Shown: in pieces, positions 1-64,000 of the stretch
Numbering within the stretch: the first letter of the stretch is position 1
How the letters are laid out: each line of letters opens with the position of its first letter
NCBI RefSeq assembly: GCF_964019385.1
Contig: NC_088655.1
Location: 5,703,337 to 5,767,336, forward strand
DNA: 64,000 nucleotides
Source: Sycon ciliatum
Taxonomy: Eukaryota; Porifera; Calcarea; Leucosolenida; Sycettidae
Reading direction: 5' to 3'
The notes under the pieces: generated by a model
Databases searched by the model: none
Seen by the model: only the letters and a program-made list of their open reading frames with translations
Told to the model about the DNA's origin: nothing
Made by a program: the position numbers and the translations under genes

Positions 1-56
1 AGGTTCGTGCAAAGCATTGTGTGATTGTTTCTTCGAAGGCGGCATGTAATACAGGT

Positions 57-881
57 TTGACAGCTCAGGCATGGTAGGAAATAGCACAAGATCAAAAGTT
101 CAAATAACGGAAAACGACAATGAAGAAGAAGCACAAACGGAGCAAAAGGCCGGATCGGGACGTAGGGAGCCCGCTCACCTACGTCTCCGCAGAAATTGTG
201 AGATATATGGATCACGTCGGGGAGCCCGCTCACCCGACGTGATAGAACAGCGTAACTCCGGCGGGATGTTGTGCCAAATACTGCGCCCTTTTCCGGGAAC
301 TTCACTGGCGGGCCCTTCGCAGGTCACCGCGGCGTTGCTGTACCACGCTTGCCACGCCTCCCTTTTGTGCCTTCATTTTGCGCACGGTTCCCCTATCTTT
401 TGCGCACGCCTCTCGTTCTTCTACACTCAGCTCCTATTCTTCTGCACTCAGCTCTCACTCTTTTGCGCACGGCCCTTCGTGTCTTGCACGAAGCGCGAAA
501 GGGATCATGGAAATCAATAGGACTTCACAGTCACATGATTTTGCATGAAGCAACATTTCCAGGAAGTACAGAACCTCCGGGAACATTCCTAGAACATTCC
601 ACGCGAGAACCTACCTGACCAGATTCCGGCGGTGAATCCCACGATGTGTCATGTCCAAGAGACATGACACCGACATGGGATATCACGCCTAAAAAGCCTG
701 ACACCTACATGGAACAGCTCGTGCCGCTCAACCTACATGCTCAACACGTGGCACAAGACACTGGCCAAACCATGTGATAGTATAGATTGTGACAGCTCAA
801 ACACAGAGCTGCGCTCTAACTTACATAGATCCTGCTAACACAGGACCTGTCATACTGCGAGCGTCGCGTCCAGGACGTGAC
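57..881 (-). mobile_element. Putative 3' LTR of gypsy-A, copy 1
   Basis: Read on the minus strand, the pol reading frame ends near 917 and is followed by GGCGCGGGAAA, a plausible polypurine tract. A terminus TGTCACGTCCTGG then starts at 881 and runs leftward. I cannot fix the outer LTR end because no 5' LTR partner is present. The start given here is only a candidate TG. The twin hairpins at 159-243 lie in this region. The + strand open frames in the region look fortuitous. Confidence 0.45.
159..243. other. Twin hairpins with a shared GAGCCCGCTCA loop, copy 1
   Basis: There are two perfect inverted repeats. GACGTAGG (159-166) pairs with CCTACGTC (178-185). ATCACGTCGGG (211-221) pairs with CCCGACGTGAT (233-243). 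Both enclose the identical 11-base loop GAGCCCGCTCA, in which GAGC and GCTC can pair further. The two stems differ by a compensated base pair. A diverged version of the pair lies at 33,708-33,789. The function is unknown; the position is inside the presumed gypsy-A LTR. Confidence 0.8.
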
Positions 882-916
882 ATTTCCCGCGCCATTAAAG
901 AATCACGTCCCCGTGA

Positions 917-1875
917 TTGTACTCAACCAACATGATACTCAGCGAGATACCACGGCGGCTGCCTGTTTTGGATAGGTCGTCCCCCAGGTGCCGCGATGGG
1001 TGCACCGGGCAAGTCAACTGGAGCTGCCGGAGGCACATCCAGTCCACCATAGGTTTCGGCACAAATACCGTCGTCATCGGCCGAATACAACACATCGGTA
1101 GTATCAGGCTCCTACGACCCAGAGCCGGCAGAATCATCTGCCGTCGTTAGTGGCTGCAACTCGGTTGAGTCCGTGACATCCTCTCCTACTGCTGGAAGCA
1201 GATGGTCAGGCCTCACACGGCATCTCTTCAACCGGTTTACATGCACAATCTGCAGCTTAGCTGCCCCGGCGGTGTCCCGGATATGGTCTTCACACGTTTG
1301 GAGTTGGTGACCACTTGCGTCAGCCCAGTTGCCACTGTCTTTGGGTCAGTCAACAGCTAGAAACGGGAATCTCCCCACTTAGCGGCAAGGGAAATGCCTT
1401 CGACTGCGGCTTCCAATTCAGAAATGTTAATATGCCGCTTGTCGTCAGACTTATGAAGCCACGAACCATCCTCGACGATGTCACCACCGACTTCCAACGC
1501 CAGGCCGACAGCAATATCAGATGCATCGCACCACCCTTGGCATTAGCTTTCTACATGCCACATGCCGGTAGCAGGATCGTGCTGGCTTAAACGACAAGCG
1601 AGACTCCTGCAGCATTGTACGAGATCTGCCGGTATCGGATCATCCCAGCCAAGCTTCTCCAGACATGCTAAACGCTTCAGCCAACTTCAATGAGGACAAA
1701 GCCATGATGCAACAGGGCCGTGGCTCGTCAACTGGCCACACCACTTGTATAGCTCACGTTTCGTTGTGACATCGGCAAATGCGACAGGCGATTCATCACG
1801 CCGGGAAAGGCGCACTCCACCATCCTCTGACTCATTGAGCTGCAACCCGAGAACACCAGCCGCCGACATCTCCAT
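917..1875 (-). pseudogene. gypsy-A pol 3' part: RT connection, RNase H fragment, C-terminus (copy 1)
   Basis: This is the remnant of the downstream half of a Ty3/gypsy polyprotein. Read on the minus strand it gives VLGLQLNESEDGG and KRELYKWCGQLTSHGPVASW, typical of the RT-RNase H connection. Next come an RNase H-like stretch around 1370-1445 (DDKRHINISELEAAVEGI) and a C-terminal tail with VHVNRLKRCR and NRQPPRYLAEY. The whole integrase core is missing, so RNase H is followed almost directly by the pol tail. Stop codons and frameshifts interrupt it. In copy 2 the C-terminal piece is one open frame (8521-8934). Confidence 0.75.
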
Positions 1876-1881
1876 TGCTGG

Positions 1882-2945
1882 TTAAGTTGGCAGGCTGTAG
1901 CTAGCAAGATGTTCTGTCAACACAGTCCGTTGACTCTTGGAAACAATGATGTCGTCGACATAATTATCTGTCTCGGGCAAGCTGCCGGTAGTGTACTTGA
2001 TGATGGTGTTCATGAACGTCGACGCCACACTCAGGCCAAACGCCATATGCGTCATTACGTAGAGAACACCACGCCACTCTACAACTTGGACCCGTAGCAA
2101 CTCCGGGCTGACATGGATTTGCAAGTACGCCTTGGTAATGTCCAGTAACTCAAACTCGTCAGCTTCGCACCCTTGAGCCTCCACTGGCGCATTGACTCGG
2201 CGCACACATGATATTTAGTTCCAGGGTGGGACACTGACAACTTGTTCAAGTGGCGATAGTCTAACACCGGACGCACAGGCGTAGTCGTCTTGTGCGGCTG
2301 ACTCACAGCAATCAACAGCAAGACACAGGCTGGGCGACCATGGGTGTCAGCGGTGTGCTTCACCAGCCAGCCTCTTTCAATCCACTCATCCGCAGCTGAG
2401 CAGAATTGTGTCTCCTCTTCTGCGGTAATGTTCTTCTGCGGGTACTCGCTGATTCCCGGACCATCACGGCCTTTGGGTTCTTCACCAGACTTCCATACCC
2501 ATTTAACCTTCCAACGCTTCTCGCCGTCGTCAACCTTCAGGATGACATCATTGTCGTCAGTCTCTCCTTGGACATGATGAGACAGCTTTGAAGGGGGGGG
2601 GGGGGGGGGCGTCGAGTCTGCAGGCATTGTGCAGTCATCGGCGGCTGGCTGGAGAACTTCGTTGTTAGCACTAGAGACCATACCGTCGGTCAGCTGATCC
2701 TCATACACTAGCACTCGTGTAGACCGTTCAGGAGGCGCTACAGCCGTTGATGCAACTAGTACTGGCGGGCTACTATCTGCATGGGCTGCACCGGGCCCAA
2801 TTACGACACACACGCGCTGATCGTTCGCATACTCGACAGACAGGTGGCCACACAAAGTCACCAGGTCAATGCCAATCAGTACGTCGGCGACCACTACATG
2901 TACACACAGATCAGGCACAACCACAGCATTCAATGCATACTTCAT
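1882..2945 (-). pseudogene. gypsy-A reverse transcriptase, frameshifted (copy 1)
   Basis: Two overlapping minus-strand frames together encode a Ty3/gypsy reverse transcriptase. The upstream frame (2079-2945) begins with the protease tail (VLIGIDL), then a linker, then RT fingers with VLDYRHLNKLSVSHPGT. The downstream frame (1882-2205) holds the palm: ELLDITKAYLQIHV carries the first catalytic Asp and YVDDIIV the catalytic pair. The frames are offset near 2200, so no active protein can be made. A (G)n tract at 2587-2609 lies inside the linker and is only 9-10 G long in copy 2. Confidence 0.85.
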
Positions 2946-3225
2946 GCATACTCACTGATCCGTCATGCCTCGAAAACGTGAGGGTCACTGTACCACACGT
3001 CTGCATGGTGTTGCCATCCAGCGCTACAACACTGTCACTATTCGTCAGTGGCGTCACATCGAGACCAAGGCAATGCAGCAGGGCTTCTGTTACTAACGTG
3101 CGGGTGGAGCCAGTGTCTATGACGGCTGCAGCACGCTCAGTGTCACTCGCGCTAGGACCTGCACATTCAACAAACACACGAGGTAGCTTCGGGCACGATG
3201 ATGATGCAGATGCTAGGAGGCACAC
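2911..3225 (-). pseudogene. gypsy-A aspartic protease fragment (copy 1)
   Basis: A minus-strand open frame of 104 codons carries the retroviral-type aspartic protease signature VIDTGSTRTLV, with the catalytic Asp in DTGS. It is followed by a hydrophobic strand pattern and a second conserved block (TVTLTF). The family's closing motif, VLIGIDL, sits in the next frame at about 2860-2880. A frameshift near 2930 therefore separates the two halves. It lies between the gag zinc knuckles and the RT, the expected order. Confidence 0.8.
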
Positions 3226-3282
3226 GTCCTTGGAGTAGACTGAGGCCCCAGCAACTTAGGAGCTAGCCTGTGTATCCAGCCA

Positions 3283-3609
3283 CTACTGCCTCAGCACGCA
3301 GTCCTTCTTGACATGCCCTTTCTTGTCACAGAAGCGGCAGAACAGGTCCTTGCGCCGGTGCTCTTGCTTAGCACCATTCCCTGCTAGGGATAGCTTCGGG
3401 CAATGCCTTTTGAAGCGGCTCGGTTCTCCACAATGGTAGCAAAGCCGTGGTGATGGCATGGCAACACTGTCTTGCAAAAATGTGGCAGCTGCGGACACTG
3501 CACCAACTCTGGTGCCGGTTGCTGATCGCAGTGCCCGGATCCTATCAAGGCATTCATACACCTTCAGGTCCCTACGTGCCATGGACAAACGAAAATCCTT
3601 TGGAAACAC
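3283..3609 (-). pseudogene. gypsy-A gag C-terminus with zinc knuckles (copy 1)
   Basis: This minus-strand open frame of 108 codons encodes the nucleocapsid end of gag. Two CCHC-type knuckles are visible. The second (CRFCDKKGHVKKDC) is canonical. The first (CYHCGEPSRFKRHC) has Arg where the His ligand belongs. Upstream residues (RDLKVYECLDRIRALRS) are shared with 10,861-11,187 and with a fragment at 45,560-45,687. The amino-terminal two thirds of gag are missing, replaced on the right by a tyrosine-recombinase fragment. Confidence 0.8.
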
Positions 3610-3639
3610 TCACAGCCCACTCCACATTGGACCAATTAC

Positions 3640-3832
3640 TTGCAATTAGTGCCGGCTGGCAACTATCAAGGTCCATGGCCTCCGGCATTACTTCGTGGTC
3701 AACCCCCTGTCGTTGTCCAAGTTCCAGGAGGGGCGACTGGACCTGCTGCTCCAGGGTATCGCCCGCAATCAGTGCAACACCTCCGTGCAATCCAGGGCTT
3801 CCTGCCACACTCCGGTCTATCACCAGCAGGAG
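3640..3832 (+). pseudogene. DIRS/Ngaro-type tyrosine recombinase fragment (copy 1, first)
   Basis: About 190 bases match the N-terminal part of the recombinase at 58,205-58,440. The informative frame reads VVNPLSLSKFQEGRLDLLLQ followed by GIARNQ. This is the pattern of the core-binding region of DIRS/Ngaro recombinases. It joins the gag piece of gypsy-A directly. No catalytic residues are present. Confidence 0.6.
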
Positions 3833-3988
3833 ATGTTGTGTATAGTTCTTGTCGCCGTATTGTCTCTCTCCGGTAGTGTCTCTCTGTCATCTATTATACG
3901 CATGCTCGTTGTAGATAATCAGTCTTTGTTTTGTCCCACAAGGGAATCCTGAGAGGGGAGAGAATTCTGAGGGGTCCCACAAAGGAGT

Positions 3989-3992
<4 letters not shown>

Positions 3993-4022
<30 letters not shown>

Positions 4023-4125
4023 GGATGTGTCTGTGTGTGAGTGCATGCATGCATGAGTGTGTGTGTGTGCTTGCGTGCATGTGTGCGTGTGCATCAACAT
4101 GTGTATGACTGTGGGTATGTGTGTA
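3993..4125. repeat. (TG)n tract upstream of ankyrin exon 1
   Basis: A pure TG run of about 26 bases is followed by interrupted TG/CA repeats up to the splice acceptor of the ankyrin exon. All four ankyrin exons in the window have such a tract upstream, so it belongs to the duplicated exon unit. Confidence 0.9.
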
Positions 4126-4159
4126 CATGTCTTGTCTTTAATTTTGCTGCTACTTCCAG

Positions 4160-4258
4160 GATGGTGACACACCATTACATTATGCAGCATGTAGTGGTCA
4201 TATTTCTGTAGTAGAATATCTTCTCACTTCTGGACATTCGTTGGAACCAAAGAATAAT
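4160..4258 (+). CDS. Single ankyrin-repeat exon 1
   Basis: A 99-base exon encodes exactly 33 residues of one ankyrin repeat, with the signature TPLHYAACSGHISVVEYLL followed by SGHSL and PKNN. Ankyrin repeats are helix-turn-helix protein-interaction modules. The exon is bounded by a pyrimidine-rich acceptor ending in TACTTCCAG and by the donor GTAAGT. It starts and ends on codon boundaries, so adding or skipping it keeps the frame. Copies at 11,735, 48,210 and 60,410 share the same limits, flanks and phase. No start codon or neighbouring exon can be identified. It is either an internal exon of a large ankyrin gene or a duplicated exon relic. Confidence 0.75.
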
Positions 4259-4439
4259 GTAAGTCAGATTATCCGTGATGCATTCTTATTTTTATATGAG
4301 TAGAAAGAAGAATTACGCAGGTGAATAAATTCAGTGGGTATTGACCATGCCTGTGGGTCTGCTTTACGCTAGAAATTCACAAATGGCAATTTTTTTACAA
4401 AATTTATGTCCACAAAAAAGTTTCGTGCGATTCAAATAT

Positions 4440-5681
4440 GGCCCAGAATCTGCGAAAACCAGGCTTAGGGTGAAATTTCACAAAATGACTTTTTCCCATT
4501 TTCAGCTTCTACTGGGCATGGGGGGTCAGGAAACAAAATATTACAGGTGTGGGTCGACTCATAGTGGTATTAAAAGCATCTCAAACACACCAGGGTATTG
4601 TGTTAAAAAATCCAAAAAACACACAAAATTGTTATCACAGGAAAGAAATGAAGAGAGATCCACCAGACTGAAGGAAGAGACATGGATGATTTTTGTTTAG
4701 GTGACATGACAAGGTAGGAATGTGGGGGCAGGCTTGTTGTGGCCCCTTGGTGCTGCAGGCTGTAGTGGCCATGCACAGTTCTGCATGAAATATTTTGTTT
4801 GCTCCTCACTCAGCACATTCTGGGGCTGAATACATGTGCGGCCATGCTCTGGCGCTACACACCACAAGGAAACCCGACTCCAGTTGAGATGGCACCTTTT
4901 GAAGGGCGAATCTAGTGCAACTGTTCAGAAACAAGCAGGAACACAGCCTTTCAAACTGTTCCACTGTTCATAGTAAGCGCATAGTGTGCTGGCGTGCTGC
5001 AGTATCTGCTTGGTGCTGACCAGCAAGTGAAATATCAGCACGCCGTACCGTGAATCCCTTGCAGTTAGCTGTCCAGCGAGGAAAGTCTCGAGTGGGGGCC
5101 TCTCGATTTGCTCGCTCATTCGCCTGGCATTCAGTAGCACTTCATCGCCAAGGACTTCAATTCAAAACCGTTTTCACATTGCGCTTCAAGCCATTTTCCT
5201 CGTGGATTTGCTGCAAACGTATGAGCTCCGCTGCGCGCGTCCCCTTTGCGTGAGGCCCAGAAACAGCTAGTATCTCTGTACTTCGATTGGCTGGATCGAT
5301 GTCGTCCAGGTTCTCCTCGCTATCGCCATCACGACTCTAACTGGAGACGATTTCTTCACCATATTCCGCAAGCAGCAGCTAGCGCAGAAATTTCGCCATC
5401 CTGAGTGTAGGAAATGGAATCCGTTCGATCAGCTCAAAAACTCTTCGTTGTGACTAGAGCCAGTAGAGGAGTAGCAGAGAATACTCTACTTGAAGCCCTT
5501 TGACTTCCCTGACTGCTGAAACCCTTCCTGCCATGACTGCTACTTCTTCAAACAAGCGAGATTCTCTTTGGTTCCACTTCACTGCACTCGATCGTCCACG
5601 CTACACAACCTTTTTACAAAACATGATTTTTCTCAAAAAAATGATTTTCACCCTAAGCCTGGTTTTCGCAGATTCTGGGCC
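4440..5681. mobile_element. 1,242-bp non-autonomous DNA transposon (MITE), 36-bp TIRs, ATAT duplication
   Basis: The element begins GGCCCAGAATCTGCGAAAAC and ends with its exact reverse complement. The terminal inverted repeats are 36 bases long and perfect. It is flanked by ATAT at 4436-4439 and 5682-5685. Copy 2 of the tandem unit (near 12,012-12,016) carries the uninterrupted site with one ATAT, proving insertion after the unit existed in two versions. No transposase-like frame is inside. The 4-bp duplication with GGCCC termini does not let me name a superfamily. Confidence 0.92.
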
Positions 5682-5749
5682 ATATGCTATAATACTAAGT
5701 ATTAGCACAAACTTCAGGCTCTTCAACATCATTATGAAAATTAATGTTT

Positions 5750-6045
5750 TTTGCGAGTAAACTTCCGTGCCTTCTCTGTATGTTGTTAGGTTCCTTCTCC
5801 CGTACATTGTCTCCTTCCTCATCAACAAGGTGATATAGCGGCACGAGCAAACGAGAGCAAGAACAATGAATTATGGATATTCATGATGTATATTTGTCAT
5901 GCATTTATCACCGTTGTTTTTAGCTATTCTACTTTGAGCCGGTTTTATCACCTCATTGCTGTACATAATTCATTGTATATGCTCTTGTTTGCTCTTGCTT
6001 GTATATCACCTGAGGAGAAGGTACGGAAGTTTACTCGCGAAACCA
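5750..6045. repeat. Large imperfect inverted repeat downstream of ankyrin exon 1
   Basis: The left arm (GCGAGTAAACTTCCGTGCC, then GGTGATATA and GAGCAAACGAGAGCAAGAAC) returns reversed between about 5960 and 6045. Each arm is roughly 100 bases with gaps and the loop is AT-rich. The left arm recurs downstream of ankyrin exon 4 at 60,573-60,710. The full structure recurs at about 12,080-12,377. Confidence 0.7.
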
Positions 6046-6298
6046 TTAGATTGTTATGAATGTTGTTGAAGAGCCTAAGGTTTGTCCTATCAACATAACG
6101 AGCAGGTTTCCTTTGCTTCATAAGCCTGAAAAACATTTAATGAGTTACTTGCGTCACATCAAATGTGCTCGTAAGTCCAATGTCTTGAAGAGATCTGGTA
6201 TATGGTTTCACGTTGGCAATTCGAGGATCGCAGCATCTATGCTTCCTCCGGAAACTCTCTTGAGTTCTGGACTCCAGGTGCCATTGTATGATCTACAA

Positions 6299-6480
6299 GC
6301 GCATGTCATCCAAGTGCCGGCTGGCAACTATCAAGGTCCATGGCCTCCGGCATTACTTCGTGGTCAACCCCCTGTCGTTGTCCCCGTTCCGGGAGGGGCG
6401 ACTGGACCTGCTGCTCCAGGGTATCGCCCGCAACCAGTGCAACACCTCCTCACAATCCAGGGCTTCCTGCCACACTCTGC
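6299..6480 (+). pseudogene. Tyrosine recombinase fragment (copy 1, second)
   Basis: This is a second match to the core-binding part of the recombinase at 58.2 kb, preceded by the in-frame residues IYKRMSSKCRLATIKV. It lacks the MITE that interrupts the 58-kb copy at this point. It ends in short CCACACT repeats, and no catalytic region follows. Confidence 0.6.
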
Positions 6481-6789
6481 CACACTGCCACACTTCCTGC
6501 CACACTCTGCACATGAGACAACCTGCTGGTGAGGCGCTGGTTGCAGGGGTATTTCTGACGACTACGAGAAAACGTAGTTAGGAGACTCCGGGTGAGACGA
6601 TCCACTTGCGACATCAACTAATTACTTGTACGAGTACGTTCTCTCCACCATTTTCTGCCCTCAGCTGCCAGCCGCATTGCGCGGGGCGACGCGCTCGATT
6701 TCCAACACGACTGGGGATTACTGCGAGCAGAAAATGCGTCTGGATCGGCAAGGCACGGGGCAGAACCTGAGAACAATCTGCCGGAATGC

Positions 6790-7090
6790 TGCTCGGCAAA
6801 ATGTTCTGCGTGAAGATACTGGGACTGGAAAAATTGCCGGTTTGTTTGCAAGCCAAGTGAAAGAAACGAAAGCTGTAGCTAGCCGACAATGCCGGGAGAG
6901 CAAGAAACTTACAGGACAAACTGACGGAAAAGTTGAATGTTCCGTGTGAAGATACGTATATACCGGGACTGGAAAACTGCAGGTTTGTTTGCCGGCCAGG
7001 TGACAAGAATCAAAAGCTTTAGCAAGACGACAATGCCAAGAGAGAAAGAAACTAACTGGACAAACTGACGGAAAAGCTAAAACTGCATTT
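6790..7090. repeat. Tandem duplication of about 150 bp
   Basis: Two adjacent blocks share the order GGGACTGGAAAA, then CAGGTTTGTTTGC, then GACAATGCC, then GGACAAACTGACGGAAAAG. They start near 6820 and 6958. Open frames on both strands look repetitive for this reason and have no recognisable domain. The same arrangement sits at about 13,140-13,410. Confidence 0.8.
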
Positions 7091-7546
7091 TGGCACATCA
7101 AGAAATCAACTGCAAAGAAACGCTCCTTCACATCCCGACAGTTCAATAGCTTGAAGAAGACACGTCTTCCGATATGACACCATTACAGGATTTCCTTAAA
7201 ATTTCGCGAGCTTGCAAATCGTGCAGGGACAGTCACCTGACACACATTCACAGCAACATGCCAATATTGCGCGTGTGCCAGGGCTAACTAGGCTTTGCTG
7301 CACAAAGCCCACATTTTGTATTAATATTTCGTTGCCCGTCCTGATCACTCACAACCCAACAAAATCCAACCGCCAGACGGTCGACCAATATAGTCGACGA
7401 CCCACCTTAGTGCTCTGCTCACCTTGATTCACACTTGACAACGAAGCGAAGACAGGTAAGGATTCTGAGAATCTCAGTCGATCAATCAAGTCCGGGAGAG
7501 AGTTATGTGAGTTATGGTGAAGACATCGTTCATTTTATACACTAGA

Positions 7547-7548
<2 letters not shown>

Positions 7549-7600
<52 letters not shown>
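7549..7600. repeat. (GA)n microsatellite at the tandem junction
   Basis: An uninterrupted run of GA dinucleotides of about 50 bases lies exactly where copy 1 passes into copy 2. The right end of copy 2 keeps only GAAGAGAGA. This suggests slippage expansion at, or exchange through, the tract. Confidence 0.95.
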
Positions 7601-7602
<2 letters not shown>

Positions 7603-8479
7603 TCGTGCAAAGCATTGCGTGATTGTTTCTTCGAAGGCGGCATGTAATACAGGTTTGACAGCTCAGGCATGGTAGGAAATAGCACAAGATCAAAAGTTCA
7701 AATAACGGAGAACGACAATGAAGAAGAAGCACAAACGGAGCAAAAGGCCGGATCGGGACGTAGGGAGCCCGCTCACCTACGTCTCCGCAGAAATTGTGAG
7801 ATATATGGATCACGTCGGGGAGCTCGCTCACCCGACGTGATAGAACAGCGTAACTCCGGCGGGATGTTGTGCCGTATACTGCGCCCTTTTCCGGGAACTT
7901 CACCCGCGGGCCCTTCACGGGTCACCGCGGCGTTGCTGTACCACGCTTGCCACGCCTCTCTTTTGCGCCTTCATTTTGCGCACGGTTCCCCTCTCTTTTG
8001 CGCACGCCTCTCGGTCTTCTACACTCAGCTCCTATTCTTCTGCACTCAGCTCTCACTCTTTTGCGCACGGCCCTTCGTGTCTTGCAGGAAGCGTGAAAGG
8101 GATCATGGAAATCAATAGGACTTCACAGTCACATGATTTTGCATGAAGCTACATTTCCAGGAAGGAAAGAACCTCCGGGAACATTCCTAGAACATTCCAC
8201 GCGAGAACCTACCTGACCAGATTCCGGCGGTGAATCCCACGATGTGTCATGTCCAAGAGACATGACACCGACATGGGATATCACGCCTAAAAAGCCTGAC
8301 ACCTACATGGAACAGCTCGTGCCGCTCAACCTACATGCTCAACACGTGGCACAAGACACTGGCCAAACCATGTGATAGTATAGATTGTGACAGCTCAAAC
8401 ACAGAGCTGCGCACTAACTTACATAGATCCTGCTACCACAGGACCTGTCATACTGCGAGCGTCGCGTCCAGGACGTGAC
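7600..8479 (-). mobile_element. Putative 3' LTR of gypsy-A, copy 2
   Basis: This is the counterpart of 57-881, including the TGTCACG terminus at 8479 next to GGCGCGGGAAA. Only the end adjoining pol is supported. Confidence 0.45.
7757..7841. other. Twin hairpins, copy 2
   Basis: These are the counterpart of 159-243 in the duplicated unit. The first hairpin spans 7757-7783 and the second 7809-7841. Both stems are unchanged. The only change is one base in the second loop, now GAGCTCGCTCA. Confidence 0.8.
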
Positions 8480-8520
8480 ATTTCCCGCGCCATTAAAGAA
8501 TAACGTCCCCGTGATTGTAC

Positions 8521-8934
8521 TCAACCAACATGATACTCAGCGAGATACCGCGGCGGCTGCCTGTTTTGGATAGGTCGTCCCCCAGGTGCCGCGATGGGTG
8601 CACCGGTCAAGTCAACTGGAGCTGCCGGAGGCACATCCAGTCCACCATAGGTTTCGGCACAAATACCGTCGTCATCTGCCGAATACAACACATCGGTAGT
8701 ATCAGGCTCATACGACCCAGAGCCGGCAGAATCATCTGCCGTCGTTAGTGGCTGCAAATCGGTTGAGTCCGTGACATCCTCTCCTACTGCTGGAAGCAGA
8801 TGGTCAGGCCTCACACGGCATCTCTTCAACCGGTTTACATGCACAATCTGCAGCTTAGCTGCCCCGGCGGTGTCCCGGATATGGTCTTCACACGTTTGGA
8901 GTTGGTGACCACTTGCTGTCTTTGGGTCAGTCAA
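8521..8934 (-). pseudogene. gypsy-A pol C-terminal region (copy 2)
   Basis: An uninterrupted 137-codon minus-strand frame carries the family's C-terminal features: IVHVNRLKRCRVRPDH near residue 30 and NRQPPRYLAEY at the end. Acidic, low-complexity residues fill the middle. In intact elements this follows the integrase core. Here the preceding sequence is an RNase H remnant, so the integrase catalytic domain has been deleted. In copy 1 the same region is broken. Confidence 0.7.
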
Positions 8935-8944
8935 CAGCTAGAAA

Positions 8945-9451
8945 CGGGAATCTCCCCACTTAGCGGCAAGGGAATTGCCTTCGACTGCGGTTTCCAATTC
9001 AGAATTGTTAATATGCCGCTTGTCGTCAGACTTATGAAGCCACGAACCATCCTCGACGATGTCACCACCGACTTCCAACGCCAGGCCGACAGCAATAGCA
9101 GATGCATCGCACCACCCTTGGCATTAGCTTTCTACATGCCACATGCCGGTAGCAAGATCGTGCTGGCTTAAAACGACAAGCGAGACTCCTGCAGCATTGT
9201 ACGAGATCTGCCGGTATCGGATCATCCCAGCCAAGCTTCTCCAGACACGCTAAACGCTTCAGCCAACTTCAATGAGGACAAAGCCATGATGCAACAGGGC
9301 CGTGGCTCGTCAACTGGCCACACCACTTGTATAGCTCACGTTTCGTCGTGACATCGGCAAATGCGACAGGCGATTCATCACGCCGGGACAGGCGCACTCC
9401 ACCATCCTCTGACTCATTGAGCTGCAACCCGAGAACACGTGCCGCCGACAT
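8945..9451 (-). pseudogene. gypsy-A RNase H and RT-connection fragment (copy 2)
   Basis: The minus-strand frame at 9269-9451 gives VLGLQLNESEDGG and TKRELYKWCGQL. Downstream frames retain the RNase H-like SELEAAVEG segment. Frames are interrupted as in copy 1. Confidence 0.65.
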
Positions 9452-9463
9452 CTCAATTGCTGG

Positions 9464-10160
9464 TTAAGTTGGCAGGCTGTAGCTAGCAAGATGTTCTGTC
9501 AACACAGTCCGTTGACTCTTGGAAACAATGATGTCGTCGACATAATTATCTGTCTCGGGCAAGCTGCCGGTAGTGTACTTGATGATGGTGTTCATGAACG
9601 TCGACGCCACACTCAGGCCAAACGCCATATGCGTCATTACGTAGAGAACACCACGCCACTCTACAACTTGGACCCGTAGCAACTCCGGGCTGACATGGAT
9701 TTGCAAGTATGCCTTGGTAATGTCCAGTAACTCAAACTCGTCAGCTTCGCACCCTTGAGCCTCCACTGCCGCATTGACTCGGCGCACACATGAGATTTAG
9801 TTCCAGGGTGGGACACTGACAACTTGTTCAAGTGGCGATAGTCTAACACCAGACGCACAGGCGTAGTCGTCTTGTGCGGCTGACTCACAGCAATCAACAG
9901 CAAGACACAGGCTGGGCGACCATGGGTGTCAGCGGTGTGCTTCACCAGCCAGCCTCTTTCAATCCACTCATCCGCAGCAGAGCAGAATTGTGTCTCCGCT
10001 TCTGCGGTAATGTTCTTCCGCGGGTACTCGCTGATACCCGGACCATCACGGCCTTTGGGTTCTTCACCAGACTTCCATACCCATTTAACCTTCCAACGCT
10101 TCTCGCCGTCGTCAACCTTCAGGATGACATCATTGTCGTCAGTCTCTACTTGGACATGAT
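9464..10160 (-). pseudogene. gypsy-A reverse transcriptase (copy 2)
   Basis: The frame at 9464-9787 holds the RT palm with LLDITKAYLQIH and the YVDDIIV catalytic motif. The frame at 9661-9945 holds the fingers with VLDYRHLNKLSVSH. The shift between the two frames is the same as in copy 1, so the defect is ancestral. Upstream to 10,160 the linker is also split. Confidence 0.82.
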
Positions 10161-10803
10161 GAGACAGCTTTGAAGGGGGGGGGGGCGCGTCGAATCTGCA
10201 GGCATTGTGCAGTCATCGGCGGCTGGCTGGAGAACTTCGTTGTTAGCACTAGAGACCATACCGTCGGTCAGCTGATCCTCATACACTAGCACTCGTGTAG
10301 ACCGTTCAGGAGGCGCCACAGCTGTCGATGCAACTAGTACTGGCGGGCTACTATCTGCATGGGCTGCACCGGGCCCAATTACGACACACACGCGCTGATC
10401 GTTCGCATGCTCGACAGACAGGTGGCCACACAAAGTCGCCAGGTCAATGCCAATCAGTACGTCGGCGGCCACTACATGTACACACAGATCAGGCACAACC
10501 ACAGCATTCAATGCATACTTCATGCATACTCACTGATCCGTCATGCCTCGAAAACGTGAGGGTCACTGTACCACACGTCTGCATGGTGTTGCCATCCAGC
10601 GCTACAATACTGTCACTATTCGTCAGTGGCGTCACCTCGAGACCAAGGCAATGCAGCAGGGCTTCTGTTACTAACGTGCGGGTGGAGCCAGTGTCTATGA
10701 CGGCTGCAGCACGCTCACTGTCACTCGCGTTAGGACCTGCACATTCAACAAACACACGAGGTAGCTTCGGGCACGATGATGATGCAGATGCCAGGAGGCA
10801 CAC
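10146..10803 (-). pseudogene. gypsy-A protease, two frames (copy 2)
   Basis: The frame at 10,489-10,803 carries VIDTGSTRTLV, the aspartic protease active site. The frame at 10,146-10,523 carries VLIGIDL, the closing motif of the fold, then a proline-rich linker. They are out of register near 10,510. Confidence 0.78.
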
Positions 10804-10860
10804 GTCCTTGGAGTAGACTGAGGCCCTAGCAACTTAGGAGCTAGCCTGTGTATCCAGCCA

Positions 10861-11187
10861 CTACTGCCTCAGCACGCAGTCCTTCTTGACATTCCCTTTC
10901 TTGTCACAGAAGCGGCAGAACAGGTCCTTGCGCCGGTGCTCTTGCTTAGCACCATTCCCTGCTAGGGATAGCTTCGGGCAATGCCTTTTGAAGCGGCTCG
11001 GTTCTCCACAATGGTAGGAAAGCCGTGGTGATGGCATGGCAACACTGTCTTGCAAAAATGTGGCAGCTGCGGACACTGCACCAACTCTGGTGCCGGTTGC
11101 TGATCGCAGTGCCCGGATCCTATCAAGGCATTCATACACCTTCAGGTCCCTGCGTGCCATGGACAAACGAAAATCCTTTGGAAACAC
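10861..11187 (-). pseudogene. gypsy-A gag zinc knuckles (copy 2)
   Basis: This 108-codon frame matches 3283-3609. Further ligands are lost here: the first knuckle begins SYHCGEPS, so its first Cys has become Ser. In the second, the residue after the Gly is Asn, with His lost (CRFCDKKGNVKKDC). Confidence 0.78.
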
Positions 11188-11217
11188 TCACAGCCCACTC
11201 CACATTGGACCAATTAC

Positions 11218-11405
11218 TTGCAATTAGTGCCGGCTGGCAACTATCAAGGTCCATGGCCTCCGGCATTACTTCGTGGTCAACCCCCTGTCGTTGTCCAAGT
11301 TCCAGGAGGGGCGACTGGACCTGCTGCTCCAGGGTATCGCCCGCAACCAGTGCAACACCTCCGTGCAATCCAGGGCTTCCTGCCACACTCCGGTCTATCA
11401 CCAGC
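11218..11405 (+). pseudogene. Tyrosine recombinase fragment (copy 2, first)
   Basis: This is the same segment as 3640-3832, with frame residues FQEGRLDLLLQGIARNQ. No catalytic part follows. Confidence 0.6.
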
Positions 11406-11565
11406 AGGAGATGTTGTGTATAGTTCTTGTCGCCATATTGTCTCTCTCCGTATTGTCTCTCTGTCATCTATTATACGCATGCTCATTGTAGATAATCAGT
11501 CTTTGTTTTGTCCCACAAGGGAATCCTGAGAGGGGAGAGAATTCTGAGGGGTCCCACAAAGGAGT

Positions 11566-11567
<2 letters not shown>

Positions 11568-11601
<34 letters not shown>

Positions 11602-11660
11602 GGATGTGTCTGTGTGTGAGTGCATGCATGCATGAGTGTGTGTGTGTGCGTGCAAGGGTG
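11568..11660. repeat. (TG)n tract upstream of ankyrin exon 2
   Basis: A pure TG run of about 30 bases is followed by interrupted repeats, as in copy 1. Confidence 0.9.
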
Positions 11661-11734
11661 CGTGTGCATCAACATGTGTATGACTGTGGGTATGTGTGTA
11701 CATGTCTTGTCTTTTATTTTGCTGCTACTTCCAG

Positions 11735-11833
11735 GATGGGAACACACCATTACATGATGCAGCATGTAGTGGTCATATTTCTGTAGTAGAATATCTTCTC
11801 ACTTCTGGACATTCGTTGGAACCAAAGAATAAT
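11735..11833 (+). CDS. Single ankyrin-repeat exon 2
   Basis: This 99-base, 33-codon exon lies between TACTTCCAG and GTAAGTC. The repeat reads TPLHDAACSGHISVVEYLL with a PKNN end. Compared with exon 1 it has Asn for Asp and Asp for Tyr near the start. Both changes are compatible with an ankyrin repeat, and Asp is the residue found in exon 4. The frame is intact and phase 0 at both ends. Confidence 0.75.
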
Positions 11834-12079
11834 GTAAGTCAGATTATCCGTGATGCATTCTTGTTTGTATATGAGTAGAAAGAAGAATTACGCAGGTGAT
11901 TAAATTCAGTGGGTATTGACCATGCCTGTGGGCCTGCTTTACGCTAGAAATTCACAAATGGCAATTTTTTTTACAAAATTTATGTCCACAAAAAAGTTTC
12001 GTGCAATTCAAATATGCTATAATACTAAGTAGTAGCACAAACGTCAGGCTCTTCAACATCATTATGAAAATTAATGTTT

Positions 12080-12377
12080 TTTTGCGAATAAACTTCCGTG
12101 CCTTCTCTTTATGTTGTTAGGTTCCTTCTCCCATACATTTTCTCCTTCCTCATCAACAAGGTGATATAGCGGAAGGAGCAAACGAGAGCAAGAACCATAA
12201 ATTATGGATATTCATGATGTATATTTGTCATTCATTTATCACCGTTGTTTTTAGCTATTCTACTTTGACCCGGTTTTATCACCTCATTGCTGTACATAAT
12301 TCATTGTATATGCTCTTGTTTGCTCTTGCTTGTATATCACCTGAGGAGAAGGTACGGAAGTTTACTCGCGAAACCAT
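12080..12377. repeat. Large imperfect inverted repeat downstream of ankyrin exon 2
   Basis: This is the counterpart of 5750-6045: GCGAATAAACTTCCGTGCC on the left and GGAAGTTTACTCGCGAAAC on the right. Confidence 0.7.
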
Positions 12378-12635
12378 TAGATTATTATGAATGTTGTTGA
12401 AGAGCCTAAGGTTGGTCCTATCAACATAACGAGCAGGTTTCCTTTGCGTCATAAGCCTGGAAAACAATTAAAGAGTTACTTGCGTCACATCAAACGTGCT
12501 CGTAAGTCCAATGTCTTGAAGAGATCTGGTATATGGTTTCACGTTGGCAATTCGAGGATCGCAGCATCTATGCTTCCTCCGGAAACTCTCTTGAGTGCTG
12601 GACTCCAGGTGCCATTGTATGATCTACAAGCGCAT

Positions 12636-12800
12636 GTCATCCAAGTGCCGGCTGGCAACTATCAAGGTCCATGGCCTCCGGCATTACTTCGTGGTCAACC
12701 CCCTGTCGTTGTCCCCGTTCCAGGAGGGGCGACTGGACCTGCTGCTCCAGGGTATCGCCCGCAACCAGTGCAACACCTCCGTGCAATCCAGGGCTTCCTG
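12636..12800 (+). pseudogene. Tyrosine recombinase fragment (copy 2, second)
   Basis: This is the counterpart of 6299-6480, with SSKCRLATIKV and GRLDLLLQGIARNQ in frame. It ends in CCACACT repeats. Confidence 0.6.
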
Positions 12801-13139
12801 CCACACTCTGCCACACTTCCACACTTCCTGCCACACTCTGCACATGAGACAACCTGCTGGTGAGGCGCTGGTATGCAGGGGTATTTCTGACGACTACGAG
12901 AAAACGTAGTTAGGAGACTCCGGGTGAGACGATCCACTTGCGACATCAACTAATTACTTGTACGAGTACGTTCTCTCCACCATTTTCTGCCCTCAGCTGC
13001 CAGCCGCATTGCACGGGGCGACGCGCTCGATCTCCAACACGACTGGGGATTACTGCGAGCAGAAAATGCGTCTGGATCGACAAGGCACGGGGCGGAACCT
13101 GAGAACAATCTGCCGGCATGCTGCTCGGCAAAATGTTCT

Positions 13140-13410
13140 GCGTGAAGATACTGGGACTGGAAAAATTGCCGGTTTGTTTGCAAGCCAAGTGAAAGAAACG
13201 AAAGCTGTAGCTAGCCGACAATGCCGGGAGAGCAAGAAACTTACAGGACAAACTGACGGAAAAGTTGAATGTTCCGTGTGAAGATACGTATATACCGGGA
13301 CTGGAAAACTGCAGGTTTGTTTGCCGGCCAGGTGACAAGAATCAAAAGCTTTAGCAAGACGACAATGCCGAGAGAGCAAGAAACTAACTGGACAAACTGA
13401 CGGAAAAGCT
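13140..13410. repeat. Tandem duplication of about 150 bp (copy 2)
   Basis: This is the counterpart of 6790-7090. The 167-codon minus-strand frame across it is a product of the repeat, not a recognisable gene. Confidence 0.8.
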
Positions 13411-13897
13411 AAAACTGCTTTTTGACACATCAAGAAATCAACTGCAAAGAAACGCTCCTTCACATCCCGACAGTTCAAGAGCTCGAAGAAGACAATCATG
13501 TCTTCCGATAAGACACTATTACAGGATTTCCGTAAAATTTCGCGAGCTTGCAAATCGTGCAGGCACAGTTACGTGAGACACATTCACAGCAACATGCCAA
13601 TATTGCGCGTGTGCCAGGGCTAACTAGGCTTTGCTGCACAAAGCCCACATTTTGTATTAATATGTGTTCACATCCCTGCGAGGTTCGTTGCCCGTCCTGA
13701 TCACTCACAACCCAACCAAATCCAACCGCCAGACGGTCGACCAATATAGTCGACGACCCAATTTAGTGGTCTGCTCACCTTGATTCACACTTGACAACGA
13801 AGCGAAGACAGGTAAGGATTCTGAGAATCTCAGTCGATCAATCAAGTCCGGGAGAGAGTTATGTGAGTTATGGTGAAGACATCAGTCATTTTATACA

Positions 13898-14089
13898 CTA
13901 GAACGAAGAGAGAAACTGAGGGTACGCAAACAGTTCAGCAATGCAATGTGGGGCAGCAGCAGTAATAAGAGACATGTATGTGGTCCAGGCCTCGAGCCAG
14001 GTAGCTGTATCGTGCACTTTGTGACACACCTGCTTCGCGTCATCTGACTCAACGACAATTAGCTGGCTATCGTTATTCGGGCTGTGCAC
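13898..14089 (-). pseudogene. Possible gag-like fragment of a retrotransposon
   Basis: A short minus-strand frame contains WLEAWTTYMSLITAAAPHCIAE. This resembles a segment (W.EAW..Y...L....P...PEL..Y) that I associate with ORF1/gag-like proteins of tyrosine-recombinase retrotransposons. It ends exactly where the tandem unit begins, so that boundary probably cut it. The similarity is from memory and is weak. Confidence 0.35.
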
Positions 14090-14284
14090 CAGCTGGATTA
14101 TTCGGGGGAAGCAAGATTTGTTTTCTTTTCATCAAAATAGGCTGGGTGTCATTGTAATTACGCAGCAAATCAAAGCGCATAACGTCAGTCTTGATTGCAG
14201 TACAAAGCTAACGAGTAATAGCACAGGTTTTATGTAGTTACCCTATATTCTCAATTTATTCCCGACGCTATCCAAAAGACGGTA

Positions 14285-14655
14285 TTTCAGTAACGTCTGG
14301 CGCTAGCCAGGGTCCACACAGCTTTAATTCCATGTTTGGGTGTCTGTGCCGTCAGCATGCCTGGCGCTATCCCGTGCCTGTCCCGTACCGTATCATCAAA
14401 GACAGCTGGCCACAATATTCAAATAGGGCTTTTAAATGCAAAATCGTAACGTGCAGCAACTTGGAAGAATGTAGGAGAAATGAAAAATGTATAACATCCC
14501 TATGCTTTTTTGCCTAGGTCATCAAGGTGATAGACGGTGTCGTATTACCCTGGAATGCAAAGAGAAAGTTTATTTCTTTCGCTCAGGGCCCTTTGCTATA
14601 CTTTTTTGCCTAGCTCATCATGCATGCTATTCGAACAGATGGAAAATTTTTCCAG
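14285..14655. repeat. Interspersed repeat shared with 16.7-17.05 kb and 45.9-47.5 kb
   Basis: The sequence ACGTCTGGCGCTAGCCAGGG with the following CACAGCTTTAATT is found inverted at 47,413-47,455. GCCTGGCGCTATCCCGT and ATCAAAGACAGCTGGCCACA recur at 16,750-16,810. GTCATCAAGGTGATAGACGG recurs near 17,005. GCCTAGCTCATC preceded by CTCAGGGCCC recurs at 45,905. It is probably an unclassified non-autonomous element. Confidence 0.6.
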
Positions 14656-14793
14656 GACAGTGAGTATCGTTTATAAAGTGTAACGATATACCGGCTATAA
14701 TGATAGAACTCGCCAAAATCAAAATTAAATCACAAAAAATACAGCTAAAATATCACTAGATTAGAAGCGGTGAGGCCTCCTGCACTTTCATAC

Positions 14794-14896
14794 AGAATTA
14801 CAGATGGAGCGGACTCGCTCCCTTCTATTACACTGCAACGTTCGAACACATTTGCAGTGTAATAGAAGGGAGCGAGTCCGTTCCATCTGTAATTCT
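14794..14896. repeat. Near-perfect 45-bp inverted repeat (hairpin)
   Basis: The left arm at 14,794-14,838 and the right arm at 14,852-14,896 are reverse complements over 45 bases with a single G:T-type mismatch, around a 13-base loop. It sits in AT-rich sequence with pogo-like terminal fragments (CAGTGAGTATCG at about 14,660, reversed TATACTGATC near 15,000). It is likely the core of a foldback element. Confidence 0.9.
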
Positions 14897-15040
14897 AAAA
14901 TATCACTATACACACTATTATCGGTTATACCGATATATCCCTTATTGTGATGGGTTTCAGGAAGCAAACCATATAAAATGACCAGGAAAATATCGTATAT
15001 ACTGATCAAGAGTGATGATCACAAAACAATTGTTCTTCAT

Positions 15041-15180
15041 TTAGGGTTTTACGTCGGGCCCTAGACGACGGCTACTTTGGCCAACCGGACAACGAAGAAG
15101 TTGTGACCAAAGAGAATGATTTTATTTCTTGCGCATGCGTATGTAGAATGACGTAATACTCAGGGAGTGAGGTCGCTACA
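15041..15180 (-). repeat. 3' LTR of the TRIM
   Basis: This 140-base direct repeat ends on the + strand at GGTCGCTACA, immediately left of the complement of the purine tract. Confidence 0.88.
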
Positions 15181-16021
15181 GTACTCCCCCGCCAGTGGTG
15201 AGGTCGGGAGGAGCGAAGCACGATAAACAAGAAAAATAAGAGGAAGGAAAGCGCAGCATGTACAAGGCGGAAAGGCAAAAATATAATAACACATATGTAC
15301 AGGCGAGGGTGCTGCGTGTATGAATTTTGTTTGTGACGTGGCAACGAAGGCCAAACAAAAATCAGAAAAGCAGGAAAGAGAGAGATGCATGACAGAGGCG
15401 GGTTAACGTGTCAGAGGTGTGTTAACGTGACAGAGGTGGAGAGCATGTCAGAGGCAGAAAGAAAGAAAGGAGGAAACGTACGCGTGACAGAGGAGTGTTA
15501 TCGTGTCAGAGGCGGAAAGAAAGGAAATGTACGCGTGACAGAGGAGTATTATCATGTCAGAGGCGGCTGCATGTTTCAGGCTTGGCGGGATACCAGCAGG
15601 AGCGCTGCACTGGGGCGAGGCGTGCCGACTGAGGCGGGGACAGATGGAGGCGAGCGCAGCTCCATGGGGTCCGGTGCCGGGCGTGTGCCTGCGTGCGTGC
15701 ACAGTGAGTGAGCTGGTACGACGGGTGCTGGTTGGTGGAGGTGGCCAATTTCCAGCTTGGGGCCAGGACGAATACGGACGACGACGACTGGACGATGCCG
15801 TGGCAGGATAGCGGGGTATCCAGGTGGGCCGGGAGGGTGGCAGGGGCCACAGCAGCTCCGAGGCGGATCCAGTGACGAGTGGTGGTGAGGCTCAAGTTTT
15901 ACGTCAACAGCCGGCGATTGACGGGATCCCGAGAGTTGAGGCGAGCAGGAAACTGCGGCGGGCCGAGCTCGGGGATGGCATGCTCAAAACTCCGAAGAGC
16001 GCAGCGTCAGGGGTCACCAAA

Positions 16022-16163
16022 TTAGGGTTTTACGTCGGGCCCTAGACGACGGCTACTTTGGCCAACCGGACAACGAAGAAGTTGTGACCAAAGAGAATGG
16101 TTTTATTTCTTGCGCATGCGTATGTAGAATGACGTGTAATACTCAGGGAGTGAGGTCGCTACA
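16022..16163 (-). repeat. 5' LTR of the TRIM
   Basis: This is a 142-base direct repeat. The complement of the presumed primer-binding site abuts it at 16,010-16,021. It differs from the 3' LTR by one substitution and a 2-base indel in the part I compared, so the insertion is young. Confidence 0.88.
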
Positions 16164-16740
16164 TTCCAATTTTGTTCATTTCTTCCAAAACTGATCCAGT
16201 GTTTCCTGGATGCATCTGGCAGCAGACGTGATTGAGAGAAAATTCTTCCCTGTATGCTGAACGCAGCCACATGTACACGTGGCTGCTTTTCATGCTTTTT
16301 CCAGCATGTACGCATCATTTCATGCACAGTCATGTGCCATGTGTCAGTCATACATGCAAATCGGCTATAGTGATGCACCGGATATAGTGATAAATTATCG
16401 AAAATCAAAGGGGCACGTTATATCCACTATTTACTGTACAATGATGTAGCCGATCAGATCGTCGTGGTATGGTTGGGCATTGTAGCCGACATGGTGGACG
16501 TAAAACACTATCTACGTAAACATATACAAGCTCGGGGAGCAAAAGTCGCTCTGTCCCATACGCTGCCACATACCAACTAAATACAAAACCATGCACTTCA
16601 CCCGAGCTGAATTTCATGCGTGGCCCTTTTCACGAGCCCAGAAAAAGGGATTCGTCTATTATAACACATGTACGAAGCCACTAGATTACACCTGCACCAA
16701 AGATGAAAGGCGATCAAGCTGTCGCGGAAGAAGGGCGAAC
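16164..16740. other. No gene seen; pogo-like terminal fragment
   Basis: I see no coding signal here. The sequence around 16,355-16,430 (GGCTATAGTGATGCACCGGATATAGTG ... ATATCCACTATTTACTGTA) resembles one end of a pogo-type MITE. Its partner end is not clear. Confidence 0.4.
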
Positions 16741-16864
16741 GGAAAAGATGCCTGGCGCTATCCCGTACCTGTCCCACAGTACCGTACCATCAAAGACAGC
16801 TGGCCACATATATTCAAATAGGGGTTTCAAATGCAAGATCATAACGTGAAGCAACTTGGAAAAA

Positions 16865-16960
16865 TGAGTATGTATGCGAGGTGTATCGGGATAATACATG
16901 CAGGACGATCGTGCGGGTTCGAATCCTAGGTTATATTATCTTGAAAAAATACTTCAGTTG
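16865..16960 (+). mobile_element. Probable tRNA-derived SINE remnant
   Basis: About 95 bases are present here but absent from the sister repeat at 14.47 kb, where the flanks are continuous. Inside is GGTTCGAATCC (16,917-16,927), a perfect RNA polymerase III B box, preceded by GATCGTGCGG as in a tRNA. The T-stem does not close, so it is not a functional tRNA gene. Confidence 0.5.
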
Positions 16961-17089
16961 GAGAAATGAAAAATACATAACATCTCTATGTTTTTTCGCC
17001 TAGGTCATCAAGGTGGTAGACAGTGTCGTATTACCCTCGAATGCAAAGGGAAAGTTGATATAACCCAATAAATTCTCTACCACTGTAAC

Positions 17090-17410
17090 TAGATACTATA
17101 TACAGTCAGAAAGTGCAACAACTAGGCACAAAACGGACAGAGTACTGAGACATTCGACGTCCTGACACCTAGTTTCAACACATCTCCGTAGTGCTAACCG
17201 ACAGCCTTCCGACTTGGAAGGTTCAAGGTTATGGAAAGACCAAAGAGGGGAAGGCAAGCGCAACGAAAACGAGCACAAGCTACAGTCCCAACGGAACAAA
17301 GAATGTCGATTGTCACTGGACGATGACGAGACCAGTAGGCGATTTGACAAAGCGGTCTAACTACAATTTGAAGCAGCAAAGCAGCATACCACCCAACTTG
17401 GGTTTGTCAA
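17090..17410. repeat. Repeat shared with 63.2-63.43 kb and the window end
   Basis: AGTACTGAGACAT, GACCTGACTCCTAG-like and CAACTTGGAAG blocks, the AGAGGGGAAGGAAAGCGCAA block and the GATGATGACGA block recur in order at 63,200-63,420, then past a MITE at 63,962-64,000. No domain is recognised in any frame. Confidence 0.6.
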
Positions 17411-17655
17411 AAATATCAAAGATAAGTTAAGAAGGGGGAAGCTTTGCGAGAACGAATTGTACAAGCCGAAATCTAAACTCCTACAGTACTCCTCATGCAT
17501 GACATTGTGATGGACTAGTTGACTACAAAACAAGTTGTTTCACACGACGTACGTTTCGCCGTATGGTTCGTGACGGCTCATCAGTTGTGCAATTTGAAAC
17601 TCGGGTATTGAGCCAATAATAAAAGTAGAAAGGAAAAGGACATATGGAGACGAGT

Positions 17656-18114
17656 TCAGTCTGCATCGCAAATCGTCTCCTTGTGCGTGACCGGGGCCTC
17701 TCGACCATTCTTCTTTTTGTCCTTGAGAACAGCATCGAGCAGTTTGTTGGCGCGGGCGAACTTTAGACTTTTCAAGTCAATTCCTCTGTTGAAGATATTG
17801 AGTTGGCGCTGGATAGCACCTCTGGCTGCAATCATAGAAGCACGCTTGTACTCAGTTTTATCCTTTTTCCTGGCACAGCAGTAAAAGGACTCCAATAAAG
17901 AGGCTAATGTTTCCTCTTCGATGCTCATCCAGTCAGCGTCCTTTTCCTGTAGAAGTTTTCGGGCATCTTCATTGTCCGAACAAAAGTCTTTGAACACAGA
18001 CATCCAAAACCTCATTGCCTGCTTTGTTTTCTGAGGTACTGCTTCGTCTAGAAGACGAGCCTTCTCTTCGTCAGAAACTGGAACGAAACGAGAAGAGGAA
18101 GCTGAATCTGCCAT
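17656..18114 (-). pseudogene. Crypton-type tyrosine recombinase N-terminal domain fragment
   Basis: A minus-strand frame with a good ATG at 18,114 (MADSASSSRFVPVSDEEKAR) encodes about 152 residues. The pattern (KTKQAMRFWMSVFKDFC, then LLESFYCCARKKDKTEYKRAS, then GAIQRQLN, then FARANKLLDAVLKDKKKNG) matches the N-terminal core-binding region of Crypton recombinases and of the Crypton-derived QRICH1/ZMYM-like domain. It ends at a stop before any catalytic Arg, His or Tyr. It could be a truncated Crypton, a first exon, or a domesticated fragment. The longer frame upstream to 18,195 looks like 5' leader. Confidence 0.6.
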
Positions 18115-18229
18115 CTTGCCAAAGTTGCCCAAAGACAGAAAGAACGAAAACGCACGATGAGCCTGCAAAAAGATTGATCCAAAATGGAGTCTCATGAAAA
18201 TCGTTTTTTATTAGTTTATTTTAAAAAGA

Positions 18230-18346
18230 ATAGAAACTTCGCCCTCGTGTTCACGAAAAATAAAAACCCTCGTCAAAAAACCTCGGCTTCGCCTCGGTTT
18301 TTTGACTCGGGTTTTTATTTTTCGTAAACACTCGGGCTCAGTTACT
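18230..18346. repeat. Foldback hairpin
   Basis: CACGAAAAATAAAAACCC with the following AAAAAACC is mirrored by GGTTTTTT and GGGTTTTTATTTTTCGT around a 13-base loop TCGGCTTCGCCTC. The outer arms extend the pairing imperfectly to about 45 bases. It is probably a small foldback MITE. Confidence 0.85.
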
Positions 18347-18479
18347 ATTCTATAAGTAGGTCGATTTTCACAATCTTGAGCTTTCTGGAAGGCTCCATCC
18401 ATAACGAATACACTTCCTGTAGACATGACGAGCATCAACGTAAAAGTACAGTGAGCGAAGCAAGCGTACACGCCAGGGT

Positions 18480-19150
18480 CATGTTAAGGAGGTTTGGGAC
18501 AGTTTAGGCAAAATTTCATAATCATGATATTTTGATGTGAACAGATTGCTTGGAGTCTTAGGTACCTTAGGTGTCAAATTCTGAAATAAAAAGGGTGGTC
18601 CCCATATCCGTTTTGTCAACTTCAGCCACTTTTCCACCCCTAATTTTTACGGACATTGCTGAGTGGTTGCACATTTTCTACTATAAGTATTATCTTTATA
18701 ATCTTTTGCAGCACTGCATTGAAACTTTCGGGAGTACAAACCGACTCGGTTTGGATTGTAAAGAAAGTAGGAAAATGTCATTGGGACTAAGCACCCCACC
18801 GAATATTGCAAAATGCAAAGCTGCGCTTTTCCTTGAAAAAGGAGAAAAGAAAGTAATTTCTCACATGATTTCCAACGTAATATTTGTATGAACATGGGTT
18901 TATGGGATCCTTTCATGGAAAGGAACAGGTTTGCCAAATAAAACACAGGGTGTCCCCATATTCGTTGAGACAATAAACACTACTATTAAAATGAATGTAC
19001 GAAAAATGTCATATTTTGATACTGTATGTTCAGGCATGCAAAGTGGCTCAATTTGATTAAATTTGTGAAAAAGGTAAAACCCAGATAGTTCTGTCTTTTT
19101 TGGTAATGCCTCCTAGGCGATTTAAAAGCAAGTATCAACGTAGTTGAGAA
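18480..19150. other. No gene seen; two GTGTCCCCATATTCGTT-like boxes
   Basis: The AT-rich sequence carries similar boxes at about 18,594 (GTCCCCATATCCGTTTTGTCAA) and 18,951 (GTCCCCATATTCGTTGAGACAA) in the same orientation. They may be element termini. No coding region is supported. Confidence 0.4.
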
Positions 19151-19164
19151 GAAGTTGCGACGAC

Positions 19165-19530
19165 CCGGCCATTATGGAATCCAATGCACCACACCACCAC
19201 ATTGCGCTCTTGGCCGATCCAAACCCTGCACTCGCATCACCATCACCACAGCGAGGACAATTCCGGTATATAGATTGATTTTGACAAAGACCCTCCAGAC
19301 AGCTGTTTCGCTCCTCCTGAGCACATCAGTGGAGGCATACGATGTTCAATGAAAGAATAATAAGAATAGACTGATCTTTATAGGGATAAATTGTCTGTAG
19401 GGTCATTGTCAATATCAATCTATAATATTATATCGGAATTGTCCTCGTTGTGGTGATGGTGATGTGAGTGCAGAGTTTGGATCGGCCAAAAGCGCAATGT
19501 GGTGGCGTGGTGAATTGGATTCCATAAGCA
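19165..19530. repeat. Inverted repeat with arms of about 115 bp
   Basis: The left arm (about 19,165-19,284: TATGGAATCCAATGCACCAC ... GAGGACAATTCCGGTATA) is repeated in reverse at about 19,405-19,530 with scattered mismatches. The spacer of about 120 bases is unique. One arm contains CATCACCATCACCAC. No recognised protein. Confidence 0.85.
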
Positions 19531-19649
19531 GGCGCGTAACGCCGTATCGCAAAACTCGCAAACAAAGCAGCTAGAGTTTGCCGCACTATGTTCGCAAAAC
19601 GCCCAAATAAAAGCAGGATAAAAAGTATCACAAAGTGCCCGCATTAAAC

Positions 19650-20300
19650 GTAACCTCGTTCATCAGTGTTTCGATGAGTGCACTGTACTTGTACAATCAT
19701 GTACTGAATAGGTTCATCACACATGTTTTCTACACGCTATACTGTATATCAGTCTTGAACAGGATTGTACATGCAGCCATTTTCGGCACCTTTGAAACCG
19801 TACAACAGCTGCGTGACCTGAGCACGCGGCGGGGGGGGGGGGGGGGGGGGTAGGAGCTGAGTGTGAAGCAAGGAACAGCAAGTACCAGTGTTTTAAAGCT
19901 CCATGGTGTGAAGTGACCACACTGTGCTGTTTTTGTTCCAACTTGATGCTCCCTGCTATTTGAGGAAAAGAAGCCATGCTTGTTTTCAAGTCCAACTGTC
20001 GCAGCCTCCAGAAAAACCTTTTTAAGAAGCAGCCGATAGTACATGTACATGTAGTTCAAGATCAAAGGGAATGATGTACATGTACAATGTATACCATGGT
20101 ATACAATGTAGTCTGCTGCATCAGACTCATTTCTGAGTGCAGTTTACTGCGAAACTTCAAAATAAAAGGAGCTGGCTGAGCAAAAATCCTTGGTTGCAAA
20201 AATAAAGAAAGAATGAATTTTGAACCCTATGTCAAATCACATGACCTTCCAAAGCAGACTAAAAAGGGCTACGCTACGGCCCTGCATAAGGACCAACGTA
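19650..20300. other. No gene seen; poly-G tract and palindromes
   Basis: This stretch includes a run of about 20 G at 19,831-19,850. A cluster of GTACATGTACATGTA and GTATACCATGGTATAC palindromes lies at 20,038-20,105. I see nothing else. Confidence 0.5.
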
Positions 20301-20304
20301 ATTG

Positions 20305-20480
20305 AAAGAAAAAGAAAATTGCCCATATTGGGATTCGGACCCACAAACCTTGATTTGGGAAAGAAAAAAGAAAAAAAGGTCGCCAAAGTTGGGGTTCAAA
20401 CCCACAAACCTTGATTTTGAAAAGAAAAAAAGAAAAAAAAGGTTGCCGAAAGTGGGGTTCGACCTCACAACCTTCGTTCT
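20305..20480. repeat. Three tandem copies of a 65-bp unit with T-arm-like cores
   Basis: Units centred on GGGATTCGGACCCACAAACC, GGGGTTCAAACCCACAAACC and GGGGTTCGACCTCACAACC are separated by A-rich AAAGAAAAAA spacers. The GGGTTCAAACCC core looks like a tRNA T-arm or a Pol III B box. The origin could be a SINE tail amplified in tandem. Confidence 0.7.
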
Positions 20481-21002
20481 TGTTTTCCGTTTTATGTTTT
20501 TTGTTTGTTTTTGTACATCGGAAGCTCAACAGTGCAGCTGCACAAATATGAAGAGGCCGATGGGACCAAAAAAAAACTAAAACACTTCTTGGCCAAAATG
20601 GAGCTAACTGTCGCGAACTTCCTTAATTGCGATGGAAATACTCATCGCAATACAAGTTTATCGTAAAGCACTGGGTTTTTTGGAAAGACTTCTGGATGCC
20701 CGTAGCCTGATTGGGTCGTAGCACCTGGCTGGCTAGGGACGTGCAAAAATGGGCAAATCCCCATTTTAAAAGCTCATAATAAAGCTTGAGATATAGCCCC
20801 ACTGTCGACGTCTGCACCCTGTGGTGTTTCGTCACGTACTGAGTATGATGCTGGTTACTGGTTCTGACATTGGGCGCGATGTGCTGTCCCAATTCCTTGC
20901 GAGATCACTTTGGGTGGTGGAGCACTGCATTTAAGCTTCTAAAGCTGACGGCGTTCCGCCAAGCCATTATAGTGATGGCAAACGAGAGCACGTTCTTTGC
21001 TT

Positions 21003-21113
21003 AGTGAACGAAGAGTCGGAATACGAATTGCAACAATCAGGACTAGCTAGCAGATGATTGTACACTGAAGACTTGCTACCACGAAACCTACTAACAACAC
21101 TAACACTCTCCCA
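21003..21113 (-). repeat. Inverted copy of the Penelope-like ORF end (left arm)
   Basis: About 110 bases are nearly identical, in reverse orientation, to 22,336-22,448 inside the C-terminal coding part of the Penelope-like element. It directly abuts the RT remnant. Such 5' inversions are common when target-primed elements insert. Confidence 0.9.
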
Positions 21114-21121
21114 TCACTCCC

Positions 21122-22616
21122 ATCGTTTATCGAAAACCGACGTTTACTGGTCAGTACATTGTATATGACTCTTATTGTTCGTCTCATTATAAAGTAAACT
21201 TAATGCGTAACCTTGTAGATCGTGCGAGGCGTATTTGTTCGTCCTGCAAGCTGCAGGAAGAGCTTGATTTTCTCCGGTCAGTTTTTGTCAAGAACGGGTA
21301 CCCTGAGTTTTGTTGCAGAAGTTGTTGAAAGTCGAACAAACTACTAAGGCTCCTATGATTGGTCCTGCTCGTTGTCCCGTTTATATATGTTTGCCGTGGA
21401 AAGGGCAGGAGTCGACTAAAGTTTGTAGTGCAGTCAAGTCTGTTGTTCGTCGAACATACTACGCAGTACACTTCGTGCCAGTCTTTACGACGATGCGTAC
21501 GTTTACGGTGCGGAAGGATGTCCTACTAGCCCATCACCTTGGTCATCTTATTTACAACTTTGAATGCCGACAATGCGCTAGTCGGTATGTTGGTAGGACT
21601 GTTCAGCACCTGAACGCACGCATCAAACAACACACACCACGTCACATACTTCCACCTTGCGCACAACAACAAAGACCGAAGCGAGGGCGACCTAGAAAAC
21701 AACCATTAACCACACAGCCGTTGCCTACACAACCCGCGGATCCTGGCTCACAGACTGTGCTTGCTCCGCCGTCGCTGCTGGTGTTGGTGGAGGAGAATGG
21801 GCGTGGTGGCTCATCGGGTTGGCTTGTGTCGCCGCCTTTGCTCCGGCCGTCGGTGGTTCCCTTGTCAGTGCCCCGGCGGCTTTGGCTGAGGCGTTGCCGC
21901 TTGCGGTCCCGGTCCCACTGCCTCCTCCTGATCCTCCGCCATCGGTTCTTGCGGCGGTGGAGCTTGCCAGTGGCAGACCGCGAGCAACACTGACAGCTGC
22001 ATTAACACTACAAATGCCGACTCAAAAGAACCCACCTTGCATATCAGTAGCTCCCACACCAACACCAACAACGCAATCTACAGCAACCACAACTAATCCA
22101 CCATCCAAGCCCATAATTGAAAGACCAAGAGGATCAACAGCCAACTACAACAGAAGCGACGCACTCAGCAGACAAGGGCGAGAGGAGGGACGTGATAGCA
22201 GGGTGACGGCCGAGCTGAGTTCAATGGGCCCGGTCAAGCGGGATGGACGAGACAGAGAGAGAGTACAGGGGATGCAGAGGATGGAACAGACGGCGGAAGG
22301 TGAGTCGGAGAGCAGTGATGGGAGTGATGGTGAGAGTGCCGGTGAGAGTGTTAGTGTTGTGCGTAGGTTTCGTGGTAGCAAGTCTTCAGTGTACAATCAT
22401 CTGCTAGCTAGTCCTGATTGTTGCAATTCGTATTCCGACTCTTCTTTCACTGTATTGTGCCGTGGTCGTCATGGTTATGGACTACAGTTAAAAGTGTTTG
22501 AAGCTATCTATCAGCGTCTATACAAGCCTAATTTGTGTGTACAGAAAGATAGTATAATTGGGTTGAAATTGTTCAAGTTACGTGTCGTGTTTAGTGCGGC
22601 CAAGCTTGACTGTTAA
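21122..22616 (+). pseudogene. Penelope-like element: RT end, GIY-YIG endonuclease, C-terminus (frameshifted)
   Basis: At 21,122-21,305 VYRKPTFTGQY, then LVDRARRICSS and LDFLRSVFVKNGYPEF match the end of Penelope-like RTs. The frame at 21,310-21,993 continues with PARCPVYICLPWKG and the GIY-YIG region: LIYNFECRQC, RYVGRTVQHL and RIKQH. An AT-hook-like RPKRGRPRKQP follows. The frame at 21,819-22,616 ends with the family's terminal segment (YNHLLASPDCCNSYSDSSFTV, LKVFEAIYQRLYKPNLCVQK). At least two frameshifts break it. A proline- and acid-rich insert of about 200 residues separates the endonuclease from the terminal segment, longer than usual. The element is 5' truncated. Confidence 0.82.
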
Positions 22617-22689
22617 TGTCCTAGGTATAATGTTCTGCTGTTATGTGTTATCACGTTGTCTTTCCTTCCTTTCTCCTTGGTTCATTTCT

Positions 22690-24092
22690 CGCCTTGATTG
22701 TTAATTGTGTTTCCAAACTCTGTGAGCGCGTTTTCTACGACCAATTGTACTGTCATGTCTCGTCACGTTTGAGTTCAGCTCAGTCCGGATTTCGCAGAGG
22801 CGATCCTACCACCCTCCAGCTGACGCGCCTAATGCAATTAGTGTGTCGACATCGGGATGCTGGAAATCTAGTCGGGATCTGTTTTTTGGATCTTGCCAAG
22901 GCCTTCGATACCGTCTGGTACCGGGGGGTTTTGGCCAAGCTTCGTGGATCATTTACTGTAGACGGCAATCCCCTGCTATGGCTGACATCTTACCTAACTG
23001 GGCGAACGCAGTACGTCACGGTACATGGGACGTCCTCAGCCGACACAACAGTACCGTAGTATCCGGAGTTCCCCAGGGTTCCATCCTCGGCCCCCTTCTT
23101 TTTATCTTATACGTCAATGATCTGCCCGCAGCTGCCCGGGGCACATCACTGTTCGCAGACGACACAACGCTCCTACGGGCATGTCCTAACATCACTGGCC
23201 TGATGAGTAAACTAGCTAACTGGATTCAAAGAGTAATTTCCTGGATGTCGTCTTGGCGGTTATCGCCCAATCTGTCTAAAACTAAAATCATGCTCTCTCC
23301 TTCTCAGTCTGATGTTCCGCCCCTCCTCCATCCCACTTTCCCCCAGCCTATAGACATAGTCTCCAGCCATAAGCATCTTGGCATTTTCATTGACTCTAAT
23401 CTTTCATGGGAACCCAACATCGATTACATATGTAAACGATCAAGTTCATCTTTAGGAATCCTCTGTTCTCACTGTTACCATCTCCCAATCTCTTGCAAAC
23501 TCCTCTTTTACTCAGCTTACCTACGCCCCATTTTGATTATGTAGATACTGCTTGGGCTGGAATTTCCACAACCCGTGCTGCCAAGCTCGAAATTCACCAG
23601 AAAAAAGTTCTCAAAATCCTCCTCCGAAAACCCCCTTTATGCCCTTGCTGACACTACCCCTTTGTCTAAGAGACGTAATTCACATCTTGTCACCCTTATC
23701 CATTCTCTCAAACTCAATCTGTGTCCACCTCACCTCCACTGTTTCAACTGGTTTTCTTCCCGTAGCACGAGAAACTCCCTTTCCCTTCCGAAACCCAAGT
23801 CCTCCTTTCTACTTCACTCTCCCCTTTTCACTGCGTACTCTGCGTGGCTGGCACTTCCCCAAGAAGCTAAGGACCTTTCTTCCCTCCGCCTTTTTTAGAG
23901 CCTTGTCGCGCCTTGACTTTGATTTTGTGTTTCTCATTTTGTTGCAATCACTACTTATCCATGCCGGTTCCTTTTTTTCTTCTCCTCCCCTTCTCCCTTC
24001 CTTGCCGTGGTTGGCTAACACCCTCTCTCTTTGTATTGGCCGGTGTTCTCACTGTGCTATGAGATGCTGTAATAAATAAAATAAAATAAATT
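22690..24092 (+). pseudogene. CR1/L2-like LINE reverse transcriptase (frameshifted, 5' truncated)
   Basis: A LINE RT is read across at least two frame changes. 22,643-23,059 gives SAQSGFRRGD and FLDLAKAFDTVWYRG with the first catalytic Asp. 22,843-23,544 gives SGVPQGSILGPLLF, LFADDTTLL and HKHLGIFIDSNLSW. After 23,540 another frame gives DTAWAGIST. The tail is AATAAATAAAATAAAATAAA at 24,071-24,090, a short-repeat 3' end as in CR1/L2-type LINEs. The start is truncated just after the Penelope-like ORF, so it probably inserted into that element. Confidence 0.8.
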
Positions 24093-24460
24093 CACACTTG
24101 TAAATTTCACTGTTGTTGCTCTTAGTGTCATTTCTGTAACTTAGATTTTCTATAATAGTTCAATTTTTGTTTCAGTGTCCTTTAGTACAACGACGATTCC
24201 TGATGAGTGTTGTACGAAAAACTTGTTTGAATCCATATTTTTCCTTACACCATTTCTTCATATTTTCATCGTTTTATTGTACATCGTCTCCACCGTTTTT
24301 ACATTGCATGAATAAAGTACACAAATGTCGGTTCAGCTAGTTTTATTGATTGCGGTTATCAATGATTGTTTTCATGATTTTTATGTTCCGGCTCAGTGTC
24401 GCTGGTGTCAGACAATGGCTTCGTAGTACCCAGTGTCTGTGAGGGAACATGTCGTGGGCC
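24093..24460. other. Noncoding; likely 3' part of the Penelope-like element
   Basis: No gene is seen. The stretch contains the hammerhead-like motif at 24,195-24,233 and then AT-rich sequence up to an (AC)n tract at 24,464-24,483 that cuts the adjoining gypsy protease frame. Confidence 0.4.
24195..24233 (+). ncRNA. Hammerhead-like motif (decayed candidate)
   Basis: The string CTGATGAG (24,200-24,207) is followed seven bases later by CGAAA, with GT/AC able to pair as a minimal stem II. GATTC before the core pairs with GAATC (24,229-24,233) as stem I. AAAC and GTTT around TT could form a very short stem III. This is the layout of minimal type I hammerheads reported in Penelope-like elements. 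One extra base in the A-run or T-run puts the cleavage-site base out of register, so it is probably inactive or coincidental. Confidence 0.35.
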
Positions 24461-24463
24461 ACT

Positions 24464-25852
24464 AATGCACACACACACACACAGACTCCTCGCCAAACGT
24501 CAACATTCCTTGGGCAAAATCCAGCACGCCACCATGCTCAAAGAGGAAATCTGATCCAAGAATGACATCTTTGTGGATGGCATCAGACAACACAAAGGAG
24601 TGCACAAATGAGCACTTGTCCAGGCAGAATGCAAGCTCTACAGACCCCAACACAGGCAACTGTTCTCCGTTCACAGCACATAAACTCGGAGCAGACTCGA
24701 GTGTGTGCTCAGAGTCAAACAACGAAGTGAACAAATTTGCGTGCAAATACGATACACTTGAGCCGGAGTCTATTAATCCAGACACCGTTGCAGTCCGGAA
24801 ACATACATCTACATGGAAGACAATTGGCGAAATAGCATGCACACAGACATCATGCAAATGGAGGGGCTCGTTCTCCTCGACTTGCTGCTGCCCCGCGTCA
24901 CCAGTCAATTGTCGTTTTTTCGGTTCATATGAGGAAAATAAGCGAGGAAGTGGCCAACTTCTCCGCAGCCATAGCACGCGCGGTCGTGCTGCATGGCTCC
25001 TCGCAAACCTCCGCCTCCGGAACGACCACGACCACGGCCACCCCGCAGCTGTCCTTGCTGTTGGCTGACACCGTTCGTGACACCGACAGCTCTCTCTAGT
25101 GCGGAGAGATGAGAATCAAAAAAGGATGCCGGCCAGGCAATCGCGTTCTGTGTGTTCCTGGTCGCCATTTTGGTTCTCCGTGGCGATGCGCGGCCGGATG
25201 GGGCTGTACTCCGAGTGCCTTGGTCGACTGGGCGCAGGAGTCGACTGTTGTTGGTGTTGCGGAGCTGTTGAAAAAACACCGACTGAGCGTATCCCGATCG
25301 GGATTGCTCCCGGGTGTGGATGGCACCCACCTCAATCGCCTTTTAGACGGCTGCATCCAACGACGTAGATCGTGGAGATGCAAGTGCCAGACGCAGGTCT
25401 TTCGTTGCCTGGCCGTCGATGAACAACTGGAGCAGCATTGAGTCCAGGAGCTGCCCACTCTGCCCGGGATAAGCCTGGCGTGCCACACGTTGCAGCTCCT
25501 GCGCGAACGCATTCTGGGTTTCAGTGGCCAACTTCACTCTCTGTCGGAGCGTCGCCTCGTGCATCAGGGCCAGTTGCGGAGGTTCCAGTCTCGCGCGCAG
25601 CGCTTCGACTGCCTCGCGATAGGTGATGTGGGGCGAGTTGGCGACGATGTCCGTCAACATCTCGTGTGGTACGCCAACCAGACGCGCCGGCAACAGGCGC
25701 AAACATTGTTCATGGGTGTAGCCTGACAGGGCACATGCGTTATCAAAGTGGCTCATATAATTTACAAAATATTGTCCAGGTTGACTGCCAAATGTGTCTG
25801 GGAGCAAGATCGGTTTGGGCAGTGGACGTGCATGTGGTGCGTCTGTGTCCAT
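24464..25852 (-). pseudogene. gypsy-E gag and protease, 3' truncated
   Basis: The minus strand encodes gag from a probable ATG at 25,852 (MDTDAPHARPLPKP). The capsid-like stretch has FVNYMSHFDNACALSGYTHEQ. In another frame (24,905-25,330) a Gly/Arg-rich segment is followed by one zinc knuckle, CYGCGEVGHFLAYF, whose last Cys is Phe. The frame at 24,462-24,977 carries an aspartic protease (GLIDSGSSVSYL, later VILGSDFLFEHGG). The protease ends in an (AC)n microsatellite where RT should begin, so pol is missing. Confidence 0.8.
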
Positions 25853-26238
25853 GGTGTCCGGCAAGAGAAAACGATGGGACAACCCGTGTACCGGCGAACT
25901 CTCGCGCTCATCAGTGTAGACTCTACTACCCAGCTAGCAGTTATCCTAACAACAGACAGCAGTCAGTATGTAATCATGCACAAAACACGGACACAGAAAA
26001 TGTTCTGAAAAAATGTTTGGCCAGACAGGTCGGCGCCAATGCATGACCTATGGACTGTAAACAATCCATGCAACAAGAAAACGACGAGCAGAAAGAAACA
26101 CAATGCAGAAAGGAAAATATCGACGAAGAGAGTGGATGAGGATATGGTGGTTCACTTGCGTGGGCCTTCGTGGTTCTTCATAGTAGGCGATCTCCGAAGG
26201 CGTACACACTCCGCCAGCGATGTAGACGTGGACGTTTT

Positions 26239-26250
26239 CCGCTGCCACCA
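26239..26250 (-). promoter_or_regulatory. Primer-binding site of gypsy-E
   Basis: On the minus strand TGGTGGCAGCGG follows the LTR end after one base. It occupies the position of a tRNA primer-binding site, between the LTR and gag. Confidence 0.7.
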
Positions 26251-26251
26251 G

Positions 26252-26497
26252 TGTTAGCTGCTCCCGGTAGTTCCCTCACACCGGAACACAGGGATTTTAT
26301 ATGATTGGATTATAGAAGTATTCGACAAGAGTGTAGACAGAAGGAGAACAGGACAACGACAACTCAAGACTAGACTAGAACAGAACAGAACAGAACGGGA
26401 GCATGCGCTCTTCTATGTGAGTGGCTCATTCCAAGGGGAACGAGAGGGAAATACGAATAGTGAGTATACAGGTCGTAGCATACATACACCTATTACA
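26252..26497 (-). repeat. 5' LTR of gypsy-E
   Basis: The interval has ends TGTTAGCTGC and CCTATTACA on the + strand, so on the minus strand it starts TGTAATAG and ends CTAACA. It is placed directly against the primer-binding site. TGTAATAG also opens the LTRs at 39,313 and 35,034. The outer boundary is inferred from this terminus only, since no second LTR is present. Confidence 0.6.
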
Positions 26498-26729
26498 ACT
26501 GCAAGCTCGGGTATACGAATCCTGGTATCTCTTCTGAATACGAAAATTTAATGCTGAAGTTGACGATGGCAAGAACAAAGTGTTCTCAAATTCCTAAAAT
26601 GCGCTACTTGTGGCGCATGTTGCTGCGAAAGTAGCAGGTATGAAAACACCAACAAAATCGGCGAAGCGATTGCCAAGGAAAAATGGTGAGGAACTGCTTA
26701 CCCTATTCCGCTGGACAGTCATTACAGAG

Positions 26730-27943
26730 TACAGTGCGTATCGGTTATAGTGTGGTTGTATACAAGAATATACTGCCTACAAGAATGAACACTCCTTTTT
26801 TCATAATCATAACACATATTTTATGTGTATATTTATATTTAAAAGCAGTATTATCGCATAGTAGAATATATCGGCCCTAAGAATGGATTTTATGCAGCAA
26901 AATATGCCAGATTAGTGCAAAGTGTATAATAATAATAATAATAATAGCACATTTCGCGTAGTAGAGCACTAAAATAAAGAAATTCAGTGTTTTTCCGCTT
27001 CTGTCTTGTGAGCATCATCAGCTAGGTGTAGTAGCTGCTGATACCCATTTCTCGCCGGGTGTCGAGCTGCACAGTTTCCTCCAGTCTGTCTTGTCTGCTG
27101 CTTGTTGTCGGCACCTGGAAAGGTCTTCCATGGTCTTCATTGGCACACCCAGCTTATTTAGCTGAGCAACCCGACTTGTGGCCAGTGTCAACCTTGGCCG
27201 TCCACGAGGTGCTTTGTTGCCCTTGTCAAAATAGCCGCTCATGGCTACTTGCGGTGGCGTATCCGTGTCCATCCGTAGCACATGACCGGTCATTCGTAGT
27301 CGCCTACATGCAACTGTGTCTGATATAGGGTTGCTCTTGGTTCTGCGGTATAGGTCGTCGTTTGAAATTGTGTCTGGGTATCGTATTCCAAGGAGTGATC
27401 GCATTTGACGCCGGTGGAATGCGTCTGCCTTGGCCATTGCTGTTGACGATAATTCCCAGGTCTCGCAATTGTACAGGAATGTCGGCAGTACGATAGCGTT
27501 GTACAGGCGTAAGCGTGTCTTCTCCGCTACTTTATCTCTACGCAGCCATATGGCAAAGTGTATCGCCTGTAGTAATAACATCTGTGCTCTGTGCATACTC
27601 AATACAATAATATTCAACACAAAAAGAGAGGTATGTCCAAGGGAGCATTGGAGAATCACTTTTTCTGTCCAGTCGGACTCTAGCTCTTTCTTCCGACTTA
27701 TCTCGTATCTGCTGCTCCGCAGTCTAGTCGCCTAGCACGACCGGTCGACCGCGAGTCTGATCCGTGTGTATCATGTGTACGTGTTCACATGACAAACGTG
27801 CGCGCAATGCGCGCATGCGCATATGATTATGTCACACGTGCATTATGATATGTCACACGTGATTTATCGTGTGTAAGAAATATCGGCAATAAGAATCAAA
27901 TGTTGTTTTTCAAACACTCACGCTATAACCGATACCTACTGTA
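26730..27943. mobile_element. pogo/Tigger-like element with TA target duplication
   Basis: The left end TACAGTGCGTATCGGTTATAG (26,730 onward) and the right end CTATAACCGATACCTACTGTA (to 27,943) are inverted repeats starting CAGT and flanked by TA, as in the pogo branch of Tc1/mariner. No transposase is visible. Much of the interior is an RTE-like LINE fragment that landed inside. Confidence 0.75.
26925..27610 (-). pseudogene. RTE-like LINE 3' end (RT C-terminal region) nested in the pogo-like element
   Basis: A minus-strand frame ending at 27,018 reads KTRLRLYNAIVLPTFLYNCETW, then HRRQMRSLLGIRYPD, then RRLRMTGHVLRM, then GRPRLTLATSR. This succession is typical of the post-RT region of RTE/BovB-like LINEs and is uninterrupted for about 200 residues. 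Beyond the stop lies an untranslated stretch and then a (TTA)n tail at about 26,928-26,946, a short-repeat tail as expected. The catalytic RT domain is absent. Codons upstream of about 27,600 no longer match. Confidence 0.75.
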
Positions 27944-28397
27944 CTTGAAAATACTCGCTTACCTTCATTGCCTGCCACCTGGAGGCATGGATCGCTTGAA
28001 AACGAAGTATCTTGACCTGAATTTGAACGCGCGTCTTGTTCAGCATATTTTTGAGTGCTGAAGAGTCTGCCTCAAAATCTGATGAAGACGTCGACCTTAG
28101 CTGCAAGTGCAGCAAAGCTGGAGGCCACAAACTAAAGCTTGGTCCGTCGACAATGATGTGCCTAAATTTCTAGCTGATTTCTTTTCCCTTCGAGTCGACA
28201 AAATAATTTCGAAAAATCGCTCTGGGAAGCGATAATTTTAATGACGCGGATGACGTATACACATGCATGTTTTACTATGCGCTGCTGATCGCATCGAATC
28301 AATATGACGATTCTGCACTACATGCAACGCTATGTACGCGCTTAGGGCCGGGTTCCACTGGGGCTCCGCTGCTCCGCTGCTCGCGGCTTACTACGCG
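27944..28397. other. No gene seen
   Basis: I see no coding signal, repeat or RNA gene that I can support here. Confidence 0.4.
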
Positions 28398-29105
28398 TCA
28401 TCTGCTGCTGCCGTGGTGGTCATGGTAGAATATCACTAATGCCCACCACTTCTTCCAACTCGATTTCCACACAGTCTCGCCACTCACTTCTTCCATGCTA
28501 TCCAGTATCGCACTTCTCATTTCCTTAGCTTCTACGCCTTGAGCTTCTACGTCTTGCGCTTCTACGTCTTGCGCCTCTACGTCTTGCGCCTCTGCGTCTT
28601 GCGCCTCTACGTATTGCGCCTCTACGTCTTGCGCCTCAATGTCTTGCGCCTCTACGTCTTGCGCTTCTACGTCTTGCGCCTCTACATCGTTCGGCCGAGA
28701 CTCCAGCTGCTTCTGAGCGACTCCGACCGATGTCGCCATGCACTGTACCGATGCAGTGGGCCTTGGATCTGATCCTCCCACTGGCTTTTTAAAATACTCT
28801 TCTGACCGCTGCTTGTCTGTAAGCAAAGTCTTACACGCCTTGCCCGGCGTCCTTTCGAGCGAGGCAAGCAAATCTCGCTTTGCTTCCTCATATGTACTGC
28901 TGGCGATGCGCTCGTTCATCTTCTTGAGCGTTTCGTTAAGCTCTGTGCAGAGCGCACCCTCTTGCCGTCTAGCACTGCGCCCTTCAAACTCCTCGCAAGG
29001 TGGGAGCCTCTTTTTCACATGTTCCCTCAACTCATCGCCTTCCAATCCTAACAGAATTCCATTGGCGATAAAGCGGGCTTCAATGACCCATAGTTCCTGT
29101 GCCAT
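28398..29105 (-). CDS. gag-like ORF with DVEAQ pentapeptide repeats
   Basis: A 235-codon open frame starts at the ATG at 29,105 (MAQELWVIEARF). The start LLGLEGDELREHVKKR resembles the opening of gag proteins of many invertebrate gypsy elements (LGL.G.ELREFV). Upstream on the same strand are TTTGGCGACTACACCAGG, a likely primer-binding region, and an LTR-like end GGTTCACAACA. The middle holds about twelve consecutive DVEAQ-type pentapeptides encoded by a 15-bp minisatellite (28,540-28,690). No zinc knuckle or pol follows. Either a gag of a truncated LTR element whose repeats expanded, or an unrelated protein. Confidence 0.5.
   Translation of the reverse strand: MAQELWVIEARFIANGILLGLEGDELREHVKKRLPPCEEFEGRSARRQEGALCTELNETLKKMNERIASSTYEEAKRDLLASLERTPGKACKTLLTDKQRSEEYFKKPVGGSDPRPTASVQCMATSVGVAQKQLESRPNDVEAQDVEAQDVEAQDIEAQDVEAQYVEAQDAEAQDVEAQDVEAQDVEAQGVEAKEMRSAILDSMEEVSGETVWKSSWKKWWALVIFYHDHHGSSR
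28540..28690. repeat. 15-bp minisatellite inside the gag-like ORF
   Basis: About ten to twelve copies of a unit like GCCTCTACGTCTTGC are present, with substitutions that keep a 15-base period and an open frame. Confidence 0.92.
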
Positions 29106-29136
29106 GCTCGCTTCGTATCCTGGTGTAGTCGCCAAA

Positions 29137-29800
29137 TGTTGTGAACCCTCTGGTTCTCTAAAGTGTCAGGAACGAGGAAAACTATTTATTCTCAACAGTA
29201 TATTTCACTTCTATCGACTAATAATAATGAACAATGAATAACTAACACTAAAACCACCAGGTAGTTATAGTGTGAAAATGACAGCGTATATGAGAAAGCA
29301 TACACATACAACATACAACTACAGCGCACACAGCAAATCGCACATAGCGCATGTAGCGTATACTACGTCGTAATCATCAGTGGTACAGCAAAGTAGAGAT
29401 ATACCTGCATTGAAACGAACACAATGTCACAAGCTAGAAGGCCTTTCACTCTCGAGAACTTGTGGTTTCGCAACAGTGGTGACAATGTGATTTGGGCACC
29501 TAGGAGCACGTGAGCGCGAGTTCAATTGGGATTCAAGTAGGAAGGGAGCGTCTCAGCTTTTCCGGACTAAGACTCAGGACTCAGCACTCAGCACCCCGAA
29601 GACTACAACTGGTGAAATTTTGATTTTTGCCTTAACTTCCCCTTTAAGTACTGTTGTTGTTGTTGATTTTTATTTTGCTTCGCAAGGCCAAACGGGCAAT
29701 GGTGCCCAATTCTATGGAAGCTAATTTCAAAAGGGAGAGAGCTACGGGGAGAGAGAAAGAGAGAGAGAGAGAGAGGGGGGGAGGGAGGGAGATGATAAGC
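29137..29800 (-). other. LTR-like start followed by unassigned sequence
   Basis: A terminus TGTTGTGAACCC begins at 29,137 on the + strand beside the gag-like ORF's primer-binding region. Its far end cannot be fixed. The rest shows no gene. A GA-rich tract lies at 29,736-29,792. Confidence 0.4.
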
Positions 29801-29801
29801 A

Positions 29802-29868
29802 ATTTTGTAGCGTCAACAGAGCGATTTTGCAGTGTCAATAGAGCGATTTTGAAGCATCAACAGAGGGA
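29802..29868. repeat. Three tandem copies of a 25-bp unit
   Basis: Units of the form GCGATTTTG.AG..TCAA.AGA are repeated three times just beyond the 3' end of the LINE ORF at 29,950. They may be its 3' tail repeats. Confidence 0.7.
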
Positions 29869-29949
29869 ACACAAAGAGTTCATAACTTGAGCGCACAAGC
29901 ACGCAGAGAAGAGTAAATGACGTGGTGTGTGGACGGGAAAAGTCAGCAT

Positions 29950-31638
29950 TCATTGCAAGGTGTAGGGGATGGAGGCAAGCTTAAATTGCTGGGCAGCCTT
30001 GATCTCCCTTACACTCCTTGGGAGAGCGTTCCAGGCCAAGGCTGCCTGAAAGGCCAGGCGAGATCTGCCGGCTTCTGACTGTGCCGAGGGGACAGTGAGG
30101 CCCCTGGAAACCTGGTGCCGGGTGGTGCTGCCAGCTGATGGTGAGAAGAGGTCCTGGAGGACACTGCTGGCTTTCCCATTGACACAGCGCCACACCAGGA
30201 CGAGCCGCTTCTGGGCGTAGCACTCCCGAACTCTGTACAGGGACATCCGTTCGAGCAGAGGCTGAGCCGAGGTGTGAGGCGGCAAACCGTATACCGCTCT
30301 CGCCGCTCGGTTCTGCAGGACCTGAAGGCGATCAAGCTGCGAAACCTTGAGGGAGGAAGAGAAGGCGTTAGACCCATATAGGAGGTCAGGCATGATGACT
30401 GACCTCACATACTGGATGCGACTACTGAGGCTCAGACATCTGCGGGACCGCCACAATGCTCCAATCTTCTGCACAACTTTCTTCGCCATCGCGTCAACAT
30501 GGGGGTCCCACTTCACAGCGGCGTCAAGGGTCACGCCGAGGTACCTTGCTGTTGGGCTCAGGGGAAGCTCTGTCTGGTTGCAGCGGACAGCGACATGCTG
30601 ACCCGCATTGCGTTGTGGTACAATTGACAGGACCTGGCTCTTCTTGTCATTTAGTAGCAGATGTCGATGCTTGAGCCAGTCAGCGACGTTGGTGACGGCC
30701 CCTGACAGGCAGGCTGATGTGGCTAGCACTGATTTTCTGTGGCAGTGCACTGCAATGTCATCGGCAAATTGCAGAGATGGAGCAGGATGGGCTATGGCAG
30801 GGACATCACGGGTGTACATGCTAAACAGGATCGGTCCTAGGACCGAGCCCTGTGGTACACCAGATGAGCACTTAGCAGCAACACTGTAGGTGGGGCCAAT
30901 GCGCACTTGCTGGGTTCGATCGCTTAAGTAGCTGCAGAACCAGCGAAGGGAGGCATTGTCCAGGCCGAGATCGAATAGGTCCCGGACCAGTTGGCTGTGA
31001 TTGACCTTATCAAAGGCTTTTGACATGTCGATTAGGCAGACGCCTGTGGTCAACTTGTCGTCCCGGGCCTTTAAGATGGCATCTGTTGCTACAACTAGGG
31101 CGTCCTCTGTGGAGTGCTCACGGCGGAAGGCAAACTGAGTCGGTGGTATGGCACATGATCGCTCCAGATGTGCAACAAGTTGCTTCTGGACTATCTTCTA
31201 GAGTAGTTTGGATACGATCGGCAGGAGCGACACAGGACGATAATTTGCAGCTACCGATGGATCGCCAGCTTTGAAGAGAGGGCTTATTACAGCATGTTTG
31301 AAAGCCAGAGGGACTTCACCATGCCTCAGCGATGAGCTGAAGAGCACTGAAAGCGATGGAGCCAACAGGTCAGCGCAAGCACGTAGCAGACACCCAGGAA
31401 TCCCATCACTGCCTGTGGCTTTGCAGGGATTTATCCGTTCCAGGAGGTGCTTGACCTCATCTGGGGTGGTTGACTGGAAGGTCAGCATTGAGCCTTGCGG
31501 CTGTGGACCAATGGGAATCTGGAGCTGTGCCGGACGGGACGGATCATGTACAATGCTGTGGAAGGCATCCGAGACTTCTGTGATGTCGCACGTTGGCTGA
31601 TGATGTTGACGAGAACGGCTAGTGACAGAGTTGATCAC
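29950..31638 (-). pseudogene. CR1/jockey-type LINE RT with one nonsense codon
   Basis: Two minus-strand frames in the same register (31,198-31,638 and 29,950 to about 31,198) read through as one RT if a single TAG at about 31,198 is ignored. The motifs are in order: INPCKATGSDGIP, FKAGDPSVAANYRPVSLLP, TQFAFRREHST, CLIDMSKAFDKVNH (catalytic Asp), SGVPQGSVLGPILF, LQFADDIAV (catalytic Asp pair), RYLGVTLDAAVKWD and the thumb LQNRAARAVYGL. The stop falls where KLLEKIVQ is expected, so it looks like a one-base change of a Glu codon. The endonuclease half is missing. Confidence 0.85.
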
Positions 31639-31639
31639 G

Positions 31640-32200
31640 GACCAACTCTGTCTGTGTACTGGCTCGTGCTACTTCAACTGCTGACTCTGAGATGACTGCA
31701 GATGGAGCTGCTGGACAGCCTGCAGTTCAGGGCGAAGTGCAAGCCTGTCAAACCACTGACATGCTTTCACCGATACTGCAGAAGGAACGCAGTGAGACCA
31801 GGACGCCAATCCAGGAGAGCAACAGATTTTTCAGTGGCAGAGGGAAGGCACCTCATCAGTCACCTGACACTGACAAAGATGGATTCACCATGGCGTCAGG
31901 GAAGCATACATTCCCAGCAACTCCCCGGGCTGACAAACTCGCCAACGCTTTCTCCACTGCAGCTGAAAGTGACGAAGTTTCAGTTGCTGAATATACGGGT
32001 AACAGTGGCGCACAGGTCACAATCAACGGAATAACATTAATTTTGAGTGCTAACTTGACAACAGTGCCATCTACCGACAGCCTCTGCTCCTCATACCCTA
32101 GTTCCTCTAAATCCGAACGCTACAGCACTCCAACCCACTGTTACAAGAACAGTGCTTGCAAAATTGGAGCAAAATGTGACCATTGCATTCCTCAACATTA
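31640..32200 (+). other. Unassigned open frame upstream of a LINE endonuclease
   Basis: A 169-codon + strand frame (31,692-32,201) precedes the endonuclease fragment on the same strand and could be ORF1 of that LINE. It contains a Cys-rich end (CKIGAKCDHC) but no motif I recognise. Composition alone does not prove coding. Confidence 0.3.
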
Positions 32201-32880
32201 ATTTTGTAGTCTACGCTACAAAGTACATGAACTGTCGGACTTGGTGCATTCGATGGACTGGGACATTGTCGGTGTGGCCGTGACTTGGTTCACCAACACA
32301 GTAGCTAACAATGTGATCGATATATCTGGATACAGCCTTGCCAGGCTGGATCGAGCCGGCCTACCCGGTGGAGGTGTGTGCCTGTATTACAGGGCTACTC
32401 TTCCTGTCACCATACAGCCAGATCTGAAGATCTGAAGGTGGACGGTATTGAAGGCGTGTGGATCAGTCTGCACCACTCTAAACAGAGGCACCTTTTTGCG
32501 TGTATTTATCACCCCCTTGCTGAATCAATTCATTACCTGGACAGATTTGAGCAGGCTCTTCACCGGGCTTCAGTGGTATCACCATCTGTCACCCTGCTCG
32601 GTGACTTCAACATTAATGTTAGCTCAGCTGCAACACCCCAGCTCCACCATTTCAATGATGGAATTCACTCTTTCGGTTTGATAAATCTAGTATCTTTCCC
32701 AACCCGAATACTAGTAACCCCAAGATGTCCAGCCAGCAAGACACGGACCTGATCCCCACCAGTAGCCCTGTTACAGTCTCCTGCAATGTCACACCCTGTA
32801 CTCTGAGTGATCACTTGGCCGTACATGCTAGACTGGACCTTGCGCTACTGTCTGCTAAGCATCAACAATCCTCACATCGC
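32200..32880 (+). pseudogene. LINE apurinic-like endonuclease remnant, frameshifted
   Basis: The + strand frames together give a LINE EEP-type endonuclease: DIVGVAVTWFTNTV (where ETW is usual), then YSLARLDRAGLPGGGVCLYY, then in another frame SVTLLGDFNINV, and TLSDHLAVHARLD at the end. GDFN and SDH are the catalytic motifs. Frame changes occur near 32,430 and 32,720. No RT follows on this strand. The RT at 29.95-31.6 kb is on the opposite strand, so this is a different insertion. Confidence 0.7.
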
Positions 32881-33067
32881 CAGGGAGGAAGTTTAATGGG
32901 GTACTAGCTGTGCTAGTACTTGTTAGCAACAATCCGAACTAGCACACACACTGCACTGCATTGCTTTGTACTGCATTCAAGACTGACGTCATGCGCTCTG
33001 TTTTGTTGCGTAATCACAAATGGCACCAGCCGGTTTTGCGGAAAAGAAAAACAAATCTTGCTTGCCC

Positions 33068-33163
33068 TGTTGTGCTCTTCCGGACAACGGGTCGTGCTTC
33101 AGCAGTGTTTCTTTTAGGTGCTCTTCTAGACAATGGATCGTGCTTCAGCAGTGTTTCTTTTCC
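33068..33163. repeat. Tandem duplication of about 49 bp
   Basis: The segment GTGCTCTTC ... TCGTGCTTCAGCAGTGTTTCTTTT occurs twice in succession, from about 33,070 and about 33,119, with a few substitutions. Confidence 0.85.
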
Positions 33164-33217
33164 TTTCGTAGTTTTGCTGCCAGCCCGAGCGTCACCTCGA
33201 CACTTTATTTCTTCAGT

Positions 33218-33620
33218 ATGTCTGACCTAACTGTCGACAATGTCAAGGCAATGCCTTGCCAAGCCCTCCGCGGCCAGCTTTCTCAGCGCGGCTCTATTCC
33301 GAAAGAAAACTGAGTAAAAGTATTTTACAAGACCGTTTGCTGCTACAGCCAGCCCTTGGTAGTGAGGTCTGCTCCGGCCAAGAGAACCAGCAACATGACA
33401 GTACGGACACGCCTCGCGAGCCCAGAAGCCCGACTGTCACCAATGCCTCCTCCTCCAGCTCAGGTCACTCGGGCTCAACAGATCTCTGCGCTCTCGTACG
33501 GGACGAGGTGTAGTCGGCTTTGTCGGCCGCCACTACGGAGAGAATTGTGCCGCTCCTCACCCAAGGCCAAGGCAATGCGGCTGCTGCTGCCACTGCGCCA
33601 GCCCAAGCTCCTATAACACA
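33218..33620 (+). pseudogene. Possible SAP-like gag fragment
   Basis: The frame around 33,218 starts MSDLTVDNVKAMPCQALRGQL and, after a frame change, KLSKSILQDRLL. The pattern (two short helices around LR..L..RG then L..RL) is SAP-like and occurs at the start of some retrotransposon gag proteins. Downstream frames are Pro/Ser/Ala-rich with no domain. Weak evidence. Confidence 0.3.
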
Positions 33621-33707
33621 CCCCATCACCGCGCAAGGTCAAGGGTATCATGCAAGAAGAGCGAAGAACACCGCAGAACTTACCCATCAGAAGCCGCTGA
33701 GCATTGG

Positions 33708-33789
33708 CATGTTGGGTGAGCGGACTATCCAACGTGACCCTCATATACGCACATTTTACTCTGACGTGGGCGAGCGGGCTCCCCACGTC
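33708..33789. other. Diverged twin hairpins (third locus)
   Basis: CATGTTGG (33,708-33,715) pairs with CCAACGTG (33,729-33,736) around GTGAGCGGACTAT. GACGTGGG (33,763-33,770) pairs with CCCACGTC (33,782-33,789) around CGAGCGGGCTC. Spacing, loops and order match the reverse complement of 159-243. The stems differ from it by paired changes. Confidence 0.75.
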
Positions 33790-34200
33790 CCAATTTGGTC
33801 TTTCTTCTTCCCATGTCTTTCTTTCACTTTCTTCTCGAATGATTTCGTACGTGCATTCTGTTTTTCTGCTGACAGGTTGCTCATATTCCAGTTTTACCTG
33901 TTCTAGTTTTTCCTGGAAATATCTCGTACCATTCTAGGCAATGATCACGCCATATCTCTAAATTGCGCTACAAAAGAAGCTCTGGCGCTCTCTTTCACTG
34001 CAGTCGAGACTCTGTCCCAGCTCTCTGTCTTGGTTTACTTTTAGCTCGGATTTGAATGACTACTCACAACGTAAAACTATATGTTGGCCCCTGGGTTGTG
34101 TTGGGTTTGTCGTGAGGCCACACATCTATTCAGTCGGCGCTCGTAGTGATTTCGGGGTCCGGTCACTGATAGCCATGGATGCGACAGATTCGCCTTGTTT
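33790..34200. other. No gene seen
   Basis: The pyrimidine-rich stretch just after the hairpins is followed by unremarkable sequence. No domain or repeat is supported. Confidence 0.4.
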
Positions 34201-34229
34201 TATTCATTGAAAGCACCTGTGCTGAACTT

Positions 34230-35034
34230 ATGAAATGGCTGGCAGTGGCAGCAGAGGGTTGGGCGTATTTTTGAGGCTACTTTTAAGTTCTTACCTTATA
34301 CCTCACACCCTCAAACTTATCACAGACAATAACGACCTCTTGGGGAGATAGCCTGCAACTAGCTCGGGAATCCCCGCAATACACTTACAATAGTTGTGCA
34401 GTGAAATACCAAGCAATGGACATCAACAGGCTAATAGGGAGCCATAGCTGACTTGTAATGAGTGGGAACAAGTGAAGTCAATGGCCGGATAGGAGGAGCA
34501 GAGCTAAATGTTCCAATCTACCGTATTAAAGATGATGTGATGTGAGAAATGGAGGGTGAAAACCCAGTATGAGCTAGAACCAAACAGTTGTGTTGACGTT
34601 GCATTGATGGCATCAGATAAAAAAGAAAGTGAAAGTAAGCAGTCATGCACATGCAAGAACAATGTCATTAATGATTCATTATGGCTGGTGTTGTTGTGAA
34701 CAACCCTGTCTACACTGGCCAACATGCAACACTGACAGCCCACTCGACATTAGACTAGTTACTTGCTTTCGCACAAGAAGAACTAAAACTAAAAGGGCTA
34801 GAGAAAAAGAATAAAGGCTTGCGCATCAAGATGACACGGACAAAATGGCGACCTACGTCATCGTGTGCTCACACAATAATACTGGAAAAAGGAAGAATGT
34901 CACGAACACAGCAAGAATAAATAATACAAAGCTCAACAATAATATTATTGATACGTGGTGATCAACAGTAAATATGTTCGTTATCAACAAAGGAATAGAG
35001 ATAGCGTCGACAGTTACTTGGTCAATCTATTACA
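34230..35034 (-). mobile_element. gypsy-B LTR and associated region (uninterrupted copy)
   Basis: On the minus strand the terminus TGTAATAGATTGACC begins at 35,034, directly after the purine tract GGAGGGAGAGG. The same sequence ends an LTR at about 55,824. The region continues leftward and matches, piecewise, 48,940-48,980, 49,958-50,310, 50,608-50,700 and 55,287-55,824, where three large insertions split it. The outer end is uncertain. Confidence 0.7.
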
Positions 35035-36205
35035 CCTCTCCCTCCAAACGCCACAAATCAGGAACAATATCGCATTGGGCATCGATGGCTAGCTGGGGCA
35101 TGGAGATCATAGCGTGAGACTGAGTCACTGCCTCCGCTGTCAAATTGCAGGCCGACCGCTCCGCTATCACTTTCGTCATTGTCACTGTCACTCTTGGCAG
35201 GACTCAGCTAAGCACTGTGGACATCAGTAGTAATGTAAGGCAATTCAAGTCACCCCTCCCTTTACATCCTCAGTGTTCGGTAATACTGGAGCTCAGTCTA
35301 GCTTCAGCGGTCAATGTTGACCACTGTCTCTGCGTCATTGACATGGCTGATCACAACGGGTGATGGTGAAACACTCTTCTCCACCTTCCAGCCAGGCTCA
35401 AATGGTGGGAGCAGCTTCTGGTGACACCAGGGACGTCTGAAGAGTAGGGCATCACGGGTAACGTGGGTGATTGTGTGCTGCTGGGTGGTTGTGGAGGGCT
35501 CGATGCAGACAACTCTGTCTCCACAACATCGCGTACACGGGCCGCCGATCTATTCAGTTTGTCAACCCACTTGCTCGGCACAGGGTCGCCCGGGCACATT
35601 TACAGAACTAATGACCGGGGCTTCCAGCCACACATCGCGTGCATAGGCGACACTGTTGTCGAAGAATACGACCGGAAACGATAGTAGAACAGCAGGAGGT
35701 GCAGCTCCCTCCTCCAGTCCGATACTTGATCTAGTACTTTCCTCATCAGCGTTATACGAGTCTGATTAATGCGCTCCACGCCGCATTGTGACTGTGGGTG
35801 ATGAACTGCTCCCCTTTTTTCACGCACGCCGAACTAGGTGAGGAGGGGCCGGACAAGAGCATTCTGAAATTCGGTCCCATTGTCCGTTCTGATCTAGTCG
35901 GGCGGATCCCAACTGGAGCAGATTTTAGTCAGCGCTCCTGCAACACTTGCTGGATCGCGTCGCCATAGTGGCTTCACCTCCACCCACTTTCTAAACACAT
36001 CATTGCACACAAGTACGCAGTGGTACTGTCCGCTGTGGTCTGCACCAAGCTCTAATGTGTTTCCTTGCAGCACACTCCAAGGGCGACCGGGGATCTCTGG
36101 GGCAGTAGGTGGCACCTTCGTTCCACCACGTCCATTCGCGGCACCATGTACCATGTACCATGTATACGCCCGTCGGAAGAGAAGCACGCAAATCTGCAAA
36201 TGCAC
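35035..36205 (-). pseudogene. gypsy-B integrase and pol C-terminus
   Basis: The minus-strand frames contain an integrase core. 35,894-36,205 has VLQGNTLELGADHSGQYH, then VCNDVFRKWVEV. The next frame has RTDNGTEFQN with the second catalytic Asp. 35,600-35,827 has HPQSQCGVERINQT with the catalytic Glu. The C-terminal tail (VVNIDL-type, then an acidic SDS-rich end) matches 55,806-56,027. Several stops and frame changes break it. It is joined on its N-side to BEL RT, which is a different superfamily, so the junction at about 36,210-36,240 is a rearrangement or nested-insertion scar. Confidence 0.75.
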
Positions 36206-36239
36206 TGTACGTGCACCCTCGGATGTTCTCTTATGGCAA

Positions 36240-37000
36240 CGATAGTGAACAAGATCTGAATGAGACAGAAGACTTGCTCAAGATAACTGTCTAATCCACA
36301 CAGCTGGTGAAGCCATGTGAATCGACCACCAATGCACACCTGAACTTCGATGTTCACAGCCACCATCTTGGTTGCCTGAGCTTCTGTACTGCGGCTATCG
36401 AAGTAATCATCTATGTAGTAGTCCTATTGGATAGCGGCGGCCGTCTCTGGGTACTGAGTAGCGAACTGCTGTGCGTTGTGTTTCATCACGTACTGCGCTG
36501 ATGCGGGCGATGAAACCGCACCGAAGATCATGGACTGCATGCAGTATTGCTCAGGGTCGCCATGGCGGCATTTACCGTGCCAGAGAAAACACTGTGCCAA
36601 CTGGTCGTCCGCCCGGATATGCACTTGGTGGAACATCTCTTTGATGTCTCCGCCGAAGGCTACCTTGAATTGTCGAAAGCGGAGTAGGACACCAACCAGA
36701 GAATTAAGTAGGTCTGGACCCTGGACTAGCGCATCATTCAGACTTGTGCCACCGATTTTGCAGCCGCGTCGAAAAAAATCTCAATTTGCCGGGCTTGTTG
36801 ACTTTGTACATCCCGAAGTGCGGTAGGTACCAGGTAAGGCCGCTGACGTTGGTAGCTTCATTGGGTGAGAGCTTGCGCGCGTATCCCTTTTTCAGGTAGT
36901 CATTGACCTTGGACTCGTACTTGGCTGCAAATTCTGGCTGGGCATCCATCTTCCGTTCCAGGTGACGGAGGCGACCGAATGCCATGTCGTAGCTTCCTGG
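36240..37000 (-). pseudogene. BEL/Pao reverse transcriptase fragment
   Basis: The minus-strand frames show KKGYARKLSPNEATNVSGLTWYLPHFGMY (36,734-36,985), then MFHQVHIRADDQLAQCFLW (36,424-36,636) with Met-Phe in place of the usual Asp-Met context. After an in-frame TAG comes DYYIDDYFDSRSTEAQA, the YxDD catalytic box. This order and the WYLPHFGVY and YIDD.FDS motifs are characteristic of BEL/Pao. RNase H and integrase are missing. Confidence 0.8.
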
Positions 37001-37009
37001 GAGCTGTGG

Positions 37010-37732
37010 TCAGTCCTGCTTCCACAGCAGGCCTGTCTCGTAGCGGCCATCAATCCATTTGCTCGTCTGTTGTAGCAACGTTTCAGCGCGAGCAATCGCT
37101 GGCGACTTCAGCGTTTCTGCGCACAGCTTTACGCCAAAGTTCTCTACGGTGAATCTGTCCTCGACCAACTGGTGCACAGTGTCATGGTAGGACTTCTCCC
37201 ATATAGTCAGCGTGATGTGCGGGTCCACTCGGTTGCGAAGCTGCCCGCAGAGGCTGCCATGGATGACCCAGCCGAGTTTGGTCTGGGATGCCATGGGAGC
37301 ATTGGGCGGTCCCTCAATCACTTCCCGTGCCACAGTCAGGTGGCCGTGGTCCTGACCAATCAGCAGTTGCGGTGGTGAGCTGTGACACTTTGACAGATCA
37401 ATATCGTACAAGTGGCCCCACTTGCTCTTGACCTTGTCCAGATTGACCGGTAGTGCTGCTAAAGTTAGGTATTGCCTAGTCAGCACAATTGTGAGGACAA
37501 AAGATGCAGAGCTGCTAGTACGGTTAGTGAGGTTGATTCTCTCACTCGCTCTGTCCTGCTGTGTGATGCCGTTGGTCCACTTCAGGGACAGAGGGTCACT
37601 GCGCCCAGAAGCGCCTAGGCGCCGTGCCAGGTCTGCGTTGATCAATGTCACTGTGGATGCCTCATCGAACAGTGCTGATGTCTCAACTGTTCCACTGGGT
37701 CCGTCCTGTGTGACTGGCATGACACGGAGCAA
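37010..37732 (-). pseudogene. BEL/Pao protease (DUF1758-like)
   Basis: A 240-codon open minus-strand frame contains SALFDEASTVTLINADLARRL, where BEL/Pao proteases have DEGSTVTLI; the active-site Gly is Ala here. It continues with the hallmark LLIGQDH and TKLGWVIHG near residue 155. The frame is open but separated from gag and RT by frame changes. Confidence 0.82.
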
Positions 37733-37780
37733 TACATGATTCTGTGTGGCCGTTGCGCTGACAGATTCCGCCGCATCGGT

Positions 37781-39154
37781 TTACTCTGTGGCATCGGCCG
37801 GCGCTTCGTCAGCGGGTAGATCATGGATGTCATTCATCACGTCTGACCGGGGGGCGTGATGAAGCAGAGGGTGGTGTGGCTCCTGACAGCCATCTACCTC
37901 GCACTTTTTGCTGCGAGAGCAGTCTTTCATCACGTGGCCGCGGTTTAGGCAGGCATAGCAGAGGCGGTTCTCTCTACAGATCTTCCACAGATGACGGATA
38001 GGCTTGCCACCAAACTCCGAGCACTTGCAGTTGTCGTGCTCGCCTGTTCCACAGCCATCACAGGATTTCTTACCATCGCGTTTGCTTGACGGCTTGGCAT
38101 CAGCTGGATCCCTGGTGATTGTGTAGTTCACCTCTGGACGACGACCTGTCTTGTCCGGCACTTGTGTTCCGGTACGTGGTACGTACACATGTGCGGCAGC
38201 TTCTGCTATATCCAATAACCATTTGGAAAATAGAGCGAAACTGATGTCACCCGACGTTGACGACTGAATCACTTTCCCCCACTGCAGCCGCAGACTTGCG
38301 GGTAGCTTGGAGACAAGCTCTTGGCGGAGTTGCGGGTTATATAAGTGTCCGGCGCTGTTCAGCAGACTCATTGTGCCGACTAGTGTCTGGACGGACGCAG
38401 TGAAAGCTATTATGCCGTCAAAATCGTCACTTCTGATGGTGCTGAAGTTCCTGGCTCTCTGGATCAGGGCGCCGATCACAAGCTCAGGCCTGCCGAAACG
38501 GAGTTCAAGAGTACGAAACACTTCGTTGATGTTGTCTGGTACTGCTAGCAGTCCAGACACAGCGTCCTTGGCCTTTCCCTGCAGACATTTCTGAAGGCGC
38601 ACGATATTATCGGCATTTGAGAACCCACACTCCGTTGTGGTGGCCTTGTAAAAGTGGCTGAACAAAGGCCACTCCTCTGGGGCTCCGGAAAAGAGTGGTA
38701 GATCCTTTGCCATCGTCTGCCGAGCCAGGAAGTGGTTGGTGGTCCTGGATTGTGGTTTCGGAGGTGCTGGTGGTGGAGGGGGCACCTTCAGTTGGGTGGC
38801 CTGAGGACCCTCACTCAATGTCTGGTGGAGCGCCTGCTCCGTCATGGCCAGCTCGGAATGCACGCGTTCCAGCTGCAGTTGCAGGAACAGTTCCCGGGGA
38901 GATGGTGTGTCACTGTGGGTCAGCACAGGTGTAGCCGGCGTCGCTACGAACGGGGCTGCTGTCGCATTTAGCTGGACTGTCCGCCCTGGCACTGGGCCAG
39001 TTCTTGCTGGTGGCACAAACTGCTCTGCAGCCGAGGTCACCTGGTATGTGACAGGGTGCTGGAATTGGCCTGCTGCCGGCGTTTGGCGCTGTGCAAACAG
39101 CTCGTGCGTAGACGACACACTATCCAAAGTTAGAACGGCGGGCTGAGCAGCACG
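37781..39154 (-). pseudogene. BEL/Pao gag (DUF1759 and zinc knuckles)
   Basis: The minus-strand frame is open for 515 codons, but its first 58 codons are LTR sequence of the neighbouring chromovirus, so real gag begins near 39,154. The region LPLFSGAPEEWPLFSHFYKATT, then RLQKCLQGKAKDAV, then LELRFGRPE is the DUF1759 capsid-like domain of Pao gags. Near the end lie CDGCGTGEHDNCKC and the canonical knuckle CYACLNRGHVMKDC. The frame ends at 37,781, just before protease in another frame. The original N-terminus was removed when the chromovirus LTR arrived. Confidence 0.82.
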
Positions 39155-39313
39155 TGTAACAGTATAGACTTGATTGATTGGAGAATTCGTCGAATGATGT
39201 TCAAACCAGAGGTTATAAAGCAAAAGAAAGGTGCGAACCGCAGGAGTGAGAATAGTAGGAACACAAGGTGTTACCATAAGACGAGCAAGAAGTGTCAAGG
39301 TAAAACTATTACA
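39155..39313 (-). repeat. LTR of the chromovirus
   Basis: The + strand interval starts TGTAACAGTATAG and ends AACTATTACA, forming the inverted terminus TGTAA/TTACA (159 bases). On the minus strand the purine tract GGGGCCGGGAGAG immediately precedes TGTAATAG, marking the 3' LTR of the element at 39,314-42,002. Its left side enters BEL gag without a gap. Confidence 0.7.
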
Positions 39314-39548
39314 CTCTCCCGGCCCCATAGGAAGCCCAAGGTTCTATTAGATAACACAATCCAGTTAGGAGATGCAATTGTGGAAAGGGGAATATTAAAT
39401 AATCACTCATGCACATGCATAACCACATTGAAGTGTAATCCAACTCAACTTCATCACTCTCACAAGGAGATGACGCAAAACTATATCAGTCTATAACATA
39501 ATTATTAACTATCTCAGTAAGAGATGCATATGGCTCAGCCCAGTTAGA

Positions 39549-41408
39549 TCAAGGCTGCTGTCGTTGTGAGGCTAGATAGTTCTGCAGCGGTTTAATATTC
39601 CGACCAGACTCATCACATAGGTTGCCAGCGGGCTCCCACGTAGCTTCGCTGCTGGGGTAACCCTTCCAATGCACCAGGAAGTGTTGCTCACCACTGCGGT
39701 GGCGGTGATTCAAAACGGCTTCGACAACATAGCGCGAGTGTCCATCTAGATCTGTGAAGGGCGGAGGCGGGGGTTGGTGTCTTCCAGGAATCGTGTTCTC
39801 TTCGTAGCGTTTAAGAGCAGTGACATTAAACACGGGATGGCAGCGAAGTTCACGGGGTAGTTCCAAGCGAAAAGCATTCGCTCCAATCTTAGCCTGGATA
39901 CGATACGGACCAAACCACGTGGGTTGCAACTTCCGAGAGGGCTGGCCACGAGCTTCCGGGGTCAGTAGAAAGTCTCTGTAGACAAGAACGCTATCACCAA
40001 CCTTCAAATCACTGGGCGTTCTCGTCTGGTCTGCGTATAGAGCTTGCCTTGCCTGGGCGTCGAGCATAGCATCTCGAGCTATCCTTAGTGCGGCTTCCTG
40101 CTCATGAAGCCAATCGACCGAATCACTCCTTTCCCCTCCCGTAAGAATGAATTCGGGCGGGGACTTAGGGTCAAACCCATAGTTCAGATAGAACGGTGTA
40201 TTAGCTACAGATGACTGTTGTGAACTATTTATTGCAAACTCGCAGAGTGGTAGAAGCGAATCCCAATTGTCCTGTCTCAAGTTCACAAATGCTCTTAGAA
40301 CATCTCCCACTTGCCGGTTAACTCTCTCTGTCAAACCATCCGTTTGAGGGTGGTTAGCAGTGCTGAATGCCAATTTAGTTCCTAGCTGAGAGAATACTTC
40401 TTTGAAAAAAGCTGCAGTGAATCGTGGATCGCGATCGGAAACAATGGTTGAGCTCAGCCCGTGCAGACGAAACACGTTTTGAATGTACAGTTGAGCGCTG
40501 CCCTTAGCATCAATCTTCGAGTTTGTTGGAACAAGATGTACGCATTTCGTAAGTCGGTCCACAAAGGTGTAAATTGCGTCGAAGCCACGAGAAGTAAGGG
40601 GCAATCTAACAATAAAATCCATTGAGATATCCTGCCAAGGACTATTAGGTATTGGAAGTGACTGGAGAAGCCCTGTTCGTGGCTGACCTCCCTTCGTTCG
40701 CTGGCAGAGATCACAGGTTTTGACAAATCTCTTGATATCGAGACCCATTCGGGGCCAGTAGAAAAAACGTGCTAGGCGGAAGTACGTTCGATCACGACCC
40801 GGGTGGCCAGCCGTTGCACACTCATGGTGTTCTTGAATGAGCTTTAACCGGACACCGCACTGTGGTATGCACAACCGGTTATTGGGGGATGCCTTGAGGT
40901 ACAAGCGATCAGTGGATTCGTCCCAATAATAGCGATCATGCAAATTATCTCGGAGAGAATGCTTCAATCTTTCTATGATGGGAGTTAGCTCTTTGTCTCT
41001 CTGGTAGGCATCTGATATTGTATTGGACACGTCATCATTCATTGCTAAAGCATACTCAATAGCATTCAAACGTGGTACTGCATTCTCCACGAGGTTACTC
41101 TCATGGAGATCTGGGCGACGCGAAAGGGGATCTGCAGGGTTCTCTCTGCCGGGTCTGTGACGGACTGTGTAGTTATAGTCAGCTAGGAATTCAACCCATC
41201 GCGCCTCTCTCTTTGTAATGCTTGGTTTTGTTTTCAGATAAACTACCGCCATGTTGTCTGTAATGACCTCAAAGTGTTGAAAGAGGTAGATGCGCCAGGT
41301 CTTTAGCGCAAACACTACGGCCAATGTTTCTCTTTCTGTAGCTGTATAATTCTGTTCCGCAGCAGACAATTTTCGGCTAGCATAAGCCACTGGATGCCAG
41401 CGTGACAT
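39549..41408 (-). CDS. Chromovirus RNase H-integrase-chromodomain ORF (intact)
   Basis: This 619-codon open frame ends at 39,549. RNase H comes first (HPVAYASRKLSAAEQNYTAT at about 5-24, TDNMAVVYL with Asp at about 51). Integrase follows with the HHCC zinc region (H195, H202, C232, C235) and the catalytic triad D264 (MDFIVRLP), D325 (SDRDPRF) and E361 (TDGLTERVNR). A GPYRI-type C-terminal domain and a chromodomain (HFLVHWKGYPSSEATWEP) close it. This order defines a chromovirus of the Ty3/gypsy group. No frameshift or stop is seen, but no reverse transcriptase precedes it. The upstream frame jumps from protease to RNase H, so the element cannot move alone. Confidence 0.88.
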   Translation of the reverse strand: MSRWHPVAYASRKLSAAEQNYTATERETLAVVFALKTWRIYLFQHFEVITDNMAVVYLKTKPSITKREARWVEFLADYNYTVRHRPGRENPADPLSRRPDLHESNLVENAVPRLNAIEYALAMNDDVSNTISDAYQRDKELTPIIERLKHSLRDNLHDRYYWDESTDRLYLKASPNNRLCIPQCGVRLKLIQEHHECATAGHPGRDRTYFRLARFFYWPRMGLDIKRFVKTCDLCQRTKGGQPRTGLLQSLPIPNSPWQDISMDFIVRLPLTSRGFDAIYTFVDRLTKCVHLVPTNSKIDAKGSAQLYIQNVFRLHGLSSTIVSDRDPRFTAAFFKEVFSQLGTKLAFSTANHPQTDGLTERVNRQVGDVLRAFVNLRQDNWDSLLPLCEFAINSSQQSSVANTPFYLNYGFDPKSPPEFILTGGERSDSVDWLHEQEAALRIARDAMLDAQARQALYADQTRTPSDLKVGDSVLVYRDFLLTPEARGQPSRKLQPTWFGPYRIQAKIGANAFRLELPRELRCHPVFNVTALKRYEENTIPGRHQPPPPPFTDLDGHSRYVVEAVLNHRHRSGEQHFLVHWKGYPSSEATWEPAGNLCDESGRNIKPLQNYLASQRQQP

Positions 41409-42002
41409 TCAGGTTTTCCGAGCCAATTTCGGTTGGCAGGTTAACTCTCCTGGCAAACTGTTCGGCAATGAAATCATGGGTCGAGCCCGAATCTATTAAC
41501 ATAAGCGCGCGACGACCGTTGATTTTGCCTTCTACACGCAGGAGCTCATGTTCCGTTTCCACATTGACGCTGGTAACCTGGGCCTCAATAGTTGGTGTAA
41601 CATCTCGCTTGAAATTGGCTTCGGAGCATTCAGCATCATCGTCAACATCCTCCACAGCAAGGCTACTGAATCGGTTACGGGTAGAGACGGAGCACACACT
41701 ACACGCAGGTGATGCCTTTTCTTGCTGCGTCAGTAATCGCATCGGCCTTACTGACGTCCACCGTTTGGGTGATCTCGATGCTGCGGGCAATTCTGGGCCA
41801 TATGGCCTGGTCGACGACATGCGAAGCAGCCCCCTTGGGCTCGTAATGTCTCACGTTCCTCGGGGCTTAGTTTTGTTAGCTTTTTGCTACCTGATGGTGG
41901 TGCGAATCCCGGCGCGGTCGCCAGTGGTGGTCTGCGCTGAAATCGGCTGTCTGAGGCGACTGCTAGCGCTGACTGAACGGCGGCTGACAGTATAAAATGC
42001 AA
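41402..42002 (-). pseudogene. Chromovirus gag end and protease, RT deleted
   Basis: The frame at 41,748-42,002 has one canonical zinc knuckle, CFACRRPGHMAQNC. The frame at 41,377-41,820 carries the aspartic protease LMLIDSGSTHDFIAEQF. The protease frame runs directly into the RNase H ORF at 41,402-41,408 where about 1.2 kb of RT would be expected. The N-terminal gag and the 5' LTR are absent at the right edge near 42,002. Confidence 0.78.
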
Positions 42003-42271
42003 ACAAACTGAGAGAAGCGAAAATAAATAAATCGAAGAGAAGAAGAGAGAGAGAAAAGAGAAGGAATATAATTCTAATTACTTAGAGCTGGGCAGATATT
42101 GTCAAGGAGACATGCAGATACACAATAGAATCGACTCGACTGCATGTAGAGTAGCTGCCTGTAACTGCAGCAGAGTGGAGCACGCACGTACGTGATCAAC
42201 TCGGGAAAAGTGAAAGATGAGAGAAACAAAATACAAATTAATTCGAACGAGCAAATACATTAATTGTGAAT
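42003..42271. other. No gene seen
   Basis: This is a scar between two LTR elements. It is purine-rich at 42,040-42,062 and otherwise unremarkable. Confidence 0.4.
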
Positions 42272-43127
42272 TCACGTGCAAATGTCTGTAACACGACGGC
42301 TGTAACAGTCGGGTTTCACACCGGACCCGCTGTTGATGTGTCCCAGGTACTTGACTGACGACTGCTTGACGTAGCATTTGTCGGGATTTAGAGTGATGCC
42401 GGCGTCGGCAAGGACCTGGCGCGTTGTGTCCAGCCGGTGGTCGTGTTCAGCTTCGCTAGTGGCGTGGACCAGAAAATCGTTCATGAATACCTCAGAACCT
42501 TTCACGTGGGACAAGAAATCCTGCAGACGTCGCTGGAAGATCTCCAGTGCAGAGGTTATACCGAATGGCATCCGGAGGATTTGGAACCGACCCACAGGCG
42601 TGATGAACGTGGTCAGCTTGGATGCAGACTACATGAGGGGAAGCCGCTGTTGGCATCCAGTGTGCAAAAGACAGTAGTGCCGGCGAGCCTAGCCAGGGTG
42701 TCCTCAACTGTCGGAAGAGGAAAGTGCTCGCGCTTCACATTGCCGTTCCGCTTCTTTAGGTCTACGCATATCCGTATGCAACCATTAGGTTTACGTACCG
42801 GCACCAGTCAGAGGGACCCGTTTCCCGGACGATGATGCCCATTTCCTCCATACGCGCGAGCTCTTCTGTGACCTTGTCATGTAGAGGCAGAGGCACATGG
42901 CGGGCAACACCACAGTGGTACGGCGTGGCGTCGTCGACGAGATTGATGTCAGCTGGAGGCCCAACCATACAACCGATGGGCTGTGCTGGCTTGCTGGCAC
43001 ATGATTCTGCTGCATCTAAACGCTGGATCAGGCGAAGTCGGGGGCAGCCTCTGCGACTCAACAGGTTGGTAGATCCAGGACCATCAATAACTACCATCTC
43101 CATAGAGAACAGTTCACTCTTGTGCAT
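42272..43127 (-). pseudogene. gypsy-D reverse transcriptase, frameshifted and truncated
   Basis: The minus-strand frames in order are 42,762-43,127 (RHVPLPLHDKVTEELARMEEMGIIV), 42,613-42,804 (MPVRKPNGCIRICVDLKKRN and CTLDANSGF with the first catalytic Asp) and 42,272-42,595 (FQILRMPFGITSALEIFQRR, FMNDFLVHA, YLGHINSGSGVKPD). In the catalytic box the usual MDD reads MND, so one catalytic Asp is lost. The element ends just after the YLGH region; RNase H and integrase are missing on this side. Confidence 0.82.
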
Positions 43128-43564
43128 GGTGTCTGCAGTGAACTGACCCTTGATGGATAGATGTGCACCGAATGGACCAAGGAGTTTGGTACTGGATGGT
43201 GTGAGTACAGGGCGTTGTACGAGATTCTGTTAGTGAAGTGCATGATACACGATACATCAGCACCTGTGTCGATCTTGAATATCAAATTTGTTGAGCAAAC
43301 AGGCCGACTTACTGACCAGGAGTCATTTGACTGGGAAGGACTGGTGTTGGATGACAGCTCAGCCACAACACCCATGAGTGGCGACGGGGACGCGAGCGAT
43401 TCATTTCCGACAGCTCTGGCACCACGCGTGGTTGCTGGAGTGGAAAGACAGACGGCGGCGAAGTGGCCTTTATTGCCGCATGAAATACACTTGCGACCAA
43501 ACGCAGGACACACAGAACGGTTGCTCTTGTGCAAACCAGCTGTAGTGCCGCTCTTCCTCTGCAT
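43091..43564 (-). pseudogene. gypsy-D nucleocapsid knuckle and protease
   Basis: This minus-strand frame carries the CCHC knuckle CISCGNKGHFAAVC and the protease active site FKIDTGADVSCI. It is out of frame with both gag and RT. Confidence 0.78.
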
Positions 43565-43708
43565 GGACGGCGTTGGTGCAGGCTTCGATGGAATGCCGCT
43601 GCACTGGAGACGACTCCTTGCATCTTGCTGCTTTCCTCCAAAGCGGGATACAGCATTGACTTGCGGCCTGGCGGCTTGCGCTGCAACGTCTCCGGAGATT
43701 TTCTCGGC

Positions 43709-44209
43709 CTACCTGGCCCTGAGAACTGCGCCCGTGAGGGTGAGTTTTGCGGACTCAATCTGCTTCAGCTCCTTGGCGACTTGACGATCCAGAATGTGAG
43801 CCACGAGGCGATCTCGAACTCTGTTGTCCTTTTGGTCACCAAAGTCACATAATTTAGCTATGGCGTGAAGTTGCCGAACAAATTCTTCCACGGATTCTCC
43901 TGGAAGATGGTCGCACTGTTGGAAAATGGTCATCTGATGAAACATGTTCAGTGCTGGCTTAAAGTAAGCGTCCAGCTTCGTCATGACCTTGTCATGCTTG
44001 TCCTCGTCTCCAACGGCGTCGAATGCCAGTTGATCGAGGTCAGTTTCGGCCTCTGGGGCTAGCCAGTAGAGCAACGTAGAGTTTTGTACTTTCTCGTTTT
44101 TCGCGTTGAGCTCTGAGGCGAGGCGATATCCCGCAAACCAGCGCTTCCAAGCCGGCCAGGCAACTGGAATGGAGAAATCAAAGTCTGCAGGTGGCGTGAG
44201 CTTGGTCAT
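43709..44209 (-). pseudogene. gypsy-D gag N-terminal part
   Basis: A good ATG at 44,209 lies about 30 codons' worth of leader past the primer-binding site. MTKLTPPADFDFSIPVAWPAWKRWF, then MTIFQQCDHLPGESVEEFVRQLHAIAKLCDFG, is a typical capsid of metazoan gypsy elements. The frame is open for 166 codons and then shifts before the knuckle. Confidence 0.82.
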
Positions 44210-44240
44210 TTCTACTCGAAGTGTAGACCTGGTTGACTAA

Positions 44241-44252
44241 CCTCTAACACCA
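44241..44252 (-). promoter_or_regulatory. Primer-binding site of gypsy-D
   Basis: On the minus strand TGGTGTTAGAGG follows the LTR terminus GACACAACA without a gap and precedes gag by about 30 bases. Confidence 0.65.
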
Positions 44253-44663
44253 TGTTGTGTCATGTACTGACATAAGGAAGTGGTTTCTTTTACAGACAGA
44301 TGAGTGTAGATATAGTGAAGAGTCAGGGAGGCCATGCCTAGCAAAGCATGGTATCATGCGTAGCACGGGGTAGTGCGAGGTCACGTACCGTGTATACATG
44401 GCGACAGATAGGGGAGTACTATGCCGTGAATGGATGAAAGGATAACATAATACAGGATAGGACACAAATGAAATGTATGCCATGACGAATAAGAAACCTG
44501 CATGATGAATATAGAAATGGGAAATGAAAGTTGCTGATGCGATTTCATGTCCTTGTCTAGAGTCATACTGCCGCAGTATTAACATCAAGAGAACGAGTGC
44601 GGGGAACAATCAAGTGAATGATAAGAAATCAAAAACTACAGGAAAGAAGTCCAGTATGGAACA
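44253..44663 (-). repeat. Single LTR shared by two gypsy-D bodies
   Basis: On the + strand it starts TGTTGTGTCATG and ends TATGGAACA, with a TGTT/AACA terminal inversion. Gag with a primer-binding site lies on one side and the integrase end of a like element on the other. The right end is a best guess. Confidence 0.55.
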
Positions 44664-44700
44664 CTAGTAGCGGAAAGCGGATGATGCGCAGCGCAGCAAG

Positions 44701-45560
44701 TCAATCAAGCAAATGCGCAGGCTTAACACGATCAACAGAGACAGTCTGGTCCTTACCATTGATACGCAGAGTGAAGTACTTGAGACTGCGCTTGACCACG
44801 GGGAACGGACCATCATACAGCAGTTGGAGTGGTAGCCGAACTGCGTCACGGCGCAAATACACTTTAGCGGCTGTGTCCAAATCGCGGGGCAGATAGACAG
44901 GATTCATGCTAGTACGGACAGGAAGAGGACGGATCTGCCGCCGGAAGGTAGACAGACGATATGCGTAATCACTGCGGTCACTGGCAGGAGTCAAGGAACT
45001 AGACGGGAAGAATTCACCAGGAAGGCGCAGCGTTGTACCGTGAACCCTTTTGGACGTTGAACAGTTGCTATCAGCCTTGGTCGATGTCCGGATGCTGAGT
45101 AGAATAAGCGGTATCGCTTCCAGCTAGTGATTTGAGTCAGAGAGAGTCCGCAGTGATGACTTTACATGCCGATGGAATCGCTCAATTAAACCATTGAATT
45201 GGAGATGGTAGGCGGTGGTGCGCTTGCGCTTGCATCCCAGTAGCTTCATCAAACTGTTCCAGAGGGCCAACTCAAATTCAGCACCACGATCTGTGACGAG
45301 AGAAGAGGGTACACCAAACTGGGCAATCCAGCCAGACACTAAGGCAGACGCAACAGTGGATTCAGTGGCATCAGAGATTGGAAAAGCCTCAGGCCATCGG
45401 GTGAATCGATCAATGCACGTCAAGAGATAACAATTTCCGTTGCATGAAGGAAGAGGACCAACGAGATCAATGTGGATGGAATCAAAACGCTGATCCGGCA
45501 CAGGAAAGTTACCAATAGCAGAGTGGGTATGATGCTGGGCAACACAGCCTTGCCCAAAGG
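44701..45560 (-). pseudogene. gypsy-D integrase core and C-terminal domain
   Basis: The frame at 45,124 to about 45,560 holds the catalytic core: FDSIHIDLVGPLP with the first Asp, LVTDRGAEFE with the second, and FNGLIERFHRHVKSSLR with the Glu. The frame at 44,701-44,994 has the C-terminal domain (RRDAVRLPLQLLYDGPFPV, then VSVDRVKPAHL). Both ends look functional, but the segment between them (45,000-45,120) changes frame. RNase H and the zinc region are missing upstream, where a gypsy-A-type gag fragment is fused instead. Confidence 0.82.
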
Positions 45561-45687
45561 TGGCAGCTGCGGACACTGCACCAACTCTGGTGCCGGTTGC
45601 TGATCGCAGTGCCCGGATCCTATCAAGGCATTCATACACCTTCAGGTCCCTGCCTGTCATGGAGAAACGGACAATATTTGCAAACAC
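45560..45687 (-). pseudogene. gypsy-A-type gag fragment fused in frame to integrase
   Basis: RDLKVYECLDRIRALRSATG is shared with the gag pieces at 3283 and 10,861. At AAATF the sequence switches in frame to gypsy-D integrase, giving one 187-codon chimeric frame. The fusion is a deletion scar between two elements. Confidence 0.7.
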
Positions 45688-45689
45688 TC

Positions 45690-45895
45690 ACAGCCCACTC
45701 GACATTGGACCAATTACTTGCTTTTGCACAAGAAGAGCTAAAACTAAAAGAGCTAGAGAAGAAGGATCAAGGCTCGCGCACCCAGATGACATGGACATAA
45801 TGGCGACCTACGTCATCGTGCGCACTCACAATAATACTAGAAAAATGATACTAGAAAATGAATGAACGCCAGGAAAAGAGCGCGGATAAACTAGA
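45690..45895 (-). repeat. gypsy-B LTR fragment, first part
   Basis: CAGCCCACTCGACATTGGAC, the GCACAAGAAGAGCTAAAACT block and the following GGCGACCTACGTCATCGTG match 34,736-34,860. The rest of the LTR resumes at about 47,478. Confidence 0.75.
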
Positions 45896-47477
45896 GAGCT
45901 TGGAAGCTCAGGGCCCTACGCTATGCTTTATGCTTTTTTGCCTAGCTCATCGTACATGTTATAAGAACTGATGGAAATGTTTTTTCCGCTGACTGGCCAC
46001 ATCATTGTATTGCAAAAACGTTTCATTCAGTTTGAATATGAGTTAGGCAAAAGTATTTGCCGAATTTAGTGCGGATTGTTATTTCTCTAATTTCATCCAC
46101 TTTTGGTTTGCTTCTTCTTTTCTTTTTATCTCCTTATACTGTAAATCAACACATTTTGGGCGATGAGAAACTTTGGGCGATGAGAAACGAAACTTTTCTC
46201 CGTCATCACGGAGGATTGGCAAGACGAAATTCGTGTTCGCGTTCGCAAACATTTTTCAGTTCGCGAACTGGATTGCGAACTTTCGCATTTTTCGTTCGGA
46301 AAAGTAGTCGGAACACGAATCGCGGATTCGTGTCAGGGAAGTCATAAATTTACCACGCTGTACTGTCTGTACACAATGTACGTTGTGTCAACGTCATGCA
46401 TGTGCGAATTCTGTTTACTAATCCTTCTCATAACGCGAATTCCGTCACTGAGTTCAACTTTCCTTGGAGAGCGAACGCGAACGCGAATTTTGTCTTGCTA
46501 ATCCCCATCATTTGCCTCTATGACAAACTTTGGCTTGCGATTTACTTTGGCCGGTTGGTACCAAGTGGCGAAATCAGCGAAATTAAATCGCCAGCGAAAA
46601 TTAGTTGATTTTAATTCAGTAATCGGATTTTCTGGCCTTTTTGTAGTATTACATTGACCTGTCGAGCAATGAAGACGGCGGATGCATGGTTGCCTGTGGA
46701 GCACATTACATAACTTTACAGTCTCCTAAAATACGTATCCTGTCCGACGGCAAAAGAGGCTGCAGATGTAGTTTTTCTGCGCGTCGAAAGGGATGTCTGT
46801 CCTGACGTTTCCTGGGCCAAACGCTAACTCTGCCGATCACAGGCGTTCTGGAGTCGACGGGATGTCTGTCCTGATGTTTCCTTGGACCGGCGCTGACTCT
46901 AATGATCACGGGCATTCTGGACTCGACAGGATGTCTGTCCTGACGTTCCCTGGGACCGGCAAAGACTCTGCTGATCACGGGCGTTCTGGAGTCGACGGGA
47001 TCTCTCTTCCGACGTTTCCTGTGACCGGCGCTGGATCACTCGTTCACGCTTATTGTGGAGACGACGGGATCTCTCTTCCAAAGTATGTTTTGCTGACGCA
47101 TCCTATCATCTATTCGGCAACTAACGTCCATTCTAAATTCATTTCCTCATCGTCTCCCTATTTCTTACCAAATCTCCCTCTACATCAGGGAGTCGTATAC
47201 AGAATACGACAAATATTGTGGCCAGCTGTTTGTACGGGACGGTACCGGACAGATACGGGAGCCAGCAAATATTGTGGCCAGCTGTTATGTACAATCCTGT
47301 AGAGCCTTTGTAGTCACAGATACGGGACAGATACGGGACAGATAGGGGATAGCTCCAGGCGTGACACAAACACACAAACAAACAAACACACACACAAACA
47401 AACAAATACCAAATTAAAGCTGTGCGGACCCTGGCTAGCGCCAGACGTTACGGAAGTAACGTCTTCTGCATAGCTAT
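45896..47477. other. Insertion of about 1.6 kb splitting the gypsy-B LTR fragment
   Basis: The flanking LTR continues at 47,478 (TACAAAGCTCAACA). The interior has CTCAGGGCCC at the left and the inverted GCTAGCCAGGGTCC block at the right, both shared with 14.3-14.6 kb. It also has several GACGGGATGTCTGTCCTGACG units between 46,790 and 47,030 (about 70-bp period) and CA-rich repeats. No domain is recognised. Exact ends were not determined. Confidence 0.5.
46785..47065. repeat. Tandem array of about 67-bp units
   Basis: Four imperfect units carry GACGGGATGTCTGTCCTGACG, TTTCCTGG and GATCACGGGCGTTCTGGA in the same order, starting near 46,788, 46,856, 46,923 and 46,994. Confidence 0.8.
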
Positions 47478-47557
47478 GGGAATATACTACAAAGCTCAAC
47501 AAGAATTGATACGTAGTGATCAATAGTAAATAGGTTCGATATCAAGAAAGGAATAGA

Positions 47558-47593
<36 letters not shown>

Positions 47594-47610
47594 GAGAGAG
47601 AGAGAGACAT
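47478..47610. repeat. gypsy-B LTR tail and (GA)n microsatellite
   Basis: TGATACGTAGTGATCAATAGTAAATAG matches the LTR at 34,950 and 55,690. It is followed by GAGAGA repeats. Confidence 0.8.
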
Positions 47611-48209
47611 ACTCACACTCACAAACAAGTACCCCTTGCTCACACAAATACGTCAACTACACACACCTGCAGTTACATACATTTATGCAAAGTAAACGGC
47701 ATGCTCTAATGCGCACACACACGTGTGTACGCCTGCGTGTGTGTGCTCAACATTCGTGGACATGCACGAGCACACACACTCACACACAGCATGCGCCATG
47801 CCATGTTCATTAGATTTTGCCTGTATTTCACCTGATGATCAGGCATGAAAGTATACTAGTGAAAATTGTATTCTTGTCTCCAAGGAAATTGTTCATCAAT
47901 TCCCAAAGAAATCTTCATTGATAATGATCCAGAACTCACTATGCCATTGCCGGTGTTACCTTTACTCATTAGCTGTGTTTGTTTGTTCCTGTGTGTGTTT
48001 TTGCGCATGCATGGTTGCGTGCATGGTTGTGTATTTGTGTGTGTGTGTGTCTATGTGTGCATGTGTATGTGTGTATGTGTGTGTGTGTGTGTTCATGCAT
48101 ATGCATATTTTTATGTGTTTGTGAATCGTCATGTGTATGTGTGTATTTGTGTATGTTTATGTGTGTTTGTGTGTACTTGGTTTGTATTCATTAACAATGC
48201 TACTTCCAG

Positions 48210-48308
48210 AGTGGTAAAACACCATTACACCGTGCAGCATGGAATGGTCATGTTTCCGTAGCAGAATATCTACTTAATTCTGGACATTCGTTGGACCCAA
48301 AGGATAAT
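48210..48308 (+). CDS. Single ankyrin-repeat exon 3
   Basis: This 99-base, phase-0 exon lies between TACTTCCAG and GTAAGTC. It encodes an ankyrin repeat with TPLHRAAWNGHVSVAEYLL, ending PKDN. It is the most diverged of the four exons, yet every change keeps the ankyrin consensus and the frame. CA/TG repeats precede it, as in the others. Parts of the intron downstream (near 48,540: ACTTGTAAGTCCAGTGTCTTGA) resemble 6165-6200 downstream of exon 1. Confidence 0.75.
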
Positions 48309-48940
48309 GTAAGTCAAGATATCCCTGGTGTATCATTGCTAGTGTATGAACAGAAAATACAGATTATATGGGTGTACATAGTCCGGTCCGGTGCATGTGT
48401 ACCAGGTCTCATTTTCATCTGTTGTACGCACAATAATACATGCACAATTGGAAAACATTTTCCAAGGAGAACAACAGTTTTCACTATCTTCAACAGCCTA
48501 GACAACACTATTGAGTTCCTTGGGTCACCTCAAAAATACTTGTAAGTCCAGTGTCTTGATGAGATTTGGTGTATGTTTTCATGTGAAATCGCACTGAACA
48601 CAATTATGGTTCTGCAAAGCAACCGGCTGCTAGATTGGAATTCTTTGGTATTTTGTACACCTGCATAATGTTACACTTCCAGTGGCAGGTAAGATAGTTG
48701 AACAGCACAATCAGTCATGTCTTTGTGCGTAACCCGTACAATACTGGTGGTCTGTGTAAATCTGCATGAAGAAGTCTCAGTCAAACTTGGTTGGTTGAAT
48801 TTCCAGTGGCGTACTTTCTTGTCCTGAACAAAACCAATCTACCAACCCACATGGGGAGAACACTCCGGTATGCCAATGTTGCACCAGTCTTTTGTTCATT
48901 GCAGGCATCCGTGCTGTCCTTTTGAATTGCCTGTCGTTGG
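48309..48940. other. Intron-like sequence after exon 3; no gene seen
   Basis: It contains a block related to 6150-6220 and to 12,480-12,545, consistent with duplicated intron sequence. No coding signal is seen. Confidence 0.45.
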
Positions 48941-48982
48941 AAGCAGAGGGTTGGGCGTATTTTGGAGGCTTCTTTTATATTA

Positions 48983-49955
48983 CTTCCTCCGTTAAGCAAA
49001 ACTTCGTTGCGTTTTTACAGTTCAGTCCAAATCATTCTATGGCTACGAACACGCTTTGCAAAGTGGAAAACACGGCAGCATATGAAAGATATATAATGAC
49101 AGATGAAACACAGCTCGTTTCAAAGCCGTCCAGTTTCACTCTTCGATGACGACTTACACTCACTGATGACATCGAGTCTGGAGCCTCACTGACTTTCACC
49201 TTCAGCGCTGCCAGCTTTTGTACCGCAGCATTTACAAATTGCCAAGACACGATTTGATCGTGGAGATCACCAAGTTCTTCGCTCGAACTGTGAGCTTGAT
49301 GACCTCCACGGTGGCGCTGGTAGTTGTGGCCACTCTCCGGAACGCCATGGATGGAGACACACAGACGCAAACAAACGCTCCCCATCTTCGCAGGGGTGTA
49401 TTCGTGCCAGAACGTTTCCACACCCTGCAGAAGCTCCTTTTAGGTTTCCTTAGCCACGAGTGACACGGCTGTCTACAGGCTGTGGAAGAACGCCAAGTCG
49501 TCGAGGTTGAGATCAGGATTTTGCGCCGACTGCATGACAACATGAATGTCGAACATTTTTGATTTCCCCTGCGCTGCAAACAAAAGTGCATTGATTATGG
49601 TTGTGTGCGGATGCGCACCATCGACTCGTGCTAGTACAGCAGTGCCTGAGCGCTGGCCGGCTCCTGGATACTTCTTCGAGCCAGCGGTATTTCAAACTGT
49701 TTCTCACTTTCGTACTTTGGTGTCATGCGCGCACGCCTGGGGTTGTGTTCTGGTGACATCCTGTCGAGAAACGGTTCTGCTTCGCCGATTTTTTCAAAGG
49801 ACTCCACGCTTTTTGGAGGTTCAAAAGCCTGTCAGAACAATGGACGACAACTCGGCTACCCTATGTAGGGGATAGATCACTGACATGTATGTCTAATACC
49901 GACAGAAATATCATGACAAGAACACTAAAAACGCAACGAAGCTTAGCGGAGGTAG
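48983..49955 (-). mobile_element. Mariner-like transposon with Stowaway-like termini
   Basis: The terminal inverted repeats begin CTTCCTCCGTTAAGC on the left and, reversed, CTACCTCCGCTAAGC on the right, followed by CTTCGTTGCGTTTTTA. The element is flanked by TA. The homologous region near 34,262 lacks it. The CT.CCTCCG terminus is the hallmark of Stowaway/plant-type mariners. The length is 973 bases. Confidence 0.85.
49190..49700 (-). pseudogene. Mariner-type DDD transposase remnant
   Basis: Read on the minus strand: VDGAHPHTTIINALLFAAQG (second catalytic Asp in the place of QDNA.PH), then in the next ~30 residues SAQNPDLNLDDLAFFHSL (third Asp in the SPDLN.LDLGFF box), then KELLQGVETFWHEYTP. 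This is the C-terminal half of a mariner transposase of the plant/Stowaway-related type. Stops and shifts break it, and the N-terminal helix-turn-helix and first Asp are not recognisable. Confidence 0.7.
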
Positions 49956-50314
49956 TAAGTTCTTACCCTATCCCTAATGCCTTCGAGCTTATCACAGACA
50001 AAAACGACCTTTTGGGGAGATAGTGTGCTGCTTTGAGTAACTTGTATTGCCATGCAAATGTTCAGCAAGCTTGAAAGCAACGCCACACTGCTGCCTGGAA
50101 CTAGCTCGGGAATCCCCTCAACACACTTACAATAGTTGTGAAGTGAAATACCAAGCAATGGACAGCAGCTGGCTAATGAGGAGCCATAGCTGACTTGTAA
50201 TGAGCGGGAACAAGTGAAGCCAATGCCGGTTAGAAAGAGCAGAGCTAAACTTCCCAATCTACCGTATGGAAGACGATTTTATTAGAGAAATGGAGCATGA
50301 AAAAAAAGAAGTAA

Positions 50315-50607
50315 ATTATCGTATCCGTTCCCGAAGGGAACTCACGACGGCCGCTAACACCCGATAAACCCTAGCGGCAGATGCAGCGCCTAACGGTGGG
50401 GGTGAGTGGATAAGTCTCACAACCACTGGCACAAGTGCCGAGAACGACCCTATTACTTGCATCCAAGTACCCCTTGTGCCTGGCCACAAGTTCCCAGTTG
50501 ACTGTGGGTAGCAGCACGGCTGGAAAAAACGCTCCCAGGCAGGACTTGAACCAGGTACCTCTCGTATCTCAATCATGGTCTTTGACCAACCCACTGTGCC
50601 TGCCTGG
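50315..50607 (-). mobile_element. tRNA-derived SINE
   Basis: On the minus strand an A box (GGCACAGTGGG) and a B box (TGGTTCAAGTCC) are about 35 bases apart at the head. A unique body and an A/T-rich tail near 50,310-50,320 follow. The homologous region at 34,555 is continuous, with no such sequence, confirming an insertion between GAAATGGAGC-ATG and CTAGAAGCAAAC. No complete tRNA fold is kept. Confidence 0.75.
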
Positions 50608-50863
50608 TCTAGAAGCAAACAAATATATTGACGTTGCATGGATGGCACCACAAAAAAAGAAAGTGAAAGTAAGCAGTCATGCACATACAAGAGCAATGTC
50701 ATTTTGAATTCTTTTATTCTCACGATGGCCTGTGGCCAATAAGAGAAAAATAATTACAGGCACGGGGATCAGATACAGAGAGATCAAAGTTTAGCTGCTT
50801 GCTGAGGCAGTAGCGATGGTAATACTAATTGGGAGTTAATCACGTAGGCTGGGCGCAATGGAG

Positions 50864-53779
50864 CTATAGATGTGCTGAGCAATGTGAGCAAGTACATACG
50901 GAAGAGATGACAAGTGGTAGGATGTTTGCTTTGAAATCTCGTCTGGGGTTGATTTGCCGGATGCTGGGTGGGATGCTATTAAAGAGATCAAGAGAAGCAT
51001 AGATGGGGGAGTCTCTTAGCCGGTTTGTACGTGTTGTGGGTAGCTCAAAGGTTCGGGGGAACCTGAGCGTGCGAATGGGTTGTATTCGGGGTAGGTGAAT
51101 TGCAAGAAGGTGTGGTGGTGCATATCTATGATGCAGGCTGTGTGCAAGAAGGATATGGGAGAGGGTACGGCGGCTGCTGAGTGATGGCCATTTGAGTCGG
51201 TGCAGCAGCACGGAGTGGGTTCTGTGTTCAAAGAGGGGGAGATGCAAACAGAGGCGAGCAGCGCGCCGTTGGATGCGCTCAAGCCGGTCGTTCAGGGTTG
51301 CGGGGAGGGGTGAGAGGACAGTGCAAGCATACTCAAGAATAGGGCGAATGTAGGTTAGATAGATGGAGGAGAGAGCAGAAGTGTTTAAGGAATTGCGTAG
51401 TCGCAGGAGAAGGAACATCGTCCTGGTCGCTTTAGTGATGATGTAGTCAACATGCGAGTTCCAGCATAGATTCTGCTGTATGAGGAGGCCAAGGTGGCGA
51501 TGCCTTGAGGCCACAGTGAGGTTGGTATCGTTAAGTGTGATTGATGGTGGTCTGGGAGGTGGCCGGTTGGTGTGGTGAAAGTGGATGACAGTGGTCTTAC
51601 TTTCGTTGACCAGGAGATGCCAATCCTTCAGCCACTGTGCCGCGGTTGTCACAGCTGACTGGAGGTGCTCTTCTGCGGCTAGAAAATTCTCGTGAGCGGC
51701 AATGATGGCAGTGTCGTCGGCAAACTGGCTGCACTCAGTGTTGGCATTTATGCAGGCGGTTGGCAGATCAACTGTGTAGGCCGTGAACAAAAGCGGCCCC
51801 AAGACAGAGCCTTGGGGGACCCCCGCTGGAATGTTTAGCCATGTTGATTTGCTGCTCTCCACTTGCACACGTTGTCGTCTATTGGTGAGATAGGAGGCAA
51901 GCCACTGGAGGCATTTGCCATCGAGTCCGAGGTGGGCCAATTTTGCAAGCAGTCCTTGGTGCCACACCCGGTCAAACGCCTTAGAGAGGTCGAAGAAGCA
52001 AGCAATTACTGTTTGCCCGGCGTCTCTTTTCTCGGTGATCTGATGGATTAACCGAGATAGCTGCTGTGTGGTGCCATCGTTTGGCCGAAAGCCTGATTGG
52101 CCGTTGGGGAGGTGAGGTTGGATGTGCTTTGAGATGCGGTCAGCAACTATCCTCTCTTGTACTTTCGACGTCACGCTGAGTAGCGATATGGGTCGATAGT
52201 TGGAGGGCTCGGTTTTGCTGCCCTTCTTGTGGATGGGGGTGACTGTTGCGTCCCTCCACTCTTGCGGGATAGTGCAACGTTCGAAGGAGATGTTAAAAAG
52301 GGTTGCTAGGGACGGCGCAAGTGAACTGGCTGCCTCTTTCAGTAGGCGGGTTGGTATGCCATCACAGCCCGGGCTCTTTGACGGGTCCAGGTTAGACAGT
52401 AACTTTGAGACCTCTTGGGCTGTTGTTTCAAGTGTAGTGAGGCCAGGTGTGTTGGGTGTGGGGGAATGAATGGAGGGAAGTTCCTCGTGGCATCCTGTGA
52501 CTGACTGTTGGCTTTGCGAGATGAAGAAAGCGTTCAGGGCGGTTGCTTTTTCAGCGGGGGTTGAGAGAGTCTGGCCCTGGGAGAGCATGTCTGGCAGAGT
52601 AGGTCGTTGTGAGGACTGGAGGCCGCGCATCAGTTTGTGTAGGTTTGGTGTGGAGTGGCTCGTCCCAGTGCCATTACTGACATATGTAGACTTAGCGATT
52701 CGGAGAAGGTGAGTAACTTTGTTGCGTTGGGTGGTGTATGCTGTCCAGTTGCAGGGCGTCCGGGTGCGCAAGTAGGCACGGTAGAGCCGGTGTTTTTCTC
52801 TGATGGCGTTAGTGAGCTCTGGGTTCAGCCATGGCTTTGCGGGGTGGCTAGTATGCCTCGGGGAGTGAGGTACTGCACAGTGTTTGCGGGCGCAAGTGAG
52901 GACTTTGTCCTTCCATGAGTGCCACAGGTTGTCTATGTTGGTAGTGTTCAGGGTGTCACCTTCCGGTAGCAGTTGTGTGCATTCAATTTCGGCTTTCAGA
53001 CTGCTGATGCTTGGGTTTGACCATTTCCAATGGGTGGTGTTATGGGTGGGAGGTGGTACGGCTCGAGGGGGTGCAGCGACTGGCTTGATTAAACCCCTGA
53101 TGGATAGGTGGTCCGAGTTGCCGATCTGCGGGAGACTAGAGATAAGGACATAGTCGCTGTCTACATCCGTGACGACGAGATCTAGGCAGGATTTAGGGTG
53201 CCCATTCTGCACAAGAGTGGGGAATGTGACATGTTGGTGTAGAGAGTAAGTTTGGAACAGCACTGCTAGATCCTCGCCAACAGCATCTGTCGTGTCAGAG
53301 TGGCACCAAGCGGCGTTCTTTGCATTAAAATCACCGAGGATAATCTTTTGCGTTGTTGTTGGTATGGCTCGTATCAGTTCCTCAAGGTGCTGGCAGAATA
53401 GCTGATGGTCGCAACGGGGTGGTCGGTAGACGCATGTTGTGTTGATGGTGCTGTCGTTGGCTGACAGTTTCAGCGATAATAGGTCAAAGCTGTCTGGGGT
53501 TGTTGTAGGGACGAGTTCATGAGGTATAGTGTCGTTCACGTAGAGAATCACTCCTCCACCTTGGCGGTCTGGGCGGTCTGCACGATGTAGTGTGTATCCA
53601 CTGAGGGCAAACAGGGAGTCTGGATCGTGCTGGGTACACCATGTTTCAGAGACAGCAATGACATCATAAGGTGGCGTTGTTGACGATGCTATTGCTGACA
53701 GTTCGTCCATTTTGGGGTAGAGACTGCGAGCGTTGAAGGAGAAGAAAGAGATGCTATTTTGTTCATTTCCGTTTTTCAT
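50864..53779 (-). CDS. LINE ORF2: endonuclease and reverse transcriptase (intact)
   Basis: 971 uninterrupted codons start at ATG 53,779. The EEP-type endonuclease has SFNARSL near 14-20, SETW at 44-47, GDFNAKN at 149-155 and SDHLSIRG at 222-229. The RT has YRPISLLSV near 528, FFDLSKAFDRVWH near 595 with the catalytic Asp, AGVPQGSVLGPLLF near 652 and CSQFADDTAII near 683 with the catalytic pair. Thumb and C-terminal region follow. No RNase H is present, which fits CR1/jockey-type LINEs. All catalytic motifs are canonical, so the element may be competent or only recently silenced. The start lies just after an 18-base poly-A run. Confidence 0.93.
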   Translation of the reverse strand: MKNGNEQNSISFFSFNARSLYPKMDELSAIASSTTPPYDVIAVSETWCTQHDPDSLFALSGYTLHRADRPDRQGGGVILYVNDTIPHELVPTTTPDSFDLLSLKLSANDSTINTTCVYRPPRCDHQLFCQHLEELIRAIPTTTQKIILGDFNAKNAAWCHSDTTDAVGEDLAVLFQTYSLHQHVTFPTLVQNGHPKSCLDLVVTDVDSDYVLISSLPQIGNSDHLSIRGLIKPVAAPPRAVPPPTHNTTHWKWSNPSISSLKAEIECTQLLPEGDTLNTTNIDNLWHSWKDKVLTCARKHCAVPHSPRHTSHPAKPWLNPELTNAIREKHRLYRAYLRTRTPCNWTAYTTQRNKVTHLLRIAKSTYVSNGTGTSHSTPNLHKLMRGLQSSQRPTLPDMLSQGQTLSTPAEKATALNAFFISQSQQSVTGCHEELPSIHSPTPNTPGLTTLETTAQEVSKLLSNLDPSKSPGCDGIPTRLLKEAASSLAPSLATLFNISFERCTIPQEWRDATVTPIHKKGSKTEPSNYRPISLLSVTSKVQERIVADRISKHIQPHLPNGQSGFRPNDGTTQQLSRLIHQITEKRDAGQTVIACFFDLSKAFDRVWHQGLLAKLAHLGLDGKCLQWLASYLTNRRQRVQVESSKSTWLNIPAGVPQGSVLGPLLFTAYTVDLPTACINANTECSQFADDTAIIAAHENFLAAEEHLQSAVTTAAQWLKDWHLLVNESKTTVIHFHHTNRPPPRPPSITLNDTNLTVASRHRHLGLLIQQNLCWNSHVDYIITKATRTMFLLLRLRNSLNTSALSSIYLTYIRPILEYACTVLSPLPATLNDRLERIQRRAARLCLHLPLFEHRTHSVLLHRLKWPSLSSRRTLSHILLAHSLHHRYAPPHLLAIHLPRIQPIRTLRFPRTFELPTTRTNRLRDSPIYASLDLFNSIPPSIRQINPRRDFKANILPLVISSVCTCSHCSAHL

Positions 53780-53781
53780 AA

Positions 53782-53799
53782 TTTTTTTTTTTTTTTTTT
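53782..53799 (-). repeat. 18-base poly-A between ORF1 and ORF2
   Basis: A pure A run on the coding strand lies two bases before the ORF2 ATG codon. It could promote slippage or reinitiation of ORF2 translation; only its position is observed. Confidence 0.9.
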
Positions 53800-53831
53800 C
53801 ACTGGTGGGACCTGGTGTTGATTATTCCAGT

Positions 53832-55166
53832 TCAGGCGTGGTCCATGGTGACTCCTGTAGGACTCTGGTCAGCTAGCTTATTTTGTTTTTGTTTTTTAGA
53901 GGCATGTGGATGTTGTGCGCCTGGGGGCGTCTGCTCTAGCTGGTGGCGTCTGCGTCTGCGACGTCCGGTGTAGAGTTTCCATTCTTCCTCCGCTGCATTG
54001 AGCTTCTGCAGGAGTTGTTCGGCGCGATTTCCATCTTCCTCAAATAGGCTCTCGTCGTTGCTGTCGTCTTCCGCTGCCGTGCGAGGTGAGCCTGGCGAGT
54101 GGCAGTACATGCTTGCGCTGGGTGATAGTGCGCGGACTGCGCTCTCGTCGGCTCGATCGATATCTGTACTAGTTCTACGAGTACGAGTTTGGTGCTCATC
54201 AGAGGCACTGGCAGTGTGTCCGTGCTGGTCTGCACTTTTGCTGGGCTGGCTGTGTTCAGTGACTTCCTGTGCGGGTGAGCTGGCAGAGGTCACAGGGGAC
54301 GCTACCTGTGCGTACAGTAAGCTGACCTGGCCTGTGGAGGCTGTCGGATCTGGTGCTGGATCGTCGTTTTGGGTCTGTGTGTTGCTTGTTTCGGTGATTT
54401 CCTGTACGAGTGTGCTGGCAGGGGCCGGGGTCGCTGCCTGTGCGTACGGTAAGCTGGCCTGGCCTGGCAGGGCTGTCGCCAGTGTTGGATCTGGTGCTGG
54501 GTCTTCGTTTTGGTTCTGCCGCGTGTTGGTTGAAGTGCGGGTCCGTGTGTTTTGTAGCTTGTTCGATTTAGGGCAGGAGCCGGCAAGGTGATTTTCTGAG
54601 TTGCAGAGGCGGCAAGTTGGCGCCTGGCCCTCATGCTTCACGCGGAAGGTATTGCCTTCGGCTGTCCGCACGAAAGATGGCACCTGCCTGCAGCCGTTGT
54701 TCAGGCGAACAGTTGCGAAGCGTACGCCTGTTCCGACAAATGCGCCCGACTTTGTGCGGGTACGGCCGTGGCGAATGGTGCCTTGCACCGTACCGTATTT
54801 TGTGAGTGCATGTATGATGGCGGCATCGGAGATCCAAATCGGGACGTCAAAGATGTGCACTTGCAAGGAGAGAGAATGGCGGACAGAAATATGTGTTTCG
54901 CCAAGAAAGAAACCGTGTTCTGCAATGGACTTAGTTGTAGATTGGCTGCAGAACGTTACCTTACAGGCTGATCCGGTAATTTGGACGGAGGCGACGTCAG
55001 CATAACCCTGGTCGATGAGGGTGTCCGCAATTTCTACTATCTTCTGGCCTGCGAGGCCGTCGACAAATATTACGGTATTGGCCTTCAATTCGGCCGGCGA
55101 CATCGACCTCCACAGTGGCTCTGGGGGCTCAGGCTTTGGGCTGCCTGGCACTGGGGAGTCATCCAT
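53832..55166 (-). CDS. LINE ORF1: RRM-like domain and CCHC zinc knuckle (intact)
   Basis: 444 codons run from ATG 55,166 to a stop at 53,829-53,831. A region at about 30-75 and HIFDVPIWISDAAIIHALTKYG (about 104-125) resemble RNA-binding folds. A zinc knuckle CRLCNSENHLAGSC sits at about 185-198. The rest is rich in Ala, Pro, Thr and Ser with a repeated NDDPAPDPT/GQ.SL.YAQ segment, then a basic end (GRRRRRRH). ORF1 proteins of this class coat LINE RNA. The frame is uninterrupted, and ORF2 follows after 49 bases on the same strand. Confidence 0.88.
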   Translation of the reverse strand: MDDSPVPGSPKPEPPEPLWRSMSPAELKANTVIFVDGLAGQKIVEIADTLIDQGYADVASVQITGSACKVTFCSQSTTKSIAEHGFFLGETHISVRHSLSLQVHIFDVPIWISDAAIIHALTKYGTVQGTIRHGRTRTKSGAFVGTGVRFATVRLNNGCRQVPSFVRTAEGNTFRVKHEGQAPTCRLCNSENHLAGSCPKSNKLQNTRTRTSTNTRQNQNEDPAPDPTLATALPGQASLPYAQAATPAPASTLVQEITETSNTQTQNDDPAPDPTASTGQVSLLYAQVASPVTSASSPAQEVTEHSQPSKSADQHGHTASASDEHQTRTRRTSTDIDRADESAVRALSPSASMYCHSPGSPRTAAEDDSNDESLFEEDGNRAEQLLQKLNAAEEEWKLYTGRRRRRRHQLEQTPPGAQHPHASKKQKQNKLADQSPTGVTMDHA

Positions 55167-55286
55167 GCTAGATAGGTAATACTAGTTAGAATAGCAGTGC
55201 ATATACGCTTCTAGGGTGGGGACGTGGTCACGACACTCAGAGCTTCAAAACTTGCTTCTTACTCCTGGTTGTTGTTGTTGTTTTGT

Positions 55287-55824
55287 TTATGGTTGGTGTT
55301 GTTGTCAACTACCCTGTCTACACTGGCCAACATGCAACACTCACTGCCCACTCGACATTGGACTAGTTACTTGGTTTTGCACAAGAAGAAATAAAACTTT
55401 GAAAAAATTAAAAAAATTCACGGTTTGCGTCTGCATCTGCATCTTCGCAGCTGCATCTGCGCCTTGATCCTTGAAGGGTGGTGGCGTTCTTACGGATGCG
55501 GAAAACTCGGCCTCTATATATAAAACTAAAAGAGCTAGAGAAAAAGGATAAAGGCTTGCGAACCAACATGACACGGACACAATGGCGACCTACATCATCA
55601 TGTGCACGCACAATAATACTGGAAAAAGGAAGAACGTCACGTCACGACCACAGCGCGAATTAATAATACAAAGCCTAACAATAATTGGTACGTAGTGATC
55701 AACAGTAAATGTGTTTGATATAAAGAAAGGAATAGACAGAGAGATAGAGATAGATAGATAGAGAGAGAGAGATAGATAGATGAGGTGGCGTCGACAGTTA
55801 CTTAGTCAATCTATTACAACTCTC
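55287..55824 (-). mobile_element. gypsy-B LTR (split copy, 3' part)
   Basis: GTTGTTGTCAACTACCCTGTCTACACTGG through AATCTATTACA matches 34,688-35,034 and ends next to the purine tract complement CTCTCCCTCC. A 121-bp insertion and GATA/GAGA expansions lengthen it. Confidence 0.75.
55399..55519. mobile_element. 121-bp insertion with 8-bp target duplication
   Basis: The sequence is flanked by ATAAAACT at 55,391-55,398 and at 55,520-55,527. The homologous LTR at 34,780 has a single similar site. An 8-bp duplication is typical of hAT elements, but I find no terminal inverted repeats. Confidence 0.6.
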
Positions 55825-56110
55825 CCTCCAGACGCCAATACTCCAGAACAATATCGCATTGGTACTGAGTCACTGCCTCCGCCGTCAAATGTCAGGCCCC
55901 AGGCTCCACTATCACTAGTGTCACTCTCACTGTCACTCTCGGCAGGGCTCGGCTGAGCGCTGTGGACATCCGCAGTGTCTGGTACTACAGGAGCTGAGTC
56001 TAGCTTCATAAGGTCAATGTTGACCACTTACTCTGCATCATTGGCATGTCTGATCACAATGGTTGATGGTGACATCATCTTCTCCACCTTCCAGGCACGT
56101 ACGCAGGGTA
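55806..56110 (-). pseudogene. gypsy-B pol C-terminal fragment
   Basis: A minus-strand frame with VVNIDLMKLDSAPVVPDTAD and an acidic, Ser-rich SDSESDTSDSG tail matches the pol end near 35,100-35,350. It abuts the LTR through the purine tract, as expected for a 3' end. The N-side is truncated. Confidence 0.65.
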
Positions 56111-56176
56111 ACCTGTAGAGGGTTGTCAGCCGAATCACAACCAATAAGTTTTAAAAATCTCAGTTGAGGCGTAGTA

Positions 56177-56260
56177 TTAACTGTAGTTAACACGCACGTA
56201 ACGATCTCTCAGCGCGTGTTAACTGTAGTTAACACGCACGTAACGCTCTCTCAGCGCGTG
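56177..56260. repeat. Tandem duplication of 42 bp
   Basis: The unit TTAACTGTAGTTAACACGCACGTAACG plus 15 more bases occurs twice with one substitution. TTAACTGTAGTTAA inside is palindromic. Confidence 0.9.
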
Positions 56261-56962
56261 GCCGCCTGCGTTTACTGCACATAGCACTCCACATTTGCCC
56301 GTAGCTACTTCACACTGCATTCCACATCTACCCGTAGCGCTGTCGTTGAGCTGCTTTCCCGGTTGATGCGGTTGATGCAATCCGAATTGATGCAATCCGA
56401 ATTCGGACCCCACGCGGAGTTCTCTGAGACCCCCGCGGTGGCTGCGCGACAAAATGTCGAGGACAGAGACACCCACGAACCTACTATACCTGTAGCTCCC
56501 GTGTCCGCCGCAATCGCGACCGCCATGAAACCGTTTACTGGACCGTCTGGAAGGTGCAGCGCAAATAGCAACCTCAGCCCTAGGTACGTCCACTTTGCAT
56601 TCGTCTAGTGTTTCCTGCGCCGTGCTGCATGATGAAGGGCCTGTAAAAATCAAGCGCACCCCAGAGCGTGATCGACAAAATCATAACGCACCATTTTGTT
56701 GACTTACAACAACTGTTGCCACTGACCGCCATGGACGTGCCAAGCCCCCACGCTCTGGTGTTGGGCGAGGAGGCACCCGGAAAATTCACGCTGTCCTCCC
56801 AGCCGCGCATGTCCCGGCGCATTTCGGACATCTAAAATTGGCTTGAAGCATGAACGATATTCGCAGCCGTCTATCTAGATGCGCATCCGGGGAGAGCAGT
56901 AGAACTGTTGGCGTATCAGCACCATATTCTGAACGCCAGCAAAAAATACACGTTTTCCGCAG

Positions 56963-57415
56963 TTGCGGAGTATGACTGCACCTTCCGCCACAGCATCGAG
57001 TCCCAGCCGTCACGTCATTGGGACACAACACCACAAACACTGTACACTGCCGTGTTTGATGCCCGTGCTGTGCGGCCCTTTCGGCCCAGCTCCGCGGCAG
57101 CCTCCGGCGCCACACGCTCGTCAACCGAGCGGTGTCGACTCTACAACCGGGGCTTGTGTCATTGAAACCCCTGTTTGTACGCTCACCAATGCAGCACCTG
57201 CAACGTCTCCGGACACGGCGCACAAGAGTGTCGCACAGAGCAACCAGCCAGCAGGTGTTCCGTTGCGCCAACAGTCGCACTGGACGCCCGTTCACTTGGA
57301 TCGGCTTGAGTCGGCTCTGGCCAGGCACCCTGACCGCGCATTCGTTAACTCCCTTATGCATGACATGTCCTCTCCAATTTGTTCACCAGGCTACCCGACG
57401 CCCTTTGCTGGGTAG
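56963..57415 (+). pseudogene. DIRS/Ngaro-type RT region, N-terminal fragment
   Basis: The frame ends with HWTPVHLDRLESALARHPDRAFVNSLMHDM, a segment typical of the opening of DIRS/Ngaro-group RTs. At about 57,360-57,400 it switches to the palm fragment below, with the RT core deleted. Upstream residues are not alignable by eye. Confidence 0.6.
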
Positions 57416-57906
57416 CCACGAATAGATTCAATGTGCATGACCTGCTGCACTACCTCAATGATTTCCTCACAGTTCAACCTCCACAGCCGCCAAACTATGC
57501 TCGTCAAAAGTTTCACACCAATGGCGCCCTTATCTGTGTGACGCTAGGCAAACGACTGTGCAAGCGTCGACTACTAGTTCAATGTGACAACGAAGCTGTC
57601 TGCACAATCTGGCGCACAGGAATGTCTAGGTGCCCAGAGATCATGACACTTGTCAGGATTGCGTTGTTAGCGGCTGCCAAGCATAACATGGTTGTGTTTT
57701 TAGCACACATACGTGGTGTTGACAACGTTCTTGCTGACCGTTTGTCCCGGCTGCAGGTCGAGAGCTTCCGGAAGCTACATCCCCAGGCGTCTCCTGTCCC
57801 CATGTCGCTAGAAGCCCGGCAGCTCACACGCCTTCAGACCACACCATGGCCCTTATCCTTGCGGGAGTGGCAACAAGTACCGCCCGGTCGTATGCTGCCG
57901 GTGTGA
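57379..57906 (+). pseudogene. DIRS/Ngaro-type RT end and RNase H-like region
   Basis: The frame contains DALCWVATNRFNVHDLLHYL followed by NDFLTVQPP, where the family has LDDFLT; the first Asp is Asn, so the site is dead. It continues with LLVQCDNEAVCTIWRTGMSR, then HIRGVDNVLADRLSRLQVESF. This order is diagnostic of DIRS-like elements. The reading frame then continues, in another register, into a recombinase N-terminus (TSTARSYAAGVTAYERL). Confidence 0.72.
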
Positions 57907-57987
57907 CAGCATACGAGAGATTACGCCAGCCTGCACCGTGTAGCGCTATACCCCATTCAGGCCACCCGCCTACTGGATATCCTAGCG

Positions 57988-58203
57988 TACCGTAAAGTCT
58001 TGTATAAAAGCCGCACTTGAATAGAAGCCGCTCTCGAATAGAAGCCGCGATTTTGGGCCCATCAAATCACATATAAGCCTGGTTTTAGTGTTGACATACA
58101 TAGAAATACCTGTCTTGTATAGAAGCCTGTCTGATATAGAAGCCTGCAAAATTTCACCAAGAAGGTCATAGATTCCGCGGCTTTTATACAAGACTTTACG
58201 GTA
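57988..58203. mobile_element. TA-flanked pogo/mariner-type MITE within the recombinase
   Basis: TACCGTAAAGTCTTGTATAA at the left (57,988) and its inverse at the right (to 58,203) are terminal repeats of about 25 bases flanked by TA. Related copies of the host sequence at 6299 and 12,636 are continuous across this point. The element body spans 57,990-58,201. Confidence 0.85.
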
Positions 58204-58204
58204 C

Positions 58205-58930
58205 ATGTCATCCAAGTGCCGGCTGGCAACTGTCAAGGTCTACCTCCATGTCCTCTGGCATTACAAAATCGTCAACATCCTGTCGTTGTCCCCGTTCCAG
58301 GACGGGCGACTGGACTTGCTGCTCCAGGGTATCGCCCGCAACCAGTGCACGAGCAGCCAGGTGCAGGAACGCCGTGCTGTCCCGCTGCAACACCTCCGTG
58401 CAATCCAGGGCTTCCTGTCGCACTCCGGTCTATCACCGGCCGACCAAGCCATGCTCTGGAGCACTATCACACTCACCTACTACGCGTTCCTGGTAGTCAG
58501 TGAGTACGCCTCTACCGACCCGCAGAAGATGTTGACGCGGGAACGCGTCTGCATCCGGGAGAACGCAGTGAGGCTGGCTGTCTCATTCTCCAAAACAATG
58601 CAACTGGGAGAGGAGAGAGGACGGTCGGCGCCACCAACAATAACACCTGCCCGGTAGCCGCATTAGGAAAGTACGCACAGCTGCGCCCCCAAGTGGCGGG
58701 AGCGTATTTCCGCTACCAGTCTCGCCAGCCGCTTCGCCCCTCGGACATGAACGACTTACTTCGCCGAGCTCCCCCTGGCCAGAAGATCTCCAACCATAGC
58801 CTGCGTATCGGTGCAGCCACTGCCGCCGGAAGGAATTGCCTGCCACCTTACGTCATCCAAAGGGCCGGCCGATGGCAGAGCAACGCTGACCTCTGATACA
58901 TCCGTCTGTCAGAATCGGACATGGAGCCAA
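58205..58930 (+). pseudogene. Tyrosine recombinase (DIRS/Ngaro type), inactivated
   Basis: The frame at 58,205-58,657 has SSKCRLATVKVYLHVLWHYK, then GRLDLLLQGIARNQ, then STITLTYYAFLVVSEYAS. In active relatives an Arg sits where the first Val of FLVVSE is. The frame at 58,693-58,896 has KISNHSLRIGAATAAG with the H-x-x-R pair and YVIQRAGRWQSNADL. An in-frame TGA then falls just before YIRLSESD, which contains the presumed nucleophile Tyr. The enzyme lacks the first catalytic Arg, has a frameshift near 58,660, and has a stop next to its Tyr. Confidence 0.8.
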
Positions 58931-58949
58931 TCGCGAAGGCACTGGTGAC

Positions 58950-59400
58950 AGCGTGAGTACATGCACCGCCTTCCTAGCATTGTCAGCTGCCTGAGTGACG
59001 GCACTGCCCTCTTGACACTATCTGCTGTATGAGTGACAGCACTTCCCCCTAACACTACTTGCTATAGGTCGTGGTGACCACACTACCCCCATAAGCACTG
59101 CTGGCAGCAGGAGCGTCTGCACTGCCCTCCTAGCACTCCTCTCTGTACGAGTGGTCTTGCTCTCCCGTGCTGCTCCCTGCATAGTTGATGGCACCTGCCC
59201 TCTTGACACTAACTGCTGTAGACTCAAAGTTATGTCCTTGAACATCGCTGTACACTTTCATGTAGTTTCCATGTTAAGGTCAGCTAGATTGGGGCTCACG
59301 CCTCCCCCAGCAATTTCATTTTTGGGTGGCATCCACATGGTGGGTGGCTGCAAAGCACCCCGTAAGCCTTTGAGCTGACACCCAACTCTAGGTTACCAGC
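58950..59400. other. No gene seen; downstream region of the DIRS-like element
   Basis: Loose repeats of GAGTGACAGCACT and CTGCCCTCTTGACACTA occur at 58,990-59,220. No coding region is supported. Confidence 0.4.
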
Positions 59401-59404
59401 CCCT

Positions 59405-59580
59405 CTGCATTAGTCCTACCATGCAGATGTCCGGGTGTAAGCGTAACCCCGTTAGCAGCCTACTTCCACATCTGTCCTACCATGTGGAAGTGCGGTGTAA
59501 GCCTAACCTTGTTAGCGGCCCCCTCCACATTCGTCCTACCATGTGGTGACCTGGGTGTAAGCCTAACCCCATTTCCCTCC
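59405..59580. repeat. Three tandem hairpin units with covarying stems
   Basis: The unit length is about 60 bases. The hairpins are CTGCAT/ATGCAG (59,405-59,426), TTCCACAT/ATGTGGAA (59,464-59,489) and CCACAT/ATGTGG (59,525-59,546). Each encloses GTCCTACC. Each is followed by GGTGTAAGC.TAACC. Confidence 0.82.
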
Positions 59581-59589
59581 GTGAATCCC

Positions 59590-60200
59590 AGTCTAGCCTA
59601 AACCTTGTCTTCAATATTGTGTGTGCAATGGGATGTTAACCCTTGTTTAAAGAGCCACAGGTAGCCCTTGGCAGATCATGCTGGCATAATTTCTGGCATA
59701 ATCTTCGGATTTTGCCTAAAAATGATGCCCTGCCATAATGGACTTCTGAGACCAGACAGTTAGCATAACCTTAAAATGCTGGCCGAAGATGTATTGCTCC
59801 ATGGATATTTAGGCATGTTAAAGGAAATAACCTGATGAAACTAGGCCAGCAGTGAAAGGGTTAATGGGGTGTTGCCCACGCTCATTTCCGGCTACTGAGC
59901 GCCGTCCCTCGGCCGCAGAATCTTGTAGAAGCTTGGCTCCACCAACATTCTGCTCTGGCAGTGTCTACCCGGCCGACGCTGAATCCTCTCTCGTACATAC
60001 TTGGCTCTGCCAACATTCCGCTTCGGCCGTGTCTACGCATTTCTCTCCGTAGCCTCTCCCTCCGATGGCCGGCACTCCCCCGTACCGCAAGTTGCTGCGT
60101 GTTGTAGTTAATGTGTGTGTGTGTATGTGTTATCCCAGCACTAGTTGCTGTGTCTAACGTAGCTGTTCGCTACCATTGCTTCTGCGATGGGAAAGTCTGA
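59590..60200. other. No gene seen
   Basis: The block TCTGCTCTGGCAGTGTCTACCCGGCCG near 59,950 recurs loosely at 60,007-60,035. Otherwise I see nothing I can support before the (TG)n tract. Confidence 0.4.
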
Positions 60201-60214
60201 GATCTGGGGTCTGA

Positions 60215-60263
60215 GGTGTGTGTGTGTGTGTGTGTCTTTATGTGTGTGTTTTTGGATGTGTGG

Positions 60264-60294
<31 letters not shown>

Positions 60295-60345
60295 TGTGTG
60301 CATGTATGCATGATGTGTGTGTGCATGCATGTGTGCGTATGCATC
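60215..60345. repeat. (TG)n tract upstream of ankyrin exon 4
   Basis: Several TG runs are interrupted by TTTA and GTGGG. The block CATCAACATGTGTATGACTG after it is identical to that before exons 1 and 2. Confidence 0.9.
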
Positions 60346-60409
60346 AACATGTGTATGACTGTGGGTATGTGTGTACATGTCTTGTCTTTAATTTTGCTGC
60401 TACTTCCAG

Positions 60410-60508
60410 GCTGGTGACACACCATTACATGATGCAGCACAGAGAGGTGATGTTTCCGTAGTAGAATGTCTTCTCACTTCTGGACATTCGTTGGAACCAA
60501 AGAATAAT
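60410..60508 (+). CDS. Single ankyrin-repeat exon 4
   Basis: This 99-base, phase-0 exon encodes TPLHDAAQRGDVSVVECLL and ends PKNN, with acceptor TACTTCCAG and donor GTAAGTC. It matches the ankyrin consensus (DTPLH, AA, G, V.VV..LL..G). Its 3' flank (AAAGAAGAATTACG, then the GCGAGTAGACTTCCGTGCC arm) is shared with exons 1 and 2. Confidence 0.75.
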
Positions 60509-60569
60509 GTAAGTCATATTATCCCATGAATGCTCGTTTTATGAGCAGAAAGAAGAATTACGTAGGTGA

Positions 60570-60720
60570 ATACTTTTTAGCGAGTAGACTTCCGTGCCTT
60601 CTCTTCATGTTGTGACATACCTTCTCCCGTACATTGTCTCCTTCCGCATCAACAAGGTATTATAGCGGCACAAGCAAATGAGAGCAAGAACAATGATGTA
60701 TGTATATGCATGGTGTATAA
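60570..60720. repeat. Left arm of the inverted repeat found after exons 1 and 2
   Basis: AGCGAGTAGACTTCCGTGCC through GAGAGCAAGAACAATGAT matches 5754-5870. The right arm is absent here, so only half of the structure remains. Confidence 0.75.
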
Positions 60721-60899
60721 TGGTCACGCATTAATCATTGTTGTTTTTCGCTATTCTGCTTTGACCCGGTTTTATCACTACACTGCTGGACATACTTCAG
60801 TGTGAAAAGGAGAAGGACAAAATGTTCCGAGTTATGACTAACTAACTGTCCACCAACGTAACCAGACCTTATACAGTCAGCGAGTGTGAATTTTTTTTT

Positions 60900-62093
60900 T
60901 ATTTACAATGAACACAGCTCGCAGGCAAAGACAAAAAATTGCATAGTGGGCTTGCACACGGTCGAGTCTTGCAAGATGGAATCGGGCTTCTTACATCCAG
61001 ATGATGGGGCAGTACTCCATCACTGGGCGCACAAAGGCATTGTAGGCTTGGATGCGACCGGGCGCGTCAAAAACGTGGAAAGCCTAACACAAAGCGCCAA
61101 GTCGCTGCTGTGTTGCCGGAAGGTAAGCTGACCATCAAAACTGACGCCCAAGATTTTGAGCTCCACTTGTTCCCTCAGGTTAGATCCGTTGAAATCAATC
61201 TGTGGCATGTTCCATTGGGTGCGGTGGAAGCTGACAATCACTACTTGGGATTTGGCTGGTTCAAATATCTATCTTCCATTCTTGACCCCAGAGGGAGATG
61301 TTGTTGACTGCTAGCTGGAGGGCTTGGGTGGTATCTTGTTGGATGGGGGGGGGGGGGGGTGATGTTGGTATGCAGTGTAGTGTCGTCTGCGAATGAGGCT
61401 AGGTCAGCACCGGCTGGTAGGTGGTCCTCGCAGTCGTTCACGTATATGAGGAAGAGAGTCGGACCCAGAATACTGCCCTGGGGGACTCCAGCCTGAATTG
61501 GGAGCCTTGAAGATGTCTGGCCACAAATGACCATTTTGATGGTAGCATTCACTAAGGTAGCTGCTGAGCCACTGGTGCAGTTGCCCACGTAGGCCGTATA
61601 CGTTGGACTTGTGTAGCACACCGGGGTGTGATACACGATCAAACGCGCCGGCTATGTCAATGGCGAGTATGCGTACTACGCCTTTCTCCCCGGCTGTATG
61701 CAGCCACTGATCGTGGAGGCTGGAAAGGAGGTCGGCTACATGATGGCCATGGCGAAATCCAAACTGTCTTTTGGAGAAGACGTTGTTCGACTCGAGGAAA
61801 TTAGTTATTGTTCTGTTAATAATTGTCTCCATCACTTTGGCCAGAATACACAAGAGCAAAATTGGACGGTAATTGGAGGGTAGAAACTTTGATTTCCGTT
61901 TAAATATAGGGACTATGTTGGCAATATACCATGTCTTGGGCTGTATCCTAGTGTGGAAGCACCGCGTGAACAGTGTAGAAATAGGTTGAACCAGTTCAGC
62001 AGAACAGGTTTTCAACACTCGTGCCGGTATCCCATCCGGCCCGGTTGCCTTTGATGGGTTGAACTGCCGAAGGGTTCGCTCGACAACAGCCAC
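60900..62093 (-). pseudogene. Jockey/CR1-like LINE RT, frameshifted
   Basis: The minus-strand frame at 61,404-62,093 has FNPSKATGPDGIPARVL, then SNYRPILLLCILAKVME, then RQFGFRHGHHVADLL, then LAIDIAGAFDRVSHPGVL (Asp). After a frame change near 61,530 it has IQAGVPQGSILGPTLFLI, then LASFADDTTLHTN (Asp pair). 61,020-61,241 has the LGVSFDGQLTFRQH thumb region. The end near 60,900 runs into a T tract. The upstream part continues beyond a nested insertion. Confidence 0.82.
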
Positions 62094-62317
62094 ACGGAAA
62101 CGGACATCCGAAAGAGCCTGTTAATTTCGAGGCTTGACATATGGGAATGAGGCTGACAGGTCATCTTGCAAAATAGCGGGCCATGCATTCTCCTTTGTCT
62201 GCGCTGGCTGTGTACTCACGTCCATCGGGATGACGTATTGTCGGAACAGTTTGACTACACCCATTCCCAGAGGCACACTAGACGGTGTGCCACCAGTCAC
62301 TGGGTGGCAGCTGCTTT

Positions 62318-62610
62318 GTTTGTTTGTTATTTGTATTCTTTATTTAGAGTGGGAAGTCCAAAACAGGCCCTAGCCTAATACCAATGGTCCCACTAGAGAG
62401 GGAATGCTGTATATATGTGCATAAGGATCAGTGAGGGTAACAGCAACTAGTAGGGAAAGAAAAAGAGAGAATAAATACAACTCAAAACAGGAGTTGTGAC
62501 TTGCATAGGAAGAAAATAATGGAAATAGCAGTATTTTGAGGTCATTTTCTGTCTCAGTTTCGCCATGAAAGCACTCTTCGCAGTTTTGAGACAGGCAACC
62601 GTTGAGAGCC
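62318..62610 (-). mobile_element. LINE 3'-end fragment with (CAAA)n tail, nested
   Basis: On the minus strand the sequence ends AATAAAGAATACAAATAACAAACAAACAAA, a tail typical of short LINE 3' insertions. It separates the RT from the linker and endonuclease of the surrounding LINE. The start near 62,610 is approximate. Confidence 0.5.
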
Positions 62611-62639
62611 TAGCATCTTGGTAAGCTTACTGCCGATCG

Positions 62640-63120
62640 TCGTCAGACGGGTCATCTCTCAGGCATCTCCATGCACGTCATTTCCTCACTGTGGCAGCAG
62701 TGCACTCAGGGTCCACTATGGAGGATCGAATGCACGGGTTTTCAGGGTTTTAGAGGGTATGAATCTCTTCATTCCCGCCAGGATCCTCTCTGAGATGCCA
62801 GTGCATGACAGGTCTAGATCAGTTCGAGCAATAGCTGCCCAATTGGTGGTTCTGAGGAAGTGACGAAGCCTGGCCCAATCAGCATGCTGATACCTCCATA
62901 CAGTTCATGATATGGGAAGCTCGCGTGACACACGGATCTGGAAGTTGGCAAGTAGACAGGCATGGTCAGATTTGCCAAGAGGTGGCAAGACAGAAACCAA
63001 TGATTCTACGGGTAGGTCGGATATAATCAGGTCCAGTGCGTTGCAGCCGTGCGGTGGTTGATCGACTAGCTGTTCAACACCGTGCATGTAGCACATGTCC
63101 TCTGCATGCTCGACACCTCT
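62640..63120 (-). pseudogene. LINE endonuclease end and linker
   Basis: The minus-strand frame at 62,905-63,096 contains CNALDLIISDLP and LGKSDHACLLANFQI, with SDH the last endonuclease motif. Frames down to 62,640 read DWARLRHFLRTTNW and later IPSKTLKTR, a linker typical before the RT. It belongs with the RT at 60.9-62.1 kb. Confidence 0.65.
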
Positions 63121-63199
63121 AGTTGTTCTGCTACTGTGGAGCCACTCTTGGTTGTGTACATTGAAGTCCTAGCAACTATCACAGCAGAGTTGCGGCAAA

Positions 63200-63428
63200 A
63201 TGGCACAAAACTGATAAGGAGTACTGAGACATACGGCGACCTGACTCCTAGCTCCAACACTTCTCAAAGGCGCACAAACCAACAACCTCCCAACTTGGAA
63301 GACTCAGGTTCGAAAAGGTCCAAGAGGGGAAGGAAAGCGCAATGAAGAAGAGCACGAGCCCCGCGCCACGGCAACAAAAATGCCAAACGTTACTGGATGA
63401 TGACGAAACTAGTAAGACTATTGGACAT
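63200..63428. repeat. Repeat shared with 17.1-17.4 kb
   Basis: This is the second copy of the block at 17,090-17,330. It is interrupted at 63,430 by a MITE and resumes at 63,962 (TTACTACAACTCGACGACG). Confidence 0.6.
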
Positions 63429-63429
63429 A

Positions 63430-63961
63430 CCGGTGTACTATAGTAGAATGACCCCCCAGCAGATGGACCCCGGGCATTGTACTATAATTATAGTAGAGTG
63501 ACCCCGGGGGCAATCTACTATATAGTACAATGACCGGGGCGTCGTTCTACTATATAGTAGATTTCCCCCTGTCATTCTACTACAGAGTCCACCAGACGGG
63601 TCGTTTCGCATGTGCAGGTAGAAAGGGATGGAGTTTACACCACAGATTCCAAGTGGACATTATGGATTGTGGCAAGAGTCCGGGGTTATGTACTCTTGGT
63701 TGTGGGAATATGTGGTGAAAAGTCCACAACATTTGTACATAGGTCGCGCACTTTTCCTCTTTAGGAGACATGAACATCCCACCTTGAGTGGGATTGTTTT
63801 TGTTTCGGAGTTGGAAGAAAGTTTGCAGAAAGTTCAGTGTTTCTTTGCGTTTTCTGTGTGCTCCTTGCTCTTTTTGGATTCTACTATATAGTACAATGAC
63901 CGGGGGGGGGGGAGGGGGGGGGGCCTTCCACTACGGGGGTCATTCTACTATATGACACCGG
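63430..63961. mobile_element. 532-bp MITE with internal TACTATATAGTA palindromes
   Basis: CCGGTGTACTATAGTAGAATG on the left is mirrored by CATTCTACTATATGACACCGG on the right. The unit CTACTATATAGTA.AATGACC or its inverse recurs inside at about 63,508, 63,547 and 63,880, next to G-runs (63,902-63,923). The flanks join sequence homologous to 17.3-17.4 kb. The target duplication is not clear. Confidence 0.78.
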
Positions 63962-64000
63962 CCTTACTACAACTCGACGACGTAACAAACCACCCAACTT

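Follow-up and report, generated by a model that had tools for sequence, protein, structure and literature searches.

Twin hairpins flanking a TATA-like box in LTRs of two retrotransposon families of Sycon ciliatum

Two LTR retrotransposon families of Sycon ciliatum, here called A and B, carry in their LTRs a block of two hairpins (h1 and h2) that flank a CATATA box. The position of this block within LTRs, the type of element that bears it, its repetition across the genome and the pair-keeping changes in its stems are direct observations. We tentatively propose, with a probability of about 0.42, that the twin hairpins would act as a cis-acting LTR module in which pairing is selected, most likely in RNA, and which is read by a factor, letting family B use the machinery of family A.

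The window analysed here is a stretch of 64,000 nucleotides (64 kb), in which each hairpin pair follows the sense order h2, CATATA, h1 and forms a mid-LTR module of about 82 nt. We counted the outermost pair into each hairpin and read the variable stem pair on the sense strand of the element. The first family A module, on the minus strand, consists of h1 (159–185), the CATATA box (204–209) and h2 (213–241, with a stem that extends to 211–243); the family B module, on the plus strand, consists of h2 (33708–33736), the box (33742–33747) and h1 (33763–33789). The box holds the same position in A and B LTRs. Four hairpins at two diverged loci had been predicted at these places, and we recovered them at the same coordinates. 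As also predicted, one stem position carries four different bases, each with a matching partner (A:T in A-h1, C:G in A-h2, G:C in B-h1 and T:A in B-h2), and the spacing of 26–27 bases is kept, with 27 nt between the hairpins in A and 26 nt in B. The hairpins of a reported duplicate at 7757–7841 are present on the minus strand (h1 at 7757–7783; h2 at 7811–7839, with the loop GAGCGAGCTC), but they are not independent evidence because they lie in the successive LTR of one LTR–interior–LTR–interior array; we therefore rejected this 7.6-kb tandem repeat as a separate copy. The single G:T-type stem mismatch of the original prediction is a T.G wobble in B-h2, but further inner pairs are broken in that hairpin, where GGACTAT replaces GGGCTCC beside the loop. 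The h2 stem equals the h1 stem plus one base pair, and in both families the outermost pair, which the prediction did not include, reads G:C in h1 but C:G in h2. A bulged T and the loop have the same orientation in h1 and h2, which counts in favour of selected pairing.

A degenerate motif for the hairpins matched the window six times, against 0.16 matches expected, and none of 100 shuffles reached six. Enrichment was limited to the loop together with its arm; the bare 10-base loop, allowing up to two mismatches, was not enriched in the window (46 matches versus 44.75 expected). Folding as RNA gave z-scores of -3.4 (A-h1), -4.6 (A-h2), -3.4 (B-h2) and -2.9 (B-h1), and folding as DNA gave -3.2, -5.6, -1.9 and -2.9, respectively. 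Folded as RNA over the whole block, A reached -4.1; the B copy of the window was weak (-1.8), which counts against a module. Chance palindromes are rejected by the motif count relative to shuffles, the folding z-scores and the compensatory differences between A and B that are described below.

Family A is an autonomous Ty3/gypsy-like LTR retrotransposon. In the element L012 the two LTRs are 99.8% identical over 1072 aligned bases and are adjoined by a PBS and a PPT. Pfam models place protease, RT, RNaseH and integrase in this order across three ORF pieces, each domain above cut-off in at least one model, and a candidate gag with zinc knuckle scores 19.8 bits against Retrotrans_gag and 19.0 bits against zf-CCHC, each under the curated cut-off. 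A blastn search with the L012 LTR located the first A copy at 1–882 on the minus strand; it runs past the left end of the window, with 884 of 1137 positions matched inside the window and 1135 in the flank L028. The second LTR of the tandem array (7328–8480, minus; 84% to the L012 LTR) and an end fragment of a third (13668–13872, minus; 83%) follow. A broken remnant of the protease and reverse transcriptase (1885–3177, minus; tblastn with queries P0121–P0124) establishes the sense strand of the A element.

Family B is a probable non-autonomous LTR element that has an LTR pair and no long ORF, as seen in L024, the one element of the family examined for ORFs (longest ORF, 148 aa). Its young copies are short, with near-identical LTR pairs of about 1.08 kb and the same PBS and PPT as A, and they retain pol-related pieces. 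LTRs of A and B align over the first third and a 110-bp hairpin block only. That B and A have the PBS, the PPT, the LTR ends and the hairpin block in common suggests that B may be mobilised by the proteins of A. The B copy of the window is an old, partial B-related LTR (33636–34186, plus) that is 73% identical to positions 453–1079 of a young B LTR, yet its hairpins show, by an eye count, 5 differences in 56 bases. Divergence among B LTRs was 0.01–0.02 in the hairpin stretch, with a mean of 0.04; we set position-wise LTR divergence aside, as other stretches were low too and h1 is fixed by the search pattern.

Across the 538-Mb genome the motif had 199 matches, whereas the reversed control had 5. 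Our comparison covered 100 of the 199, and these 100 were all retrieved. A further search gave 19 places, all of which were covered, 12 of them within sequences in this set and 7 in additional ones. The copy tally leaves out L001–L003 (bacterial) and L028 and L029 (overlap with other sources), and does not count antisense or out-of-register readings of h2 (right arm starting with AC or AT; one T, C row with the arm CAAC). The copy at L016:3777 stands outside alignment A1, which used 20 of 21 segments, but is among the 103 matches to our model. Although this h2-less copy (L016:3777–3864) might have pointed to a transcription start, we did not use it in this way, because its similarity begins, judged by eye, only about 11 nt past the TATA. 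No viral contig matched when scanned with the exact pattern, and three bacterial matches from the genome-contig scan scored 12–21 bits with the model (best E-value, 0.004) and were taken as chance. The window had no Rfam match at the gathering score, so a known Rfam element was rejected; a tRNA gene was likewise rejected as the identity of the hairpins. Twin hairpins of this kind were not found described in the publication listings returned by a literature search. Other LTR families with further hairpin types (ACGTYGGTGAGCNNGCTC) may exist.

The commonest forms of A and B differ at 4 of 56 hairpin bases, which are exactly two compensatory pairs (P ~ 1e-4, simulation) with no unpaired hairpin difference; in the spacer, by contrast, 10 of 25 ungapped bases differ. 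Within one LTR, two changes separate h1 from h2: the outer pair is flipped and one pair is inserted. Among the matches listed (103 model matches, 51 of them distinct), 97.9% of cells pair and 22 cells carry double changes, compared with 0–5 in slid registers and a shuffle mean of 5.0; none of 500 shuffles reached 22. Within the same matches, however, a single split between A and B accounts for 20 of the 22, which counts against a module, and pair types did not exceed shuffles (12 versus 12.2; 456 of 500 shuffles at or above the observed number). Inside each family the listed matches have a nearly fixed N:N' pair, their changes are almost all unpaired single substitutions, as expected of dead insertions, and their stem CpGs decay by G-to-A and C-to-T alike, which gives no hint that G.U pairs are tolerated. 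Repeat C, a third repeat with 5 copies observed, keeps the left arm, the loop and the TATA and lacks the outer right arm, which counts against pairing in RNA.

Because one split dominates, change within families is unpaired and repeat C holds half a hairpin, the covariation comes down to a few events affecting two or three pairs rather than the 'full covariation' originally claimed. That paired change with a kept loop marks selected structure is partly supported, by A/B pairs beyond chance and by the block being one of few LTR parts that both families retain, and weakened by the few events and by repeat C; further copies bore out pairing and double changes, but not a diversity of pair types or of splits. 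By the same mixed evidence, sequence alone does not choose between an RNA structure and a DNA site.

On our preferred reading we infer that selection would act on the pairing itself, most likely in the transcript, where h1 and h2 would form RNA hairpins with a bulged U and a CGGG cap. A poly(A) site downstream of the two hairpins of the 3' LTR would place them within the full-length RNA, and h1 may also adjoin the RNA 5' end if CATATA is a promoter. A protein encoded by A, or a host factor, might further recognise the bulge and the loop, which stay constant; B, despite having little else in common with A, could then use the machinery of A. It appears unlikely that the hairpins are a trans-shared recognition signal, by which B would be packaged or expressed by the A machinery, with loop and bulge read while the stem drifts in pairs. 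The position of CATATA and the form of repeat C fit a DNA site, and count against pairing in RNA.

Such a site would be a promoter module, in which the LTR TATA box lies between two palindromes bound by a dimeric host factor, symmetry is kept because one subunit binds each half-site, and RNA structure is a by-product. We regard this as somewhat unlikely. No TATA-like site other than CATATA lies in a block alignable between A and B, a start about 30 nt past it would by arithmetic land inside h1, and repeat C retains ACGTNGG-loop-CCCC and CCATATAT where the outer right arm is absent. However, contact with half-sites does not lead one to expect a free N with a matched N', N differs from one palindrome to the other within an LTR, neither bulge nor loop is symmetric, and the B LTR has a further TATA-like site, TATAAA at 775, with TCAGT at 806.

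Paired changes could also arise in single mutation events if template switching at an imperfect palindrome copied arm onto arm, with no selection on structure. Passages of PMC8794818 describe template switching for RNA hairpins, including stem insertions and an enrichment of four-base loops, and call its role in maintaining short stems less clear. Our hairpins likewise have an added pair and a four-base loop, as in those passages of PMC8794818, and reverse transcription would probably add chances for switching; but decayed copies stay unrepaired, and persistence of the block where most of the LTR fails to align is left unexplained; this account is quite unlikely. Very improbable, in our estimate, is inheritance of a duplicated palindrome by two LTR lineages, with paired differences arisen by luck. 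Since every A and B copy descends from one of two LTR lineages, the number of copies is not in itself evidence; against luck stand the lack of any unpaired hairpin difference between the common A and B forms, the excess of window motifs over shuffles and the old B copy of the window, which by an eye count retains its hairpins better than the rest of its LTR.

Retroviral R regions include TAR-like bulged stem-loops in the LTR, and retroviral packaging signals include double hairpins with the same loop in the leader. The twin hairpins resemble the former as bulged LTR stem-loops, possibly near the RNA start, and the latter as two neighbouring hairpins with one loop; they differ in being present in two copies and in lying within the LTR rather than the leader, respectively. 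Unlike for TAR-like hairpins, we know of no trans-activator for them. TRIM and LARD are non-autonomous LTR elements, a class to which we liken B, rather than to named families, for its A-like LTRs, PBS and PPT, the lack of a long ORF in L024 and near-identical LTR pairs; B differs in keeping pol-related pieces and LTRs of about 1.08 kb. Family A matches animal Metaviridae (Ty3/gypsy) in its LTR pair, PBS, PPT, TG..CA ends and protease–RT–RNaseH–integrase order, but its LTRs, about 1.1 kb long, carry a TATA-like box flanked by two hairpins that share one loop. The motif AATAAA, given as conserved in animal Metaviridae LTRs in a passage of PMC3601003, was not found in the two LTRs examined.

Most of the LTR and interior sequence has diverged between A and B, so the parts that remain common mark what matters, and by our alignments the twin-hairpin block is among the few such LTR parts. 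The hairpins look like a real mobile-element signal, so far in the form of a conserved pattern. As a candidate signal for expression or packaging in a non-model animal, the block is small and open to testing, and it offers a compact setting in which selected pairing can be distinguished from repair by template switching. If the signal is shared in trans, it would amount to a TAR- or packaging-like element in duplicate, positioned around the LTR core promoter.

The four hairpins of the original prediction were recovered at their predicted positions: in family A, an autonomous Ty3/gypsy-like element, at 159-241 and 7757-7839 (minus strand), and in family B, a short partner element, at 33708-33789 (plus strand). 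In the sense direction every locus shows hairpin h2, then 26–27 nt containing a CATATA box, then its twin h1. The hairpin consensus is (C or G)ACGT-N-GG(G)-T-GAG-CGGG-CTC-CC(C)-N'-ACGT(G or C), in which N:N' is a variable stem pair and the T is bulged. Loop plus arm occurred six times in the window versus 0.16 in shuffles, and the bare loop without an arm showed no excess over shuffles there. All four hairpins beat shuffles in RNA folding (z −2.9 to −4.6), as did all except B-h2 in DNA folding. When we scanned the source genome (538 Mb, 313 contigs), the motif ACGTNGGGAGCCCGCTCACC gave 199 matches with up to 2 mismatches, compared with 5 for the reversed control. Among 100 listed matches many were paired about 2.9 kb apart, and some 5.5 or 8.0 kb, because the motif sits in LTRs, as the fetched loci showed.

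The family A element at fetched locus L012 has 1137-bp LTRs that are 99.8% identical across 1072 aligned bases and a 1399-aa ORF with aspartic protease, RT, RNaseH and integrase domains; gag and zinc-knuckle matches in an upstream ORF were weak, under curated cut-offs. The A LTR start carries another ACGT palindrome, TGTCACGTCCTGGACGTGAC (L012 2045-2073, minus strand). At L024, the family B element consists of an interior of about 1.86 kb between 1079-bp LTRs of 99.9% identity; we found no ORF >148 aa in this element. Target duplications of 4 bp flanked four B elements (L013, L024, L026 and L027) and were absent or ambiguous at the remainder of the 20 loci inspected. L024 (C1:51491900-51497800) and L025 (C1:51522600-51528500), B elements about 31 kb apart, are flanked by identical bases and carry the same target duplication, which makes it probable that one of them arose by segmental duplication. 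Short tandem repeat arrays directly adjoin two other B elements (L021 4890-6001; L023 4898-6001).

The PBS TTTGGTGCTGTGACCAGG and PPT GGCGGGGGAAA adjoining the LTRs are identical between A and B, and their positions place the sense strand of A in the window on minus and that of B on plus; a broken protease–RT stretch at 1885-3177 (minus) agrees for A. The 7.6-kb tandem repeat of the window is an LTR-interior-LTR-interior-LTR-fragment array, with LTRs from 882 leftwards and at 7328-8480 and the fragment at 13668-13872. The window's B locus is an old partial LTR with 73% identity to a young B LTR. The window also holds an open 985-aa ORF of a non-LTR retrotransposon, encoding endonuclease and RT domains (50864-53821, minus), 75% of which is matched at 99% identity by one public protein; a DUF1759 protein ORF (37781-39343, minus) adjoining a gypsy pol end that includes an integrase and a chromodomain (39549-41408, minus); and a 15-base unit tandem array of 10.3 copies (28531-28685) within a minus-strand ORF.

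The hairpins occupy LTR positions 645-728 in A (LTR length 1137) and 523-604 in B (LTR length 1079). The two LTRs align only in their first third (70%) and in a 110-bp hairpin block (76%; blastn, E up to 0.01); across whole elements, similarity also covers the PBS together with the LTR end, the region from the end of pol as far as the PPT, and part of pol. CATATA (A 677, B 557) is the sole TATA-like site within an A/B aligned block, and AATAAA was absent from both LTRs examined. We consider the twin-hairpin block to be a conserved cis-acting module in the LTR core (probability roughly 0.85).

Our copy set held 103 matches from 85 sources, 51 distinct. Of 56 hairpin bases, four distinguish the commonest A and B segments (4/103 and 39/103 copies), and these four form exactly two compensatory pairs: from A to B, C:G to T:A in h2 and A:T to G:C in h1 (p ~1e-4 for two random substitutions per hairpin, mutation bias ignored). 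Between the paralogous h1 and h2 the outermost pair is flipped (G:C versus C:G), and h2 has one extra base pair. Across the 103 matches 97.9% of cells paired. A constant loop with paired changes is the pattern that selection on pairing would be expected to leave.

The original prediction of full covariation at one stem position is partly supported by these compensatory pairs, but a single divergence, that between A and B at the two N pairs, accounts for 20 of 22 double-change cells; the remainder are one cell each at pairs 11-65 and 13-63. The proposed collection of more copies for statistical testing showed an excess of double-change cells (22, against 0–5 when registers were slid and an average of 5.0 under shuffling) but none of further pair types, whose number 456 of 500 shuffles equalled or exceeded; four pairs had a double change, reached in 10/500 shuffles. 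Raw tallies over the fetched loci, with the right arm free and four copies of a half-hairpin repeat (repeat C) counted separately, were A:T 16, A.C 1, G:C 83 and G.T 1 for h1, and C:G 16, C.A 2, out of register 2, G.A 1 and T:A 75 for h2. Within families, nearly all changes were unpaired singles. The pattern that collected most copies fixed much of h1, so within-family h1 conservation is partly ascertainment; h2 lay outside it. Hairpins with N=C (ACGTCGGN{0,1}TGAGCGGGCTC) turned up at 19 places, every one an h2; 18 belong to family A and the remaining one to B copy L087, where the C faces a mismatched A.

Searching for variant loops gave 10 places, three already known and seven newly fetched: two B-like, one A-like and four of repeat C (L097, L100, L102 and L103). 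A fifth C copy, with an altered left arm, lies at L015 ~7557 (repeat ~7550-7620). Repeat C, TCACGT(G/T)GGTGAGCGAGCTCCCCGGAATA..CACTTCCATATAT, aligns with A-h2 and the TATA box (local score 27.5 for L103 versus ≤16 in 300 shuffles; 19.5–22 for L097, L100 and L102 versus shuffle maxima of 15.5–17). It retains left arm, bulge, loop and TATA, and has lost the outer right arm; a short inner hairpin persists. We did not find h1 downstream within the fetched pieces. Repeat C is the chief result counting against a strict pairing requirement.

Hairpins as such are familiar features of LTRs, TAR among them. In the literature searched, with most subscription papers outside it, we found no counterpart to twin hairpins with a common loop that flank an LTR TATA box. 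A survey of LTR structure connects stem-loops with the conservation seen in long R regions (PMC3601003). That the module acts through base pairing in the transcript is a tentative reading, somewhat short of an even chance, and would account for a free N with N' tracking it and for the fixed orientation of bulge and loop. A pair of symmetric DNA sites flanking the TATA box would account for the position of the module and for repeat C, and we think this somewhat less likely. Template switching, which one paper describes as able to generate compensatory changes and insertions in stems (PMC8794818), could yield paired changes without selection; it leaves unexplained the survival of the block where most of the LTR is lost, and we judge it improbable.

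The B LTR has a second TATA-like site, TATAAA at 775, with TCAGT 31 nt further on, and a promoter there would sit downstream of both hairpins. The PBS, PPT, LTR ends and hairpin block that the two families have in common suggest that B may depend on A.
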